This document shows positions 1 through 64,000 of a stretch of DNA of 64,000 nt, piece after piece; position 1 is the first letter of the stretch; the number at the start of each line of letters is the position of its first letter. The notes beneath the pieces were generated by a model, which ran no database searches, was not told the origin of the DNA, and saw only the letters and a program-made list of their open reading frames with translations. Location: contig NC_091132.1 of assembly GCF_040183065.1 (NCBI RefSeq), forward strand, positions 165,320,102 to 165,384,101, given 5' to 3'. The position numbers and the translations under genes are program-made. The stretch comes from Periplaneta americana. Taxonomy: Eukaryota > Arthropoda > Insecta > Blattodea > Blattidae.

Positions 1-395
1 TGTGTCTTTCATGTCTTTTGTTTTCTTTTTTCACTTCGTCTATTTCCTACTCCACTCGTCCGATACTATTTAGTAGGCATCTCCATTTTGTTGAAAACGC
101 CCGAACGAATCCAGTGGAACGAATCATTTATAGAACTTAGAGACAAACACTACCATGAAATAATCGACTTTATTTGTTAGACAACTACTGTATCTTATCC
201 CTAGTATCACATGCTCATCTGTGCTGATGTACACATTCGTTTGTATTTTTGTGGTAACTTTTGTGTGTTGTGGCGTGCACAGAAATACACACACCGCGCA
301 GATGTGGACTTATTATTGCCAAGCTAGTAAGTCTGTCTGAGTATTTCACATTCTGCATATTAACTTATGTTACTTAATGTTCTCCTTCAGTCGTA
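1..395. other. 5' flank of the first zinc-finger gene
   Basis: No coding frame of note. A polypyrimidine tract and AG at 381-390 form the splice acceptor for the exon that holds the first ATG, so a non-coding 5' exon must lie upstream. A possible donor (GTAAGT) is at about 329. No promoter element can be named with confidence. Confidence 0.4.
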
Positions 396-488
396 ATGGA
401 CGTGATCAAGATGGAACCTGGGTCCGACCCAATGGGTATACATTCAAGTGGTATCGCAGATGTAGAAGAGAAGAAGCCTTTATCTGAG
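396..488 (+). CDS. First coding exon of a C2H2 zinc-finger gene (MDVIK type), unit 0/A
   Basis: This exon encodes the N-terminus of a zinc-finger protein: 31 codons starting MDVIKMEPGSDP and ending EEKKPLSE. The acceptor AG at 389-390 lies six bases before the ATG, and the donor GTATAT follows at 489, so the exon leaves in phase 0. It contains one sumoylation consensus, IKME, followed directly by proline. The same 31-codon exon type occurs at 41954, which supports it as a real module. It would splice to the phase-0 exon at 1080. Which finger exon it finally reaches (the ruin at 5060 or the array at 15280) cannot be decided from sequence alone. No catalytic function is implied; exons of this kind precede nuclear DNA-binding fingers. 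Confidence 0.8.
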
Positions 489-1079
489 GTATATTGAGAG
501 CATTTACTATTTATTATCTAAATGCCCCATTTATAACTATGGAGCACATTCCTTTGTAATTAATTGTTTTTCTTGCACGAGGTGAAGCACAACTGAAAAA
601 AATGTTGCTGAAAAATGTTCAAAATTATGTACGTGAAGTTCCAAACGGAATTTTATATCAAATTAAACATGTATTGTCACAAATTCATATGAGTACTTAC
701 ATTCAGGAAATATATTACAAACACAAAAGTCTTGAAGTTTTCTTACTCGCATTGATTTTTGGAAGAGCTTTTAATTAATTCAAAACTAAATCAATATTAG
801 CTTACTTAAAATAACATTAACCTTTATATTGCATTGTGGTTGCTTATGATCATACAGACAACATAATATCACACAGTAAAATATATTCTTTTACTAGTAT
901 CTGCTGTGTTACGAGAGTTTTCAGATAAACTGTTTTACTTCTTTTTTTTCGAATAGGTACACGTGAGTTCGAAGACATCAGTGCCAATGAAAATGTGGAC
1001 GGACGTTATAAAAATTCACGGAGTTTTTGTGAACAAATTTTATACTATTTTGTTTAATTATTTTGTTCTTTATTTGCAG
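489..1079 (+). other. Intron
   Basis: AT-rich intron between the 396 and 1080 exons. The frame open from 963 is intron read-through into the next exon. Nothing else is seen. Confidence 0.6.
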
Positions 1080-1217
1080 GAAGGGAATTTATTAGATTTG
1101 GACGTCACGAAAATAAAAACTGAATGTATAGACCACGGATATGACGTGAAATCAGAGGTGACATTTGAGGAAACTGCAGTGCCAATTGTCTTTCCGGTGC
1201 TGAAGAGTGAAGCTGAG
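1080..1217 (+). CDS. Internal linker exon of zinc-finger gene, unit 0/A
   Basis: This is a 46-codon, phase 0-0 exon with acceptor TTGCAG ending at 1079 and donor GTGAGA at 1218. It reads EGNLLDLDVTKIKTECIDHG and continues to FPVLKSEAE. It matches the size and layout of the 46-codon cassettes at 26035, 45003, 52265 and 53896: an acidic start, an (I/V)K-x-E pair, the DPVPISFP-like core (here AVPIVFP) and a terminal (V/L)K-x-E. Three sumoylation consensus motifs are visible: IKTE, VKSE and LKSE. It lacks DNA-binding motifs, so a regulatory linker role is inferred. Being symmetric in phase, it could be skipped without changing the downstream frame. Confidence 0.8.
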
Positions 1218-1918
1218 GTGAGAGCAGTCTATGAAGTGTGTTGGTCGCTAGTTCTCTCTATCTTATTTACTGGCTGGTGTGGCTGTGCAGTAAAGTGACC
1301 AGCGAATGTATTAGTTGCTCTCATTCTTTGAATTTCTTCATGCTGTAGACATTACTAAATCTTTTCCGCCTCATTTTTGGCGTAGTGCCTGCGAACTGAG
1401 TGTTCGGTGATTCATATTAATCTTCATGTTTTCATGGCCAGTGATAATTTTTACCTTGCCAATTTGTGACTTAATAATTTTACTAATCCTGTTTAGTTTA
1501 TTTGAATCATATACGTATTTGCTGGTAATACACTAGAGTGAAAATGGAAGCTCACCTCCTTCATAAAATGTACCCACTACTGACTTCACTCTAAAGTTTG
1601 GATGAGTTGTGGTAATTTTTACTCCCTGACAGCTGTGAGCATCTCAGAACATCGTGCGAGACTCGTCATTTGCACTTTCACTTGTCACAGTTTAGTGCAA
1701 ATGTATTAAGTACGCGATATATCATACAAAATGCAATCAATTCCGTTTTTAATATTTTGCACTTATTTCCAAATCAAGTTTCTGCCAACAATTCTTATAT
1801 TGTATACTGCATTGGTAGAATCTATATTCTAATCTCTGGAGTATATAAACTGCCACGCATTTATTTTCATGTATTACTGTTGTCCTATGTGTCTGTTTTA
1901 CATAATCTTCTGCTACAG
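1218..1918 (+). other. Intron
   Basis: Intron between the 1080 and 1919 exons. The 1670-2002 open frame is the real 1919 exon extended backwards through intron. No repeats recognised. Confidence 0.5.
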
Positions 1919-1998
1919 GAAGAGTTTTGTGAGTTGGATCAAGTGAAAGAGGTCAAACTGGAAGTGACAGCAGAAGAGAATGAAGTCTTGACTGAGAG
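1919..1998 (+). CDS. Pre-finger linker exon (phase 0 to 2), unit 0
   Basis: Exon of 80 nt with acceptor CTACAG before 1919 and donor GTGAGT at 1999. It encodes EEFCELDQVKEVKLEVTAEE and a short tail, ending two bases into a codon. This phase 0-to-2 exit is the same as that of the exons at 11298, 27576 and 58804, which sit just before finger exons. One sumoylation consensus (VKLE) is present. Its natural partner is a finger exon beginning with one base plus ATT-GCA, as seen at 15280 and 28981. In its own unit the finger exon at about 5060 is ruined, so it may instead be spliced to 15280 or be unused. Confidence 0.75.
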
Positions 1999-2088
1999 GT
2001 GAGTATAATATACGAGGCCCTGGTTTGTTGTTGGTTTTACTGCTTTATTTAAATAATGACAACATAAAAAATATTTATAGTTTCTTCG

Positions 2089-3330
2089 TGACTATTACAC
2101 TCTTACTACGTCATACTACTTTTGACCAATGAAACGGTACGAAAGGACGTATTTCAACCAATCATGGCTGCTTATCGCACAATTTTATCGCGTCCCTAGC
2201 ATTTGTTTAATTTTATCGCGTCCCTAGCATTTGTTTCTTTGTTTGCCAACATTTGAAACTGCGCTGGTCTGGACGTCAAAAATATATATAAAATTACAAA
2301 CCACTCCAGTCAATGCACAGCAGTTTCAAATATGACTCGCATTGGCATTCAAGAACAAGAATTAATAAAAATCACTTATCATACCTATGCATCTTCTGAA
2401 ATCCGATTTACAAATAAATGAAGAGCACCATTCGGAAATCCTGAATAGGTTGAATACACCATGTAGGCCTAAATCAACGAGTTCCACTTCTATTATGCAC
2501 ACTTCCAATATAACATCAATTGAACCACCAACCACAATCAAATTTGAAAATTGTACATTCAGTAATTATTCCTTTTAAAATTATTCATTCGGAAATTCTG
2601 AATAAGTTGTATACACCATGTAGGCTTAAATCAACGAGTTGCACTTCTATTACGCACACGTCCAATATAACATCAATTGAACCACCAACCACATTCACAT
2701 TTGAAAATTGTACATTCAATAATTATTCCTTTTAAAATTATTCATTCGGAAATTCTGAATAAGTTGAATACACCATGTAGGCTTAAATCAACGAGTTCCA
2801 CTTCTATTACGCACACGTCCAATATAACATCAATTGAACCACCAACCACATTCACATTTGAAAATTGTACATTCAATAATTATTCCTTTTAAAATTATTC
2901 ATGTTTATTTTTTATGTCATCGTCGTTAATTAAAACTTTTCTAACGCTTGTGTATATTAGTTAGGTTATGTTATAGCTTCTGCTCTGAGAGAATAAAAAT
3001 TACTTCTGCTATATGATATTATGGATAGTCATGTATCAGAGATTGTTTAATATTAAGATTTATTGAATAGTAATCATTACAGTGTCTGCATAAAGACACT
3101 ACTGCCATCTAGCATGCATCTAGCGTAATATTTGTAATGTTGAGATGGTACAATAATACATTTGAAGGCCGTTGTATTTTCGTAAGTCAATTAATATTTT
3201 ATAGTATTGGAGTACTTCGTTACTTCTAATCTTTATATACTTTCTTCTAATCGTGTAATAGTCAATTAAATCCCACTCGAGTTTTGATTTTCTCTAGATA
3301 AATCAAAAGTCTAGTGAGATTACTGTTGAT
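2089..3330 (+). repeat. Interspersed repeat with internal tandem array, in the intron after the phase 0-to-2 exon
   Basis: Begins near GACTATTACACTCTTAC and reaches TAATCGTGTAATAGTC at about 3250. The two ends are inverted (GACTATTACA…TGTAATAGTC), so an old TIR element is likely. Related sequence lies at 13249-13950 and, as a right part only, at 28290-28530. In all three cases it is in the intron downstream of the phase 0-to-2 linker exon, so the insertion predates the unit duplications. A 27-bp local duplication lies at about 2188-2245. No open transposase was found. Confidence 0.55.
2426..2896 (+). repeat. Tandem repeat, 157-bp unit, three copies
   Basis: Three head-to-tail copies, with unit starts at about 2426, 2583 and 2740. 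The second and third copies are nearly identical and the first more diverged. Three overlapping short open frames (2387, 2520, 2677) are offset by exactly 157 because of this and are not genes. Confidence 0.9.
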
Positions 3331-3822
3331 TATTTTTTATATGAAAACTTCAGTTTACGTTGCAGGTATAAATGGCATGAATGATATCATATTCTGTCAC
3401 TATCACGAACATGTTTATTAAATTATATCATAAATTTTTTGTTTCTCGATTTTGAAGGACATAATTAATTATTTTACTGTCCTACCGCTACATTGCCACT
3501 CCTACAACTGCCAACTAGTGGAGCTGATGTTGCTGCTGTCAGAGAAAATATCAAGGCATAGACCTGCCTTCAACTTTTCACCTTTAATGGAGAACAGTTC
3601 ACTGACCATTTTCATTGACTAATGGAATGTACTCAGGAAACAAGTTCCCGTTGTTTTCTCTGGTTTGATCTGGCAGTTCTAGTAGGCTTTTCTGTATAGC
3701 TTTGAAGGAAGTGAGTCCTACTTCTCTGCAGGATGTCCATCACAGATCCTGAATTCTAAAAAAAGTAAAAATAAAATCTACGTGGATTTCAAATTTTGGA
3801 TTTAGAAAATTAATATTATTAC

Positions 3823-3855
<33 letters not shown>

Positions 3856-4241
3856 GTTCAATTTTTAATTCCGTAATACTTTTGTGTGTATAGTGCTCTA
3901 CTATTATTGGTCCGTGTCTGTTGATGAGGTTATTAACATAATAAGAATAAGAATAGCCTATTACATCCTATTAAAAGTAAGGTCTTCCCTAGGGGGTAAG
4001 TCTTTAGTAACTCATGTGGTGAGTTATTCCGTGTAAGGGATATGTCTCAGAATACGGCAGTTGCTTCACCTCAATCCTTAAGTTTTGCTTCACCAACAAA
4101 CTGTCTTCGTAATACCTGCACACGCAGAATGGTAGGCCTAAATATTTTGTTTTAGTTTTGACACTTTGTGAATCATTTCACCAACACATGGACGCTTCTA
4201 TGACTTAATGTCTTAATAAGTACAAAAATGAAGATAAATAC

Positions 4242-4298
<57 letters not shown>

Positions 4299-5059
4299 TT
4301 TATTACTGCTACTGGTACAATTATTTTTATTGTTATTATAATTACGATCTTTTTATTATTACCATTAATCTGATGGCGAGAACATTGCTTAGGATTCATT
4401 GTCCCATTGCACCCATCATCTTTTTAATCATCTCTTTCTAGTATGTCAGCTCCTTTGTTGGTCTTGGCATGTATGCAGATGTAGATGTTGTCTGTCCATG
4501 TCTTCTTTGGAATTGCATAAGATGCAGGTTGGTGCTGGCAGTATTCCAAAGTGGTGAAGATATTTCCCGATTCAAAGATGATCAGTGTTGAGGCAGAAAG
4601 TTGCAACTCATGTTCTCTCTGAAAACTCCGCTGTGTTCAGGACTACAGTCGTCCGACGGTTATGCTGCATTCCTTGTTCCTCTACGTTATTATTTGTGTT
4701 TACTGTTTCTTTTTTTGAACAATGTGGTGTTTTTTTAATGATTAAACCAGAGAAGGTGCATAGCAGGGAAAAGACCGCACTTTGTTTTAAATCTGCACGA
4801 CTTTAACGGCATAATTAGTGCCTTGTTTGTGCACCTGAAATAATCAAAGTTGTGCTTTATTTCCAACAGATGCTTGTTCGTTTTTTAGCGCCGTGTTTTT
4901 TACCTCGAGCATTCTGTATGTTTCTGCATGAATATACATTCCCCTGTATCCCAGTAAGGCGTGCGTTGCACTAAGCTGCCAACTTTGTGATGTGTGACTT
5001 CCCCACTCGATCATAACCTTAAATAGAGCATTGTTGACATTTTGTGTGCTTGCAACACT
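3331..5059. other. Non-coding stretch with two ATT microsatellites
   Basis: Contains (ATT)n runs at about 3822-3855 and 4239-4300. The poly-isoleucine frame at 4205-4399 on the minus strand is a product of the second run. No exon or recognised element is visible. This is probably the intron before the ruined finger exon. Confidence 0.6.
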
Positions 5060-5580
5060 CACAGCTGTACACGTGTGTGGGAAATGCTTTTCATACTCCG
5101 GCAATCTCAAGGAACATTCACGCGTACACACAAACGAGAGGCCATTCGGTTGTGACGTGTGTGGAAAGAGTTTTTCGCAATTGGGAAGTCTCGAGACACA
5201 TTCACGCGTGCACACGGGCGCGAAACCATTCAGGTGTGATGTGTGTGGTAAGTGCTTTTCAAACCCATACTCTCTCAAGAGGCATTCACTCGTGCACACA
5301 AACGAGAGGTCATGACGTGTGTGGAAAGTGTTTCTCAACTTCATCAAACTTGAAAACACATTTAGTGATACACAGTTGAGAAGCAATTCAGTTGTGATTT
5401 GTTTGGGAAGTGTTTTGGACGTCCGGTTAATCTCCAGATGCTTTGTCGTGAAAAACCGTTCAGATGTGATGTGTTTGCAATGGATTTTTCCGGGCTCGGG
5501 AAACCTTAATGTGTATTCACGTATACATACATAAGAGATACTCTTCAACTCTCGTTTGTGTTGAATGCGTTTTTATGGCC
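5060..5580 (+). pseudogene. Ruined C2H2 zinc-finger exon, unit 0
   Basis: Three C2H2 fingers are legible in one frame (5060-5315), with spacing C-x2-C-x12-H-x3-H and linkers HTNERP and HTGAKP. A small deletion then shifts the frame, and a fourth finger (DVCGKCFSTSSNLKTH) is readable up to a stop at about 5379. Beyond that, fragments of two more fingers survive with missing cysteines or histidines. Upstream, the frame is blocked by a stop at 4995-4997, with no acceptor at the expected place. An AATAAA at 5627-5632 could be the old polyadenylation signal. The repeat-bearing intron before it matches the intron before the arrays at 15280 and 28981, so this is their decayed paralog. The fingers differ clearly from theirs, suggesting an older split. 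Confidence 0.75.
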
Positions 5581-6229
5581 CGCACATCTTAATATACTCT
5601 CATTTGTGTACTTAATTATATTTTATAATAAATATTTAATCTGCTTTATTCACTGTATTGTTTTATTATGTTAGCTTTGATTTCTACTTCAGCAAGATAA
5701 TCTTTCTTTGTTCTTAACGTTCATAATAGATTGTCTAGGTTTTTTAATCAGGTAATCTTTTATTACTTTGACTTATATAGTAATTGTAAATTTAACATAA
5801 ATTGTAATTATAATTTTAATTGTATTGTTAATACTATAGTTGTAATCCTCAGGTAGTGGTGAAGATTAGGCTTGATGGCATTATTACTACCAGGTAAATA
5901 AAGCATTATATAGTATACTATACTGTTCATAAGCCAAAAGCCTTATGTTGGATCTTGTGTGGAAGGTCTTTTTATGCTAAGTCGTATCTCAAATGGTGTT
6001 TACGCTTACTGCCTGGCGAGAAGTGATTGAATTGCCAAGTTTTGGCTTAACTTTGTTGAATAGGGGAAGTGTGAAATGCTAAGTTGCAGAAGCTCGATAT
6101 CCTCCTCACTTATGGAATCAGTTCGAAGCAGCTAGGTCAAGTGAACCACGCACATTAACACAGAAGCATGGCACAACCCCTTCCAGAATTTAGCTTGTAA
6201 TAGACATCGCACTGTATACAGACGGGTTG
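5581..6229. other. Intergenic, nothing recognised
   Basis: AT-rich sequence after the ruined finger exon, with no exon or named repeat seen. Confidence 0.4.
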
Positions 6230-6410
6230 GGGACAACTCGCCTCAGAAAATTGGCCACAGAGGAAACTAGCCACATAAATGAAATCTGTATCAAAGACAA
6301 TTACCCTAACATTAAAATTCGTAACAACGGGAATTGGCCATATGCTAAAATTCGCTACAACTTGTAATATATGAAGACAATACTCAAATTCGCAACAATT
6401 TATCTGTAGT

Positions 6411-7580
6411 AATGTCACGAGAGGTCTGAGATCAGACCTCGAGTGACATTTATTAGGACTATTTCGTGAATAAAATAAAAATTTAAATAATATATCCCTA
6501 AAATTCGATCACAAAATGTTAATAATTGTATATTAACAAATACTTAACCTATTCAGACATTGTAAAGTTGAAACACTCGTAGATGAATATCGATTATTGC
6601 AAAAAAGAAATTCGATGTTATTATTCAGTTATGCCAATTGCGAAAAGCGAAATACTGGTTTAACAATGTTAATTACATGTACTGCACTTTTCTGTTATTA
6701 TTATAGCAAATATATTTTCTTTATCTGCTGAAATCATAATTTAATTTAACAGTAACAGTGGGGACAGCTATATACCAATGCTTATGCATTCACAGCGAGA
6801 CATGTTGCTACACATTGAACCCATGTCTGTATAGATAGGCCTAATTAAAACACGAATTTTATTACGCCATACGAATGGCAGTTTGATCAAAGACATTATT
6901 ACTATGCAAGTTCTTTGGGTTTGATATGCGATGATGTTACATAAATTTGAACGTCTATTAATTGTTTAATTTCAATACAAATGTTATAGGCTACAATTTA
7001 ATAGGTTACGTTACGCCTACCTGTGGAAGCAGGACCAATATCATCTGTGCCTTGTTTCGACCGTTACTTACAATCAGTGCTACACGAAAGCATTTTTATA
7101 GCTCGACAAACGCATTTTCGCTGTAGCGTGTAATGGAACTAAAGCTGCATCTACACAGTTCAATATTCCAATCGCGTATGCGTGCAATCTGGGAAGAATA
7201 TTGAAAGAATCAAGTTTGAAAGATATGTTCAATTAAGATGCATAAAGATTTTGTATATCTACATGGTGCGCCGTTTTGAAAGTGGTCTTCACTGCGTAAA
7301 TATATTAATTAATATTAAATACCAATCTTGCATTCATTGCTTCAAAGTTGAAAGAAAAGTTTAACCGTGTAGTTGCAGCTTAATGTATTTATGATCATCA
7401 ATTTAAGGCTAAACAGTTGGCGACAACGACTAAACAAAAGAACGACCATGCGATAAATTGATAGCGATAAATCTAGCTGCAGAAATTATCGCAAAGTCTG
7501 ACCTTGATTGGTTGGAATTCAAAATTTCACTTCATTGATCGAAAATGCAATGACGTCATATAAACGAAATAGTCATATAT
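6411..7580. mobile_element. Possible nested inverted-repeat element with a terminal hairpin
   Basis: A near-perfect palindrome occupies 6411-6449, with arms AATGTCAC and GTGACATT enclosing AGGTCTGA and TCAGACCT. Just inside it, GACTATTTCGT (about 6458) is matched in inverse by ACGAAATAGTC (about 7564). This suggests a non-autonomous element about 1.1 kb long inside the MULE, upstream of its transposase. No coding capacity was found. Confidence 0.4.
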
Positions 7581-7632
7581 ATTTCTGTGGTAACACAAGA
7601 CAAATCTAGAAGCTGTAAACTAATTCTGAATT

Positions 7633-8000
7633 ATGCCGAAAGAAATTCGCTTCATAAAATTTGAAATAGGTTCTGACGAATTAATATATCTTGGCTACAT
7701 GTACATGAGACTTAGAGAAACTAAGAATGGAGTTGTTTGGTGCTGTGACATACGTGGCGGGTGTAATGCAACAGTCGTTATCAGAAGATGGAAGCAGTGT
7801 CGTCAAAGAACCGTCTGAACACAAGAATCATTCTGCAGACTGTGGAAGGATTGAGGCAAAGGAATGTGTAGAGTACATGAAGGCAAGGGCGGGGACTTCC
7901 CGAGAATCAAACCATCTATTAGAAAAACTGTGCGCCGTGTCAGGAAGCTGTACCTACCACCTGAACCAAGGATTATTGGCGAACTGAACGTTATAGCCGA
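7633..8000 (+). pseudogene. MULE transposase N-terminal part with FLYWCH-type zinc finger (decayed)
   Basis: The frame from ATG 7633 reads MPKEIRFIKFEIGSDELIYL, then YMYMRL and WCCDIRGGCNATVV. This is the FLYWCH pattern found at the N-terminus of many insect MULE transposases. The reading frame then shifts by one, and the domain continues with EHKNHSADCGRIEAKECVEY, the expected H-x2-H followed by a helix. Another shift near 7910 leads to VRRVRKLYLPPEP-like text. The catalytic region follows at 8150. The order of parts and the position between inverted motifs support a MULE rather than a host FLYWCH gene. Confidence 0.7.
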
Positions 8001-8149
8001 CACATACACTAAGACCGTACAAGGTGGTTGTTGTATTTAGAACCGGGGAACAACGTGAAAATGATCATATTTGCCACTAATTCACATTTAGATAAATTGT
8101 TACGGTCGCATTTTTGATTAATGAACGGACCTTTATGTCCGCTCCTTCA

Positions 8150-8470
8150 ATCATGCTGCAAACTTTACACTATACATGTCAATGTACAAGAGGAATGGAT
8201 GCCTGTAGTAATGACGCTGATGGAACGGAAAACCGGGGAGGCGTATGACACACTCTTTCGAGTATTGAAATGAGAATTAGGGCGACGTTTTCAAAATCAA
8301 TTAAACCCAACATTCATATCTATTGATTACCAAGTAACTGTTATAAACGTAATCAAAAGTGAATTTGACGGAGTTCCGTTAGCCGGTTGTCTTTTTCACT
8401 TAGTCCAGTTTTTCTGGAGACGGCTTCAGCCCGAAGGATTGGTGCAGCAATATAATGTGAAGAAAATTTA
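8150..8470 (+). pseudogene. MULE transposase catalytic-core remnant
   Basis: One frame reads LMERKTGEAYDTLFRVLK, a stop, then ELGRRFQNQLNPTFISIDYQ and later VPLAGCLFHLVQ. This fits the MULE domain: L-M-x-x-K-T-x-x-x-Y, the D-(F/Y)-E/Q block and the G-C-x-F-H-x-x-Q signature. The expected glutamate after the aspartate block is replaced (DYQ), and the N-terminal frame does not connect. The gene is dead. Confidence 0.7.
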
Positions 8471-8570
8471 GAATTGAGGCACAGTTGCACTCTCTCATGG
8501 CGAATTGTCTATTTGTGGCGAATTGTCCCTATTACCAATTTTCTATGGCCAATTTGGTATACACCAAATT

Positions 8571-9401
8571 ATCTAGTTCAGTGAATGGTTGAACAAATTT
8601 TCTGAACCAGACCAATATATGCCTGGTAATGTAAAAATTTCAAGCCATACAATGACATAGTTTAGTCAGTGTTACAAAAAGAGGAAGTGTACGAATTTTT
8701 GTCCAAAAATGTGGTCTTATAATTACGATGTCTGACCATAAAATTGTTGCACTGATGTCCGTATACTGGTGGGGACGATTTACCTGTTTGAAGTTTTTTT
8801 TCTGGGATTATTTCTTACACCATTCAAAGCAAATGCTGGGTATCTTTTGGCACTGGACACTGAAATTATAGTGGTGGCATTATCACCTTCACTGCACTAA
8901 GATATTAGATAGCCATTGCAGTTGGTAAAGTGTCGTAACATAAACAATTTACCAAATCCACCAAATTCGTCACTTAAAATTGAATTATTCGTCCATAAAT
9001 AATTTCTGCTATTATACAGTAGTTAAATAGTTGTTCTTTTGCAATCATTTTCCTCCAGTTTGCCATGGCACACTTGAAAGATCCGCTGGTGTACGGAAGA
9101 ATACCGATTGCAGCTCAACTCATCCTTCAGTAAACACAGTGTAGGTGTTCGAGCAGCAGAGAAGAGAACGAGTGACTCGCGTCTAGGGTAGCCAGATCAG
9201 TAAATTAGGATATCGTGCAAACTTGAAAATCATCTTATTTTACGTAGCTTTATGAAACAAAATATTCCTTGCATTATATGCTATTAGAAACACATGTAAT
9301 GATATTGTATGTTTTCAAATTTCCTAAATATCAAGTTAATTATCACACTAATATTACATTTTAATATTTTTCTGTTATTAAATTTTGTGTTTCTATTATA
9401 A
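8571..9401 (+). other. Unit-conserved intron block with an old SINE remnant
   Basis: The block matches 26930-27440 and 54770-55300 in sequence and order, so it belongs to the duplicated gene unit and precedes the EEQSD-type exon in each. A decayed SINE 3' body is readable at about 8800-8960 (AAATGCTGGGTA, GGCATTATCACCTTCACT). No exon was found. Confidence 0.55.
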
Positions 9402-10521
9402 GATTTCAAAAAGGCATATGACTCGGTTAAGAGTCAAGTTTTATATGATATTCTTATTGCATTTTGTATTCCCAAGAAACTAATTCGATTAATTAAAATG
9501 TGTCTCAGTGAAACATACAGCAGAGTTCGTATAGGTCAGTTTCTATCAGATGCGTTCCCAATTCACTGCGGGCTAAAGAAGGAGATGCACTATCACCTTT
9601 ACTTTTTAACTTTGCTCTAGAGTATGCCATTAGGAAAGTCCAGGACAACAGAGAGGGCTTGGAATTGAACTGGTTACATCAGCTGCTTGTCTATGCGGAT
9701 GATGTGAATATGTTAGGAGAAAATCCACAAACAATTAGGGAAAACACGGGAATTTTAGTGGAAGCAAGTAAAGACATAGGTTTGGAACTAAATCCCGAAA
9801 AGACAAAGTTTATGATTATGTCTCGTGACCAGAATATTGTACGAAATGGAAATATAAAAATTGGAAATTTATCTTTTGAAGAAGTGGAGAAGTTCAAATA
9901 TCTTGGAGCAACAGTAACAAATATTAATGATATTCGGGAGGAAATTAAACACAGAATAAATATGGGAAATGCCTGTTATTATTCGGTTGAGAAGCTTTTA
10001 TCAACCAGTCTGCTGTCAAAAAATCAGAAAGTTAGAATTCATAAAACACTTATATTACCGGTTGTCCTTTATGGTTGTAAACTCACTTTCAGAGAGAAAC
10101 ATAGGTTAAGGGTGTTTGAAAATGCGGTGCTTAGGAAAATATTTGGGGCTAAGAGGGATGAAGTTACAGGAGAATGGAGAAAGTTACATGTCACAGAACT
10201 GCACGCATTGTATTCTTCACCTGACATAATTAGGAACATTAAATCCAGATGTTTGAGATGGGCAGGGCATGTAGCACGTATTGGCGAATCCAGAAATGCA
10301 TATAGAGTGTTAGTTGGAAGATCGGAGGGAAAAAGACCTTTGGGGAGGCCGAGACGTAGGTGGAAGGATAATATTAAAATGGATATGAGGGACGTGGGAT
10401 ATGATGATACAGAATGGATTAATCTTTGCTCAGGATAGGGACCGATGGCGGGCTTATGTGAGGGCGGCAATGAACCTCCTGGTTCCTTAAAAGCCAGTAA
10501 GTAAGTAAGTAAGTAAATGAG
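9402..10521 (+). mobile_element. LINE (endonuclease-type non-LTR retrotransposon), 5'-truncated copy 1
   Basis: The copy begins inside the reverse transcriptase at FKKAYDSV (motif A). A one-base deletion lies in the motif-B region near 9577 (GLK then a shifted frame). A long frame 9659-10438 holds motif C (YADDVNML), the connection region and the C-terminal [14 protein letters not shown] block. The 3' end is a GTAA microsatellite tail at about 10497-10516. Flanking TATTATAA (9394-9401 and 10522-10529) is the target duplication. The paralogous intron at 55480-55530 is an empty site. Clade not settled; an RTE-like assignment is suggested by the microsatellite tail. Confidence 0.85.
9659..10438 (+). 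CDS. LINE reverse transcriptase C-terminal fragment
   Basis: This is a 259-residue open frame within LINE copy 1. It contains the YADD catalytic box, then [31 protein letters not shown] and the [18 protein letters not shown] segment that ends this protein family. It starts within the polymerase, so it is not a working enzyme. Translation would need the frame upstream of the deletion. Its counterpart on the minus strand at 37866-38708 is about 85-90 per cent alike by eye. Confidence 0.8.
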
Positions 10522-10529
10522 TATTATAA

Positions 10530-10749
10530 ACATTAAATAAAAATACAAACATTGTGTTGTTTCTCTTTGTGAATAATATGTATTTTCTCAATGTGCTTCG
10601 CATCATGTGCCTTTTTACCATACATCATATTATCATTCCCCGGTATGTTGACTCGTAAATCATTCATATAAAATTCAAGATATTATATTTAATATATTAA
10701 GGCATATACATACCTCATTTATTTGTATTTTATAGTACACTCATTTATT
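10530..10749 (+). other. Intron block preceding SINE; holds the Helitron empty site
   Basis: Matches the flanks of the Helitron at 55936-58469. The uninterrupted A/T junction corresponding to its insertion point is at 10687/10688. Confidence 0.6.
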
Positions 10750-11001
10750 CACACTTGTGCAATAACGGTTAGCACGTCTGGCTGCGATCACAGGTTGTCC
10801 GGGTTCGATTCCCGTTTGGGGCAAGTTACGTGGTTGAGGTCTTTCCGTGGTTTTCCCTCAACCCAATATGAGGAAATGCTGGGTAACTTTCAGTGCTGGA
10901 CCCCGGACTCATTTCACTGGCATTATCACCTTCATCTCATTCAGACCCTAAATAACCTGACATTTTGATAAAGCATCGTAAATTAAACTACTTAAAAAAA
11001 A
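10750..11001 (+). mobile_element. tRNA-derived SINE, copy 1
   Basis: A tRNA-like head has an A-box-like AACGGTTAGCACGTC and a B box GGTTCGATTCC (about 10802). A body common to the family follows (GGTTGAGGT, TTTTCCCTCAACCCAAT, AAATGCTGGGTAACTTTC), and a tail CATCGTAAATTAAACTACTT with an A run. It is more diverged than the copies at 12576 and 55526. The unit-C intron lacks it. Confidence 0.85.
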
Positions 11002-11297
11002 TGTAGGCTGCGCATTTTCTCGTAAAACCGTCTTAACAACAGATTATGAGATTGTGTCACAGCATTTTAAATTGCTGGTACACCTTTAGTGTGCCACATG
11101 TTGAAAAAGGTTACAGAAACTGTTCTACAAGAAAAAGATGTGCCGCCTGAAATATATGCCCCCAAGAATTGTTTTTTATTACCTCAGATTGTACACGCTT
11201 ATTAAGACTTAAATGCAGTTGTGTGGCAACTAAAATCGATGCGTTTTGTTCACGTAAATTGAGCTAACGTTTTGTTCTATTTGCTCTGTATTTGTAG
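11002..11297 (+). other. Intron
   Basis: Matches 58550-58803 upstream of the unit-C EEQSD exon. No element seen. Confidence 0.5.
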
Positions 11298-11371
11298 GAA
11301 GAGCAGAGTGACTTCAATGAGGAGCCAAGGGTGGAAGTAACGGCAGAGGACAACGAGGTTTTTGCCGAAAG
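11298..11371 (+). CDS. Pre-finger linker exon (phase 0 to 2), unit A
   Basis: A 74-nt exon after acceptor TTTGTAG, with donor GTGAGT at 11372. It encodes EEQSDFNEEPRVEVTAEDNE then VFAE, and leaves two bases into an arginine codon. Its paralogs are 27576-27658 and 58804-58886. It is nine bases shorter because the LDTV segment is reduced. It joins in frame to the finger exon at 15280 (AG + G, then ATT GCA GCT). No sumoylation consensus is left. Its upstream partners in this unit are not evident between 5.6 and 11.3 kb, so the likeliest transcript borrows the 396 and 1080 exons. Confidence 0.8.
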
Positions 11372-12563
11372 GTGAGTGTAGTATACTAGTCTTGACGTAG
11401 AGAGAGTTCATTGTGTTTGAAGTGACCGTTTTCTTGACTATTCAGAAGCAGCTTCAGAAGAACTTCACATTCACATTCCACTTCTCTTGATATCTGGTTT
11501 TTATAAGTACCTTTCAAACCTTTCTTCATTTTCTTCACTAAAAGTGCCTAGATTTTCAAGAAAATAATCTAGATGGACATGCAATCACTTATATTGTATC
11601 CTAGGGTCTTGAAATCTTTAACTTATTTCTACAGATTCTTTATAATTGAAGTTTTTCTAATTCCCTAGTAAATAATAAACTAGCATTTTGAGTCCATTCC
11701 AACAGTTTTCTGCGATGTGCTGATCAAATTTAAGAAGTCTAATTTCCCTAATTTATTTGTTTATTCATTAATTTGTTTGTTCGTCCTTTAGTTCATGCAT
11801 TTTAATGCAGTTATGGACATCAATCTTTCACATCACTGGAATTACAACTGCATTAATACATACAATGGTTTTAAAAATGTTCCACCAGGTTCTGATTTCT
11901 TTCTGTTTGGCCAGTGTTTCCCCTTCCACTGCATAGACCTAGCCCTACTGTCCCACACACACGCAAGACACTTTTTCGGTGATGTTATTAATCCAGAGTT
12001 CTCAGAAAAAAAACTATTATCTCTCTCGTTCTTCAACACCGTCATTTCCAATAGATATGGTCCAAGCGCCCAACTATGGTCCAAAACGCATTTTGTATTA
12101 CTTAGTCCCTCAAGAGTTCGGTGTTTGCCATTTGAGGCGCCACTGTGATGGAATTATATTCCCCATAGTGTGCTTCCATCTACCATTACACAAGGCAATG
12201 ATATGGAAGCTTACCAAAGTCAATGTGCATCGTTGTATTGAATGTGTCAAGACGCGAAATCAATCTGTTTGTATTTGTCTGTTTTGTTAAGCTCTCCTCT
12301 GTAGAATTGGTAAGTTATAGATATATGATTCTTTGTACAATTAAACCTGGATATGTAGTGTTTACTTTCACGTAATAATTAGACTGGCAGAGGTTAAGGA
12401 CTCTGCGTGAAAAATGTTTAACCTCATGGATAGAAATCTGCCCTGAACTACATACCACAATTGTTCGTGGACCACAGTTGTATTTCATTTTGAAATATTT
12501 GTTTCAATAAAATTTGATCAATGTGATTATTTACTTCTGCAAATACGGTATCTCAGTATATCT
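11372..12563 (+). other. Intron
   Basis: Paralogous in patches to 58890-59525 of unit C. The open frames at 11795-12290 lie in this non-coding block and show no conserved protein reading. Confidence 0.5.
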
Positions 12564-12575
12564 AAAACACCATTT

Positions 12576-12814
12576 TGTCCACACCTGTGGAGTAACGGTC
12601 AGCGCGTCTAGCCGCGAAACCAGGTGGCCCGGGTTCGAATCCCGGATCGGGGCAAGATACCTGGTTGAGGTTTTTTCCGGGGTTTTGCCTCAACCCAATA
12701 CGAGCAAATGCTGGGTAACTTTCGGCATTATCACCTTCACTTCATTCAGACGCTAAATAACCTAGATGTTGATACAGCGTCGTAAAATAACCCAATAAAA
12801 TTTAAAAAAATAAA
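12576..12814 (+). mobile_element. tRNA-derived SINE, copy 2, with target duplication
   Basis: Well-preserved copy: head CACCTGTGGAGTAACGGTCA, B box GGTTCGAATCC at about 12632, the shared body, and tail GCGTCGTAAAATAACCCAAT with an A-rich end. The 12-bp target duplication AAAACACCATTT lies at 12564-12575 and 12815-12826. Confidence 0.95.
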
Positions 12815-12839
12815 AAAACACCATTTAACATTATACTCC

Positions 12840-13190
12840 AGTAAATAGTGAAACAGGCTGTTCTAGCATCAATGGTAGTAGCATGAATGATGTTCCGGTA
12901 AAACGAAAACTTCAGGGTAGAAGGAAAACAACCTTCCCTGCAAGTGGCTATGAGAGCGATGAAATTGAATTGAGTACAATTCGTGATGTTTCCAGTGTTG
13001 TCTTCATATTTACAGACAGTGAGGCAGATGTGTTAAATTAATACTAAAGGCACATAGTTATGTGGTGGTTACTTATGAGAAGGAATTGTTGCCAAGGAAA
13101 GTTCTGAAAGTGAAGACTAATGGAGCTGTTGTTCCATGTATGGTAAGAAGCGGCAATTACTCAGGTGGCGAGCAGTGGAAGACGTTTTAA
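12840..13190 (+). other. Decayed coding fragment of unknown origin
   Basis: Two readable stretches lie in different frames: one with KRKLQGRRKTTFPASGYESD, and one with YVVVTYEKELLPRKVLKVKT followed by VVPCMVRSGNYSGGEQW. The second resembles the small basic ORF that accompanies some DNA transposons and ends in a WKWP-type motif, but I cannot name the family. No splice signals tie it to the zinc-finger gene. Confidence 0.3.
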
Positions 13191-13248
13191 CGTTCGCAAA
13201 GCAACAAATACCAAGCTAGAGATAATACAAATACAAATTCTCTCTTGA

Positions 13249-13950
13249 CTATTACACTCTTACTACGTCATAATCCTTTTGACCTATAAAACGATACAAA
13301 AGGACGTCTTTGAACCAATCATGTCTGGTTATCGCTACAACCTTATCACTTCCCTAGGATTTGTTTCTCTTTTATCAGTTACCTAGAATTCGTTTCTTTG
13401 TGTGCCGACATTTCAAACTGCAGATTCTTTAGCTACTGCACTATAAATTATGTTTTGCGATCGATACCCGCATAGATAGTCAACTGAAAATGGCGCCTCT
13501 ATTCAAACGTTTTAGTGAAAGTAACATTAGTGAAATAGAATTTTACTAAGTCAATTAATGCCTGTTTAATTTTATTCGAGGTCTTTATTTCTTCTAATCT
13601 TTATACACTTTCTTCTGATTTTATCACTGCTCTACCATTTGTTCTTTGTTTTGCAACATTTCAAACTGTAAATTCTTTACAGTCAAGAAAACATGTTTTG
13701 CGATGGTCATTTTTTACCGCATAGATAGTCAACTAGAAATGGTGGCTCTGTTCAAAACTTTTCCTCAATCTAACATTAGTGAAATAGATTTTTCCTAAAT
13801 CAGTTAATATCTTATTGTTATTAGAGTACTTTATTTTTCCTAATCTTTATATACTTTCTCCTAATCGTGTAATAGTCAATTAAATCCCACTCAAGTATTA
13901 ATATTCTCTACAGAAATCAAAACCTCTCGTGAGATTACTGTTGACAGTAC
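13249..13950 (+). repeat. Second copy of the 2089-3330 repeat family
   Basis: Starts GACTATTACACTCTTACTAC and ends near CTAATCGTGTAATAGTC, with two diverged internal repeats (about 13500-13690 and 13740-13880) and no 157-bp array. The right part is shared with 28290-28530. Confidence 0.6.
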
Positions 13951-14126
13951 TTACTACGAACTGGATTTTATTGCTCCACTGCCAAATTTTGAAGTGACTA
14001 ACTTAACATGGTATAAACAATTTATATATCGCAATAATAATGGCTAGACAAAGTTATAGCTCATTTCGAATCCTCAATTTCAAAATAATCGCAGAAAATA
14101 TCACATTTGTGCCGTAAAAAATATAT

Positions 14127-14989
14127 TGCGACTTTTAATTCAACAATAATGTTACTTCTATTCACAACGATAATGGCTTTCTATTTCAGAATTTAAACAT
14201 TCCCGTCAACAATGGATATTCTACTCCACACAGCAACACAGTATTCGTTATTCCACTCCACAGACGACAATGACAATTCACTAGGGTTATTGAGAACACC
14301 AATCTACTCCTAATCTCAACTAATGTTCACAAAGCACTATTTACAAATCAAAACTCTCAGTTCACAGTTCGTTTGCCTTGGCTAGTTGTCGAGCTCATGC
14401 ACTTGAATTCACAGTATATCGAACCCAAGACTTCCAGAGACAGTCAACTGCACTTCGAACTCAAGAATTTCGGATGCGTTGCTTCCACCTGAGCGTTTCC
14501 ACAAGGTACCCAAGTTCGCTGCGTGTCGAACCCGAGACTCCGGGACGCGTTGCTTCTGCCTGGGCGCTGCCACAGTCACTCAAGTTGACTCACGTCGAAC
14601 CCCGGTCACGAAAGCTGGCTTCCTTGCTCGCTCACGGCTTCTTCACAAAAACTGACTTTGTTCGGAAGTGCTCGTGCTTTACTTGTGTTAGGTCACACAT
14701 TCTCGTACCTTCGATTTTCTGGATGTTTCGTTGCAACAATCTGTCTCGAGAAGTTTCTTCACTCTCCACCGCAGTTGGACTCCTTCCTTTCTCGGAATCC
14801 AGACTTTCCCCTTACGTCCGTCCCTTCCAATCCGGCCGGCTTCAGTGTTCTTTCCCTTCACCGCGCCGCGCCCCAGGTCCCTCTGACTTGAGTTTTCCCT
14901 CTCTGCCGCCTTCCTTCCGCGCGCACTCCCTTCTGCCGGACGCGTGTTCGACTCCATAGGCAGCGAGAACTTTCCAGCATGGTTGCACA
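14127..14989 (-). mobile_element. Solo LTR of a Ty3/gypsy-lineage element (fossil)
   Basis: Read on the minus strand, it runs TGTGCAACC…AAAGTCGCA, with 4-bp ATAT on both sides. Several blocks match the 3' LTR at 49996-50571, including TGTAAATAGTGCTTTGTGAA and the TTGTCGTYTGTGGAGTG segment. It is longer, with a GC-rich part at the promoter side. No internal coding part accompanies it. The paralogous intron at about 28695 lacks it, so it inserted after the A/B duplication. The 193-residue open frame within it is not a gene. Confidence 0.85.
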
Positions 14990-15279
14990 ATATAAACGAA
15001 AAGCACATGATTTTGAGAAGGGATGTTTGATAAAAATAAATGCTACTTAAGACTTGACAAATGTTGTGTATTCCTTATGAAATTTGTTATAGAGGTGAAG
15101 ACCAAATTGTTGAGAATTTTGATACTTTCAACATTACTCATGAATTATTTACGAGAATGAATCTCTAATGGCACTGTACGTCCTGGTGAAATGGATTGTT
15201 TTGATTTAAATATTAAGTAATTGAATGTGCATTACAATAGTTTTGACTTTTTAATAGACTGATAGTATATTTTATTTAG

Positions 15280-16414
15280 GATTGCAGCTACCATTGAGGG
15301 AACTGTGTCATCAGAATTCGACAGTCTTGAACTTGAATTGAACGGGACTTCGTGTGAGATTCCTAAGAAGTCAGGTTGCCCGGGAAAACCTGTGCGGACT
15401 CACGACGATGAAAAGCAATTGGAATTTGAATTGCCTAAAATATGTTCCTCGAATTCGGCGAAACTGAAGAAGAAACCTTTCAAATGCCAATTTTGTTGTA
15501 AGTGTTTCACGGATTCGGTCAACCTAAGTATACATGACTGCGTGCACACAGGCGAGAAACTTTTCTAGTGTGATATTTGTTGTAAGAGTTTCTGGTATTC
15601 TGGTAACGTAGGAAGACATAAACACCTGCTCAGTGGTGAGAAAGCTTTCAAATGTGAGAGTTGTGATAAGTTTTTCTTGAATTCCAGTAGCCTGACAAAG
15701 CATAAACTCTTGCACACTGACATTTCTTACAACTGTGATGTGTGCGGTATGTGTTTCTCGGTATCAGGGGCCCTGAAGAAGCATAATCGCCGACACACTG
15801 GCGACAAGTCTTTCATATGTGATGTTTGTGGAAAAAGTTTCTCGTGTTCGAGTAACCTAACAAAACATGAACGCATGCACACAGGCGAGAAACCGTTCAA
15901 ATGTGATGTTTGTGGTAAGTGTCTCTCGTCTTCGAGTAACCTAAGAACTCATGAATACTTGCACACAAACGAGAAACCGTTGAAATGTGATGTTTGTGGT
16001 AAGTGTTTTTCGGTATCGAGGGCCCTGAAAAAGCATAATCGCCGGCACACAGGCGAGAAGCCTTTCATGTGTGATGTTTGTGGAAAAAGTTTCTCGTGTT
16101 CGAGTAATCTAGGAAGACATGAACGCATGCACACAAGCGACAAACCGTTCAAATGTGATGTTTGTGGAAAGTGTTTCGCGAGTAGGGGTGACCAAAGAAG
16201 ACATAAACGTCTGCACACAGGCGAGAAACCATTCAAGTGCGATGTTTGTGGTAAGTGTTTCTCGGATTCGAGTGACCTAAGAAGACATAAACGTCGGCAC
16301 ACAGGCGAGAAACCGTTCAAGTGCGATGTTTGTAGTAAGTGTTTCTCGGATTCGAGTGACCTAAGAAAACATAAACGCCGGCACACAGGCGAGGAACCTT
16401 TCAAATGCGCCTAA
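15280..16414 (+). CDS. C2H2 zinc-finger array exon, unit A, interrupted by one stop
   Basis: Terminal exon of a sequence-specific DNA-binding protein expected to act in the nucleus. After acceptor ATTTAG, the frame enters in phase 2 (G-ATT-GCA-GCT) and runs through an acidic linker (SSEFDSLELELNGTSCEIP) into a C2H2 array ending at TAA 16412-16414. Eleven fingers can be counted. Finger 1 is intact. A TAG at 15566-15568 replaces what is lysine in the HTGEKPFKC context elsewhere, a one-base change from AAG. Finger 2 has also lost its second histidine. Fingers 3-11 are intact, with TGEKP-type linkers. Fingers 4-6 and 7-9 form a 252-bp internal duplication. The exon closes with a half finger, FKCA. 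With the stop, only the first finger would be made, unless read-through, a downstream start or an assembly error applies. Confidence 0.85.
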
Positions 16415-16554
16415 AATTCAATGATTACCGCCAAATGCCGTGTCCGTGTTGAGTGACTTTGAACCGAATACTCTGAATAGCCACGATCTCTTGCACATAG
16501 CCCAGACTCTTTCTAGATCTGTTTCGCTGGTAGGCATAACTTAAGTACTCTTGT

Positions 16555-16800
16555 ACTGCAGGATATTAACAACAAACATTTCTAATGCGGTTTTTGTGGT
16601 AAGTGTTCTCGAGGTCTTGTAGGTTAACAACTTATGAACGCGAAGTAACGTTCAATTCCGATATCTGTGATACGAGTTTCTTTTTAAAGACTATTTAAAG
16701 AATGTTTTCGAAAATATTGACGAAAATATGTGGTAATGCGATGAATGTGGCATGTGTTCCTCTCACTCTCGTAACTTGAAACTTCATGGACGCTAGAACA
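16555..16800 (+). pseudogene. Relic zinc fingers downstream of the unit A stop
   Basis: After the TAA, finger-like sequence continues in broken frames. A block at about 16588-16680 keeps the CGKC-like and TTHE-like spacing, and one at about 16738-16796 reads CDECGMCSSHSRNLKLHGR before a stop. The same relics occur at 31770-31985 in unit B. They show that the ancestral array was longer and was cut short before the duplication. Confidence 0.65.
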
Positions 16801-18989
16801 CAGTAGGAAACTTTTTGTCCTGGTCCACAATAAACCTGGTACGGAAACAAAAACGAGAAAGTTTATACAGTTAAAATACATATCTTGAAGTTGAGCATTC
16901 ACAACTAAGGATTAAGTTGAATCATACGTTGAAATTGATTCTATCTGTTGCCATCCTAAAACTATATTCTCGTATTTCTTGTCGCATATGGGGCCGTGAC
17001 ATATCTTTTTCATCGTGCCTAACTTTCTCAGGAGTTCATTAGAATCACTTTCATTATTGTTGTACGTGTGTCAGAGCAGACTATCACGTGATTTGAATTC
17101 TTAAGTATTCTGTGTGATTAATTTTGTAGCTGATTAACCAACCTTTGTTTATGTTAACTGTCTTGTATTGGTGGAAGAACGCCATTGGTGAATTATGAAC
17201 AAGTAACATCACAATAGGTTATATCGACTTTACATATCGTTATTGATATGCATTGTCTTTTGTGTGCTTGGTTTATGTTTAAATGAACTAGCACTTTTGT
17301 AGTCATACACTGTAGTTGTAAAAATGTTATTAAGGTACTCATAATTTTACATATTTTTAATGTTATTCCTTATGTGTACTCATTCATGACCATGTAAATT
17401 GTGATGAAATATCAAACGGTTAAATGAGGCTTTGTGCCATAAGATTAGGAAATTTCACAGGTTATGCAAACTATACTGTACTATGTGTAATGAATGGAAG
17501 AATATGATTAAACATCAATATGGAAACAGATTATTTCCTTCAACGCTTACATACAAAATTTAATCGTACATTATTCTATGAAGAATAAATTTTTCGTAAA
17601 ATAATGAAAATTATAAATCACTTCTAAATTTTCATGACAATCATTATTCTGTCAAATGCCTTATGTTTGAAATAATAATGTATCATTGTTTTGTAAAAAG
17701 TCCTATTTTCATCTTTTATATAAATAATCCATCATATCTAACAAGACCCTGTGTTTCCAGCTGCAGTTACACTTAAGCTTGTGGTTTTCGTTTTCTAAAA
17801 ATACGGTTATGACTTAGGGAAGAAATATCCGAAAGAAGGTAGTTTTGGCCATCTTTACCAATAAATCTCTTAGCTATGAGGTAAACCCATACGAACAATA
17901 GCTACCTATTCCGTATATTTTGATTACACATCAACTTTATTAACGATTTGTGAAATCTATCAAATGTACAATTTCCTGTTTCAAAGGAAACTGTTTTGGT
18001 ATAGTACCTTAGTCACTCGGCAGTCTTAATTTTAATATGAACGGAATGAATAATTTGTTTGTATTCTTTAACTGACATACGAATTTATTTTCCGAGGAGA
18101 CTCCTTGGATACTTCTCCTGTCTTGCTCTTTTTTCATTGCATTACAAGCATTATCGCTCATGGTGTCACATTATCACGAGACAAAGAAACCGTAATGTTT
18201 ACAAAATCATGAGGCATTCAATGAAAGCATTGATTGGTAATGGTATAATCCATTATATCTGAAAACAGTCATGTTTGTAGCTACGTCTTTGGACTAGATA
18301 TTAAGATTACTTTTAGTTGCTGTTTTATTTCGCCTTTCTGTATTAAACTCGTTTTATAGCACTCGTTATGGCAAAAGGAGAAATCAATTTTTTTGTCACA
18401 TTGTGCATTACATACTTAAGCTATTCAAGTGATCCTATTTGACAAGACTTGTTATGTTAGGCAAGCAACATATTTACGATATTTTCTTCCAAATACACGA
18501 AAATAGGCCACTGTACTCAAATATGCCAGTGTGACAAATCATTCTTAATTGCAGTCTCTTTGATATTAGATAGGAACCAAGAGTTTATGTATATTAGGTT
18601 CCTAGTGAGATGGGGTTAAACGTACTGCAAATTGTATTTTTAAGAATGCTATTACCTCCATATCGGCGTGGTGCTGCTTTATTTTATTTTATTTTTTTTT
18701 TTTTGTTTGTAAAGCATATATACATTAATTTATTACTCGTACACATTTGAATCCTACAATAAGCAGTTCCAAATGTTGATGTAGCCGAGATATGTCATAC
18801 ATACCTTCGTTTATTTTCTCTGAAACTTTAAATTGTTAAGGTTCTTAAATTTCATATAATCTTATTTTTAACAGATTTCGTATTATAAATTTTTTAAGGT
18901 TTGAAAGAACCAAATATTATACACTTTTATTGTAAACCTTTTTTCGAAAATAGACCTCAGTTTTGTTTCCAAATCATTTTCATTTAGGA
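16801..18989 (+). other. 3' region conserved between units A and B, no gene seen
   Basis: Aligns with 31986-34899, apart from the palindrome insertion in B. AATAAA motifs at 16829 and 17584-17589 (conserved in B at 33537-33542) could end the transcript. Nothing else was recognised. The stretch about 17750-18330 has a third, more diverged copy at 37460-39030. Confidence 0.5.
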
Positions 18990-20598
18990 ACATAATAAAA
19001 TTTTAATGGTACAAATCTCTTCATACAATCTATCAACATGAATGATGAGATGAAGATCAGCAACAATTATTTCAAAGAGCCGTCCAAGTGAACGCAATTT
19101 CCAAACACAAAAAAGGCCTATTTTTAAACTGGCAATTCAAGATCATATCATTTTCAAGATATTGCAGAGCTTTGTCAAAGAAAAGCGATGCACTACACTG
19201 AAACTTGTGTTTATCTCAATCACCCATGTGCTTAAATACTTTATTGGCTTCACTCCCATAAAATTTATCAACTTGCTCATTCTCAAGCTCAGATTTCAAG
19301 TTTTACATCACAGCATGCAACTCAGTCGATGTAAATGTCTTGTGTTCGAGCTTTTAAATAATTCTGTGATGCACTTTGTAGATTGTGAAGGAACCAGAAA
19401 ATGCACAAATGAACTGAATAATCGCCATCGCCATTTTCACTAAAATCACTCCCCAACAAACTGCTGCACTCTTCTTCCTTTTGAGATAAGAAGTACGACT
19501 TCATAGCCTTTCAGTTGAAAAAGACGCGTTCATCAATCACAGGGTTCAATTAAAGACGTCGCATTGGTACCTGCCCCACAAGTGTTTTATTACTTACTTC
19601 ATGTGAACAAAGTCGAAAATATGTTTTAATTCGTTTGTTTTTGCAGAAGATGAAAATTCATTACATACCTTTATGACAAATGCCTCTGAATGAAAATATG
19701 TGACAACTGTTACAGAAGATATCAAACAATTATTTAAAATACGGCAGATGGAAATTGCCATTAATATGTTCTGGTTAACTGGCAACAACTTCTGATATAC
19801 AGAAACATTTTATCCATAATTAAATGCAGGATTAAGAACCGTATATATTGCGACTTAAGGTAATTCTAAAGCTTTACTATTTAAAATTGTTGAGATGTAT
19901 TTTCGTCGATTACTTCGCTGGACTCATTTTCGTCTTGGTAGAAGAATAAAACGCCGCGACTTATCCCAGTTTTGGGGTTACAGTATTGAATACATAACGA
20001 TACAGTGAAAATGTTTTATTTCCTAAATTTGTTCATATAAACTAATAACTACTAAAGGAACGTTAACTGTTTTTTGTTTCCTGAATGAGTCATTCTCAAA
20101 TATGTGTCCCCAACACAGTCCCAACGACACTGGCATCTTTCTTACGCACACTCGATATTTTCCAAGCAATATTAGAATGAGGTATGATTTCTGGAAGCAG
20201 TTTATTTGGACATTCTTGAGTAATGTAACTTACACTGAGGACAAGACCATGGCAAGCCAATACATCTTATGTTACAGAAGATTTCTTTCGACCCTTTCTT
20301 TATACAAAATTTGAACATCATATGAGACTGCCTAATATTTGTGAAACCACCTGTAGGCCTAATATTTTTTCTTCAACGACACCTTAAACTGCCCGTTGTC
20401 CTTTGTAACTTACATTAATCTTTGTATATCGGTACATAACTTAAATTCGGCAGTAGAGTCATCACTCATCTGAAGCCATTTTCTCCATTCTGTTAACCAT
20501 TCATCTTGAAAAACATGGTATCTGACTAATTTCTTCGTGTTACAAGTTCCTGTCTGGTCAGAGAACGAAGCTAATGCCGGTCTAGCTGGCTTTGACAT
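18990..20598 (-). pseudogene. Decayed hAT-like (BED/KRBA2-type) transposase gene, unit A
   Basis: On the minus strand, an N-terminal part at 20598-20410 reads MSKPARPALASFSDQTGTCN followed by a W-L-T-E-W block, which precedes the zinc-binding BED-like domain in this family. Further downstream come TNELKHIFDFVHMK (about 19600), MKSYFLSQKEEECSSLL (about 19500) and DKFYGSEANKVFKHMGDRDK (about 19260). The pieces are in family order but in several frames with stops. It was duplicated with the unit, so it is older than the A/B split. The family assignment is from recognition of these blocks and should be searched. Confidence 0.55.
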
Positions 20599-21180
20599 TG
20601 ATATACATGATTAGCTGGTATTATCCAAGAAAGAGTCGCTGTTTTCCCGATCTATAAGTTGGATGACATACTAGGCCTATATGACGTCACGTATAACCAC
20701 AGATTACATTGCTGTACAGAAAACTGTTTTAAAGAAACTTGAAAATTTGACTCATCTCGATGAGATTAAAAGAATACTAAAGGTAGGCTAGTGCAGTGAA
20801 TCGATTTATTATTTTAGCTATAGTTACACATTTAGTAGCGGATAAATGTAGTAGTGCTATCATTTGTTTCCTTGTACAATATTAAGACAATTAATTAGTC
20901 AGCAATTTGGCATATTAACTGTAATAATAGAAATCCAATGAAATCAGTTTTACTATATAATAATAAAGTCATATATTTAATACCTTTGGAAGTATTTGAT
21001 GTTAATTGTACGTAAATATAATTTTTAAGGGTTTGTTCGTCAACGAATTCGTAGGGTAAAGGCTATGATATTGGTTCACTAGACGAATGGTTATAGGATC
21101 GAATCATGGCGTATTTAAAGGTACCGGTAAGTTACATATTCTTATTTTACATAAAGTAGTCTGTAGAATTAAGGGTTAGA
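20599..21180 (+). other. Promoter-proximal block shared by units A, B and C
   Basis: From about 20935 the sequence is closely matched at 37080-37310 and 50576-50820, including a TTTAAAGGTACCGGTAAGTT segment. It lies 0.4-0.8 kb upstream of the MSYY first exon, so a conserved promoter or 5' leader is plausible. No TATA box is assigned. Confidence 0.4.
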
Positions 21181-21409
21181 AGAGCGTTGAGCGGATTGCG
21201 CCAATTTTGCAATTGACACCGACGCACTTAGGTTAGGTTAATTTAGGCTTTTATTATCCCGTCGAGATGAAGGTAAAAGCGATTGAGTGTGATTTTTTTG
21301 TTTTCTATGTTGGCAGTACAAGTATGTCGGTGTATATTCCAAAATCGGCGGAATCACTGCCATCGTTATCTAGATCACGATGGCAGTGGCGGAATCCGCC
21401 CAACGCTCG
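21181..21409. mobile_element. MITE with GAGCGTTGAGCGGATT ends, copy 1
   Basis: The termini GAGCGTTGAGCGGATT and its inverse bracket about 229 bp, followed internally by the inverted pair CACCGACG…CGTCGG. It shares the body AGGTTAGGTT with the copy at 44054-44247, in opposite orientation. TTAGA next to each end may be the target duplication. It is absent from the paralogous block in unit C. A perfect hairpin, ACTGCCATCGT…ACGATGGCAGT, sits at 21356-21387. Confidence 0.8.
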
Positions 21410-21796
21410 ATTAGAGAGTAGTAGGAATATGTGAGGAAGAAAGAGCAGTGAAATTCTGTATAGTGGGAGAAAAGAAATACGCGATACCCCAAATTAAATT
21501 CATATTTAGACATATTGCCATGGCACTCATTCTTGAATGTTACTAATTAGCTACAATTAATTATTATTATTAATAAGTAATATTAGAAGAAAGTTAATAA
21601 TGCTAAGAATAATTACAATGGGAAATACAACATTGAATTAAGCGTTGTGAACCTCAATTATGTCTCTGAACACGGCCGTCTTGAAAATATTTCGTAAAGG
21701 ATTTAGTGAGCCCTGACTTTCTTTGTATCGTATAGACGAAGGCTACTGCATGCATAAATTTGTGGACAGAGTTGCTATACGTAGGCCTATGCAAAG

Positions 21797-21907
21797 ATGT
21801 CTTATTACTCCGAAGAATGTGTGGACCAGGCACGTGCTATCATGCCTGAGGTTAAAGTTGAAGATCCGATACCAATTTCAGACCGTATGGTGAAAGAGGA
21901 ACCAGAG
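21797..21907 (+). CDS. First coding exon (MSYY type), unit B
   Basis: A 37-codon exon from ATG 21797 to donor GTGAGT at 21908, phase 0 out. It begins MSYYSEECVDQARAIMPEVK and ends DRMVKEEPE. The start is chosen because the paralog at 51215 has the same MSYY start and exon end, with unrelated sequence not open upstream. It carries two sumoylation consensus motifs, VKVE (then DP) and VKEE (then P). The next exon is 24383. It is an alternative type of N-terminus to MDVIK. No signal peptide or domain. Confidence 0.75.
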
Positions 21908-24382
21908 GTGAGTTAAGCACAAGGAAAGGACTCGTGTTTTTCCGGAGTTTATAATTTATTTTGATTACCACAGGCTCTACATCCTTTCAAAATTTTTGTT
22001 TCATTGCTTGTTACTCTATGTTAGAGATAGAAAAAATCGGATAACCATGTATTTATTATTTATGTCCTGTTGTAACGGAGTTTAATTTTGAACTCTTATC
22101 TGGTTTTATAGGTCAGATTTTAAAAACGAAATTGTAGGTTACACCTTATTCCTAATGGTTGCCAAGCTACATATTCCGAAGCGTAGGTCTTTGATATTAT
22201 GATTAAGTACACGATTTCATTTTTTTTTTTTTTTTTTGTCAGTGTAAAACTCTCAATCATCCTGCGGTTTCAATTGATAAGTCAAACACAGAATAGGAAA
22301 ATGGGGGTGTTAGAATCAGGGAGGTAGTGATGTTTGAGATTATTTTCTTTTGTGCGGTAGTTCATTGAAAGAAAAGTAGGCAGTTTGGTTTTTTCACAGT
22401 TTCCCATCATATAGAACGAATGCAGTCAACTAAAACATATTATGTGCTGACAAGCGAACAGTCCAGATTCTTGTATTTTTAAAAATAAACAATGCAAATA
22501 TTTTTGCTAATATAACACTATGAAAATTATATGCTACTAAATAATGCACAGTAGTATCACAGTCTACTATATACAGTCACGAAGCTTGGGATGATTTTTT
22601 TTGCAAATCTCGCTATAGTTGCTAGCCGCTTGGAGAGTTGTAAGTACTAGGAACAATAGACTGTCCCACAGCCATCGTGATCTAATGCAGGCCGTAAGAC
22701 AGACCATGTAACTCGCTTAACCCGATCACGAAGGGCGGCGTATCAACCATATAAATTAGTTGGAATGCATAAACAGTAACATATGTTTCTCTAAAATGTA
22801 GTGTAATTCCATTAATAAAATTTAAAACAATGATTATGAGACACTTCAGTCATAATTTACTTGCGAGTTAAGATGTAATATTATTTATGGTGTGAAAATT
22901 ACGTTGTTCGTTTGTGTAATGCGTGCCTTTATTTCGATTAAATATTGCGAAATTCTTGTATATTCATTTATGCACAATTCAATAATTTTCAATTGCACCG
23001 TACGGATATTTAGATAAGTTAAAATTACAGGTTATGTTTACTGTACCAGGTGCCCCTTTAGTGATCTCCAGTGCCTTGCCATTCATGTGAAAATTATATG
23101 TTATATTTGCTATATTTAACTTATATTCCTAAATTCGCATTCATACTTTATAATTAATAATAATATCATGTATGATACCCCGTACATTCAATTTGTCTGC
23201 ATTTCAATACTAAAATTGAGTACTGAATTATTGTATTTATATATGTAACACAATTATATGTACACTAATTTCATAGGAATGGTATGGTAAATGTTTTGTC
23301 TAAAATTAAGGAAGGTTGATGTGCTAAATTGAAATCACAATATAAATTCTTTTTTATTCAACCTCAAAATAGCTTCCATTCTAAACTTGAAATTTTGACG
23401 CGAATGGATTATGTTAACATGTAAAATTCTCTTCACATTAAAATAACACAGTTTTGTAATTATTTCTGCAACATATATTTTGCAACGTAACTTATGGACA
23501 CAGTACACTAAATAAAACTTAGCAATGATAAGCAATAAAGTTATAATATAATATATCACTGAGCTCCATACACTGAAATAGAAAACCCGAACAAATATTG
23601 CGGCCTGGTCTAGATCGAAAAGGCATTGACTGTGCCGTATTTCGCAGTTTTGTGAAAAGCTATGTAAACTGTGAAATGTTCGTTATCGGTTTTGATAACT
23701 GTAAATGGCTAAAATACAATAATTTGAATAATACCATATGGGACAAGGAGACGTTTGCAGTACGATAAATTGTAAGAAAAATAGGTTAGAGTTATCCTTC
23801 TTCTGAAAGATCCAGGAAGGTGAGTATATAGAATGGCCTAATTTCTATTTTATGAAAATGATATATAAACCTTATGTATTTCATATATCAATAGCGGAAG
23901 GAAAGTTTTAATTTTTTCAAAAGAACACCATATCGAAATTACAATACATTTCATCATATGCTAGGGAAAGAGTCTGTGATTAGGCGATAGTAGCGATCCT
24001 GGTGGTGAGCAACTATCTATGGATGCATATTTCAACTGTCTATGTTTGCATATTTATTAAGTATTAAGCTTCGTGACTGTATATACTAGACTGTGGTAGT
24101 ATATTATATGCATTAATGGCCGAAATATTCAAAATCTTATGCACAGTTAACTCTGGGTATTCATCATCACAGAAGTTAATAACATGAATAACAAACTTTT
24201 TGCATGAAAATATGCATTTGCATATGAATTCTGACCTTAATTCATAATAATGGAAATCACATGCTGTGGGTTGTGATCAGGCTGTGGCATACAGACACAT
24301 AGAGAGCAACTTGTAAAGTTAGAAGTTGTCTTGTAACACCCTGTAATAAATTTCTCATTTAAGATGTCTCTTCGTACTGCAG
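21908..24382 (+). other. Intron with MITE remnants
   Basis: The first 600 bp matches 51329-51960. A partial copy of the CAGTCACGAAGC MITE lies at about 22570-22690 and another at about 23960-24090. From about 23640 onward the sequence is a near copy of 46135 onward. A poly-T run lies at 22219-22236. No exon seen. Confidence 0.55.
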
Positions 24383-24502
24383 GCACGGGATGTTTTGGAT
24401 CACGATGTGACTGATAAAAAGGAGGAATATGAGGACCAGAGCCAAGATCTCACTTCTGAGATAAAATTTGAGGAAGATCCTGTGCTGAAACGTGAACCAG
24501 AG
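24383..24502 (+). CDS. Internal linker exon, unit B (40-codon cassette)
   Basis: Phase 0-0 exon after acceptor ACTGCAG, with donor GTGAGT. It reads ARDVLDHDVTDKKEEYEDQS then QDLTSEIKFEEDPVLKREPE. Compared with the 46-codon cassettes, it lacks the six-residue PISFPV stretch. It has two sumoylation motifs, IKFE and LKRE, the latter inside P-V-L-K-R-E-P, a full synergy-control motif. It differs by one base (K to T at residue 12) from the exon at 46853, marking a very recent duplication. Confidence 0.8.
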
Positions 24503-26034
24503 GTGAGTGCAACACAAAGAATGCACTGTGTGTTCTTCTTCCTGTGTTTATATTGTGTTCATTGTAACGAACTCTGCCTCTTTACAACTACTTGCAGCGC
24601 CTTTTAGTTTGTGATACTGGCAGAACAATCTTAACTAGTTTTTTTTGTTTATATCTTGTTGCATTGTTATCTCGTTTTTGTTTTAAATTTGAAAAGAAAT
24701 TGGTTGTTATAGTTACTTGTAATGACTGCCATAGCTGCACATTTCCACAGTGTATTATCACAGTTTAGTATATACAGTAACGAAACGAAATATGTAATAA
24801 ATATGATTCCATAGATAGTTGCTAATCACTAGGATCGCTACTATCACCTCATTACAGACAATGCAAAATAGTACTTGTACAGTCTATTGTTCCTAGCAAC
24901 ATCACTACTCAAGCTTCGTGACTGTATTTACTAGAATGTGGGATTATTTGGTAATGTGTTGACCTTGACTTCATTTCTTTTTGTTTGTCTATGTTTTTGT
25001 GTAAAATCCTGGATGCGATTTACGGTTTTCAAACGATTATTTATTATGCGGTACATATATGCATAAATATTATTACCCTCTCTTCATTTGTCATTTCACC
25101 CATTGTTTTTAAGTATTTACATGTCTGGGATATTTCTTTTCTAGTACACTATGCTGCCAGTATATATAGAAAAAATATTTTGCAACTGTAGTGTAAATTG
25201 TGGGGCCTATTTGGTTGAATTCCGGAAGGTTCTCTAAATTTTTCAAAATGTTCTGATGCATATAGACACGTACATATATCAGTGTATTGTTTATTTTACT
25301 TTCGTTTTTCTGGCAATGAAGTGCATTCAATTTTACTATAGATAGAGAAACTTAAAGACTTCAATTGGAAATTCTTGAAACTATTAGAAATAGAATTAGA
25401 AGTTTTTAATTTTCCCCCACTCATACATGTCGAAAGGATATTGTGAAATGCTTGTTGTCGAAGTGTGTGGTAGCTCAGTGGTATAATGTTTGAGTACTTG
25501 CAGGTACGAAACAAAATGCAGCTAGTGTGCTAACTCAGAATAAGTGAACCTTATTAAAGCAGGGTAAGGGTGTTAGAGTCAGGTAGGTAGGGATGTTTGG
25601 GAATGTGTGTTTTTGTATACCAGTTCAATGGACCAAAAGCAGGCATTGATGTTTTATCATAGTTTCCCTTCATAGATAAGTATTTTCTATCCAACGAGTA
25701 CAGTTAACAAAATTCTTGTTGTTTTATTTTATTTTTCTGCAAATGAATTCTAATTTAGGGTTTAATCCAACACAATATTGAAATTATGCTAAGATATATG
25801 CGCAATAGTATATTATATGCAGGAATGGCCAATATATGCACGATATTCTTTTCATAATATGTCTAAAAAATCTTTCAGCATGAAAAATTTGCATTTGTGT
25901 ATGAATCCTTACCCCATTCCTCATAATGTCAAGCTGTTTGATGTAGATATATAGAGAGCAGCTTGTAATGTTAGTAGTCGTCTTCTAACACCGTGTAATA
26001 AATTGCTCATTTGAAACTTCTCTTTGTACTGCAG
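24503..26034 (+). other. Intron
   Basis: Contains the MITE at 24767. Otherwise AT-rich sequence shared with 52403-53895. Confidence 0.5.
24767..24933. mobile_element. MITE with TATACAGTNACGAA ends, copy 1
   Basis: About 165 bp with inverted ends: TAGTATATACAGTAACGAA at left and CTTCGTGACTGTATTTACTA at right. Other copies are at 47242-47409 and 52598-52770, with partial copies at about 22570, 23960 and 46430. TA-rich flanks suggest a mariner/Tc1-type insertion. Confidence 0.75.
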
Positions 26035-26172
26035 GAACGGAATTTCTTGGATCACCATGTGAGTGATATAAAAGAGGAATATATGAACCAGAGCCCTGAT
26101 CTCATATCAGAGATAAAATTTGAGGAAGATCCGGTTCCTATTTCATTCCCTGTGGTGAAGTGTAAACCAGAG
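26035..26172 (+). CDS. Internal linker exon, unit B (46-codon cassette)
   Basis: Phase 0-0 exon after acceptor ACTGCAG, with donor GTGAGT at 26173. It begins ERNFLDHHVSDIKEEYMNQS and ends ISFPVVKCKPE. Two sumoylation motifs remain (IKEE, IKFE). The terminal one is lost, because VKCK replaces the VKRE or VKLE seen in sister exons. Closest relative by eye is 53896-54033. It lies between 24383 and 27576, and all junctions keep the frame. Confidence 0.8.
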
Positions 26173-27575
26173 GTGAGTGGAACATAAGCAATGCACTGTG
26201 TTCTACTTGCAATGTTTATCTTGTATTGTTATTGCCACAGACTGTACCTCTTTGCAACATTTTTTGCAGTACCTTTTATTTTATGATAGAGAAAAAACAC
26301 TTATCACTGTTTAGTGTTGCAAGATATGTCATTTTGCAGAGATCTAATGTTGCCTTTCATTTCTTCACCTTTTTGTTTTTTAATTTTTACGTATTTGCAA
26401 TGTATCTTTTGTCGAATATTATCTTATCCATGAGGGAAGATATTTTGTAACTTTTACTATAAATTATATAGCTGTTTTTGGGTGTACTGTAGAATAGGTT
26501 CTAAATTTTGCAAAATGTTGTGATATATACATGCAGGTACAGCATGCATGAAACTGTTGTTTCTTTTATTTACTCTTATTTTGTCAGTAGAGTGCATTTA
26601 GTTTTAATACAGGTACAGAAACGTGAAATTACAAACTTCATTTTGCCAATTTTAAAGTCACTAGAAATAAACAATATATTTGAATTTCCTTTAGTTCTTA
26701 TGACTAGACCCCAACTTAGTTGAAATGCTCGGGATATTTATGAAGTTTTCAAAATTGTTCAACGAATTTTCTAATCTATTTTTTTTGTACAATGTAATCA
26801 TCAGATTTCCCGTAGCAAAGGATCTTCGAGTACTGGATTGTATACTTCATGATTTTGCCTGACAAATATAATGGAGCGAAAGTGGGGAAAAAATATAATC
26901 ACAGAAGTACTATCGAAAGCAATTTGAACTGGATCAATATATACCTGGTAATGTAAAATTTTAAGACATATATTGACTTAGTATTAGACATAGCCAGAGA
27001 AATGAGGATTGTACCAATTCGTTCAAAAGTGTGGAGTTACAATTACCATGCGTGATAGTGAAAGTAACAAATCGGTGTCGAAGCACTGCTTGGGACTAGT
27101 TACCTGTTTGAAGTTCTTTTTTCAGTTTTTATCCCTTACTCCATTGAGAGAAAATGCTGGTTAAGTTTCGGTGCTGAACCCTAGACACATTTTTCTCTCT
27201 TCACTGGGACACTGGATAACCATTGAAGTTCTTAAAATATTGTAAAATAAACCACTTAAAAATTTCAACAAATTCGTGACTACATATTGAATTATTCGCT
27301 CATACATAATTCCTGCTATTATAAGTAATTAAATAGTTACTCTATAACAGCCATGTTCCACCAGTGTGCCATGGCATACTCAAACGACCCACTGGTGTGC
27401 GTCAGAATATGAAACACGGCACAAGCCAAAGTATAGGCAATGAGTTACACCATGAAAATCTGCCCTCAGAATTGTCTTCTTTTATGTAATTCCACAAGGC
27501 CTGATACGAATTTCGGTGTGCTTTTGTTGATGTAAATTGTGGTATCTTTTTCCTCTGTTTTTTCTGTATTTGTAG
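26173..27575 (+). other. Intron with old SINE remnant
   Basis: Shared with 54034-55260. A decayed SINE body is legible at about 27110-27260 (AAAATGCTGGTTAAGTTTCG and TTGTAAAATAAACCACTT). No exon seen. Confidence 0.5.
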
Positions 27576-27658
27576 GAAGAGCAGAGTGACTTGGACACAG
27601 TGAATGAGGACCCAAGAATGGATCTAACGGCAGAGAACAACGAGAGTTTAACAGAAAC
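27576..27658 (+). CDS. Pre-finger linker exon (phase 0 to 2), unit B
   Basis: An 83-nt exon after TTTGTAG, donor GTGAGT. It reads EEQSDLDTVNEDPRMDLTAE then NNESLTE and exits after two bases (AC), giving threonine at the junction with 28981. It is the same length as 58804-58886. No sumoylation motif. The minus-strand frames over it are shadows. Confidence 0.8.
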
Positions 27659-28980
27659 GTGAGTATGGTGATTATAAGAGGAAAAAAAAACTTTGACGTG
27701 AAATGTATTAGCATTCCGTTGAGCGGATGTCGCAACATCTGTCATTTGTCATATCGATCGCTAAGCATGCGTGTGGGTGTCTGGTATGAGCGCGTGACTT
27801 AATACACTGCACGCGACATTGATCCTTAATGGCAACATTTGCAATTCTGCTTTATTTAATATTTTCCAAAGTATTAGATATCCCATCTTAAATTTTTTGT
27901 AAAAATTAAGATATTGTATATCTCACCGTAAAAAACGAGCATAGTAAAAAAATAATCGATTTGAAAATATTAACATTTCCTTATTTTATTCTAAGTTTTA
28001 ATACATGCTCCACGTAAAATTCCATAATAACTCAGAAGTAAGTTTAAATATATAGTGTCATCAATGTATTGACACAATTTTTACGTTCATATAATGAAGC
28101 AAGCCATTTTAATAATATTTTTAACAATAGTCTACATTTCTACTCCCCAAGTATTTTACCCTTCATTACTTATCAACCATTGGTGAGATGAATTTCATAT
28201 TAGGCCATTTAATTATTTATTTTATGACATTCATTTATTAGAATATTGAAAAAAATCTAGAACTTGGCGTTACAAATTTTAAAATTGGAATGACCCATAG
28301 ATATTCAACTTTTAATGGCCGTTCTGTTCAAATGTTTTGGTGAAGCTAACATTAGTTAATAGAATTTTAGGATTCCAATTAATATCTTATTGTTACTAGG
28401 GTACTTTATTTTTTCTACTATTTATATACCTTCTCCTAGTCGTGTAATAGTCAATTAAATCCCACTCGAATTTTAAATTTCTCTAGACAAACCAAACCTC
28501 TCGTGAGATTACTGTTGATAATACTTACGACGAACTGGACTCAGAATTCTTTCAGTGCCAAATTTTGAAGTGACTAACTTAATAAAGTATAAACATTTTA
28601 TATGAGAATAATAATGGATAGACAAAGCTGTAGCTCATTTCGAAACCCAATTTCAAAATAATCGCAGAAATTAGTACGCTTGTGTCGTAAAAAAAATAAA
28701 CGTAAAGCATGTGACTTTGAGCACAGATGTTTGTTAAAAATAAATGCTCCCAAGATTTGACAAACGTAGTGTAATCCTTACGAAATTTGTTGTACAGTTG
28801 AAGACCAAATTGTTGGGAATTTTTATACTTTGAAAATTTCTCATAAATTATTTACAAGAATGAATATGAAATCGTAATGTACCTACTGGTGAAATAGGTT
28901 TCTTTTGAATTGAATATTCAATAATTGGATGTTTATATATGTTGTGACTATTTAATAGACTGATACTGTATTTACTTCAG
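27659..28980 (+). other. Pre-finger intron, unit B
   Basis: From about 28290 it matches unit A (13700 on) and includes the right part of the 2089-3330 repeat family. The uninterrupted counterpart of the solo-LTR site is at about 28695. A segment at 27700-27850 is private and unassigned. Confidence 0.6.
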
Positions 28981-30282
28981 GATTGCAGCTACCAATGAGG
29001 GAAATGTGTCATCAGAATTCGACAGTGTTGCACTTCAAGAAAACGGGACTTCGTGTGAGATTCCTAAGAATTCAGGTTGCCCGGGAAAACCTGTGTGGAC
29101 TGACGACGATGAAAAGCAATTGGAATTTGAATTGCATAAAATATCTTCATCGAATTCGGCAAAACTGAAGAAGAAACCTTTCAAATGCGAATTTTGTGGT
29201 AAGTGTTTCACGGATTCGGTCAACTTCAGAATCCATAATCTCATGCACACAGGCGAGAAGCCTTTCAAGTGCGATGATTGTGGAAAACTTTTCTCAAATT
29301 CTAAGAATTTAAGATCACATATGCACCTGCACAATGGTCAGAAAGCTTTTAAATGTGATGTTTGCGGTGTTTCTCGGTATCGGGGAGCCTGAAAAAGCAT
29401 AAGCACCGACACACTGGCGAGAAACCTTTCATGTGCAAAGTTTGTGGAAAAAGTTTCTTCAAATCCAGTGACTTAACAAGACATGAACGCTTGCACACAA
29501 GCGAGAAACCGTTCAAATGTGATGTTTGCGGTAAGTGTTTCTCGGCATCGGGAAACCTGAAAGACCATAAGCGTCGACACGCAGGGGAGAAGCCGTTCAA
29601 ATGTGATGTTTGCGGTAAATCTTTTTCGGTATCGCGTGGCCTGAATATACATAAGCGCCGACATACAGGCCAAAAGCCTTTCATGTGTGATGTTTGTGGT
29701 AAGTGTTTCACGGATTCGAGTAGCCTAAGAAGACATGAACGCATGCACACTGGCGTGAAACCGTTCAAATGCGATGTTTGTGGTAAGTTTTTCACGGATT
29801 CGAGCAGCCTAAGAAGACATGAACACCAGCACACAGGCGAGGAAACTTTCAAGTGCGATGTTTGTGGAAAAAGTTTCTTGTATTCCAGTGACCTAACAAG
29901 ACATGAACGCTTTCACACAAGCGAGAAACCATTCAAATGTGATTCTTGCGGTAAGTGTTTCTCGGTATCGGGGGCCCTGAAAAATCATAAGCGTCGACAC
30001 ACAGGGGAGAAGCCGTTCAAATGTGATGTTTGTGGTGAGTCTTTCTCGGTATCGTTTGCCCTTAATATGCATAAGCGCCGACATACAGGCGAGAAGCCTT
30101 TCATGTGCGATGTTTGTGGTAAGTGTTTCTCGGTTTCGAGTAGCCTAAGAAGACATGAAAGCATACACACAGGCGTGAAACCGTTCAAGTGCGATGTTTG
30201 TGGTAAGTGTTTCTCGGTTTCGAGTAAACTAAGAAGACATGAACACGTTCACACAGGCGAGGAATCTTTGAAATGCGCCTAA
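28981..30282 (+). CDS. C2H2 zinc-finger array exon, unit B, with one frameshift
   Basis: Terminal exon of a DNA-binding protein, nuclear by family. It enters after TACTTCAG in phase 2 (G-ATT-GCA-GCT-ACC) with linker SSEFDSVALQENGTSCEIP, then thirteen C2H2 fingers to a stop at 30280-30282. Fingers 1-2 are in frame with the exon start. In finger 3 about four bases are missing at 29369 (the sequence GGTAAGTGTTTC of other fingers reads GGTGTTTC here), shifting to a stop at 29390-29392. The remaining ten fingers lie in the next frame (29362-30282), all with intact C2 and H2 and HTGEKP, HTSEKP or HTGVKP linkers. Fingers 4-8 and 9-13 are a 420-bp block duplication. The exon ends LKCA, like unit A. 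This is either a recent pseudogene or a sequencing or assembly slip. Confidence 0.85.
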
Positions 30283-30452
30283 AATTCAAAGTTATCGGCC
30301 AAAGAGATGGAAATGTTTTTAATGCCATGTTCATGGTGAGTGACTCTATGAGGTGAATAGTCTGAGTATCCATGATCTCTTGTACATAGCCGAGACACTT
30401 TCTAAATCTGTTTCGCTGGTGGGCATAACTTAAGAACTCTTGTACTGGAGGA

Positions 30453-31735
30453 GGATAAACTCCAGATCACGGAACGCTACTTTCCCCTCTAACCCACTGC
30501 TCCTACATTGCAACTTTCTTCTTTCCTTGCAGACTCCTCCCTCTCTCGCGTTCTGACGCTGTATTTCGCTCCATTCTAGACACGCGCAACCTCCAAACAT
30601 CATGGCGGCCACTGACGATCTCCGTGAACATCGAGGACAAGTACATGATGTAAAAAAGAGGGGTATCGGGGCTTGTAGCCCCGATGAAGATCCGACTTGC
30701 GACGTGTAGTACATGATGTCAAGCACGGGGTGTCGGGGCTGCAAGCCCTGACGAGGGGTGTCGGTCACTGAAAAGTGCCTTTTCGAAAATTCCATGATGC
30801 GCATTTGACAAATGCTGACTCTGCTCTTTTCTGACTATCTGTATGCACTGAGAAGTATCTTTCGGTGAGATACCGATTCTTGTTAGCAGGGGAATTATTA
30901 TCAAGTATCGTCGCTTGGTCCTGCCTGTTCGGAAATTACATCGATCACCACATATAGGGCAAGTGTACGTACTTGCTAATAACCCTGTCTGTTGCAAAAA
31001 CCGTATCAACTTATCGATATTACTCCTAAAGTTATGCGGGCGTATATATCGATAATAACAGCATAGTCGCACATCCAACTCTATCGCACATTGGCACAAA
31101 ACTGTCGGCAGGCCAACATGTGCAGCGTCACCTGTTAATTTCGCCACCCCTTCTTCCCCTGATTCGTCTGTCGTGGCTTAAGTTCCGTAAACTCAACGCT
31201 CATTCACACCCCCGCCACCTAGTCGCATGAATTTTCAATAATTTATGCACTTAAAATACAACATAAAATCGCTTAATTATAACATACAATAGCTCAATAT
31301 TATATGGAGACAAAAGTTAATTTCACGATAATTTATCTCTAACACCATCACGTCTACACAGTAATTTCTTATTCATGATTGACAATTGCATTCCGCAAGT
31401 TGCCCTTTTTTTTCTACTGGGTAATACACCTATATACGAGTACCAAAATTTTTAGTCAAGAACACGTCTTCTCCAGAGAGGCTGCTGAGGATTCAACAAA
31501 GAACATGAACAATATGAAGACAGAAGACAAATAACTACGTATACAACAAAGACATAGAAGAACAGAATATCACCACATGAAGAAATGAAGAGAGAAGGCA
31601 GGAGGGAATGGAAGCGGGAAATTTTTTTTCCCTCACATCACCGTTCCCCCCACCCATATTACCCATAGTTCCAACCTACCCCTAGTGACTTAGGGTGGGG
31701 ATGGCGAAGGGGAGTCCGTGTTCTAACATTTTCCC
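30453..31735 (-). mobile_element. Merlin-like (ISXO2-type) DNA transposon remnant
   Basis: The insertion is 1283 bp and flanked by an 8-bp target duplication (CTGGAGGA at 30445-30452, CTGCAGGA at 31736-31743). The intact site CTGCAGGA is present in unit A at 16556-16563. The ends are weakly inverted: GGATAAACTCCAGATCACGG and, read inwards from the right, GGGAAAATGTTAGAACACGG. On the minus strand a 142-residue frame (31147-30719) contains NIDKLIRFLQQTGLLASTYT followed by CPICGDRC. This is the helix plus zinc ribbon that starts Merlin transposases. The catalytic core is missing. Eight-base duplications are usual for Merlin. Confidence 0.75.
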
Positions 31736-31743
31736 CTGCAGGA

Positions 31744-31985
31744 TATGAGCAACAAACATTTCTAATACGGTTTTTGTGGTAAGTGTTCTCGAGGTCTTGT
31801 ATGTTAAGAACCCATGAATGGTAGGTGTCTTTCAATTGCCATATCTGTGATACGAGTTTCTTTTTAAAGATTATTTAAAGAATGTTTTCTAAAATATTGA
31901 CGAAAATATTTGGTAATGCGATGAATGTGGCATGTGTTCCTTTCACTCTTGTAACTTGAATCTTCATGGACGCTAGAATACACTA
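31744..31985 (+). pseudogene. Relic zinc fingers downstream of the unit B stop
   Basis: Counterpart of 16555-16800. The clearest part, at about 31918-31976, reads CDECGMCSFHSCNLNLHGR before a stop. Other fingers are legible only as spaced cysteines and histidines in shifting frames. Confidence 0.65.
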
Positions 31986-34899
31986 GGAAAATTTTACGCG
32001 TGGTCCACAATAGACCTTGGAACGGAAACAAAAACGAGAATTCTTATAGAGTTAAAATACATACATTGAAGTTGAGCATTCACCACAAAGGATTAAATTG
32101 ATTCATACGTTGAAATTGATTCTATGTGTAGCCATACTAAAGCTATTTTCTCGCATTCCTTGTGGCATATGGGGCCGTGACATTACATCTACTTCATCGT
32201 GTATAACTAATTCAGGAGGTTAGCAGAATCACTTTCATTATAATTCTACGTGTGTCAGACCAGATTACCACCTGATTTGAATTCTTAAGTATTCTGTGTC
32301 GTAAATTTTGTAGCTGATTAACCAACCTTTGTTTATGTTAACTGACTTGTATTCGTGAGAGAACGCCATTGGTGAAGTATACACAAGTAAATCAGAATAG
32401 GTTATATCGACTTTACATATCGTTATTGATATCCATTGTCTTTTGTGCGCTTGGTTTATGGTAAATGAACTAGCAGTTTTGTAGTCATACAGTGTAGTTG
32501 TAAATATGTTATTAAGGTAACCATAATTTTACATATTTTTAATGTTATTCCTTATGTGTACTCAATCATGACCATTAAGGGGAGTTGGTCATCGCATGCA
32601 AAGTAATTTTAAAATTAGCCTATCTTATGGCAGTCATAAATATAATAGTCTACTATTTATCAGTGGTTTTTCATTTTTGTTAGCTATGTGTGTATACATA
32701 TTAAGCTTTAAAATGAAAAAGAATGGTGACTCTAGAGTAAATCTGTATCCTTAAATTAATTTTTTTAATTAAGCACAACTTTTTTTTATAAATTCACTAC
32801 ATGTCTGTGATTAGGTACACTCTATTCACTTATTATAGTACATATTGAATTGAAAATTTGACCACTTTTTGCTAATAGATACTAAAACATACGCTACTAA
32901 ATTTATTCATATATCTCTGTAATATTATGGGTGTAGGGCTTACAGTAATCATCACCGTCAATAAATTTAAAAAAAATTGATTATTATAAGCCCTATGCCT
33001 ATAATATTACAGATATTTTAATAATTTTAGTAGGGTATGTTTTAGTATCTATTAGCAGTAAGTGGCCAAAATCTTAATTAAATGTGTGCTATGATAAGTG
33101 AATAGAGTGTACCTAATCACAGGTATGTAGTGAATTTATATAAAAAATATGTTTAAATTCAAAAATTAATTTAAGGGTAAGATTTACACTAGATTAACCA
33201 TTCTTTTTTCATTTTAAAGTTTAATGTGTATACATATATCCCTAAAAAATTGAAATAGCTGTGATAAATAGTATTATGTTTATGACTGCTTGAAGATAGG
33301 CTATTTTTAAAATTACTTTGCATGCGATAACGTCCAATTCCCCTTAAAATTGTGATGAAATATCAAACAGGGTGAAATGAGGCTCTGTGCCATTAGATTA
33401 CGAAATGTCACTGGTTATGTAAACTATACTGTACTAAGTGTAATGAATGGAAGAAAATGAATAAACATCAATATGGAAACAGATTATTTCCTTCAACACT
33501 TACATACATAAATTAAACGTACATTATTCTATGAAGAATAAATTTTTCGTAAAATAATGTAAATTATAAATCACTTCTAACTTTTTATGAAAAATCATTA
33601 TTCTGTCAAATGCCTTATGTTTGAAATAATAATGTATCATTCTTTTGTAAATAGTCCTATTTTCATCTTTTATATAAATAATCCATCATATCTAACAAGA
33701 CCCTCTCTTTACAGCTGCAGTTACACTTAAGCTTGCGGTTTTCGTTTTCTACAAAATACGGTCATGGCTTAAGAAAGAAAGATCTGAAAGAAGGTATTTT
33801 TGGCCATATTCACCAATAAATCTCTTACCTGTGAGGTAAACCCATACGAACAATAGCAACCTATTCCATACATTTAGATTAAACACCAACATTATTAACG
33901 ATTTCTGAAATTTATCATATGTACAATTTCCTGTTTTAAAAGAAACCTTATTTATTCGGGATTGTTAATTATAATATGAACGGAATGAATAATTTGTTTG
34001 TAGTCTTTAACTGACATACGAATTTATTTTCCGAGGAGACTCCATAGAAACTTCTTCTGTCTCCCTATTTTGTTCGTTCACTACAAGCATTAACACTCAT
34101 GGTGTAACATCATCATGATACAAAGAAACTTTTATGTTTACAAAATCATCAGGTATTCAATGAAAGCATTGATTGGTAATGGCATAATCCATTATATCTG
34201 GAAACAGTGATGTTTGTAGCTACGTTTTTGGATTACATTTAAGATAACTTTTAGTTGCTGTTTTATTTCGCCATTCTTGTATTAAACTAACTTGTTTTAT
34301 AGCACTCGTTAAGGCAAAAGGAGAAATCAATTTTTTTTTGTCATTTTGTGCATTACATACTTTAGCTATTGAAGCGATACTATTTGACAAGTCTTGTTAT
34401 GTTAGGGAAAGAAACAAATTTACGATATTTTCTTTCAAATACACGAAAATAGGCCACTGTACTCAAATAAGCCAGTGTGACAAATCATTCTTAATTGCAG
34501 TTTCTTTGACATTAGATAGGAATCAAGAGTTTATGTATATTAGTTTCCTAGTAAGACGGGGTTAAACGTACTGGAAATTGTGTTTTTAAGAATGCTATTA
34601 CCTCCATATCGGTGTGGTGCTGGTTTTTTTTTTTATTTTGTAAAGCATATATACATTAATTTATTACTCGTACACGTTTGAATCCTGTAATAAGCAGTTC
34701 CAAATGTTGATGTAGCCGAGTTATTACATACGTACCCTCGTTTATTTTCACCAAATCTTTAAATTGTTGAGGTTTGTTTTTTTTATATAACCTTATTTTT
34801 CACAGATTTCGTATTATCAAATAAATTAAGGTTTGAAAGAACAAAATAATATACACTTTTATTGTAAACCTTTTTTGGAAAGTGGACCTCAGTTTTGTT
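31986..34899 (+). other. 3' region of unit B, no gene seen
   Basis: Aligns with 16801-18989 once the palindrome is removed. No coding evidence: the 34338-34565 frame is not kept in unit A. Confidence 0.5.
32579..33343. mobile_element. 765-bp near-perfect palindromic element flanked by TTAA
   Basis: The left half GGGGAGTTGGTCATCGCATG is repeated inverted at the right end, and most of the intervening sequence pairs as well, turning near 32955. TTAA lies at 32575-32578 and 33344-33347. Unit A has the empty site at about 17395. It encodes nothing. TTAA duplication is the hallmark of piggyBac-type insertion, so it is probably a foldback MITE mobilised by such a transposase. Confidence 0.85.
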
Positions 34900-36715
34900 T
34901 CCAAATCATTTTCATTTAGGAGCATAATAAAATTTTAATGGTACAAATCTCTTCATACAATCCATCAACATCAATGATGAGATGAAGATCATTAACAAAT
35001 ATTTCAAAGAGCCGTCCGAGTGAACGGAGTTTCCAAATACAAAAGAGTCCTATTTCTAAACTGACAATTCAAAATCATATCATTTACAAGATATTGCAAA
35101 GCTTTGTCAAAGAAAAGCGATGCACTACACTGAAACTTGTGTTTATCTCAATCACCCATGTGCTTAAATACTTTATTGGCTTCACTCCCATAAAATTTAT
35201 CACCTTGCTCATTCTCAAGCTCAGATTTCAAGTTTTACATCACAGCATGCAACTCAGTCGATGTAAATGTCTTGTGTTCGATCTTTTAAATAATTCTGTG
35301 ATGCACTTTGTAGCAGGGGCGTATTTTGCGGGCTACCGGGGCTACCGGTGGTAGCCCAAGGAAATTACAAAAGAAAAAGTTTATAATATAACATAATGTA
35401 ATAATTTTGTATTATTAGTTTTACCATAGTAATTAAAATTAAAGTAACTGTTAGATATATTTTGTGTAATAATAGGTTCAGCGGTAGCCCAAACCCTTTA
35501 ACCAGTATACGCCACTTATTTGTAGATTGTGAAGGAACTAGAAAATGCACAAATGAACTGAATAATCGCCATCGCCATTTTTACTATAATCACACCATAA
35601 CAAACTGCTGCACTCTTCTACCGTTTGAGATAAGAAGTACGACTTCATAGCCTTTAAGTTGAAAAAGACGCGTTCATCAATCACAGGGTACAATTAAATA
35701 CATGGCGTTGGTACCTGCCTCAAAAGTGATTTATAACTTACTTCATGTGAACAAAGTCGAAAAGATGTTTTAATTTGTTTGTTTTTGCAGAAGATGAAAA
35801 TTCATTACATAACTTAATGACAAATGCTTCAGAATGAGAAAATGTGAAACTGTTACAGAAAATATCAAACAATTATTTAAAATACGGCAGATGGAATTTG
35901 CCATTAGTATGTTCTGGTTAACTGGCAATAACTTCTGATATACAGAAACATTTTTTCCATAATTAAGTGCAGGATTAAGAACCGTATATACTGCGACTTG
36001 AGATAATTCTAAACCTTTTCTATTTAAAATTGTTGAGATGTATTTGGAGATTACTTCACTGGACTCATTTTCGTCTTGACAGTAGAATAAAACGCCGCGA
36101 CTAACGCCAGCTTTGTGGTTACAGTATTGAATAGATACCGCTACACGGAAAATGTTTTATTTCCTAAATTTGTTCATATAAACTAATATACTATTAAAGG
36201 AACGATAACTGTTTTTTGTTTCCAGAAAGAATCATTCCAAAGTATGTGGCCCCAAAACAGTCCCAACAACACTGCCATCTTTCTTGCACACACTCGATAT
36301 TTTCCAAGCAATTTTGGAATGAGGTGTGAGTTCTGGATTATTTTGACAGTCTTGAGTATTGTAACTTACACATGATAAGCCGATACAACTTATGCTACAC
36401 AAGATTTCTTTCGATTCTTTCTTTGTACAACATTTGAACATCATATGAGACTGCCTAATATTTGTGAAACCACCTGTAGGCCTAATATATTTTCTTGAAC
36501 GACACCTTACACTGCGCGTTGTCCTTCGTACCTTACATTAATCTTTGTACATCGGTACATAACCTAAATTCGGCAATTGAGTCATAAAGCCATTTTCTCC
36601 ATTCTGTTAACCATTCATCTTGAAAACCGTAGTATCTACGTAATAACTTCTTCTTGTTACAAGTTCCTGTCTGGTCAGAAAGCGAAGCTAATGCCGGACT
36701 AGCTGGCTTTGACAT
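34900..36715 (-). pseudogene. Decayed hAT-like (BED/KRBA2-type) transposase gene, unit B
   Basis: Counterpart of 18990-20598. The N-terminal block at 36715-36533 reads MSKPASPALASLSDQTGTCN and the W-L-T-E-W motif. The rest is broken and further split by the MITE at 35314-35517. It has no independent gene function. Confidence 0.55.
35314..35517. mobile_element. hAT-type MITE, copy 1
   Basis: Begins CAGGGGCGTATTTTGCGGGC, and the inverse of the right end is a related GGCGTATACTGGTTAAAGGG. Flanked by CTTTGTAG (35306-35313) and ATTTGTAG (35518-35525), an 8-bp duplication with one change. Unit A keeps the empty site CTTTGTAG at 19374-19381. A ten-base local repeat makes this copy slightly longer than the one at 60314. 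Confidence 0.9.
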
Positions 36716-37459
36716 TGATATAAATGATTAGCTGGAAGTATCCAAGGAAGAGTCGCTGTTTTCCCCATCAATAAGTTGGATGACATAACAGGCTTAAGTT
36801 TAATGACGTCACGTATAACTACAGATTACATTGTAGAACAAAATACTGTTTTAAAGAAAATGTGGCAATATGGCTCAAAGAGATTAAAAGAATACTAAAG
36901 GGAGTAGACTAGTGTAGTGAATCGATTTAATATATGTATAGTGACAACCAGTAGTGGATAAATATAGTAATGCCATCATATTGGTTCTTTGTGCAATATT
37001 AAGTTACCGGTACCGGTAATTAATTAGTGATCAATTTGGCATGTTAACTGTAATAAAGTTACCGGTAATATAGAACCAATGAATTCAGTTCTACTTTATA
37101 ATAATAAAGCCATATATTTAATACCTTTAGAAGTATTTGATGTTAATTGTGCGTATATATAATTTTAAGGGTTTGTTCATCTATGAATTCATAGGGTAAT
37201 AATGGCTGTGATACTGGATCACTAAACGGAAGGTTCTAGGATCGAATTATGGCGTATTTAAAGGTACCAGTAAGTTAGATATACCGCTTTAACATAAAGT
37301 AGTCAGTTCAATAAAGTAAGTAAAGGCAAATGAGAGAAGTCTGGTGTCTGAGAAGTCTGAGAAATCTGGAGTTTAGTTGCTGCGAGTGTCTTGTGAAGCA
37401 CTTTTGAAGTCATAGAGCTCAGATGAGTGAGATATTTGCATGATATGTAATATCTAATT

Positions 37460-39030
37460 TTTGTGAAACACTAATTACATTCATTAGATCTAATGGTGCT
37501 TGACACTTGCACATAATCGTGAGATTTTCATTTTGTGCAAAATTAGGTCAAGACTTAATGAAGTGGCATCTGCAACAAGATATATTTGGCCATTTTCATT
37601 AATAAATCCCTTATCTATGAGGTAAAACCATAAGTAGCCTACATTAACATCCTATTTTTTATACATACTGATTGTAGAACTTGAGCTGTACTAACGATTT
37701 GCCAACTCCGCTAAATGTACAATTTCCTGTATTAAAGAAAATTTTTATGGTATGTATTCATTTACTGACACATGAATTTCTTTCCGACGAGACTGCAAAG
37801 GACCTTATTCTTTCTTCCTATTTTTTTATTGCATTACAGCACTATAACTCATTTTATAACATTACTTACTTACTTACTGGCTTACAAGGAACCCGGAGGT
37901 TCATTGCCGCCCTCACATAAGCCCGCCATTGGTCCCTATCCTGAGCAAGATTAATCCATTCTCCATCATCATATCCCACCTCCCTCAAATCCATTTTAAT
38001 ATTATCTTCCCATCTACGTCTCGGACTCCCTAAAGGTCTTTTTCCCTCCGGCCTCCCAACTAACACTTTAAATGCATTAATGGAGTCGCCCATACGTGCT
38101 ACATGCCCTATCCATCTCAAACGTCTGGATTTAATGTTCCTAATTATGTCAGGTGAAGAATACAATGCGTGCAGTTCTGTGTTGCGTAACTTTCTCCATT
38201 CTCCTGTAACTTCATCACTCTTAGCCCCAAATATTTTCCTAAACACCCTTAACCTATGTTCCTCTCTCAAAGTGAGAGACCAAGTTTCACAACCATAAAT
38301 AACAACCGGTAATATAACTGTTTTATAAATTCTAACTTTCTGATTTTTTGACAGCAGACTGGATGATAAAAGCTTGTCAACCGAATAATAACAGGCATTT
38401 CCCATATTTATTCTGTGTTTTATTACCTTCCGAGTGTCGTTTATATTTGTTACCGTTGCTCCAAGGTATGTGAATTTTTCCATCTCTTTAAAAGATAAAT
38501 TTCCAATTTTTATATTTCCATTTCGTACAATATTCTCGTCATGGGACATAATGATACACTTTGTCTTTGCGGGATTTACTTCCAAACCTATCTCTTTACT
38601 TGCTTCCAGTAAAATTCCTGTGTTTTCCCTAATCGTTTGTGGATTTTCTCCTAACATATTCACGTCATCCGCATAGACAAGCAGCTCATGTAACCTGTTT
38701 AGTTCCAAACCATCTCTGTTATCCTGGACTTTCCTAATGGCATACTCCAGAGCAAAGTTAAAAAGTAAAGGTGATAGTGCATCTCCTTGCTTTAGCCCAC
38801 AGTGAATTGGAAACGCATCTGACAGAAACTGACCTCATATTATGACATTATCACGATGAAAATCAAATTATTTTACAAAAATCCTGAGACATTCAATGAA
38901 GCATTCTTTGGTAACAGCACATAATCAATTGTATGTGGAAACAGTGATGATCCTAGCTACGTCTCTGGATGCGATTCAGGATTGAAACAAGCAGCAACTT
39001 GAGTGGCGATAGAAAACAACACAGGTATGT
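37460..39030 (+). repeat. Third, diverged copy of the 17750-18330 / 33720-34240 block, split by a LINE
   Basis: Left part 37490-37864 and right part 38835-39010 follow the same order as the other two copies (ATTTGGCCATTTTCATTAAT, CTTATCTATGAGGTAAA, and later CATTCAATGAA and CTACGTCTCTGGAT). This is an older partial unit duplication. Confidence 0.65.
37865..38834 (-). mobile_element. LINE, 5'-truncated copy 2
   Basis: Same family as 9402-10521, minus strand. The tail is (GTAA)n on that strand at 37865-37880. One long frame (38708-37866, 280 residues) contains [21 protein letters not shown] and [13 protein letters not shown] with a complete C-terminus. A short frame upstream carries the [12 protein letters not shown] box. 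The 16-bp target duplication (37849-37864, 38835-38850) matches at 14 positions. Truncated just after the motif-A region. Confidence 0.9.
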
Positions 39031-40889
39031 GTCAAAAATTCACAACTTATCTCTGTGGATGTCCGATAAAAATTTGTATTATAATTTTTGAAAACTCATG
39101 TAATTGAATTAATGTGAAGTCTGCGCTTTGTGGATTGTTGTTATGAGGTGTATGTTGTTTTGTAAATAAAACATTAAATATCTTGTTGTTTGCAAGAGAA
39201 TCCATGATCACCTCAGCAACGGATTCTTACCTGCCTGCTGCAATGTACAGCAGACACCAGGGATATTTAAGAGAGTGGAGCAAAATGTCATGCATTGTTC
39301 TGGATGCATCAAAGCTGGTGATCATCACTTTGAACATTTGCTCTGAGATGTAAGTTCTTTATGTCTGTAAAATATTGAAGCACCTTGCAAAAATGTTCTT
39401 CAAACATATTACTTGTTCAAGACCTTATAGCTCCTGAAATATGCATTTTCAATCACTGGTTCCTGATGTTGAAATACTCAGTTTAGAGTCCTCTACCATC
39501 TGTATATTTTAACCGTATTGGTTGGAGACACTCTGTATATAAAATGACATTTTTCTGGAATGATTTTTCCAAGTGCTTGTGGAGAGATTACTGCAGAAAA
39601 TTCAAATCTTCAAATGATCATCCAGTTGTTAAATATCTTAAAGTCACTACTAATCCTTCACGCACACTCATTGCACTTCTTATTATTGTATTTTTTCTCT
39701 GAATATAAGAATTGATTATTTTCTATAATTTTTCGAAACATTATTCATCCATTCTGAAATAATCTTTTTCAAATATTCACTGCTAGTATTTTGCAGACAT
39801 TTCAGAAACTTCAATTGTGATTAATTTTCACACTTTAACAACCGCTCTTTCCTCCGCAGCCATTTTCGATATTCTTTTGACCTTAAGGGCAGCACCATTA
39901 CAAACAATGCAGTTTTCATTCTGTTTTCTTTTTGTGATCGTACGCACCATTTTCTCAATGGATATTGAACTCGAACTTTTCAAGTAGAAATCTGATTGCT
40001 AGAGTGTGTGCGTGCGTGCGTGTGTGAACAGACTGCTGAACTGCAGTCCTGGGAATGTTCGATCAGATCGTCAGTTCACACTTTCAGCACGGACTGAATA
40101 ATGTGTGGCCTGCTACAGTTTTGCTGAACTGAGAGTCCCTGAACTGCAGGCGGATTGCAAGAGTATGGAGACCATAACTCTAATGTTCTCTGAGAGATGG
40201 CGCTAATGCTTTAATTACAGGTGGAAGTTAAAATCTCACAGCTTTCTCACCTGCAGTAAAGAAAATAAATTGTTGCCTGCCATTGTAACTGCTATTGTAC
40301 ATAATAAGAATATAATTATATCTCAAAAATAAAAACGTATGGTTTGAAACCTACAAAATAGGTTAGAATAATATTAGGATGTCGAACCAACATTTATGTA
40401 TGATAAGATAGGCTATTCCTTCAACTTCACAGGAATCACCTGGGGAGGAATATGATTATCTTTTATATTGCCTACATAAAAACATGTTACAGTAGAGCAT
40501 CGATTATCCGGCATTCCGTGTTACATGGTTAGTTTTTTCTTTTATGAATTACTGTAATGTAGTACGTATATACAGTATTGAACAATAACAAAGTTTTTTA
40601 AGTATATTACATTAGGTACTATACTGAATTATGAATAAAAAACAGTTTATTATATAGAGTACATGTGAGTATAGCGTCTTTATACATTACTGGATTCGAC
40701 CTCTGTCCCTCAAATTTTACAGGATCAAAAACCACATAGCGCTCTCAACCTCCGTATTATCCGTATTTATTCCTATCCCGATTGTCCTTGGCTCACATAG
40801 TCCAAGATACATTTGTGACATTAAAAAAGTTTAACAACCAGTTCTCTCATGTTTACATGTGTTAAACATATACGATATACGTCCATGGT
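38851..40889. other. Intergenic, no gene recognised
   Basis: No exon seen. A TGCG/TG run lies at about 40005-40025, and a CTGAACTGCAG-containing repetitive stretch at about 40030-40155. The frames are short and unsupported. Confidence 0.4.
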
Positions 40890-41462
40890 AATTGCAAATG
40901 TTACCTAGAATTAATATAAAAACAGGTTCGTCCGAACTTGTGCGAACCGGCCGAATATCACCACTGCCAAGATGCATAACCGTATTACGATTTTTTCAGC
41001 TTAGTAGCTGTTGTAGTTCATTTCCGAGAAATGAAAATATTTCCATCGTTTTTACGACGGTTAAATACGCCGCAAATGTAAGTTTGAAAAAATTTGTCCA
41101 AAAGTGTCAAACACCATAACTCTCCCACATTGGAAGCTCTCATAATGCGGAACAATTTGCCCAGAACTCGCATCGTTCCTGATGGGTGGCTATCCTGTTG
41201 AAATGTGGACAGAAATTAGAATGGAATGTAGGCTTACATTCATTCAGTTATCATCCATGAACATAATTTTGTTGTTCCAAGTGATCCACAAATTCACACG
41301 AGAAATATTGAAAATCTATGGATGCATGCAAAATGCAAGTTAAAACGTAAATTTGGAACATCACGACAATTGTTTCCGTCTTACAGGAATTATGTGCGCG
41401 GACAAAATGCAGGCATGATTGAAACATTTCTTATTACATTGCATGCAAACTACCCTTTGTAG
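40890..41462 (+). pseudogene. Merlin-like (ISXO2-type) transposase fossil, C-terminal half
   Basis: One frame at 41241-41462 reads HSVIIHEHNFVVPSDPQIHT then RNIENLWMHAKCKLKRKFGT and ends in NYPL and a stop. This is the H-x3-H-x-x-x-F-V-x-P…H-T-x-x-I-E-x-x-W pattern of the DDE_Tnp_ISXO2 family, with the glutamate of the catalytic triad visible as N-I-E-N-L-W. Upstream, TRIVPDGWLS (about 41167) is the D block in another frame. The N-terminal sequence is too decayed to follow. No intact ends were found. Its relation to the element at 30453 is at family level only. Confidence 0.65.
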
Positions 41463-41948
41463 AAACCAAGTAAATTTGTAAGTACAAGAATTACTATCAA
41501 TAAAATGGCATTATACTAGCATTATTAATTAAACTTATTTTATTCTCCTTTGTGGACATAATGTATGCCTATACCGTTGCTTATACACTGTTTGCTTGAT
41601 AGTGTCACTGCCCTTTACATCTCAGTGATCACGCGAACTCGTCTCTGCATCTTACTTCATTTGGGACGCTGAAATACGACATTTCATGGAAGTATATATT
41701 GTAAGTAAACATGAGCTTTAATCTTGAATATATTATCATTCTAGATTGATTACGGTCTTTGTATTACTTCAATATAAATTGTTTCTGATTGCAGCGCACA
41801 TAATTTCCCCGTAAGTATCAATATTCATATGGATCATAACATAATGCTCCATATTCGCCGTAAAAATCACAGTTTGTAACAACGAGTAAAGACGTTTTCC
41901 CAACAGCTTACGAGCTGCAAACGGATGTCTTTTGCTTAATTCTTTCAG
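41463..41948 (+). other. 5' flank of the MDVIK exon at 41954
   Basis: No element named. The acceptor TCTTTCAG at 41941-41948 implies a non-coding 5' exon upstream. Confidence 0.45.
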
Positions 41949-41953
41949 TTACC

Positions 41954-42046
41954 ATGGATGTGATAAAGGCGGAACTCGAGGTCGACCCACTGTCTCTAGA
42001 AACAAGTGACGACACAGATGAGGATGAGAAGAAACCTATATTTGAG
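41954..42046 (+). CDS. First coding exon (MDVIK type), unit C
   Basis: A 31-codon exon, exactly the length of 396-488. It begins MDVIKAELEVDPLSLETSDD and ends EKKPIFE before donor GTATAT at 42047. The acceptor lies at 41947-41948, five bases before the ATG, and the exon exits in phase 0. The sumoylation motif of the other copy (IKME) is weakened to IKAE, and the following proline is lost. The next compatible exon is 45003. It could compete with the MSYY start at 51215 for the shared 3' exons. Confidence 0.8.
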
Positions 42047-44053
42047 GTATATTATAAGCGATTACTATCTGTTTTGTATATGTGACATTTATATAAATCT
42101 GTGGCCGGGAGGAAAAAGATCTTAAGTCATTTTTCGTAAAAATGAGATTTTTATATATTCTGACAGCGAAAAGAATTCTCTACAGTCTGGTAAAACGGCT
42201 AAAGGCAAATAAGACTCCTGACTGGATTTATAGAGCGTTACCAAATGTCCTAAGTACTTTTTGAATCCAGCACACACAGAATAAAGGACTTAAGAATATT
42301 TAATACTTTATTTCTTACAAACCATCACATGTTTTCTTTCCTTGCTTCCCTATTAAAAAGGTCTAACTTGTATTTTAGCCATTTATCACATACTGATGCC
42401 CTTTCCTTTTAAAACTTCAAGCACCAGGGTAAACAGTCCTATAATTGCTTTAGAACCATTTTAGATTCCTAATAATTTATATGTCTCATTTACTTTGACA
42501 TGAAAAAGGTCTTATGTTTAATAATCCGTTCTAGTCAGTTTGGCTTCTAGTCTTAAAAGGGCTTAAGTTTGGAAATAATAAAGAAATTTGTTAAATGAGC
42601 AAAATTACCTATTTTAGAAGAAATATAAACAAATAATATCCAGGAAAAACCTCTTAATTTAAAAAAAAACTCTATAATTGACACGAATTTAAATTTTTCT
42701 ACTACTCTCCTGAAAAATATAAAATTTTTACTAAAGACCTTTTTCCTTCCGGTCACAGCAATATAAATTTACCTTACGACATAAAGTGTTCAGCTCTCAA
42801 ATTATATTCACTGGACTTAATGAAACAAAAAACAATCTTGCACGTCCTCGTCTTATTTGTCACCGTAACACATTATGTACATAAATTATCTACCATGGAA
42901 AACCATTTTCAAGTTGATCAGAGTTCTTAATTTAATATATAGTGTACAGGAAGCTTTATTGGAACTTCCTTTCATAAACGATTCTCACTTTTTAATATTT
43001 TACAATATGTCTAATGCTACACTTGTTATAAATTAAGCCATATTGATATCCATACCATGCATATGGTGCAGCAAATATGCCTTCAACTACAACTTGCGAC
43101 CTCTTTAGTTACCTAACATGTGTGTAATTTTTTTTCTTTGTAATTTTTCTAAATTAAAACGTATTTTGTAAACTATGTACAGGATCGACACTTAATACGC
43201 TGGCTTGCAATGTAACTTATGAGATTAAATTGTGATTACCAAGGTTGATCTATGATGTGGTTCATCATTTCTGATGCGTATATAAAATATAATTACATGT
43301 TTTACCACACATTTATTTGCAGTAGGATAGTATAGGAGGTCGAGCAGCTTAACAGTTTATTAATTATTAGCGATTATTATTAATTTTCAAGCCAACTGAA
43401 TTGTCTGTTATGTTTATTATTTTTTTTCTGTGTTAATACTAAACGATGTTTAAGACGATATCATCAAAACATGTCGTTGTTGTTGTTTTTTAAGATATTT
43501 CATACAAGTTTCTCTCATGCTCTGATTGTTTTATTTTATCCTAATTGTTTTCTATGCAAAATCATGTTCGCCTTCTATTCGGGCCCTTATAAAATTAACA
43601 GTAGTGCTCCTGACTTTATGAAGCCAAGCATTGACTCTTCTAAAAGAAACCTCATTATTAACAAGCATTTTAATGGATATACAGAACAAACAATTTAATG
43701 CTCATATCTGCATACAGGCCTACTGTCTAAAGCAGGTTTTATCATGTTTATAAGAAATCCACTCAAAATAATCATAAGAAGCTTTTATAAAATATACTAG
43801 TTTTTTTTTTCTTCTGGAAGCTTAGCTTAAAATTTCAAAATGAGAAACTGAGCTTTAAAAGAAAAAGCTCAACACACAGAATATCAATTTTTTTCTGTTG
43901 TACCACTGGGTCATTAAAAAAACAGAGATAAAACTATTTTCATATTTATTGTACGTCCTTTGTAATGTGTTGTTTTAGAAGATGACTCCAATCACGCGCG
44001 TATATAATGAAAAGGCAGGTAATTCATAATTTCGAGGGAAAAATTGGGTGAAA
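42047..44053 (+). other. Intron, no features
   Basis: AT-rich. Short frames at 42553 (minus) and 43471 show no conserved protein. No repeat named. Confidence 0.45.
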
Positions 44054-44247
44054 CGAGCGTTGAGCGGATTCCGCCGATTTTGGAATAGACACCGACGTAC
44101 TTGAACTGCCAACATAGAAAACAAAAAAATCACACTCAATCGCTTTCACCTTCATCTTGACGGGATAATAAAAGCCTAAACTAACCTAACCTAACCTAAG
44201 TGCGTCGGTGACTATTCCAAAATCGGCAGAATCCGCTCAACGCTCGT
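44054..44247. mobile_element. MITE with GAGCGTTGAGCGGATT ends, copy 2
   Basis: About 194 bp. The left end GAGCGTTGAGCGGATTCCGC and the inverse of the right end agree over about 45 bp, including GATTTTGGAATAG and CACCGACG. Opposite orientation to 21181-21409. Confidence 0.9.
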
Positions 44248-44254
44248 TTAACCA

Positions 44255-44600
44255 AAAATTGTTCCGGGGCCAGGCATCGGACCCGGGACCTTTGGTTTAA
44301 CCTATACCAACGCTCTACCAAATGAGCTACCCGGGAACTCAACCATACACTGATCCAATTTTCCCCTCTATATTCACAGACCTCTAAGTGGACTGACATC
44401 AGTCAAGCAACCAACGTTGGGTGCACACTAACTCTGTGTGACTTAAATTGTGGTTTTGTGTTAACGAACAGTGACGTGTATTATGCAAATCAAGCTTTCA
44501 GGTATAACTCCCTGTAAAGTTGATTTGAATAATTTCGAGGCCAGGCATCGAACCCGGGACCATTGGTTTAACATACCAACGCTCTACCAACTGGTACGTT
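44255..44600 (-). mobile_element. tRNA-like SINE in tandem (two heads), minus strand
   Basis: Two tRNA-like heads, about 44525-44598 and 44262-44338, each read GTAGAGCGTTGGTAT…AAACCA…GGTCCCGGGT and then GATGCCTGGC on the minus strand. They are separated by a 180-bp body. The spacing of about 260 bp suggests a tandem or dimeric element. The folds resemble tRNA, but extra bases and neighbouring repeat sequence argue against functional tRNA genes. Confidence 0.65.
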
Positions 44601-44780
44601 CACGCTTTGGCTGATTCCTTGGTTGGGTTTTTCCGAGATTTTTCCGAACCATAATGTGAATGTTACGTAATCTGTTTCGAATCCTCGGCCTCATGTCCCC
44701 AAATACCATCTCTCTACCACAAATCCCATCGACGCTAAATAATCTAGTAGTTGTTGCACCGTCATTAACTAATCAAGTAA
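44601..44780 (+). mobile_element. Diverged SINE 3' body
   Basis: Contains GGTTGGGTTTTTCCGAGATT, CGACGCTAAATAATCTAG and a GCACCGTCATTAACTAA tail, matching the body and tail of the SINE at 12576 but strongly diverged and without its head. Confidence 0.6.
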
Positions 44781-45002
44781 AATCTCATAATTTATTAAAA
44801 CTGCACTTGAAAAATGTTTTTGCACAGATAATGTACATTTTCATATGAATCCTGAACCTGTTTGTCATAGTGCAAAGCACGTGCTGTGGGTTGTGATCAG
44901 GCTGAGGCATGTCAACTAATAGAGAGGAGCTGATAACAATAGAAGTCGTCTTCTAACACTGTGTAATAAATTGTTGATTTAAGATATCTGTTTGTACTGC
45001 AG

Positions 45003-45140
45003 GAACGGAATCTTGTGGATCAGCTTGTGACTGGTATAAAGGAGGAATATGAGGACCAGAGCCATGATCTAACATCTGAGATAAAATTTGAGGAAGGTCC
45101 AGTGCCTATTTCGTTCCCTGTGGTGAAACTTGAACCAGAG
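45003..45140 (+). CDS. Internal linker exon, unit C (46-codon cassette)
   Basis: Phase 0-0 exon after TACTGCAG, donor GTGAGT at 45141. It starts ERNLVDQLVTGIKEEYEDQS and ends ISFPVVKLEPE. All three sumoylation motifs are intact (IKEE, IKFE, VKLE), the last inside P-V-V-K-L-E-P. It follows the MDVIK exon at 41954 and precedes the 40-codon cassette at 46853, so a 41954-45003-46853 chain would be in frame. Confidence 0.8.
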
Positions 45141-46852
45141 GTGAGTGGAGCACAAGGAATGCACTGTGTGTTCTTCCATTGTTTGTCTTGCATTTTGATT
45201 GTAACGGACACTACCTCTTAACAACAGTACTTGTAGTGCCTTTTCCTCTATGATCGAGTCAAGGAACTTACCACTATTTTTATTGCAAGTAATGTCATGT
45301 TGTAGAGACTAGTGTTGGAATTTTGTCACAAATTATGTTTTAAATACGAAAGGAAATTCCTTGTTACGCTCACTCTTAATTGTTACCAAGCAGCACCTTT
45401 CCACAGCGGGTTTGAAAAAATTTTCTTAAGGACACGACTTTTTGTGTCTTCTCTGTGTCTTTGTCTGAAATTCGTAATACTTCTTACAGTTTCCGGATAA
45501 TTGAGTTTGCTTTAGATTTATGTATAAACATTATCTCCTGGCTTCGTCTCTTTATCACCTTCTGTTTTTAAATATTTACGTATTTGCAATTTATCCTTTG
45601 TAAAACATTATCTTACCTGTAAAGAAAATATATTTGATAATTTTACGATAAAATATGTAGCTGATTTTGAGTGAAAACAGAAAGAGCGTCATAAATCATT
45701 TGAGTAAAGTAGCAATATTCGCACAGTGTAACACCCGTTACAAGTCATGTAACACCCGTTACAGAAGTTTTTCTTGAAAAAAATTAAATCTTTTAAGCAG
45801 AAAGAAAAACTGAGAACATATTTGATTTTGTCAATGTTTAATAGATATCCATACAAAAGGATGTTCATTTGTGTTCATTAAACTCGCAGAATTTTACAAC
45901 TACCAATAACCATGCAAAGGTTCATGTCTGAATTCTGTAACACCGGTTACACCATGTTTTTTACTTGTTATTCAATTTTGTTAAAATAAACTTTGGATTA
46001 TATTATATCAAAACGTTCAGAAAATGTAGGGGAAATAGTTTTACTAAATAAATTTTGATTCTATTAAGACTGCATTGAAAGTGTTCAGTTTTTAGCTTTG
46101 TGGATGTAACACCCATTACAATGGAACGACCCCTATTTAAACTGTGAAATGTCCGTTATCGGTTTTAATAACTGTAAATGGCTAAAATACAATAATTTGA
46201 ATAATAATATTGGACAAGGAGACGTTTACATTACGATAAATTGTAAGAAAAATAGGTTAGAGTAATCCTTCTTCTGAAAATCCAGGAAGGTGAGTATATA
46301 GAATGGCCTAATTTATATTTTATGAAAATAATATATAAACCTTATGTATTTCATATATCAATAGTGGAAGGAAAGTGTTAATTTTTTCAAAAGAAACGAT
46401 ATCGAAATTACAATACATTTTATCGTATGCTAGGGAAAGAGTCTGTGATTAGATGATAGTAGCGATCCTGGTGGTGAGCAACTATCTATGGATGCATATT
46501 TCAACTGTCTATGTTTGCATATTTACTAAGTATTAAGCTTAGTGACTGTATATACTAGACTGTGGTAGTATATTATATGCATTAATGGCCGAAATATTCA
46601 AGAGCTTATGCACAGTTAACTCTGGGTATTCATCATCACAGAAGTTAATAACTTGAATAACAAACGTTTTTGCATGAAAATATGCATTTGCATATAAATT
46701 CTGACCTTAATTCATAATAATGGAAATCACATGCTGTGGGTTGTGATCAGGCTGTGGCATACAGACACATAGAGAGCAACTTGTAAAGTTAGAAGTTGTC
46801 TTGTAACACCCTGTAATAAATTTCTCATTTAAGATGTCTCTTCGTACTGCAG
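45141..46852 (+). other. Intron with a palindrome cluster, then recent duplicate sequence
   Basis: 45690-46130 holds the TGTAACACCCGTTACA cluster (separate entry) and is private to this intron. From 46135 it is the near copy of 23640 onward. A partial CAGTCACGAAGC MITE lies at about 46430-46560. Confidence 0.55.
45722..46125. repeat. Four TGTAACACCCGTTACA-type palindromes
   Basis: TGTAACACCCGTTACA occurs twice in direct succession (about 45727 and 45749). Variants TGTAACACCGGTTACA (about 45936) and TGTAACACCCATTACA (about 46105) follow. Each is a dyad of TGTAAC and GTTACA. They bracket a 400-bp AT-rich segment absent from the paralogous introns, so they may be the subterminal repeats of a small transposon. 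Confidence 0.6.
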
Positions 46853-46972
46853 GCACGGGATGTTTTGGATCACGATGTGACTGATACAAAGGAGGAATAT
46901 GAGGACCAGAGCCAAGATCTCACTTCTGAGATAAAATTTGAGGAAGATCCTGTGCTGAAACGTGAACCAGAG
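46853..46972 (+). CDS. Internal linker exon, unit C (40-codon cassette, recent copy)
   Basis: Phase 0-0, acceptor ACTGCAG, donor GTGAGT. It reads ARDVLDHDVTDTKEEYEDQS and then exactly the text of the 24383 exon. The two sumoylation motifs IKFE and LKRE are kept. It is a new cassette donated by the unit-B copy or vice versa. Whether it is spliced into the unit-C transcript depends on the disrupted sequence after 47.94 kb. Confidence 0.75.
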
Positions 46973-47940
46973 GTGAGTGCAACACAAAGCATGCACTGTG
47001 TGTTCTTCTCCCAGTGTTTATCTTGTGTGTTCATTGTAACGGACTCTGCCTCTTAACAACAGTTCTTGCAGCGCCTTTTAGTTTGTGATACTAGCAGAAC
47101 AATCTTAACTAGTTTTTTTTGTTTATATCTTGTTGCATTGTTATCTCGTTTTTGTTTTAAATTTGAAAAGAAATTGGTTGTTATAGTTACTTGTAATGAC
47201 TGCCATAGCTGCACATTCCCACAGTGTATTATCACAGTTTAGTATATACAGTAATGAAACGAAATATGTAATAATTATGATTCCATAGATAGTTGCTAAC
47301 CACTAGGATCGCTACTATCGCCTCATTACAGACAATGCAAAATAGTACCTGTACAGTCTATTGTTCCTAGCAACATCACTACTCAAGCTTCGTGACTGTA
47401 TTTACTAGAATGTGGGATTATTTGGTAATGTGTTGACCTTGACTTCATTTCTTTTTGTTTGTCTATGTTTTTGTGTAAAATTCTGGATGCGTTTTACGGT
47501 TTTCAAACGATTATTTATTATGCGGTACATATATGCATAAATATTATCACCCTCTCTTCATTTGTCTTTTCACCCATTGTCTTTAAGTATTTACATGTCT
47601 GGGATATTTCTTTTCTAGTACACTATGCTGCCAGTATATATAGAAAAAATATTTTGCAACTGTAGTGTAAATTGTGGGGCTTATTTGGCTCTAAATTTTG
47701 CAAAGATGTTCTGATGCATACAGACACGTACATATATCAATGTATTATTTATTTTACGTACGTTATTCTGTCAATGAAGTGCGTTCAATTTTGTTATAGA
47801 TAGAGAAACATAAAGTTAAAATCTTCAATAGGCAAATCTTGAAATTATTATAAATAGAAATAGAGGTTTTTAATTTTCCCCACTCATACGTGTCGAAAGG
47901 ATATTTCGAAATGCTTGTTGTCGAAGTGTGTGGTAGTTCC
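46973..47940 (+). other. Intron copy, contains MITE
   Basis: Near copy of 24503-25470. It holds the CAGTCACGAAGC MITE and ends abruptly at the Ty3/gypsy fossil. Confidence 0.6.
47242..47409. mobile_element. MITE with TATACAGTNACGAA ends, copy 2
   Basis: Same element and position as 24767-24933, carried along by the segmental duplication. Confidence 0.75.
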
Positions 47941-50571
47941 GTGGTGGATGGCCGAGACCAACAGAGTGGCAACGGACCCGGAGAAGCTACAAGCCGTCAG
48001 AGGATGGCCGAGACTGAAAGATAAGCAGGGGTTGCGCCGCTTTCTCGGCCTCTGCACTCATTACAGAACGTTCGTAGCTGGGTATGCCAACATAGCTAAG
48101 TATCTAACCCAGCTGACCGAGGGGAAACGACAATGCCAGTGGACGGACGAGACGGAATCATCCTTCCAATCGCTGAAAGAGGCTCTCTGCACACTCCTGT
48201 ACTGGGATATCCCATCTCTGGAAGGAAGTTCACGCTCGACACGGACGCTAGCAACGTAGGCGTCGGCGGAGTACTCTCTCAGGAACAGGACGGGCAAGAG
48301 AGGGTGATTGCCTACTTCAGCCGAACATTATCCAAGGCTGAGAGAAACTACTGTGTGACACGTAGAGAACTTCTTGTCATTGTGGAAGCCCTGAAGCATA
48401 TCCACAAATATTTGTATGGCCAGGAATTCCATCTGAGGACAGACTATTCTGCACTCACCTGGATATTGGGCTTCAAGAATCTGGAGGGGCAGACCTCCCG
48501 TTGGGTTCAACGTCTGCAGGAGTACAACTTCACATCTTAAATCCGACAAGGGAAGAAACATTCCAATGCTGATGCCCTATCACGACGCCCGTGCCCGGAT
48601 GGCTGCAAACACTGCCTGAAAGTTGAAGAACGAGACGGCGCCCACGCAATCAGAGCAATTGCCGCCCAGCCGAGCCCAGGATGGGATAACGCCGTCATAA
48701 GGAGGGAGCATCTGGAGGACCCAAACATAGGACAGCTTCTTCGTGATGTGGAGTCCGGCCAGAGACCAGTATGGGCCGATATTGCCAACCGTAGCACCAC
48801 TTACAAGAGCTACTGGGCCCAGTGGGAATCCTTCACTGTCAAGGACGGTATCCTGAAGAGGATTTTGGAGACGGCCGATGGAAGGACCCGCATAGAACAA
48901 CTTGTCATGCCCAGGAGCAAGGTGAAGGCAGTGCTGGAGGAGACTCATGCTGGAGTGACTGGAGGCCACCTGGGAGCCAACAAGACATTGGACAAGTTAA
49001 GGCAGAGGTTCTACTGGTTGCATCAGAGAATCGACACGGAACAATGGTGCCGAAGATGCGACACCTCTGCAGCCAATCGCGGACCTAGGACACGCAGCAG
49101 GGGAGCCATGCAGCAGTACAACGTGGGAGCTCCTTTTGAGAGGATCGCCATCGACGTTGCTGGACCGTTCCCGGTCACGGATCGCGGGAACCGCTACCTT
49201 CTAGTCGCCATAGATTACTTCACAAAATGGCCAGCAGTGTACGCGATTCCCAACCAAGAGGCTTCGACGGTGGCCGACGCGCTGCTTGACAACTTCATCT
49301 GCCGATTCGGGATGCCCCGGGAATTGCATAGCGATCAGAGGCGCAACTTCGAATCCAACCTGGTGGGAGAATTGCTCGAGCGTCTGAGGGTGCATAAAAC
49401 CAAGACCACTCCCCTCCACCCACAGTCCGACGGCATGGTGGAATGCTACATCAAAACCGTGGAAGAGCACCTGCGGAAGGTGGTGTCCAACCATCAACGA
49501 GACTGGGATGCCAGAGTCCCACTGTTCCTCTTGGCCTACAGAGCTTCGGTCCACGATACAATATGGATGACACCGGCCAACATGGTCTTCGGGAGAGAGC
49601 TGCGCCTGCCCTGTGATCTGCTGTTTGGCACGCCACCCAGCGCCGACTAGCCAGCGACTATGTGGCGGAATTGACCGAGAAGTTGAATGGAGTCCACCAA
49701 CTGGCTAGAGAGCACCTCAAGATGGCCAGAGACAGGATGAAAGTGCGCTATGACAGATTAGCCAACTCTGCAGGATTCCAGGAGGGCGACCTGGTGTGGC
49801 TGTATCGACCTACCAGGACCAAAGGAAAATCACCGAAGCTGCAGCTTGCCTGAGATGGATCATACCGCGTGGTGACTCGGATCAACGACGTGGTGTACCG
49901 CATCCAGCGACAACCCCGAGGGTGGTGGTGCATATGGACCGAATAGCAGCCTACCAAGGGACTGCCCGAGACGAGCAGTCCTAAGGAGGGAGCAATGTGA
50001 CGGCCACGTGAGATTCGATCTCACGACCGACGGAGAAGAGGCATCTGCTTCCTGGGACATGTACTATGGCGGAGAGAAGAGAGGGGAAAGGGCGACGCGG
50101 CGAGGGGAGGTTGCGCGCGCATCTTCTGCTTGCCTAGAGAGGCCGAGAAGTCCGTCGAAGTGGAAAAATCGCGAACTCGAACTTTCTCGGTTACGTCGCT
50201 GTGGTTATAAATTACGGACGCGAATGAACGACAGATTCATTCATGATTAGTTCAGTCAGTAAGCCAGTGAACAGAGCAAGCCAGCCAGTCTTGTGTACCG
50301 GAGCATTAGAAGGCCTGAGTTCGAGTGCAGTGGACCGCAGTTGGAGGGACCTGAGTTCGAGATACTGTGAACTTGAGTGACTGAGCTAGAAGAACTGAGA
50401 ACTGACAGTTCTGTGTTGTAAATAGTGCTTTGTGAATATTAGTTAAGATTAACAGTTCATTGTTGTTCGTAATAGTCCAAGTAAATTGACATTGTCGTTT
50501 GTGGAGTGCAATAACGAACGCTGTGTTGCTGTGCGGAGAGCAAATCCCATTGTTGAGATAATAAAATTACA
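47941..50571 (+). mobile_element. Ty3/gypsy LTR retrotransposon, 5'-truncated fossil
   Basis: In order it holds the end of the reverse transcriptase (thumb/connection, about 47945-48220), RNase H (about 48225-48540, with a D-T-D-A-S start), the integrase zinc finger and core (about 48890-49560), a short tail region to 49983, a purine tract at 49984-49995 and a 3' LTR. Gag, protease and most of the polymerase are absent. Coding is broken in a few places (roughly three to five). High GC relative to its surroundings marks it as foreign and fairly young next to the intron sequence. No 5' LTR or target duplication is present at the left edge, which coincides with the end of the 23.6-25.5 kb paralogy. 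Confidence 0.9.
49996..50571 (+). repeat. 3' LTR of the Ty3/gypsy fossil
   Basis: 576 bp, beginning TGTGACGGCC and ending AAATTACA, directly after a purine-rich tract. Shares blocks with the solo LTR at 14127-14989. The sequence right of it matches the MSYY-promoter block of unit A. Confidence 0.8.
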
Positions 50572-50575
50572 TTGT

Positions 50576-51214
50576 TTCTAGTAATAAAATTTACAATATA
50601 ATAATAACGTCATATGTTTAATACCTTTGGAAGTATTTGATGTTACTTGTGCGTAAATATAATTTTTAAGGGTTTGTTCGTCAACGAATTCGTAGGGTAA
50701 TGGCTATGATAGTTGTTCACTAAACGTAAGGTTCTAGGATCGAATCATTGCGTATTTAAAGGTACCGGTAAGTTAGATATTCCTATTTAACATAAAGTAG
50801 TCAGTGGAATAAAGTAATTAGAAGGAAAATAGAGAAATAGTAATATGTAGGGAAGAAAACGCAGTGAAATGGTATAGGATGGGAGATGGGAAAAATGTGG
50901 TATCCCAATTAAATTCATATGTAGAAGTATTGCCATCGCACTGATTCTTGGATGTTATCGATTAGTTACTATTAATTAGTATTAATAAGTAATATTAGAA
51001 GAATATTAATAATGCTAAAAATAATTACAATGAGGATTAATCTTTGAATTGCAATCGTTCTTAACCTCAATCTATCTGAACACGGCCGCCTTGAAAATAG
51101 TTCGTAAAGGATTCTGTGAGCCCTGACTTTCCTTTTATCGTTATGATGAAGGACGTACCGGTACTGCATGCAAAAATATAACGACAGAGTTGCTACACAT
51201 AGGGCTACACAGAG
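50576..51214 (+). other. Promoter-proximal block of unit C
   Basis: Aligned with 20935-21796, minus the MITE at 21181, up to the MSYY ATG. It includes GAACACGGCCGYCTTGAAAAT and GTGAGCCCTGACTTTC, conserved close to the start, which suggests a transcribed 5' leader. Confidence 0.5.
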
Positions 51215-51328
51215 ATGTCTTATTACGCCGAAAAATATGTGGACCAGGGACATGCTCTCGCGTCAGAGGTGAAAGTTGATGAAGATCCGATGCCAATTTC
51301 ATTCAGTATGGTGAAAAATGAACCAGAG
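51215..51328 (+). CDS. First coding exon (MSYY type), unit C
   Basis: A 38-codon exon from ATG 51215 to donor GTGAGT at 51329. It begins MSYYAEKYVDQGHALASEVK and ends FSMVKNEPE. It is one codon longer than its paralog at 21797 (VDEDP against VEDP). One strict sumoylation consensus, VKNE followed by P, remains; the upstream one has become VKVD. It feeds into 52265. Confidence 0.75.
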
Positions 51329-52264
51329 GTGAGTGGAGCGCAAGAGATGCACTGATGTTCTTCCAGAGTTTATATTTTATTTTGATTACCACAGGCACTA
51401 TATCCGATCAACATTTTAGTTGCAGTGCTTTTTACTGTATGTTAGAGATAGAAGAAATTAGATAACTATGTATTTATAATTTATGTCATGTTGTAGCGAA
51501 GTCTAATGTTGAACTTACCTGGTTTTATAGGTCACAATTTAAAACGAAATTGCAGATTACGCCTTATTCTTGATGGTTGCCAAGCTACACATTCCCGCAG
51601 TGTAGGTCTTTGATATTATGCTTAAGTACATGAATTCATTTGTTTTTCTTTTTGTCTGTGTAAAACTCTCAGTCATTTTGCGGTTTCAATTCATAAGTCA
51701 AATATAGAAGAGGAGAATAGGGGTGTTAGAACCAGGGAGGTAGCGATGTTTGAGATTATTTTCTTTTGTACAGTAGTTCAATGAAAGAAAAGTTAGCAGT
51801 GTTGGTTTTTTTTACAGTTTCCCATCTTATAGAAGGAATTTGTAGCCATCGAATGCAGTCAACCAAAACATATGTGCTGACAAGAGAACAGTCCAGATTC
51901 TTGTATTTTTTAAATAAACAATGCATATATGTTTGCTAATATAACACTATGAAAAATATATGCTACAATATAATGCACAGTAGTATATTATATGCATTAA
52001 TGACCGAAATATTCAAAAGCTTATGCACAGTTAACTTTGCGTATTCATAATCACAGAAGTTAATAACATGAATAACAAATATTTTTGCATGAAAATATGC
52101 ATTTGCATATAAATCTGCCGTTATCGACCATAATGTAAATCACATGCTGTTGGGTGTGATCAGGCTGCGGCCTACGGACACATACAGAAGAACTTGTAAA
52201 GTTAAAAGTTGTCTTCTAACACCCTGTAATAAATTGCTCATTTAAGACGTGTCTTTTACTGCAG
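51329..52264 (+). other. Intron
   Basis: Matches 21908-22560 and then 24100-24382, skipping about 1.5 kb present in unit B. Confidence 0.5.
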
Positions 52265-52402
52265 GACTGCAGTCTTGTGTATCAGCCTGTGACAGGTATA
52301 AAGGAGGACTATGAGGACCACAGCCAAGATGTCACATCTGAGGTGAAATTTGAGAAGGATCCGGAGACAATATCGTTTCCTGTGGTGAAACGTGAACCAG
52401 AG
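52265..52402 (+). CDS. Internal linker exon, unit C (46-codon cassette)
   Basis: Phase 0-0, acceptor ACTGCAG, donor GTGAGT. It starts DCSLVYQPVTGIKEDYEDHS and ends ISFPVVKREPE. Sumoylation motifs VKFE and VKRE are present, the latter inside P-V-V-K-R-E-P; IKED replaces IKEE. It occupies the position of the 24383 exon in unit B but keeps the six residues that exon lost. Confidence 0.8.
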
Positions 52403-53895
52403 GTGAGTGCAACACAAAGAATACACTATGTCTTCTTCCTCCTGTGTTTATCTTGTGTGTTCATCATAACGGACACTGCCTTTTTACAATAGTACTTCAG
52501 CGCCTTAAAGTCTGTGATAGTGGCAGAACGAAATTGCTCGTTATACTTGCTCGTAATCGTTGCCATAGTTACACATTCCCACAGTATATTGTCACAGTCT
52601 AGTATATACAGTCACGAAGTTCAATATGTAATAAATATGCATCCATAGATAGTTCCTAACCACTAGGATCGCTACTATCGCCTCATTACATACAATGCAA
52701 AATATCACCTGCACAGTCTAGTGTTCCTAGCAACCTCACAACTCAAGCTTCGTGAGTGTATATACAAGACTGTGGTATTATTTTGATAATGTGTTGTACT
52801 TGACTTGATTTATTTTTGTTTGTCTAGGTTTTTGTGTAAAATTCTGGATGCAATTTACGGTTTTCAAATGATTATTTATTATGCGGTACATATATGCATA
52901 ACTATTATCACCCTGTCTTCATTTGTCTTTTCACCCATTGTCTTTAAGTATTTACAAGTCTGGGATATCTCTTTTCTAGTACATTATGCTGCCAGTATAT
53001 GTATAGAAAAAATATTTTGTAACCGTAGTGTAAATTGTGGGGATTATTTGGTTGAATTCCAGAAGGTACTCTAAATTTTTCAAAATGTTCTGATGCATAC
53101 AGACACGTACATATATCAGTGTATTCGTTGTTTTACGTACGTTTTTCTGGCAATGAAGTGCATTCAATTTTACCTTAGATAGAGAAACTTAAAGTTAAGG
53201 ACTGCAGTTGGAAAATCTTGAAACTATTAGAAATAGAATTAGAGGTTTTTAATTTTGCCCACTCTTACATGTCGAAATGATATTGTGAAATGCTTGTTGT
53301 CGAAGTGTGTGGTAGCTCAGTGGTATAATGTTTGAGTACTTGCAGGTACGAAACAAAATGCAGCTAGTGTGATAACTCAGAATAAGCGAACCTTATAAAA
53401 GGAGGTTATGGGTGTTAGAGTCAGGAAGGTAGGGATGTTTGGGAATGTGTCTTTTTGTGCACCAGTACAATGGACCAAAAACAGGCAGTGATGTTTTATC
53501 ATAGTTTCCCTTCATAGATAAGTATGTTCTATCCATCCAGTACAGTTAACAAATTTCTTATTGTTCTATTTTATTTTTCTGCAAAAGAATTCTAATTTTG
53601 GTTTTAATCCAACACAATCTTTAAAATATGCTACAATATATGCGCAATAGTATATCATATGGAGGAATGGCCGAAATATCCACGATTTGCTTTTTGTATT
53701 ATTAGAGACCTTCATAACAAGTCTAAAAAATCTTTCAGCATAAAAAATTTGCATTTGTACATGAATTCTCGCCCCATTGCTCATACTGTTAACCTGTTTC
53801 ATGCAGATATATAGAGAGAAAGCGTGTAATGTTAGTAATCGTCTTCTAATGCCTTGTAATAAATTTCTCATTTGAGACTTCTTTTTATACTACAG
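52403..53895 (+). other. Intron
   Basis: Paralogous to 24503-26034. Contains a MITE. Confidence 0.5.
52598..52770. mobile_element. MITE with TATACAGTNACGAA ends, copy 3
   Basis: The left end TATACAGTCACGAA and right end TTCGTGAGTGTATATA are the best preserved of the copies here. Same intron position as in unit B, so the insertion predates the B/C split. Confidence 0.75.
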
Positions 53896-54033
53896 GAACG
53901 GAATTCCTTGGATCAGGATGTGACTGGTATAAAAGAGGAATATATGAACCAGAGCCCTGATCTCATATCCGAGATAAAATTTGAGGAAGATCCGGTGCCA
54001 ATTCTTTTCCCTGTGGTGAAACGTGAATCAGAG
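53896..54033 (+). CDS. Internal linker exon, unit C (46-codon cassette)
   Basis: Phase 0-0, acceptor ACTACAG, donor GTGAGT. It begins ERNSLDQDVTGIKEEYMNQS and ends ILFPVVKRESE. Three sumoylation motifs (IKEE, IKFE, VKRE); the proline after the last is changed to serine. Ortholog-like partner of 26035-26172, where the last motif is lost instead. Confidence 0.8.
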
Positions 54034-55525
54034 GTGAGTGGAGCATAAGGAATGCGCTGTGTTCTTCCAATGTTTATTGTGTATTTTCATTGTCACAGAC
54101 ACTGCCTCTTTACAACAGTTTTTGCAGTGCCTTTCACTTTATGATAGAGACAAAACACACTTCTCATTATTTATTGTTACCAGATATGTAATGTTGCTGA
54201 GAACTAATGCTGGACTTCATATTTTCTAGATTTGTTTATAAGTATTTACGTATTTTCTCTCCATAGAGAGAAGATGTTTTTTAACTTTTGAATAAATTAT
54301 ATTGCTGATTTTCAGTTTATTGCAGAATAGGTTCTAAATTTTGCAAAATGTTGTGATACATACGTGGAGATACAGCATGTAGGAAACTATTATCTATTTT
54401 ATTTACTCTTATTCTGTCAGTGAAGTGCATTTAATTTTAATACAGGTAGAGAAACGTAAATTAGAAACTTCATTTTGCCAATTATAAAATTACTAGAAAT
54501 AAATCATATATTTGAATTTCCATTACTTCTTTTGACTAGACTCCAATTTAGTTACAATTCTCGGGAGAGTTATGATGTTCACAAAATATGTTCAAGGAAT
54601 TTTCTAACCAATTTTCGCTCACAAAGAAATCTTTGTGTACTGGAGGTTTAGTATAATTGTATACTTCATGAGTTTGCCTGACAGAAATTATGTAGCTAAA
54701 CTGAAAGAATATTTAATGAACACAGAAGTACTATCGAAAGCAAACTGAACCGGATCATTATGTATCTGGTAATGAAAAAATTTGAGGCCATACAATGACT
54801 TCGTATTAGACATTGTCAGCAAAATGAGGATTGTACCAATTTCGTTCAAAGATGTAGACTTACAATTAGCATGTCTGGCCATAAAAATAGCAAATCGGTG
54901 TCCAGATACTGGTTGGGACAAAAATACCAGTTTGAAATTTTTTCAGTTGTAATCTATTAACCCATTGAGAGTGAATGCTGGTTTAACTTTTGGTGCTGAA
55001 CCGTAGAATATTTTTCTGACTTCACTGGGACACTGTTGTATGATAAACTACTTACAAAGTTCACCAAATTCGTGACTAGAAATTGAATTATTCGTTGATA
55101 GATAATTTCTGTTATTATAAGTAATGAAATAGTTACTCTATAGCAGCCATTTTCCATCAGTGTGCCATGGCATACTCAAACGACCTACTAGTATGCGGCA
55201 GAATATGAAAAATGGCACAAGTAAAAGTGTAGGTGTGCGAGCAGCAGAGAAGAGAATGACTGATGCCCATCTAGAGTAACCAGATTAGGGAAGTGACAAC
55301 CTCAAAAAATATCGTATTTTACTTGCTTTTCTGAAATAAAATGTTTCCTGCATTAGATATCTTATCAAAACATGTAATACTATTGTATCTTTTCGTATTC
55401 CCTAAATATAAAATTAAGAAAACATGCATAATACCCTATGTTTGACACTGGTATTGCATTGGAATAATTTCTGTCATTAAATTTTGGATTTCTATGATAA
55501 ACGTCAAATAATAATACAAAAGTTG
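54034..55525 (+). other. Intron with old SINE remnant
   Basis: Paralogous to 26173-27440 and, further on, to 8571-9400. A decayed SINE body lies at about 54955-55060. No exon. Confidence 0.5.
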
Positions 55526-55782
55526 GTCCGCACCTGTGGAGTAAAGGTTAGCGCGTCTGGCCTTGAAACCAGGTGGCTCGGGTTCGAATCCTGGTCGGGG
55601 AAAGTTACTTGGTTGAGGTTTTTTTCTGGGGTTTTCCCTCAACCCAATTTTAGCAAATGATGTGTAACTTTCGTTGCTGGACCCTGGACTGATTTCACCA
55701 GCATTATCATCTTCACCTCATTCAGATGCTAAATAACCTAAGATGTGAATACAGCGTCGTAAAATAACGTACTTAAATAAAA
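55526..55782 (+). mobile_element. tRNA-derived SINE, copy 3
   Basis: Head CCGCACCTGTGGAGTAAAGG, B box GGTTCGAATCC, the common body and the GCGTCGTAAAATAACGTACT tail. Flanked by AATACAAAAGTTG and AATAACAAAAGTTG. Absent from the matching place in unit A, where a LINE sits nearby instead. Confidence 0.9.
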
Positions 55783-55965
55783 AATAACAAAAGTTGTGTT
55801 AGTTTAGTTTCTGATTAACATATATTTTGTTTTTGTTCTCAACGTCTTTTGTACCATGTGCCTTTTCACCATTCAGCAAATTATCATTCCTCGTATGTTA
55901 CTAAAAATAAGTCATATAAAGTTTAAAATATTTTATCTTATATATAAAAGTCAATGTTTCTATGT

Positions 55966-56000
55966 ATGTATGTATGTATGTATGTATGTATGTATTTATG
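55966..56000 (+). repeat. (TATG)n microsatellite
   Basis: About eight TATG units within the 5' part of the Helitron. A G10 run lies at about 57476-57485. Confidence 0.9.
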
Positions 56001-57159
56001 TACTCAATACAAATCTACACGCTTTCACCGATATTTGCCAAAGTTTGCACATTTAACCTTCATAACCCGGAGAAGATCATAGGCTACATTAAAATTGGAT
56101 AGATGGACGTTAAATAATTGAAAACAATAAAAATTAGAAAGAAATAAGGCATATTGTATGATATTGAAATGGCCTCCTATTCTACAGTCAACTGTCTTTT
56201 ATTGACGTCATCCAATCATGTCTTCTTCCGTTGTGAAAGCGGCCATATTGCTATTGAAATATGAAATAAAATAACATTAAATTAATATTACAAAAATTGA
56301 GGGACAATTTCTTGATTGAATGTGCCATGGGCAATAATATACAATACAAAATGACATAAAATACATATTTGTTTAGTTTTTATAAATTCAAAATCAAATA
56401 TATTAGACAGCAAATGTGAAACATTCATAATAATTAAATTCAAGCACTTAAATACGTAGCTCTCTGTAGCGTTGTGGTAAGATGAATGACTTAGATGTAT
56501 GGGAACCCAAGTTCGAACCTGAGCTTAAGTCCTCTTTTTTTTTATTATTTTGTTAATTTATTTACATTATTTTAGATACGTTATTTTATTTTAACCCGCC
56601 ATAAAGAGAGTTTCACTACAAAAATAATATATCCGTAGTATTTTATTTATGCTATCTCAGACAAAGTTACCGTACAATAATTATACTGAAGTCTTTATAT
56701 ATAAAAGTGAATGTGAGTATGTATTTTCTCTATACAAATCTACACGTTTTGACCTATATGTGCCAAGTTTGCACATTTAACCTTTATAACCAGGAGAAAA
56801 ACATAGGCTACATTAAAATTGTACGAATGGACGTTAAATTAATTAAAGAATAGAAATAAATACGATCAAACATTCATGTGTAATATAAAAATGCTGTCTT
56901 CTATAGTCAATTGTTTTTTATTATTGTCATTTGTATTCAACTTCGACTTTCACGAGGCCATGGATATTATAACATTGTTGGTACACATCATGAAGGCTAA
57001 AACCAGATAATTCGTACAATAAATATCTTTACGCAGTCCAGGACCGTATTATGAATTTCTCGATGCGGTTGTAGATAGTGAGCGGGCTGTTTTTTATCAA
57101 CTGAATTCTAGAATTCTTTCAAACTACAAGGATTGCTACCACATACTTTACTTAATATT

Positions 57160-57450
57160 GAATAACCAGAAGTAGTATTACGAAATATTAACCCACCAAA
57201 ATTATGCACCAACATGAATTGGTGTGAAGAACTCATGCGAAATGTAATAGAAGTCGCAATATTAACTGGAAAACAAAAGGAGAAGATGTTTTTATCTCAC
57301 GTATTGCTATGATACCCATTCTATTTAATGCAATTGCTCATTTCAGTGCTACTAGCATTTGTAATGACCATAGTAAAATGAAGCTCAAGGACAGAACCTC
57401 AAAGTTGCAGACTTTGACTTAAAAACTGCGTGTTTTTCACACCCTCGACT
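57160..57450 (+). pseudogene. Helitron Pif1-like helicase fragment
   Basis: The C-terminal part of the Helitron helicase is legible as three blocks in family order: the L-R-N-I-N-P-P-K-L-C segment, the R-N-V-I-E-x-x-I-L-T-G segment and the D-L-x-x-x-C-F-S-H segment near motif VI. The blocks are in different frames with stops, so no helicase is made. The SRVG end of motif VI is not visible. Confidence 0.65.
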
Positions 57451-58469
57451 CGACTATATTTTGTACAAAGGAGTGGGGGGGGGGGAAATTTACACATATC
57501 AAAAAGCAATTCAATGATACTTCTGTCATGTTGCTAATGTAGTACGTGCATGTACGTAAGGTGACTGAAAATAGCATTGTATTAATTCTAAAATATATGT
57601 CTCTCAAAATATTGAAATATTGTTGTTCACGTCCGAAAATATGTTGCTGCGAAATTCTATGTTTATAATCACGTTGCAAATGTAGTATGTTATGCGTTGT
57701 GGAAATAACAATCTCTTAATTTCTAAAATACCGTTAAGCCTATAAGTCTCTCAGAATATTAGTCTTTATGTCAAAAAATGACTTATTGCAAGTTTATATT
57801 GTATCTGTATTCTGTGTATGAAATAAGAATTAATATATGTTCCGATTTTGTAAGATATAGTTTTCCAAGTCATATTTAGAAAAAACTGCGTATGATATAA
57901 GTGGATGTACAGTGGTCGAGGGGTAAAAAAATCTTCCAATATAAATTAAATGATATATGTACATATTGATGCGATGCTGAAACTGATCAGAAAGAGGAAA
58001 AGAAGCCATATTTTCGTAGGGTTTTACTTTGTTCGTAGTTTGATTTTTCTATTATTTTATTTGTATTTCTGGCAGTGTGGAAGAGACGGCCTAATGGCCT
58101 TAACTACCCAGAATAGATAAATAAAAACAAATAAATATATAAATTAAAAAAAGAAACCATGAACGTCAGGCACATGATGACATGTTTTCTTTTCGGTGCC
58201 TGATTTACAACTGTTTTAAATTGAGTTTTCGTTTCGGTGCCTGATTTACATCTGTTTTAAATTGAGTTAAAGCTGGCAGGCATTTCAGTAAGGAGTTCAT
58301 CAATTCATGTAAATGACGTTAAGTAAAGATTAATCTTAGCTTAGCAAAGACATTTCGTTTTGTTTGTCTATAGTTAGGTTTCCGAGATTTCCGAAAATGT
58401 AATATGCGGTTTAATTAAAAAACAGAAGCAGGAAGGAACACCCGTGCAACACCGGGTGCTTTTAGCTAG

Positions 58470-58803
58470 TTTTATATATTAATGCATATACATTTATCTG
58501 ATTTAATTGTATTTTATAGTACTTTTTTTTCCTTCCAAAACTGTCAAAATTGCCCTGCTGTTTCGGAACAACAGATTTAGATTACATGAATGTGCTGCTG
58601 GATTTTAAATAACACCTTTGTGTATCACATATTGGAAAAGGTTCAAAATCGCAGATCTATAAGGAAAAGAGTTACGCCACGAAAAATCTGCCCCAAGAAT
58701 TGCGTTCTATTATCTAATTCTACTAGGCCTAATACGAATTTCTGTGTGCTTTTGTTAATGTAAATTGTGCTATCTTTTTCTTTTGATTCTTCTGTATTTT
58801 TAG
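58470..58803 (+). other. Intron
   Basis: Resumes the unit-A match (10688-11297, minus the SINE). Confidence 0.5.
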
Positions 58804-58886
58804 GAAGAGCAGAGTGACTTGGACACAGTGAATGAGGAGCCAAAGATGGAACTAACGGCAGAGGACAACGAAAATTTATCCGACAG
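58804..58886 (+). CDS. Pre-finger linker exon (phase 0 to 2), unit C
   Basis: 83 nt after TTTTTAG, with donor GTCAGT at 58887 (the sisters use GTGAGT). It reads EEQSDLDTVNEEPKMELTAE then DNENLSD and exits two bases into an arginine codon. A finger exon beginning G-ATT-GCA is expected downstream, beyond this window. Confidence 0.8.
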
Positions 58887-60157
58887 GTCAGTGTGGTGTG
58901 CGAGTCTTCACTTAGATAGTTCATTATGTTTGAAGTTTCCGTTTACTTGACTGTCTAGAAGCACCTTCAGAATAACTGTCTCTCTGAATCATCCAGCAAT
59001 AATCAGTCATCACATTCACACTCCACTTCCCTTGGTATCTCACTTCCATAAGTACTGTTCAAGCTCTTCTTTAAGTTGTTCACTAAAGGGCCTAGATTTT
59101 CAGGAAAATATATAGATGGACATACAAGAAGTGATCCCTCACACTCATATTGCAGCCGAAGGTCTTGAAACTCTTTATCTTAATTAATACAATTTATTTA
59201 AAATTGGGATCTTCGTAATTCCCACGGAAATAATGAACTACCTTTTTGAGTCCAGTCAGGTGTTTTTCTGCGAAGCTCTCATCACTTTTACAAAGTCATT
59301 GGGTAATATTAATCTGGATATTTTATTTATATCTGCTTCTTCTTGTTCTTCTCCTTATCCCATATTAACCCTAGTGGCCTGTTACGTTCTCACTCCGTCG
59401 TTTCAGCAGATGGCCCTACTGTCTCACTCACACAAACATTTTGTTGTTGTTATTAAATAATGCAGAGTTTTTAGCTATAAAGTCATTAACTCTCTTGCTC
59501 TCCAATATTTCTCACACATAGTGAGTTTAGAGTAGAGCTGTCACGAAATCAGCACGGCAATTTATGATTTTCAAGTTATGGAATAGTCGCATGCTTCTCT
59601 GTAAAAGACTGCTTATAACTCTACGACTACCCAGCGTTCAGGCACCGATGTAGAAAATGTTGCAGTAAGTAAGGAATCGCACTCATATAAATAAGACAGT
59701 TCATGTTATTAATATCTGAGATGCGTCGTGCAAAAAAGTAATCAGTACTAAAAATGTGTAATGAAGTTAGAAAAATTCTACGAAAGACAAACATATAAAT
59801 AAGGCATAAAGATTATTTAAACATTGATGTATTTTAGATATTATATAATTATGATTTTATGACTATTTCTTTATAAATTAACAGTAATTCTCATTAATTG
59901 ATATAGACGAAATTAGTACTCGAGTTATTTTCTGTCACGAAACATTGGGAGAAAGAACCACACTCTGGTATGTACATACATGCTCATTCTGATTAGTTAA
60001 TAAAGGTAGTTATTTCCTAAGTTTTATTTCATTTTTTTATTTGTTGCAATTCCAGTGCCTACTTGTAATGTGGAAAAACATTTTCTCATATTACAAGCTT
60101 TTATTTTCCTCTCTTGAATGACCTGCAGCACACACTTGATGATTAACGTTTATTTTT
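58887..60157 (+). other. Intron
   Basis: 59000-59525 is patchily like 11450-12070. The rest is AT-rich and unassigned. No exon. Confidence 0.45.
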
Positions 60158-62657
60158 AGATCTAACTAGTCTTTATAGAACAGGAGGGGTAACATTAGTA
60201 GCAAAAGAACTAGCTAGATCCAGAGTAGACTTCGTGGGAGTACAAGAGGTTAGGTTAGATGGGAATGGCATATCACACATACGAGATTACTTGTTGTATA
60301 ATGGGGTAAGAAACAGGGGCGTATTTTGCGGGCTACCGGCGGTAGCCCAAGGAAATTACAAAAGAAAAAGTTTATAATATAACATAATGTAATAATTTTG
60401 TATTATTAGTTTTACCATAGTAATTAAAATTAAAGTAATTGTTAGATATATTTTGTGTAATAATAGGGTCAGCGGTAGCCCAAACCCTTTAACCAGTATA
60501 CGCCTCTGGTAAGAAACAATAATCATCAATTAGGAACAGCATTCTTTGTTCATAAGAGAATAAAATCACCAGTGAAAAGTTCGAATTTATCAGTGACAGG
60601 TTATTATATTTAGTACTTAAGCGTAGATGGCGCGATATCATAGTTATAAATGCTCACGCCCCTACAGAAGAGAAAGACGACGATATAAAGGTAGCTTCTA
60701 TGAGGAATTGGAACATACTTTTGATCAGTTATCTAGATATCACATGAAAATAGTGTTGGGTGATTTCAACGCTAAAGTGGACGGGAGGATATTTTTAAAC
60801 CAAGTATTGGAAAAGAGAGCCTACACCTAACTAGTAATGACAATGGAGTTAGGTTAATCAACTTTGCGACATCAAAAAATTTAATTGTCAAAAGTACAAC
60901 ATTCCCCCATTAGGATATACATAAATATACTTGGACTTCTCCAGATGGATTGATACACAACCAAATAGATCACATCTTTATAGATAAACGGAGACATACT
61001 AGTATAGTAGACATTGGAACTTTCAGGGGGGCAGACTGTAATTCTGACAATTATTTGGTAATTGGAGAATTAAGAGAAAGACTATCAGTGGCCAAGCGAG
61101 TAGAGCAACAAGTTAATATTAATAAATTCAATATTCTGAACTTAAAAGACGAGGAAACTAAACAACATTATCAGATTGAAATTTCGAATACGTTTGCCAC
61201 TTTAGGAAGTTCCGACGAAGTTGAGAAAGAGTTAGATGTTAATAGTGTGTGTGAGGAAATATCAGAGATAGTATGAAAATTGCAGCTGAGCAGAGCATAG
61301 GTTTTTATGAAACTAAGAAAAAGAAACCGGGGTTAATGTTTGTTGCATTTTAGTAGAAAGGAGGAAACAGACAAAATTGTAATTCTTAAGAATTCAGTTG
61401 AAGAGAATAGAGATAAATATTTCAATGAAAGACGGGAAGCATGTCGTACACTTAGCAATAAAAAGAGAGGTTACTTGAAGAAAAAACTGAAAGAGGTAGA
61501 AAGAAATGGTAGGAATAAAAACATTCAAGATTTATATAAGGGTATAAAGGAATTTAAGAATGGATATCAGGCAAGGGTAAACGTGATCAAGGATGAGAAT
61601 GGTGATTTGCTTGCAGACTCTGTCATTCAATCCCGGACAACTACTAAATGTACATAGGCCAAATAAAAATGATCGGGATGAAATTCAAATACAAACTGCT
61701 GAGCCATTTATATCCGAACCCACACTTTCAGAAGTTGCAATTGCGATAGAAAATGTTAAAAATTTCAAGTCTGCAGGTGTGGATCAAATTTCAGCAAAAT
61801 TAAAACAAGAGAGTGAAAGAGCATTATCTATCGAAATTTATAAACTTGTACTTGCTATTTGGGAAAAGGAAATTGTACCAGAACAATGAAAGGAGTTCAT
61901 AATTGTACCTATTTTAAGGAGGACAAGACTGGCTGTGGTAAATTTCGAGGAATATCACTTTTGCTGATCTCGTACAAAAGTTTTATCCAATAGTCTTTTG
62001 GGAAGATTAACTCCGGATATACATGAAATTATTGGGGATCACCTTTGCGGTTTTAGGCATAATAGATCGATTATTGATCAAATTTTTATATTCGACAGAT
62101 ATTGAACAAAATATGGGAGTATAAGGGTACAGTACATCAGTTATTCATATATTTCAAAAAGGCATATGACTCAGTTAAGAGAAACGTTTTGTATAATATT
62201 CTTATTGAATTTAGTATTCCCAAGAAACTAGTTCGATTAATTAAAATGTGTCTCAATGAAACTCAGTTTCTATCTGATACTTTTCCAATTCACTGCGGGC
62301 TAAAGCAAGGAGATGCACTATCACCTTTACTTATTAACTTCACTCTAGAATATGCCACGAGGCATAACAGATAGGGTTTTGTAATTGAACAGGTTAAATC
62401 AGCTTCATGTCTATGTGGATGACATGAATATGTTAGAAGAAAACGCACAAACGATTAGAAGAAACATGGAAATTTTAATAAAATAAATAAAGAGATATGT
62501 TTGGAAGTAAATCCCAAAAAGACAAAGTATATGATTATGCCTCGTGACCAGAATATTGTACGAAATGAAAACATAAAAATTGGAGATTTATCATTCGAAA
62601 AGGTGGAAAAATTCAAATATCTTGGAGTAACAGTAACAAATATAAATGACACTGTTT
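60158..62657 (+). mobile_element. LINE, longest copy (endonuclease plus polymerase), 3'-truncated
   Basis: Same family as 9402 and 37865. It preserves the apurinic-type endonuclease with VGVQEVR (about 60236), LGDFNAKV (about 60757) and NQIDHIFIDKR (about 60960). A spacer region follows, then polymerase motif A (FKKAYDSV, 62155), motif B ([12 protein letters not shown], 62300) and an altered motif C (YVDDMNML, 62408). Several stops and shifts break it, for example after SVTGYY near 60613 and near 60828. The copy stops at 62657, so the C-terminus and GTAA tail are missing. A hAT-type MITE sits inside it. Confidence 0.85.
60314..60508. mobile_element. hAT-type MITE, copy 2, inserted in the LINE
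   Basis: 195 bp starting CAGGGGCGTATTTTGCGGGC and ending TATACGCCTCTG, with perfect 8-bp duplication GTAAGAAA at 60306-60313 and 60509-60516. Nearly identical to 35314-35517, so the family was active recently. Confidence 0.95.
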
Positions 62658-63139
62658 AGTTGCTTCGTACAAACGTCTTTTCCTATTTTTAACTAGAAAA
62701 TTACATTATTATTAGACTCTTATCACAACAATTATTACAAAACACACCACTTCCACCGACTTAATTATTAGCAGTTCAATTTTCGTACTAATTTACAGTC
62801 TTGGAGAGTTCACAACACATTTAGAAAAATGTCGTCGTCCGCTTGAGTACACTTGGCCGCACGCTTGTGAACGGTACTCATCGCTCTATGTAACTCCACA
62901 CAGCTATCTTTGTATTCCGTAGCGCTCGCGCTGGCTGCTGACTGCACGCTGACGAAGAACACCCTTTTACAGCAATGCGTTCCAATAACGAAACGTAACT
63001 CTGTAAATAATGAGAATAGGACTAATGTTGATATGACATTTTTTTTTTTTTTTTTTTGCTCAGAATGTCTTCAGAATTAAGTATGTGGAGGACAGTAAAT
63101 CCTCGTAAATCACTCTGTATATCACAAGAATAAGGGATA
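62658..63139. other. Unassigned insertion-like segment
   Basis: Private sequence between the truncated LINE and the conserved intron. Its GC-rich middle (about 62840-62960) contrasts with the surroundings and could be part of an LTR, but no ends could be fixed. A T20 run lies at 63039-63058. Confidence 0.3.
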
Positions 63140-63380
63140 GAAAAAGTTATAGCACATTTGCAATACCGAATTTCAAAATAATCGCAGAATATAGCACGCT
63201 CGTGTCGAGAAAAAGATGAAGCAAAGGCAGGTGATTCTGGACAGAAATGTTTATTAAAACTAAAAACCAACTAAGAATTGACTAACGTTGTGTAATCCTT
63301 ATAGAATTTATTGTACAGGTCAAGTCCAAATTATTGAGGATTTTCATAGGTCTCCTTGCAACATTAGTCCTAAATTATTT
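63140..63380 (+). other. Conserved pre-finger intron, unit C
   Basis: Aligns with 14040-14118 plus 14995-15160 and with 28615-28860, the intron just upstream of finger exons A and B. Those exons start about 120 bp after the aligned end. Here another repeat intervenes. Confidence 0.75.
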
Positions 63381-64000
63381 TATGCTCGACCATGCCGAAA
63401 TGTAGTAATTATACACCTGGTAGTAGCCCTTTAATTCATATCATTAAAGTACACCTATTCATTAAAGTACAGGTGCACACCCAATGACAAATCACCTTTG
63501 TGGCATTATAAAACTGCAAGTATCGATTGTTCTCGGATATGCAATCGAATGACAATTAGCGAAAAGTCACGGAGGCTGGAAGTCCAATACTGTCGCAGAA
63601 GGTAATTTACTGTTACTATAATAATTAGCGTTAATTGTAAATAATATTCAAATAAATTCAGTTTGTCATCTCGTTTTCCAATTCTAAATCAATTTCCAGG
63701 TTATTTCAAGCCTAATGGTCATCTTATTCTCTACGTTATATCAAGGTCAATGACATTCGGCCTCGGAAAAAGTCAATACCTTCGCGTGTGCGCACATCTC
63801 ACAAATTACGTCAGTTCGCTACTCACATAACCATAACATGACCTACTTTTCAATAATTTCATGTTAGAAATATGGTCGAGCATAAAAAGTCGAATGAAAC
63901 TTGCCTATAATGGTAATTAAGACGCTCGTATGAAAATTATGAAACTCGCTTGCGCTCGTTTAATAAACAAACATACTTTCGTCTTAATTACTACCTTTAT
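63377..64000. repeat. Inverted-repeat element(s) at the right edge
   Basis: TTTTATGCTCGACCAT (63377-63392) is matched in inverse by ATGGTCGAGCATAAAA (about 63872-63887). Then GGTAATTAAGACG (63911) is matched in inverse by CGTCTTAATTAC (63981). Probably one or two MITEs, the second cut by the window end. Confidence 0.6.

Follow-up and report, generated by a model that had tools for sequence, protein, structure and literature searches.

Duplicated linker exons of a C2H2 zinc-finger family carry arrays of psi-K-x-E motifs, candidate SUMO-acceptor sites

The window (the whole 64,000-nt stretch of DNA analysed) contains 15 linker exons totalling 559 residues, all on the plus strand, in units whose C2H2 zinc-finger array lies downstream. 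The linker exons fall into three classes: E1 (E1a and E1b), nine A/B cassettes (A1, B1-B4, B5a, B5b, B6 and B7) and C (C1-C4). With a strict site defined as [ILV]KxE (psi = I, L or V), the 14 linker exons up to position 54033 (532 aa) hold 23 sites. The features are as follows.

396..488, plus strand: E1a, first coding exon (MDVIKMEP...), one IKME site
1080..1217, plus strand: A1 cassette, 46 aa, with IKTE, a displaced VKSE, and LKSE
1919..1996, plus strand: C1, short last linker exon with one VKLE, phase 0 in and phase 2 out (whole codons; 2 further bases precede the donor)
5076..5546, plus strand: degenerate finger array, broken by stops and frame changes
11298..11369, plus strand: C2, short linker exon, no sites
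15281..16414, plus strand: Z1, C2H2 finger exon, in-frame stop at 15566-15568
21785..21907, plus strand: B5a cassette, VKVE (strict synergy-control form) and VKEE; with its in-frame ATG and weak acceptor it may be an alternative first coding exon
24383..24502, plus strand: B1 cassette, 6-residue gap, IKFE and LKRE
26035..26172, plus strand: B2 cassette, IKEE and IKFE, VKCK at the third site
27576..27656, plus strand: C3, short linker exon, no sites
28982..30282, plus strand: Z2, C2H2 finger exon, frameshift near 29365
41954..42046, plus strand: E1b, first coding exon (MDVIKAEL...), one IKAE
45003..45140, plus strand: B3 cassette, IKEE, IKFE and VKLE (PVVKLEP, strict synergy-control form)
46853..46972, plus strand: B4 cassette, near copy of B1, IKFE and LKRE
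51203..51328, plus strand: B5b, relative of B5a, VKNE, with VKVD at site 2
52265..52402, plus strand: B6 cassette, VKFE and VKRE (PVVKREP, strict synergy-control form), IKED at site 1
53896..54033, plus strand: B7 cassette, IKEE, IKFE and VKRE
58804..58884, plus strand: C4, short linker exon without strict sites, closing the linker of a unit that would have its fingers past the end of the window

The anatomy of these exons and their duplication are direct observations. All A/B exons share an invariant GAG at the donor, the column 46 Glu sitting on the splice donor GAG/GTGAG. A profile scan of the window found no cassette above noise on the minus strand, and an E1-like string at 8343 (E 3.6), which the E1 profile misses and which has no start, was rejected as an E1 exon. 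Both large finger exons are interrupted, Z1 by its stop and Z2 by its frameshift; these could be assembly errors. Pfam zf-C2H2 matched three of the four scanned pieces of Z1 and Z2, the piece of Z1 before the stop (one finger) giving no such match, and the Z1 pieces (376 aa) contain no strict psi-K-x-E site.

The linker exons are acidic, with a net charge of -4 to -10 each and spaced I/V/L/F; Cys makes up 0.9% of their residues. Charge-hydropathy analysis predicts disorder in 14 of 15, and AlphaFold2 on the A/B alignment gave a low-confidence model with an N-terminal helix (pLDDT 66, pTM 0.16). Five of the 15, each scanned alone, matched no Pfam family up to E 1, ZAD and KRAB included, the A/B profile had no match among solved structures up to E 10, and Rfam returned none at the gathering threshold.

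Strict motifs are far more frequent than composition predicts: 23 were observed vs. 1.51 ± 1.19 expected in 5000 within-exon composition-preserving shuffles, none of which reached 23. The sequence-only reading, which had allowed that the motifs might merely reflect an acidic, K/E-rich composition, is thus borne out on this point. Its count of 22 sites in 11 linker exons (about 442 residues) was reproduced by omitting the four C exons (104 residues, with one site, in C1), which leaves 22 sites in 11 exons and 455 aa. Several control patterns showed no enrichment in the same shuffles: E-x-K-psi (3 vs. 1.5, P 0.20), psi-R-x-E (0 vs. 0.5), psi-E-x-K (1 vs. 1.5), psi-x-K-E (0 vs. 1.5) and psi-K-x-D (2 vs. 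0.9, P 0.21). Off-register patterns were also enriched, less strongly (psi-K-E, 6 vs. 1.6; psi-K-x-x-E, 6 vs. 1.4; psi-K-x-x-x-E, 12 vs. 1.4; psi-x-K-x-E, 8 vs. 1.5), in part because duplication repeats identical E-rich strings. At least two acidic residues occur within the next six positions at 9/23 sites, and the phospho-dependent SUMO motif psi-K-x-E-x-x-S-P is absent from the linker exons.

By alignment, the 23 sites correspond to about six homologous positions (E1, C1, cassette sites 1, 2 and 3, and the displaced VKSE of A1) and, as duplicates of these, are not independent. They could accordingly be inherited copies: a few ancestral psi-K-x-E strings multiplied by duplication free of motif-specific selection, in a linker that is a loosely constrained acidic spacer. 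We consider this possible, if somewhat unlikely. Against it, five small sets of 3-5 exons are still enriched (3-9 observed vs. 0.3-0.7; P 0.0032 to 0; 5000 shuffles), including the only one among them with strictly one exon per class (E1b, B2, C4; 3 vs. 0.32, P 0.0032), and sites also occur in E1 and C1 exons, outside the reach of the A/B profile, which fails to recover the former and finds C1 only at E 32.

Our preferred reading is that the psi-K-x-E arrays are candidate SUMO-acceptor linkers, acidic, probably disordered and duplicated as exons; judged from sequence, we give it about an even chance. The available text of one source states that SUMO2/3 favours KxE and disordered regions (PMC6018634). 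A second claim of the sequence-only reading, that many sites have the synergy-control form P-x-x-V-K-x-E-P, holds for a minority: the strict form [PG]x0-4[IV]KxEx0-3[P or G], with the exact flank spacing as generally known, is found at 3/23 sites (B5a, B3 and B6), and at 5/23 if Leu is allowed as psi, which adds B1 and B4. The synergy-control label therefore fits single sites, not the whole set, given that the motif needs P or G on both sides of psi-K-x-E, as set out in the accessible portion of PMC3554661. Likewise, eight of the nine A/B cassettes end on a psi-K-x-E motif, as had been proposed for most cassettes, whereas none of the two E1 or four C exons does.

A further possibility is that another short linear motif is the real target, such as HP1-binding PxVxL or a SUMO-interacting motif (SIM). 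We searched with commonly known forms of the PxVxL, SIM, CtBP and EH1 patterns. B3 contains PVVKL, which fits PxVxL, and also VVKL, but PxVxL occurs in only this one of 15 exons, SIM-like strings occur in two, and CtBP and EH1 patterns in none of the linker exons. According to the available part of PMC7655104, the fly ZAD-ZNF protein Oddjob has a linker PxVxL that is important for its localisation; here we judge such a target very unlikely.

Conservation was compared among the nine paralogous cassettes, some of them very close (B1 and B4 differ at one residue). We chose the merged residue classes and left B5, whose alignment is doubtful, out of columns 1-15 in the main tests; the P values are nominal and come from several overlapping tests. 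Branch support is uneven (39-100), and two other hand-written topologies gave the same result. The motif lysines change more slowly, a direct if weak observation: K columns have 0.33 changes vs. 1.84 elsewhere (P 0.019), and K+E columns 0.67 vs. 1.90 (P 0.008-0.010 over three trees). With B5 included in all columns, these tests give P 0.12 for K and 0.058 for K+E. When the reference is restricted to hydrophobic and charged columns, P for K+E is 0.035 with B5 partly excluded and 0.11 with it included, and P for psi+K+E is 0.25-0.36 when changes are scored by residue and 0.09-0.28 with merged classes; psi+K+E against all columns gives P 0.10. The x columns are not slow. All nine cassettes have Lys at site 3; its codon shows synonymous AAA/AAG changes, and the adjoining x is filled by six different residues. 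Site 2 Lys is present in 8/9; A1 has lost it, yet has VKSE four residues upstream.

The slower K columns argue against mere inherited copies, as does Ka/Ks of 0.25-0.41 between A1 and six cassettes (B1-B4, B6 and B7), which places the older A1/B split under purifying selection. That explanation is nonetheless compatible with Ka/Ks of 0.42 to 1.75 among closer B cassette pairs (on few changes), with the B5-inclusive tests and with a uniform-constraint simulation run at the parsimony total of 80 changes; with the root sequence assumed, the simulation gave P 0.055, 0.017 and 0.003 for 80, 100 and 120 changes.

Motif Glu, by contrast with Lys, is not conserved above its surroundings (P 0.21), and its columns change at no lower rate than the remaining D/E columns (P 0.42); Glu columns 26 and 46, outside the motif, are as conserved as the motif Glu columns or more. 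This pattern, like the net charge and spaced hydrophobics, would suit an acidic activation domain that recruits coactivators, its lysines incidental or modulatory. We find this quite unlikely: Lys is the best conserved motif residue, unexpected for such a domain, and the column 46 Glu is also part of the splice donor. Constraint at the nucleotide level, under which short exons retain purine-rich codons (AAA, GAA, GAG) as splicing enhancers and the motifs are a by-product, would account for the invariant donor GAG and for the few nucleotide changes in motif K+E columns (1.17 vs. 3.08, P 0.005). It is most improbable: depending on the tree, the 6 columns of motif K/E codons show 3 or 4 two-fold synonymous changes and the 12 other two-fold columns show 3, and this absence of a deficit in the motif codons disfavours it.

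The expectation that motif K and E would change more slowly than their neighbours thus holds among the window's cassettes for Lys (P 0.02) and for K+E (about 0.01), and fails for Glu relative to other acidic columns; with B5, P is 0.06-0.12. The test weakly supports candidate SUMO acceptors. It is not decisive either way because SUMOylated lysines in ordered exposed regions are less conserved than other lysines, as the available text of PMC6018634 reports. Overall, the motif excess, the acidic and probably disordered context and the slower Lys columns favour the SUMO interpretation, and the unexceptional Glu columns weigh against it; the synergy-control label suits few sites.

On our preferred reading, the exons encode the N-terminal linker, acidic and probably disordered, of a C2H2 zinc-finger family that has undergone tandem duplication. 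Every A/B cassette is a phase-0/phase-0 exon duplicated whole, and its ancestor probably had three psi-K-x-E positions. The lysines, that of site 3 above all, would most likely be SUMO conjugation sites recognised by Ubc9, and a DNA-bound protein could bear several SUMOs at once, altering cofactor recruitment. That SUMO is conjugated at all, that it has a regulatory effect and which way such an effect would go are inferences. The sequence-only proposal that the number of cassettes tunes SUMO-dependent repression by the fingers finds no support in the window, where the two large finger exons are both interrupted; SUMO can, moreover, weaken repression. A passage of PMC9890238 reports that repressive fragments of Drosophila were no richer in SUMO motifs than other fragments, and also cites a human study implicating such motifs. 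More speculatively, SUMO-acceptor capacity might be a countable, exon-encoded trait: phase-0 cassettes with at most three acceptor lysines would be added or skipped via duplication and alternative splicing, so that paralogs and isoforms differ in SUMO number, setting finger action on chromatin. We hold this to be unlikely. Five hypothetical exon sets of the window carry 5 to 12 strict sites. Were the lysines modified, the exons would offer a natural series in which a single transcription-factor linker carries varying numbers of SUMO sites and a SUMO dose effect could be measured.

Relatives were sought in collections not meant for insect genomes. None were found for the cassette alignment among viral contigs or bacterial and archaeal genome contigs, for the second Z1 piece among phages, or for B7 among plasmids. 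The finger-exon leader alignment had one match in the viral set (L001, 29% identity); from the surrounding ORFs (positions 4500-6000) we take it to lie in a virus or prokaryote and to be due to chance. Among the literature matches listed, a coverage that leaves out most subscription papers, none describes exons of this kind.

Comparison with known systems, from the available parts of the sources, places these linkers near several. KRAB-ZNF proteins with TRIM28 are likewise finger proteins acting through SUMO (PMC7915335), but there SUMO sits on the TRIM28 that KRAB-ZNF recruits, and here no KRAB was found in the exons scanned (5/15). Insect ZAD-ZNF proteins also have a disordered, fast-evolving linker ahead of the C2H2 array (PMC7655104), whereas here repeated cassettes form the linker, and the linker exons scanned (5/15) have no ZAD. 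Nuclear receptors and other factors with synergy control motifs (Iniguez-Lluhi and Pearce) share P/G-flanked psi-K-x-E located N-terminally in a protein that binds DNA (PMC3554661, PMC3373386); those factors carry 1-3 such sites, while the present sites, known from sequence alone, are flanked on both sides in the minority counted above. FOG-2, a zinc-finger cofactor with four SUMO sites, three of them psi-K-x-E, resembles the family in having multiple sites outside the fingers (PMC3511347). Repression by FOG-2 is weakened by SUMOylation (PMC3511347), and the candidate sites described here differ in being dense and in lying in duplicable exons.

The strict SUMO consensus [ILV]KxE (psi-K-x-E) occurs 23 times in the 559 residues of the 15 linker exons, a 15-fold excess over the shuffled expectation of 1.51 ± 1.19, and a count of 23 was never reached when each exon was shuffled 5000 times. 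The linkers are acidic (19% E, 11% D, 7% K), and control patterns were not enriched over shuffles: inverted motif, 3 vs. 1.5; psi-R-x-E, 0 vs. 0.5; psi-E-x-K, 1 vs. 1.5; psi-x-K-E, 0 vs. 1.5; psi-K-x-D, 2 vs. 0.9. Off-register patterns were enriched below the level of the motif (psi-K-E, 6 vs. 1.6; psi-K-x-x-E, 6 vs. 1.4; psi-K-x-x-x-E, 12 vs. 1.4; psi-x-K-x-E, 8 vs. 1.5), which we put down to E-rich strings copied by duplication, so that the motif count is inflated too. Five small sets of 3–5 exons each held 3–9 sites against 0.3–0.7 expected, and in the sole set limited to a single exon from each class there were 3 against 0.32 (P = 0.0032). The motif excess is real and striking, and largely multiplied via exon duplication. 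Omitting the short last linker exons (C1–C4; 1 site in 104 residues) recovers the 22 sites in 11 exons counted in the sequence-only reading; its synergy-control label, for motifs flanked on both sides by P or G, applies to 3–5 of the 23 sites.

Searching the window's six-frame stop-to-stop segments (≥10 residues) with profiles gave nine A/B linker cassettes (A1 and the B series), the four C exons and two first coding exons (E1a and E1b), every one on the + strand; further matches were noise only (lowest E-values: E1, 0.41; C, 7.9; A/B, 8.3). The A/B exons, 40–46 residues long, start after AG on a codon boundary and end in GAG followed by GTGAG(T or A), so gain or loss of one leaves the frame intact. 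The C exons are entered in phase 0 and left in phase 2, compatible with the finger-exon acceptor. These boundary phases argue for a unit order of E1 or B5, at least one A/B cassette, one C exon and one finger exon.

B1 and B4 are near copies (86–100% identity in 100-base steps). Because B1/B6, B2/B7, B5a/B5b and C3/C4 match both in the exon and in adjoining intron sequence, B5a-B1-B2-C3 and B5b-B6-B7-C4 resemble duplicates of a single block. Between B1 and B6 (24096-25798 vs. 51980-53640), identity is 81% in the step that covers the bulk of the B1 exon and 81–96% in the remaining steps; conservation of the exon does not exceed that of the introns, which may point to a mosaic history or to rapid exon change. 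B5 may serve as an alternative first coding exon that arose from a cassette, since both copies (21785-21907 and 51203-51328) carry an in-frame ATG (MSYY...) with an in-frame stop directly upstream, and their polypyrimidine tract is the weakest (9/20; 11–16 in other internal exons). Other elements in the window are:

48544-49647 (+), retroelement open frame between B4 and B5b, with integrase domains (Pfam rve, Integrase_H2C2); other open frames around it, at 47864-50250, seem to belong to this retroelement
9512-10435 (+) and 37869-38834 (-), a fragment of LINE-like reverse transcriptase, present twice (Pfam RVT_1)
2429-2902, a 157-base unit repeated three times in tandem (96% matches)

Conservation was scored as changes per column on the exon tree. 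Motif K columns changed less than others (0.33 vs. 1.84, P = 0.019), as did K and E together (0.67 vs. 1.90, P = 0.008). E columns alone (1.00 vs. 1.79, P = 0.21) did not differ from other acidic columns (P = 0.42), psi and x (2.33 each) were not slow, and psi+K+E gave 1.22 vs. 1.86 (P = 0.10); two alternative topologies agreed. Merging I/L/V/M, D/E and K/R gave 0.44 vs. 1.54 for psi+K+E (P = 0.005–0.006), with x fast. With the pool restricted to hydrophobic and charged columns, psi+K+E had P = 0.09 by merged class and 0.25 by residue, and K+E had P = 0.035. The B5 alignment is doubtful in the first 15 columns, and tests were run without and with B5 there; its inclusion gave P = 0.058 (K+E) and 0.12 (K) over all columns, and 0.11 (K+E) and 0.28 (merged) or 0.36 (residues) for psi+K+E in the restricted pool. 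Under simulated even change, 14.2, 12.7 and 11.3 motifs survived 80 (the parsimony total), 100 and 120 changes, vs. 20 observed (P = 0.055, 0.017 and 0.003). Ka/Ks was 0.25–0.41 for A1 against the six cassettes B1–B4, B6 and B7, 0.42–1.75 for 14 of the 15 pairs within that group of six (undefined for B1/B4) and 1.58 between B5a and B5b. For the expectation that K and E evolve more slowly than their neighbors, we read the column tests and the simulation, among the window's paralogs, as weak to moderate support at the lysines and no support at the glutamates. Cassettes lacking the strict motif at the three aligned sites are:

Site 1: B1 and B4 (psi), B6 (E to D), B5a and B5b (alignment doubtful)
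Site 2: B5b (E to D), A1 (K changed, VKSE nearby)
Site 3: B2 (E to K)

By charge-hydropathy, all linker exons except A1 (14 of 15) are classed as disordered, and net charge per exon is -4 to -10. AlphaFold2 modeling of B3 from the nine-cassette alignment (mean pLDDT 66, pTM 0.16) gave a low-confidence helix at residues 2–15, with site 1 located at its end, and no further element; the site 2 and site 3 blocks had pLDDT 66–79.

The finger arrays in the window are degenerate or interrupted:

About 5076-5546, degenerate finger array
15281-16414 (+), finger exon Z1, in-frame stop at 15566-15568 after the first finger
28982-30282 (+), finger exon Z2, frameshift at about 29365 after the second finger

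Pfam recognized C2H2 fingers in three of four scanned pieces of Z1 and Z2, with no C2H2 match in the one-finger piece upstream of the Z1 stop. The stop and frameshift may reflect pseudogenes or assembly errors. In the last unit (E1b to C4) the linker exons are intact and the expected finger position lies outside the window, so claims about "the fingers" rest on sequence beyond it.

The psi-K-x-E motif is read directly by Ubc9, and SUMO acceptor function is the likeliest meaning of the linker motifs, with about an even chance of being correct. Published work describes a preference of SUMO2/3 in human cells for KxE and disordered regions, with SUMO-modified lysines of ordered exposed regions less conserved than other lysines (PMC6018634), and, at synergy-control sites, SUMO curbing activation at promoters that carry multiple binding sites (PMC3554661, PMC3373386). 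The earlier proposal that cassette number tunes SUMO-dependent repression is a second guess on top of a first, that any SUMO effect here is repressive. The direction of effect is itself a guess, as its sign varies between systems: SUMOylation of the finger cofactor FOG-2, which has four SUMO sites, weakens repression (PMC3511347), and a fly screen found SUMO motifs no commoner in repressive than in other fragments, while citing a human study that implicates them (PMC9890238).
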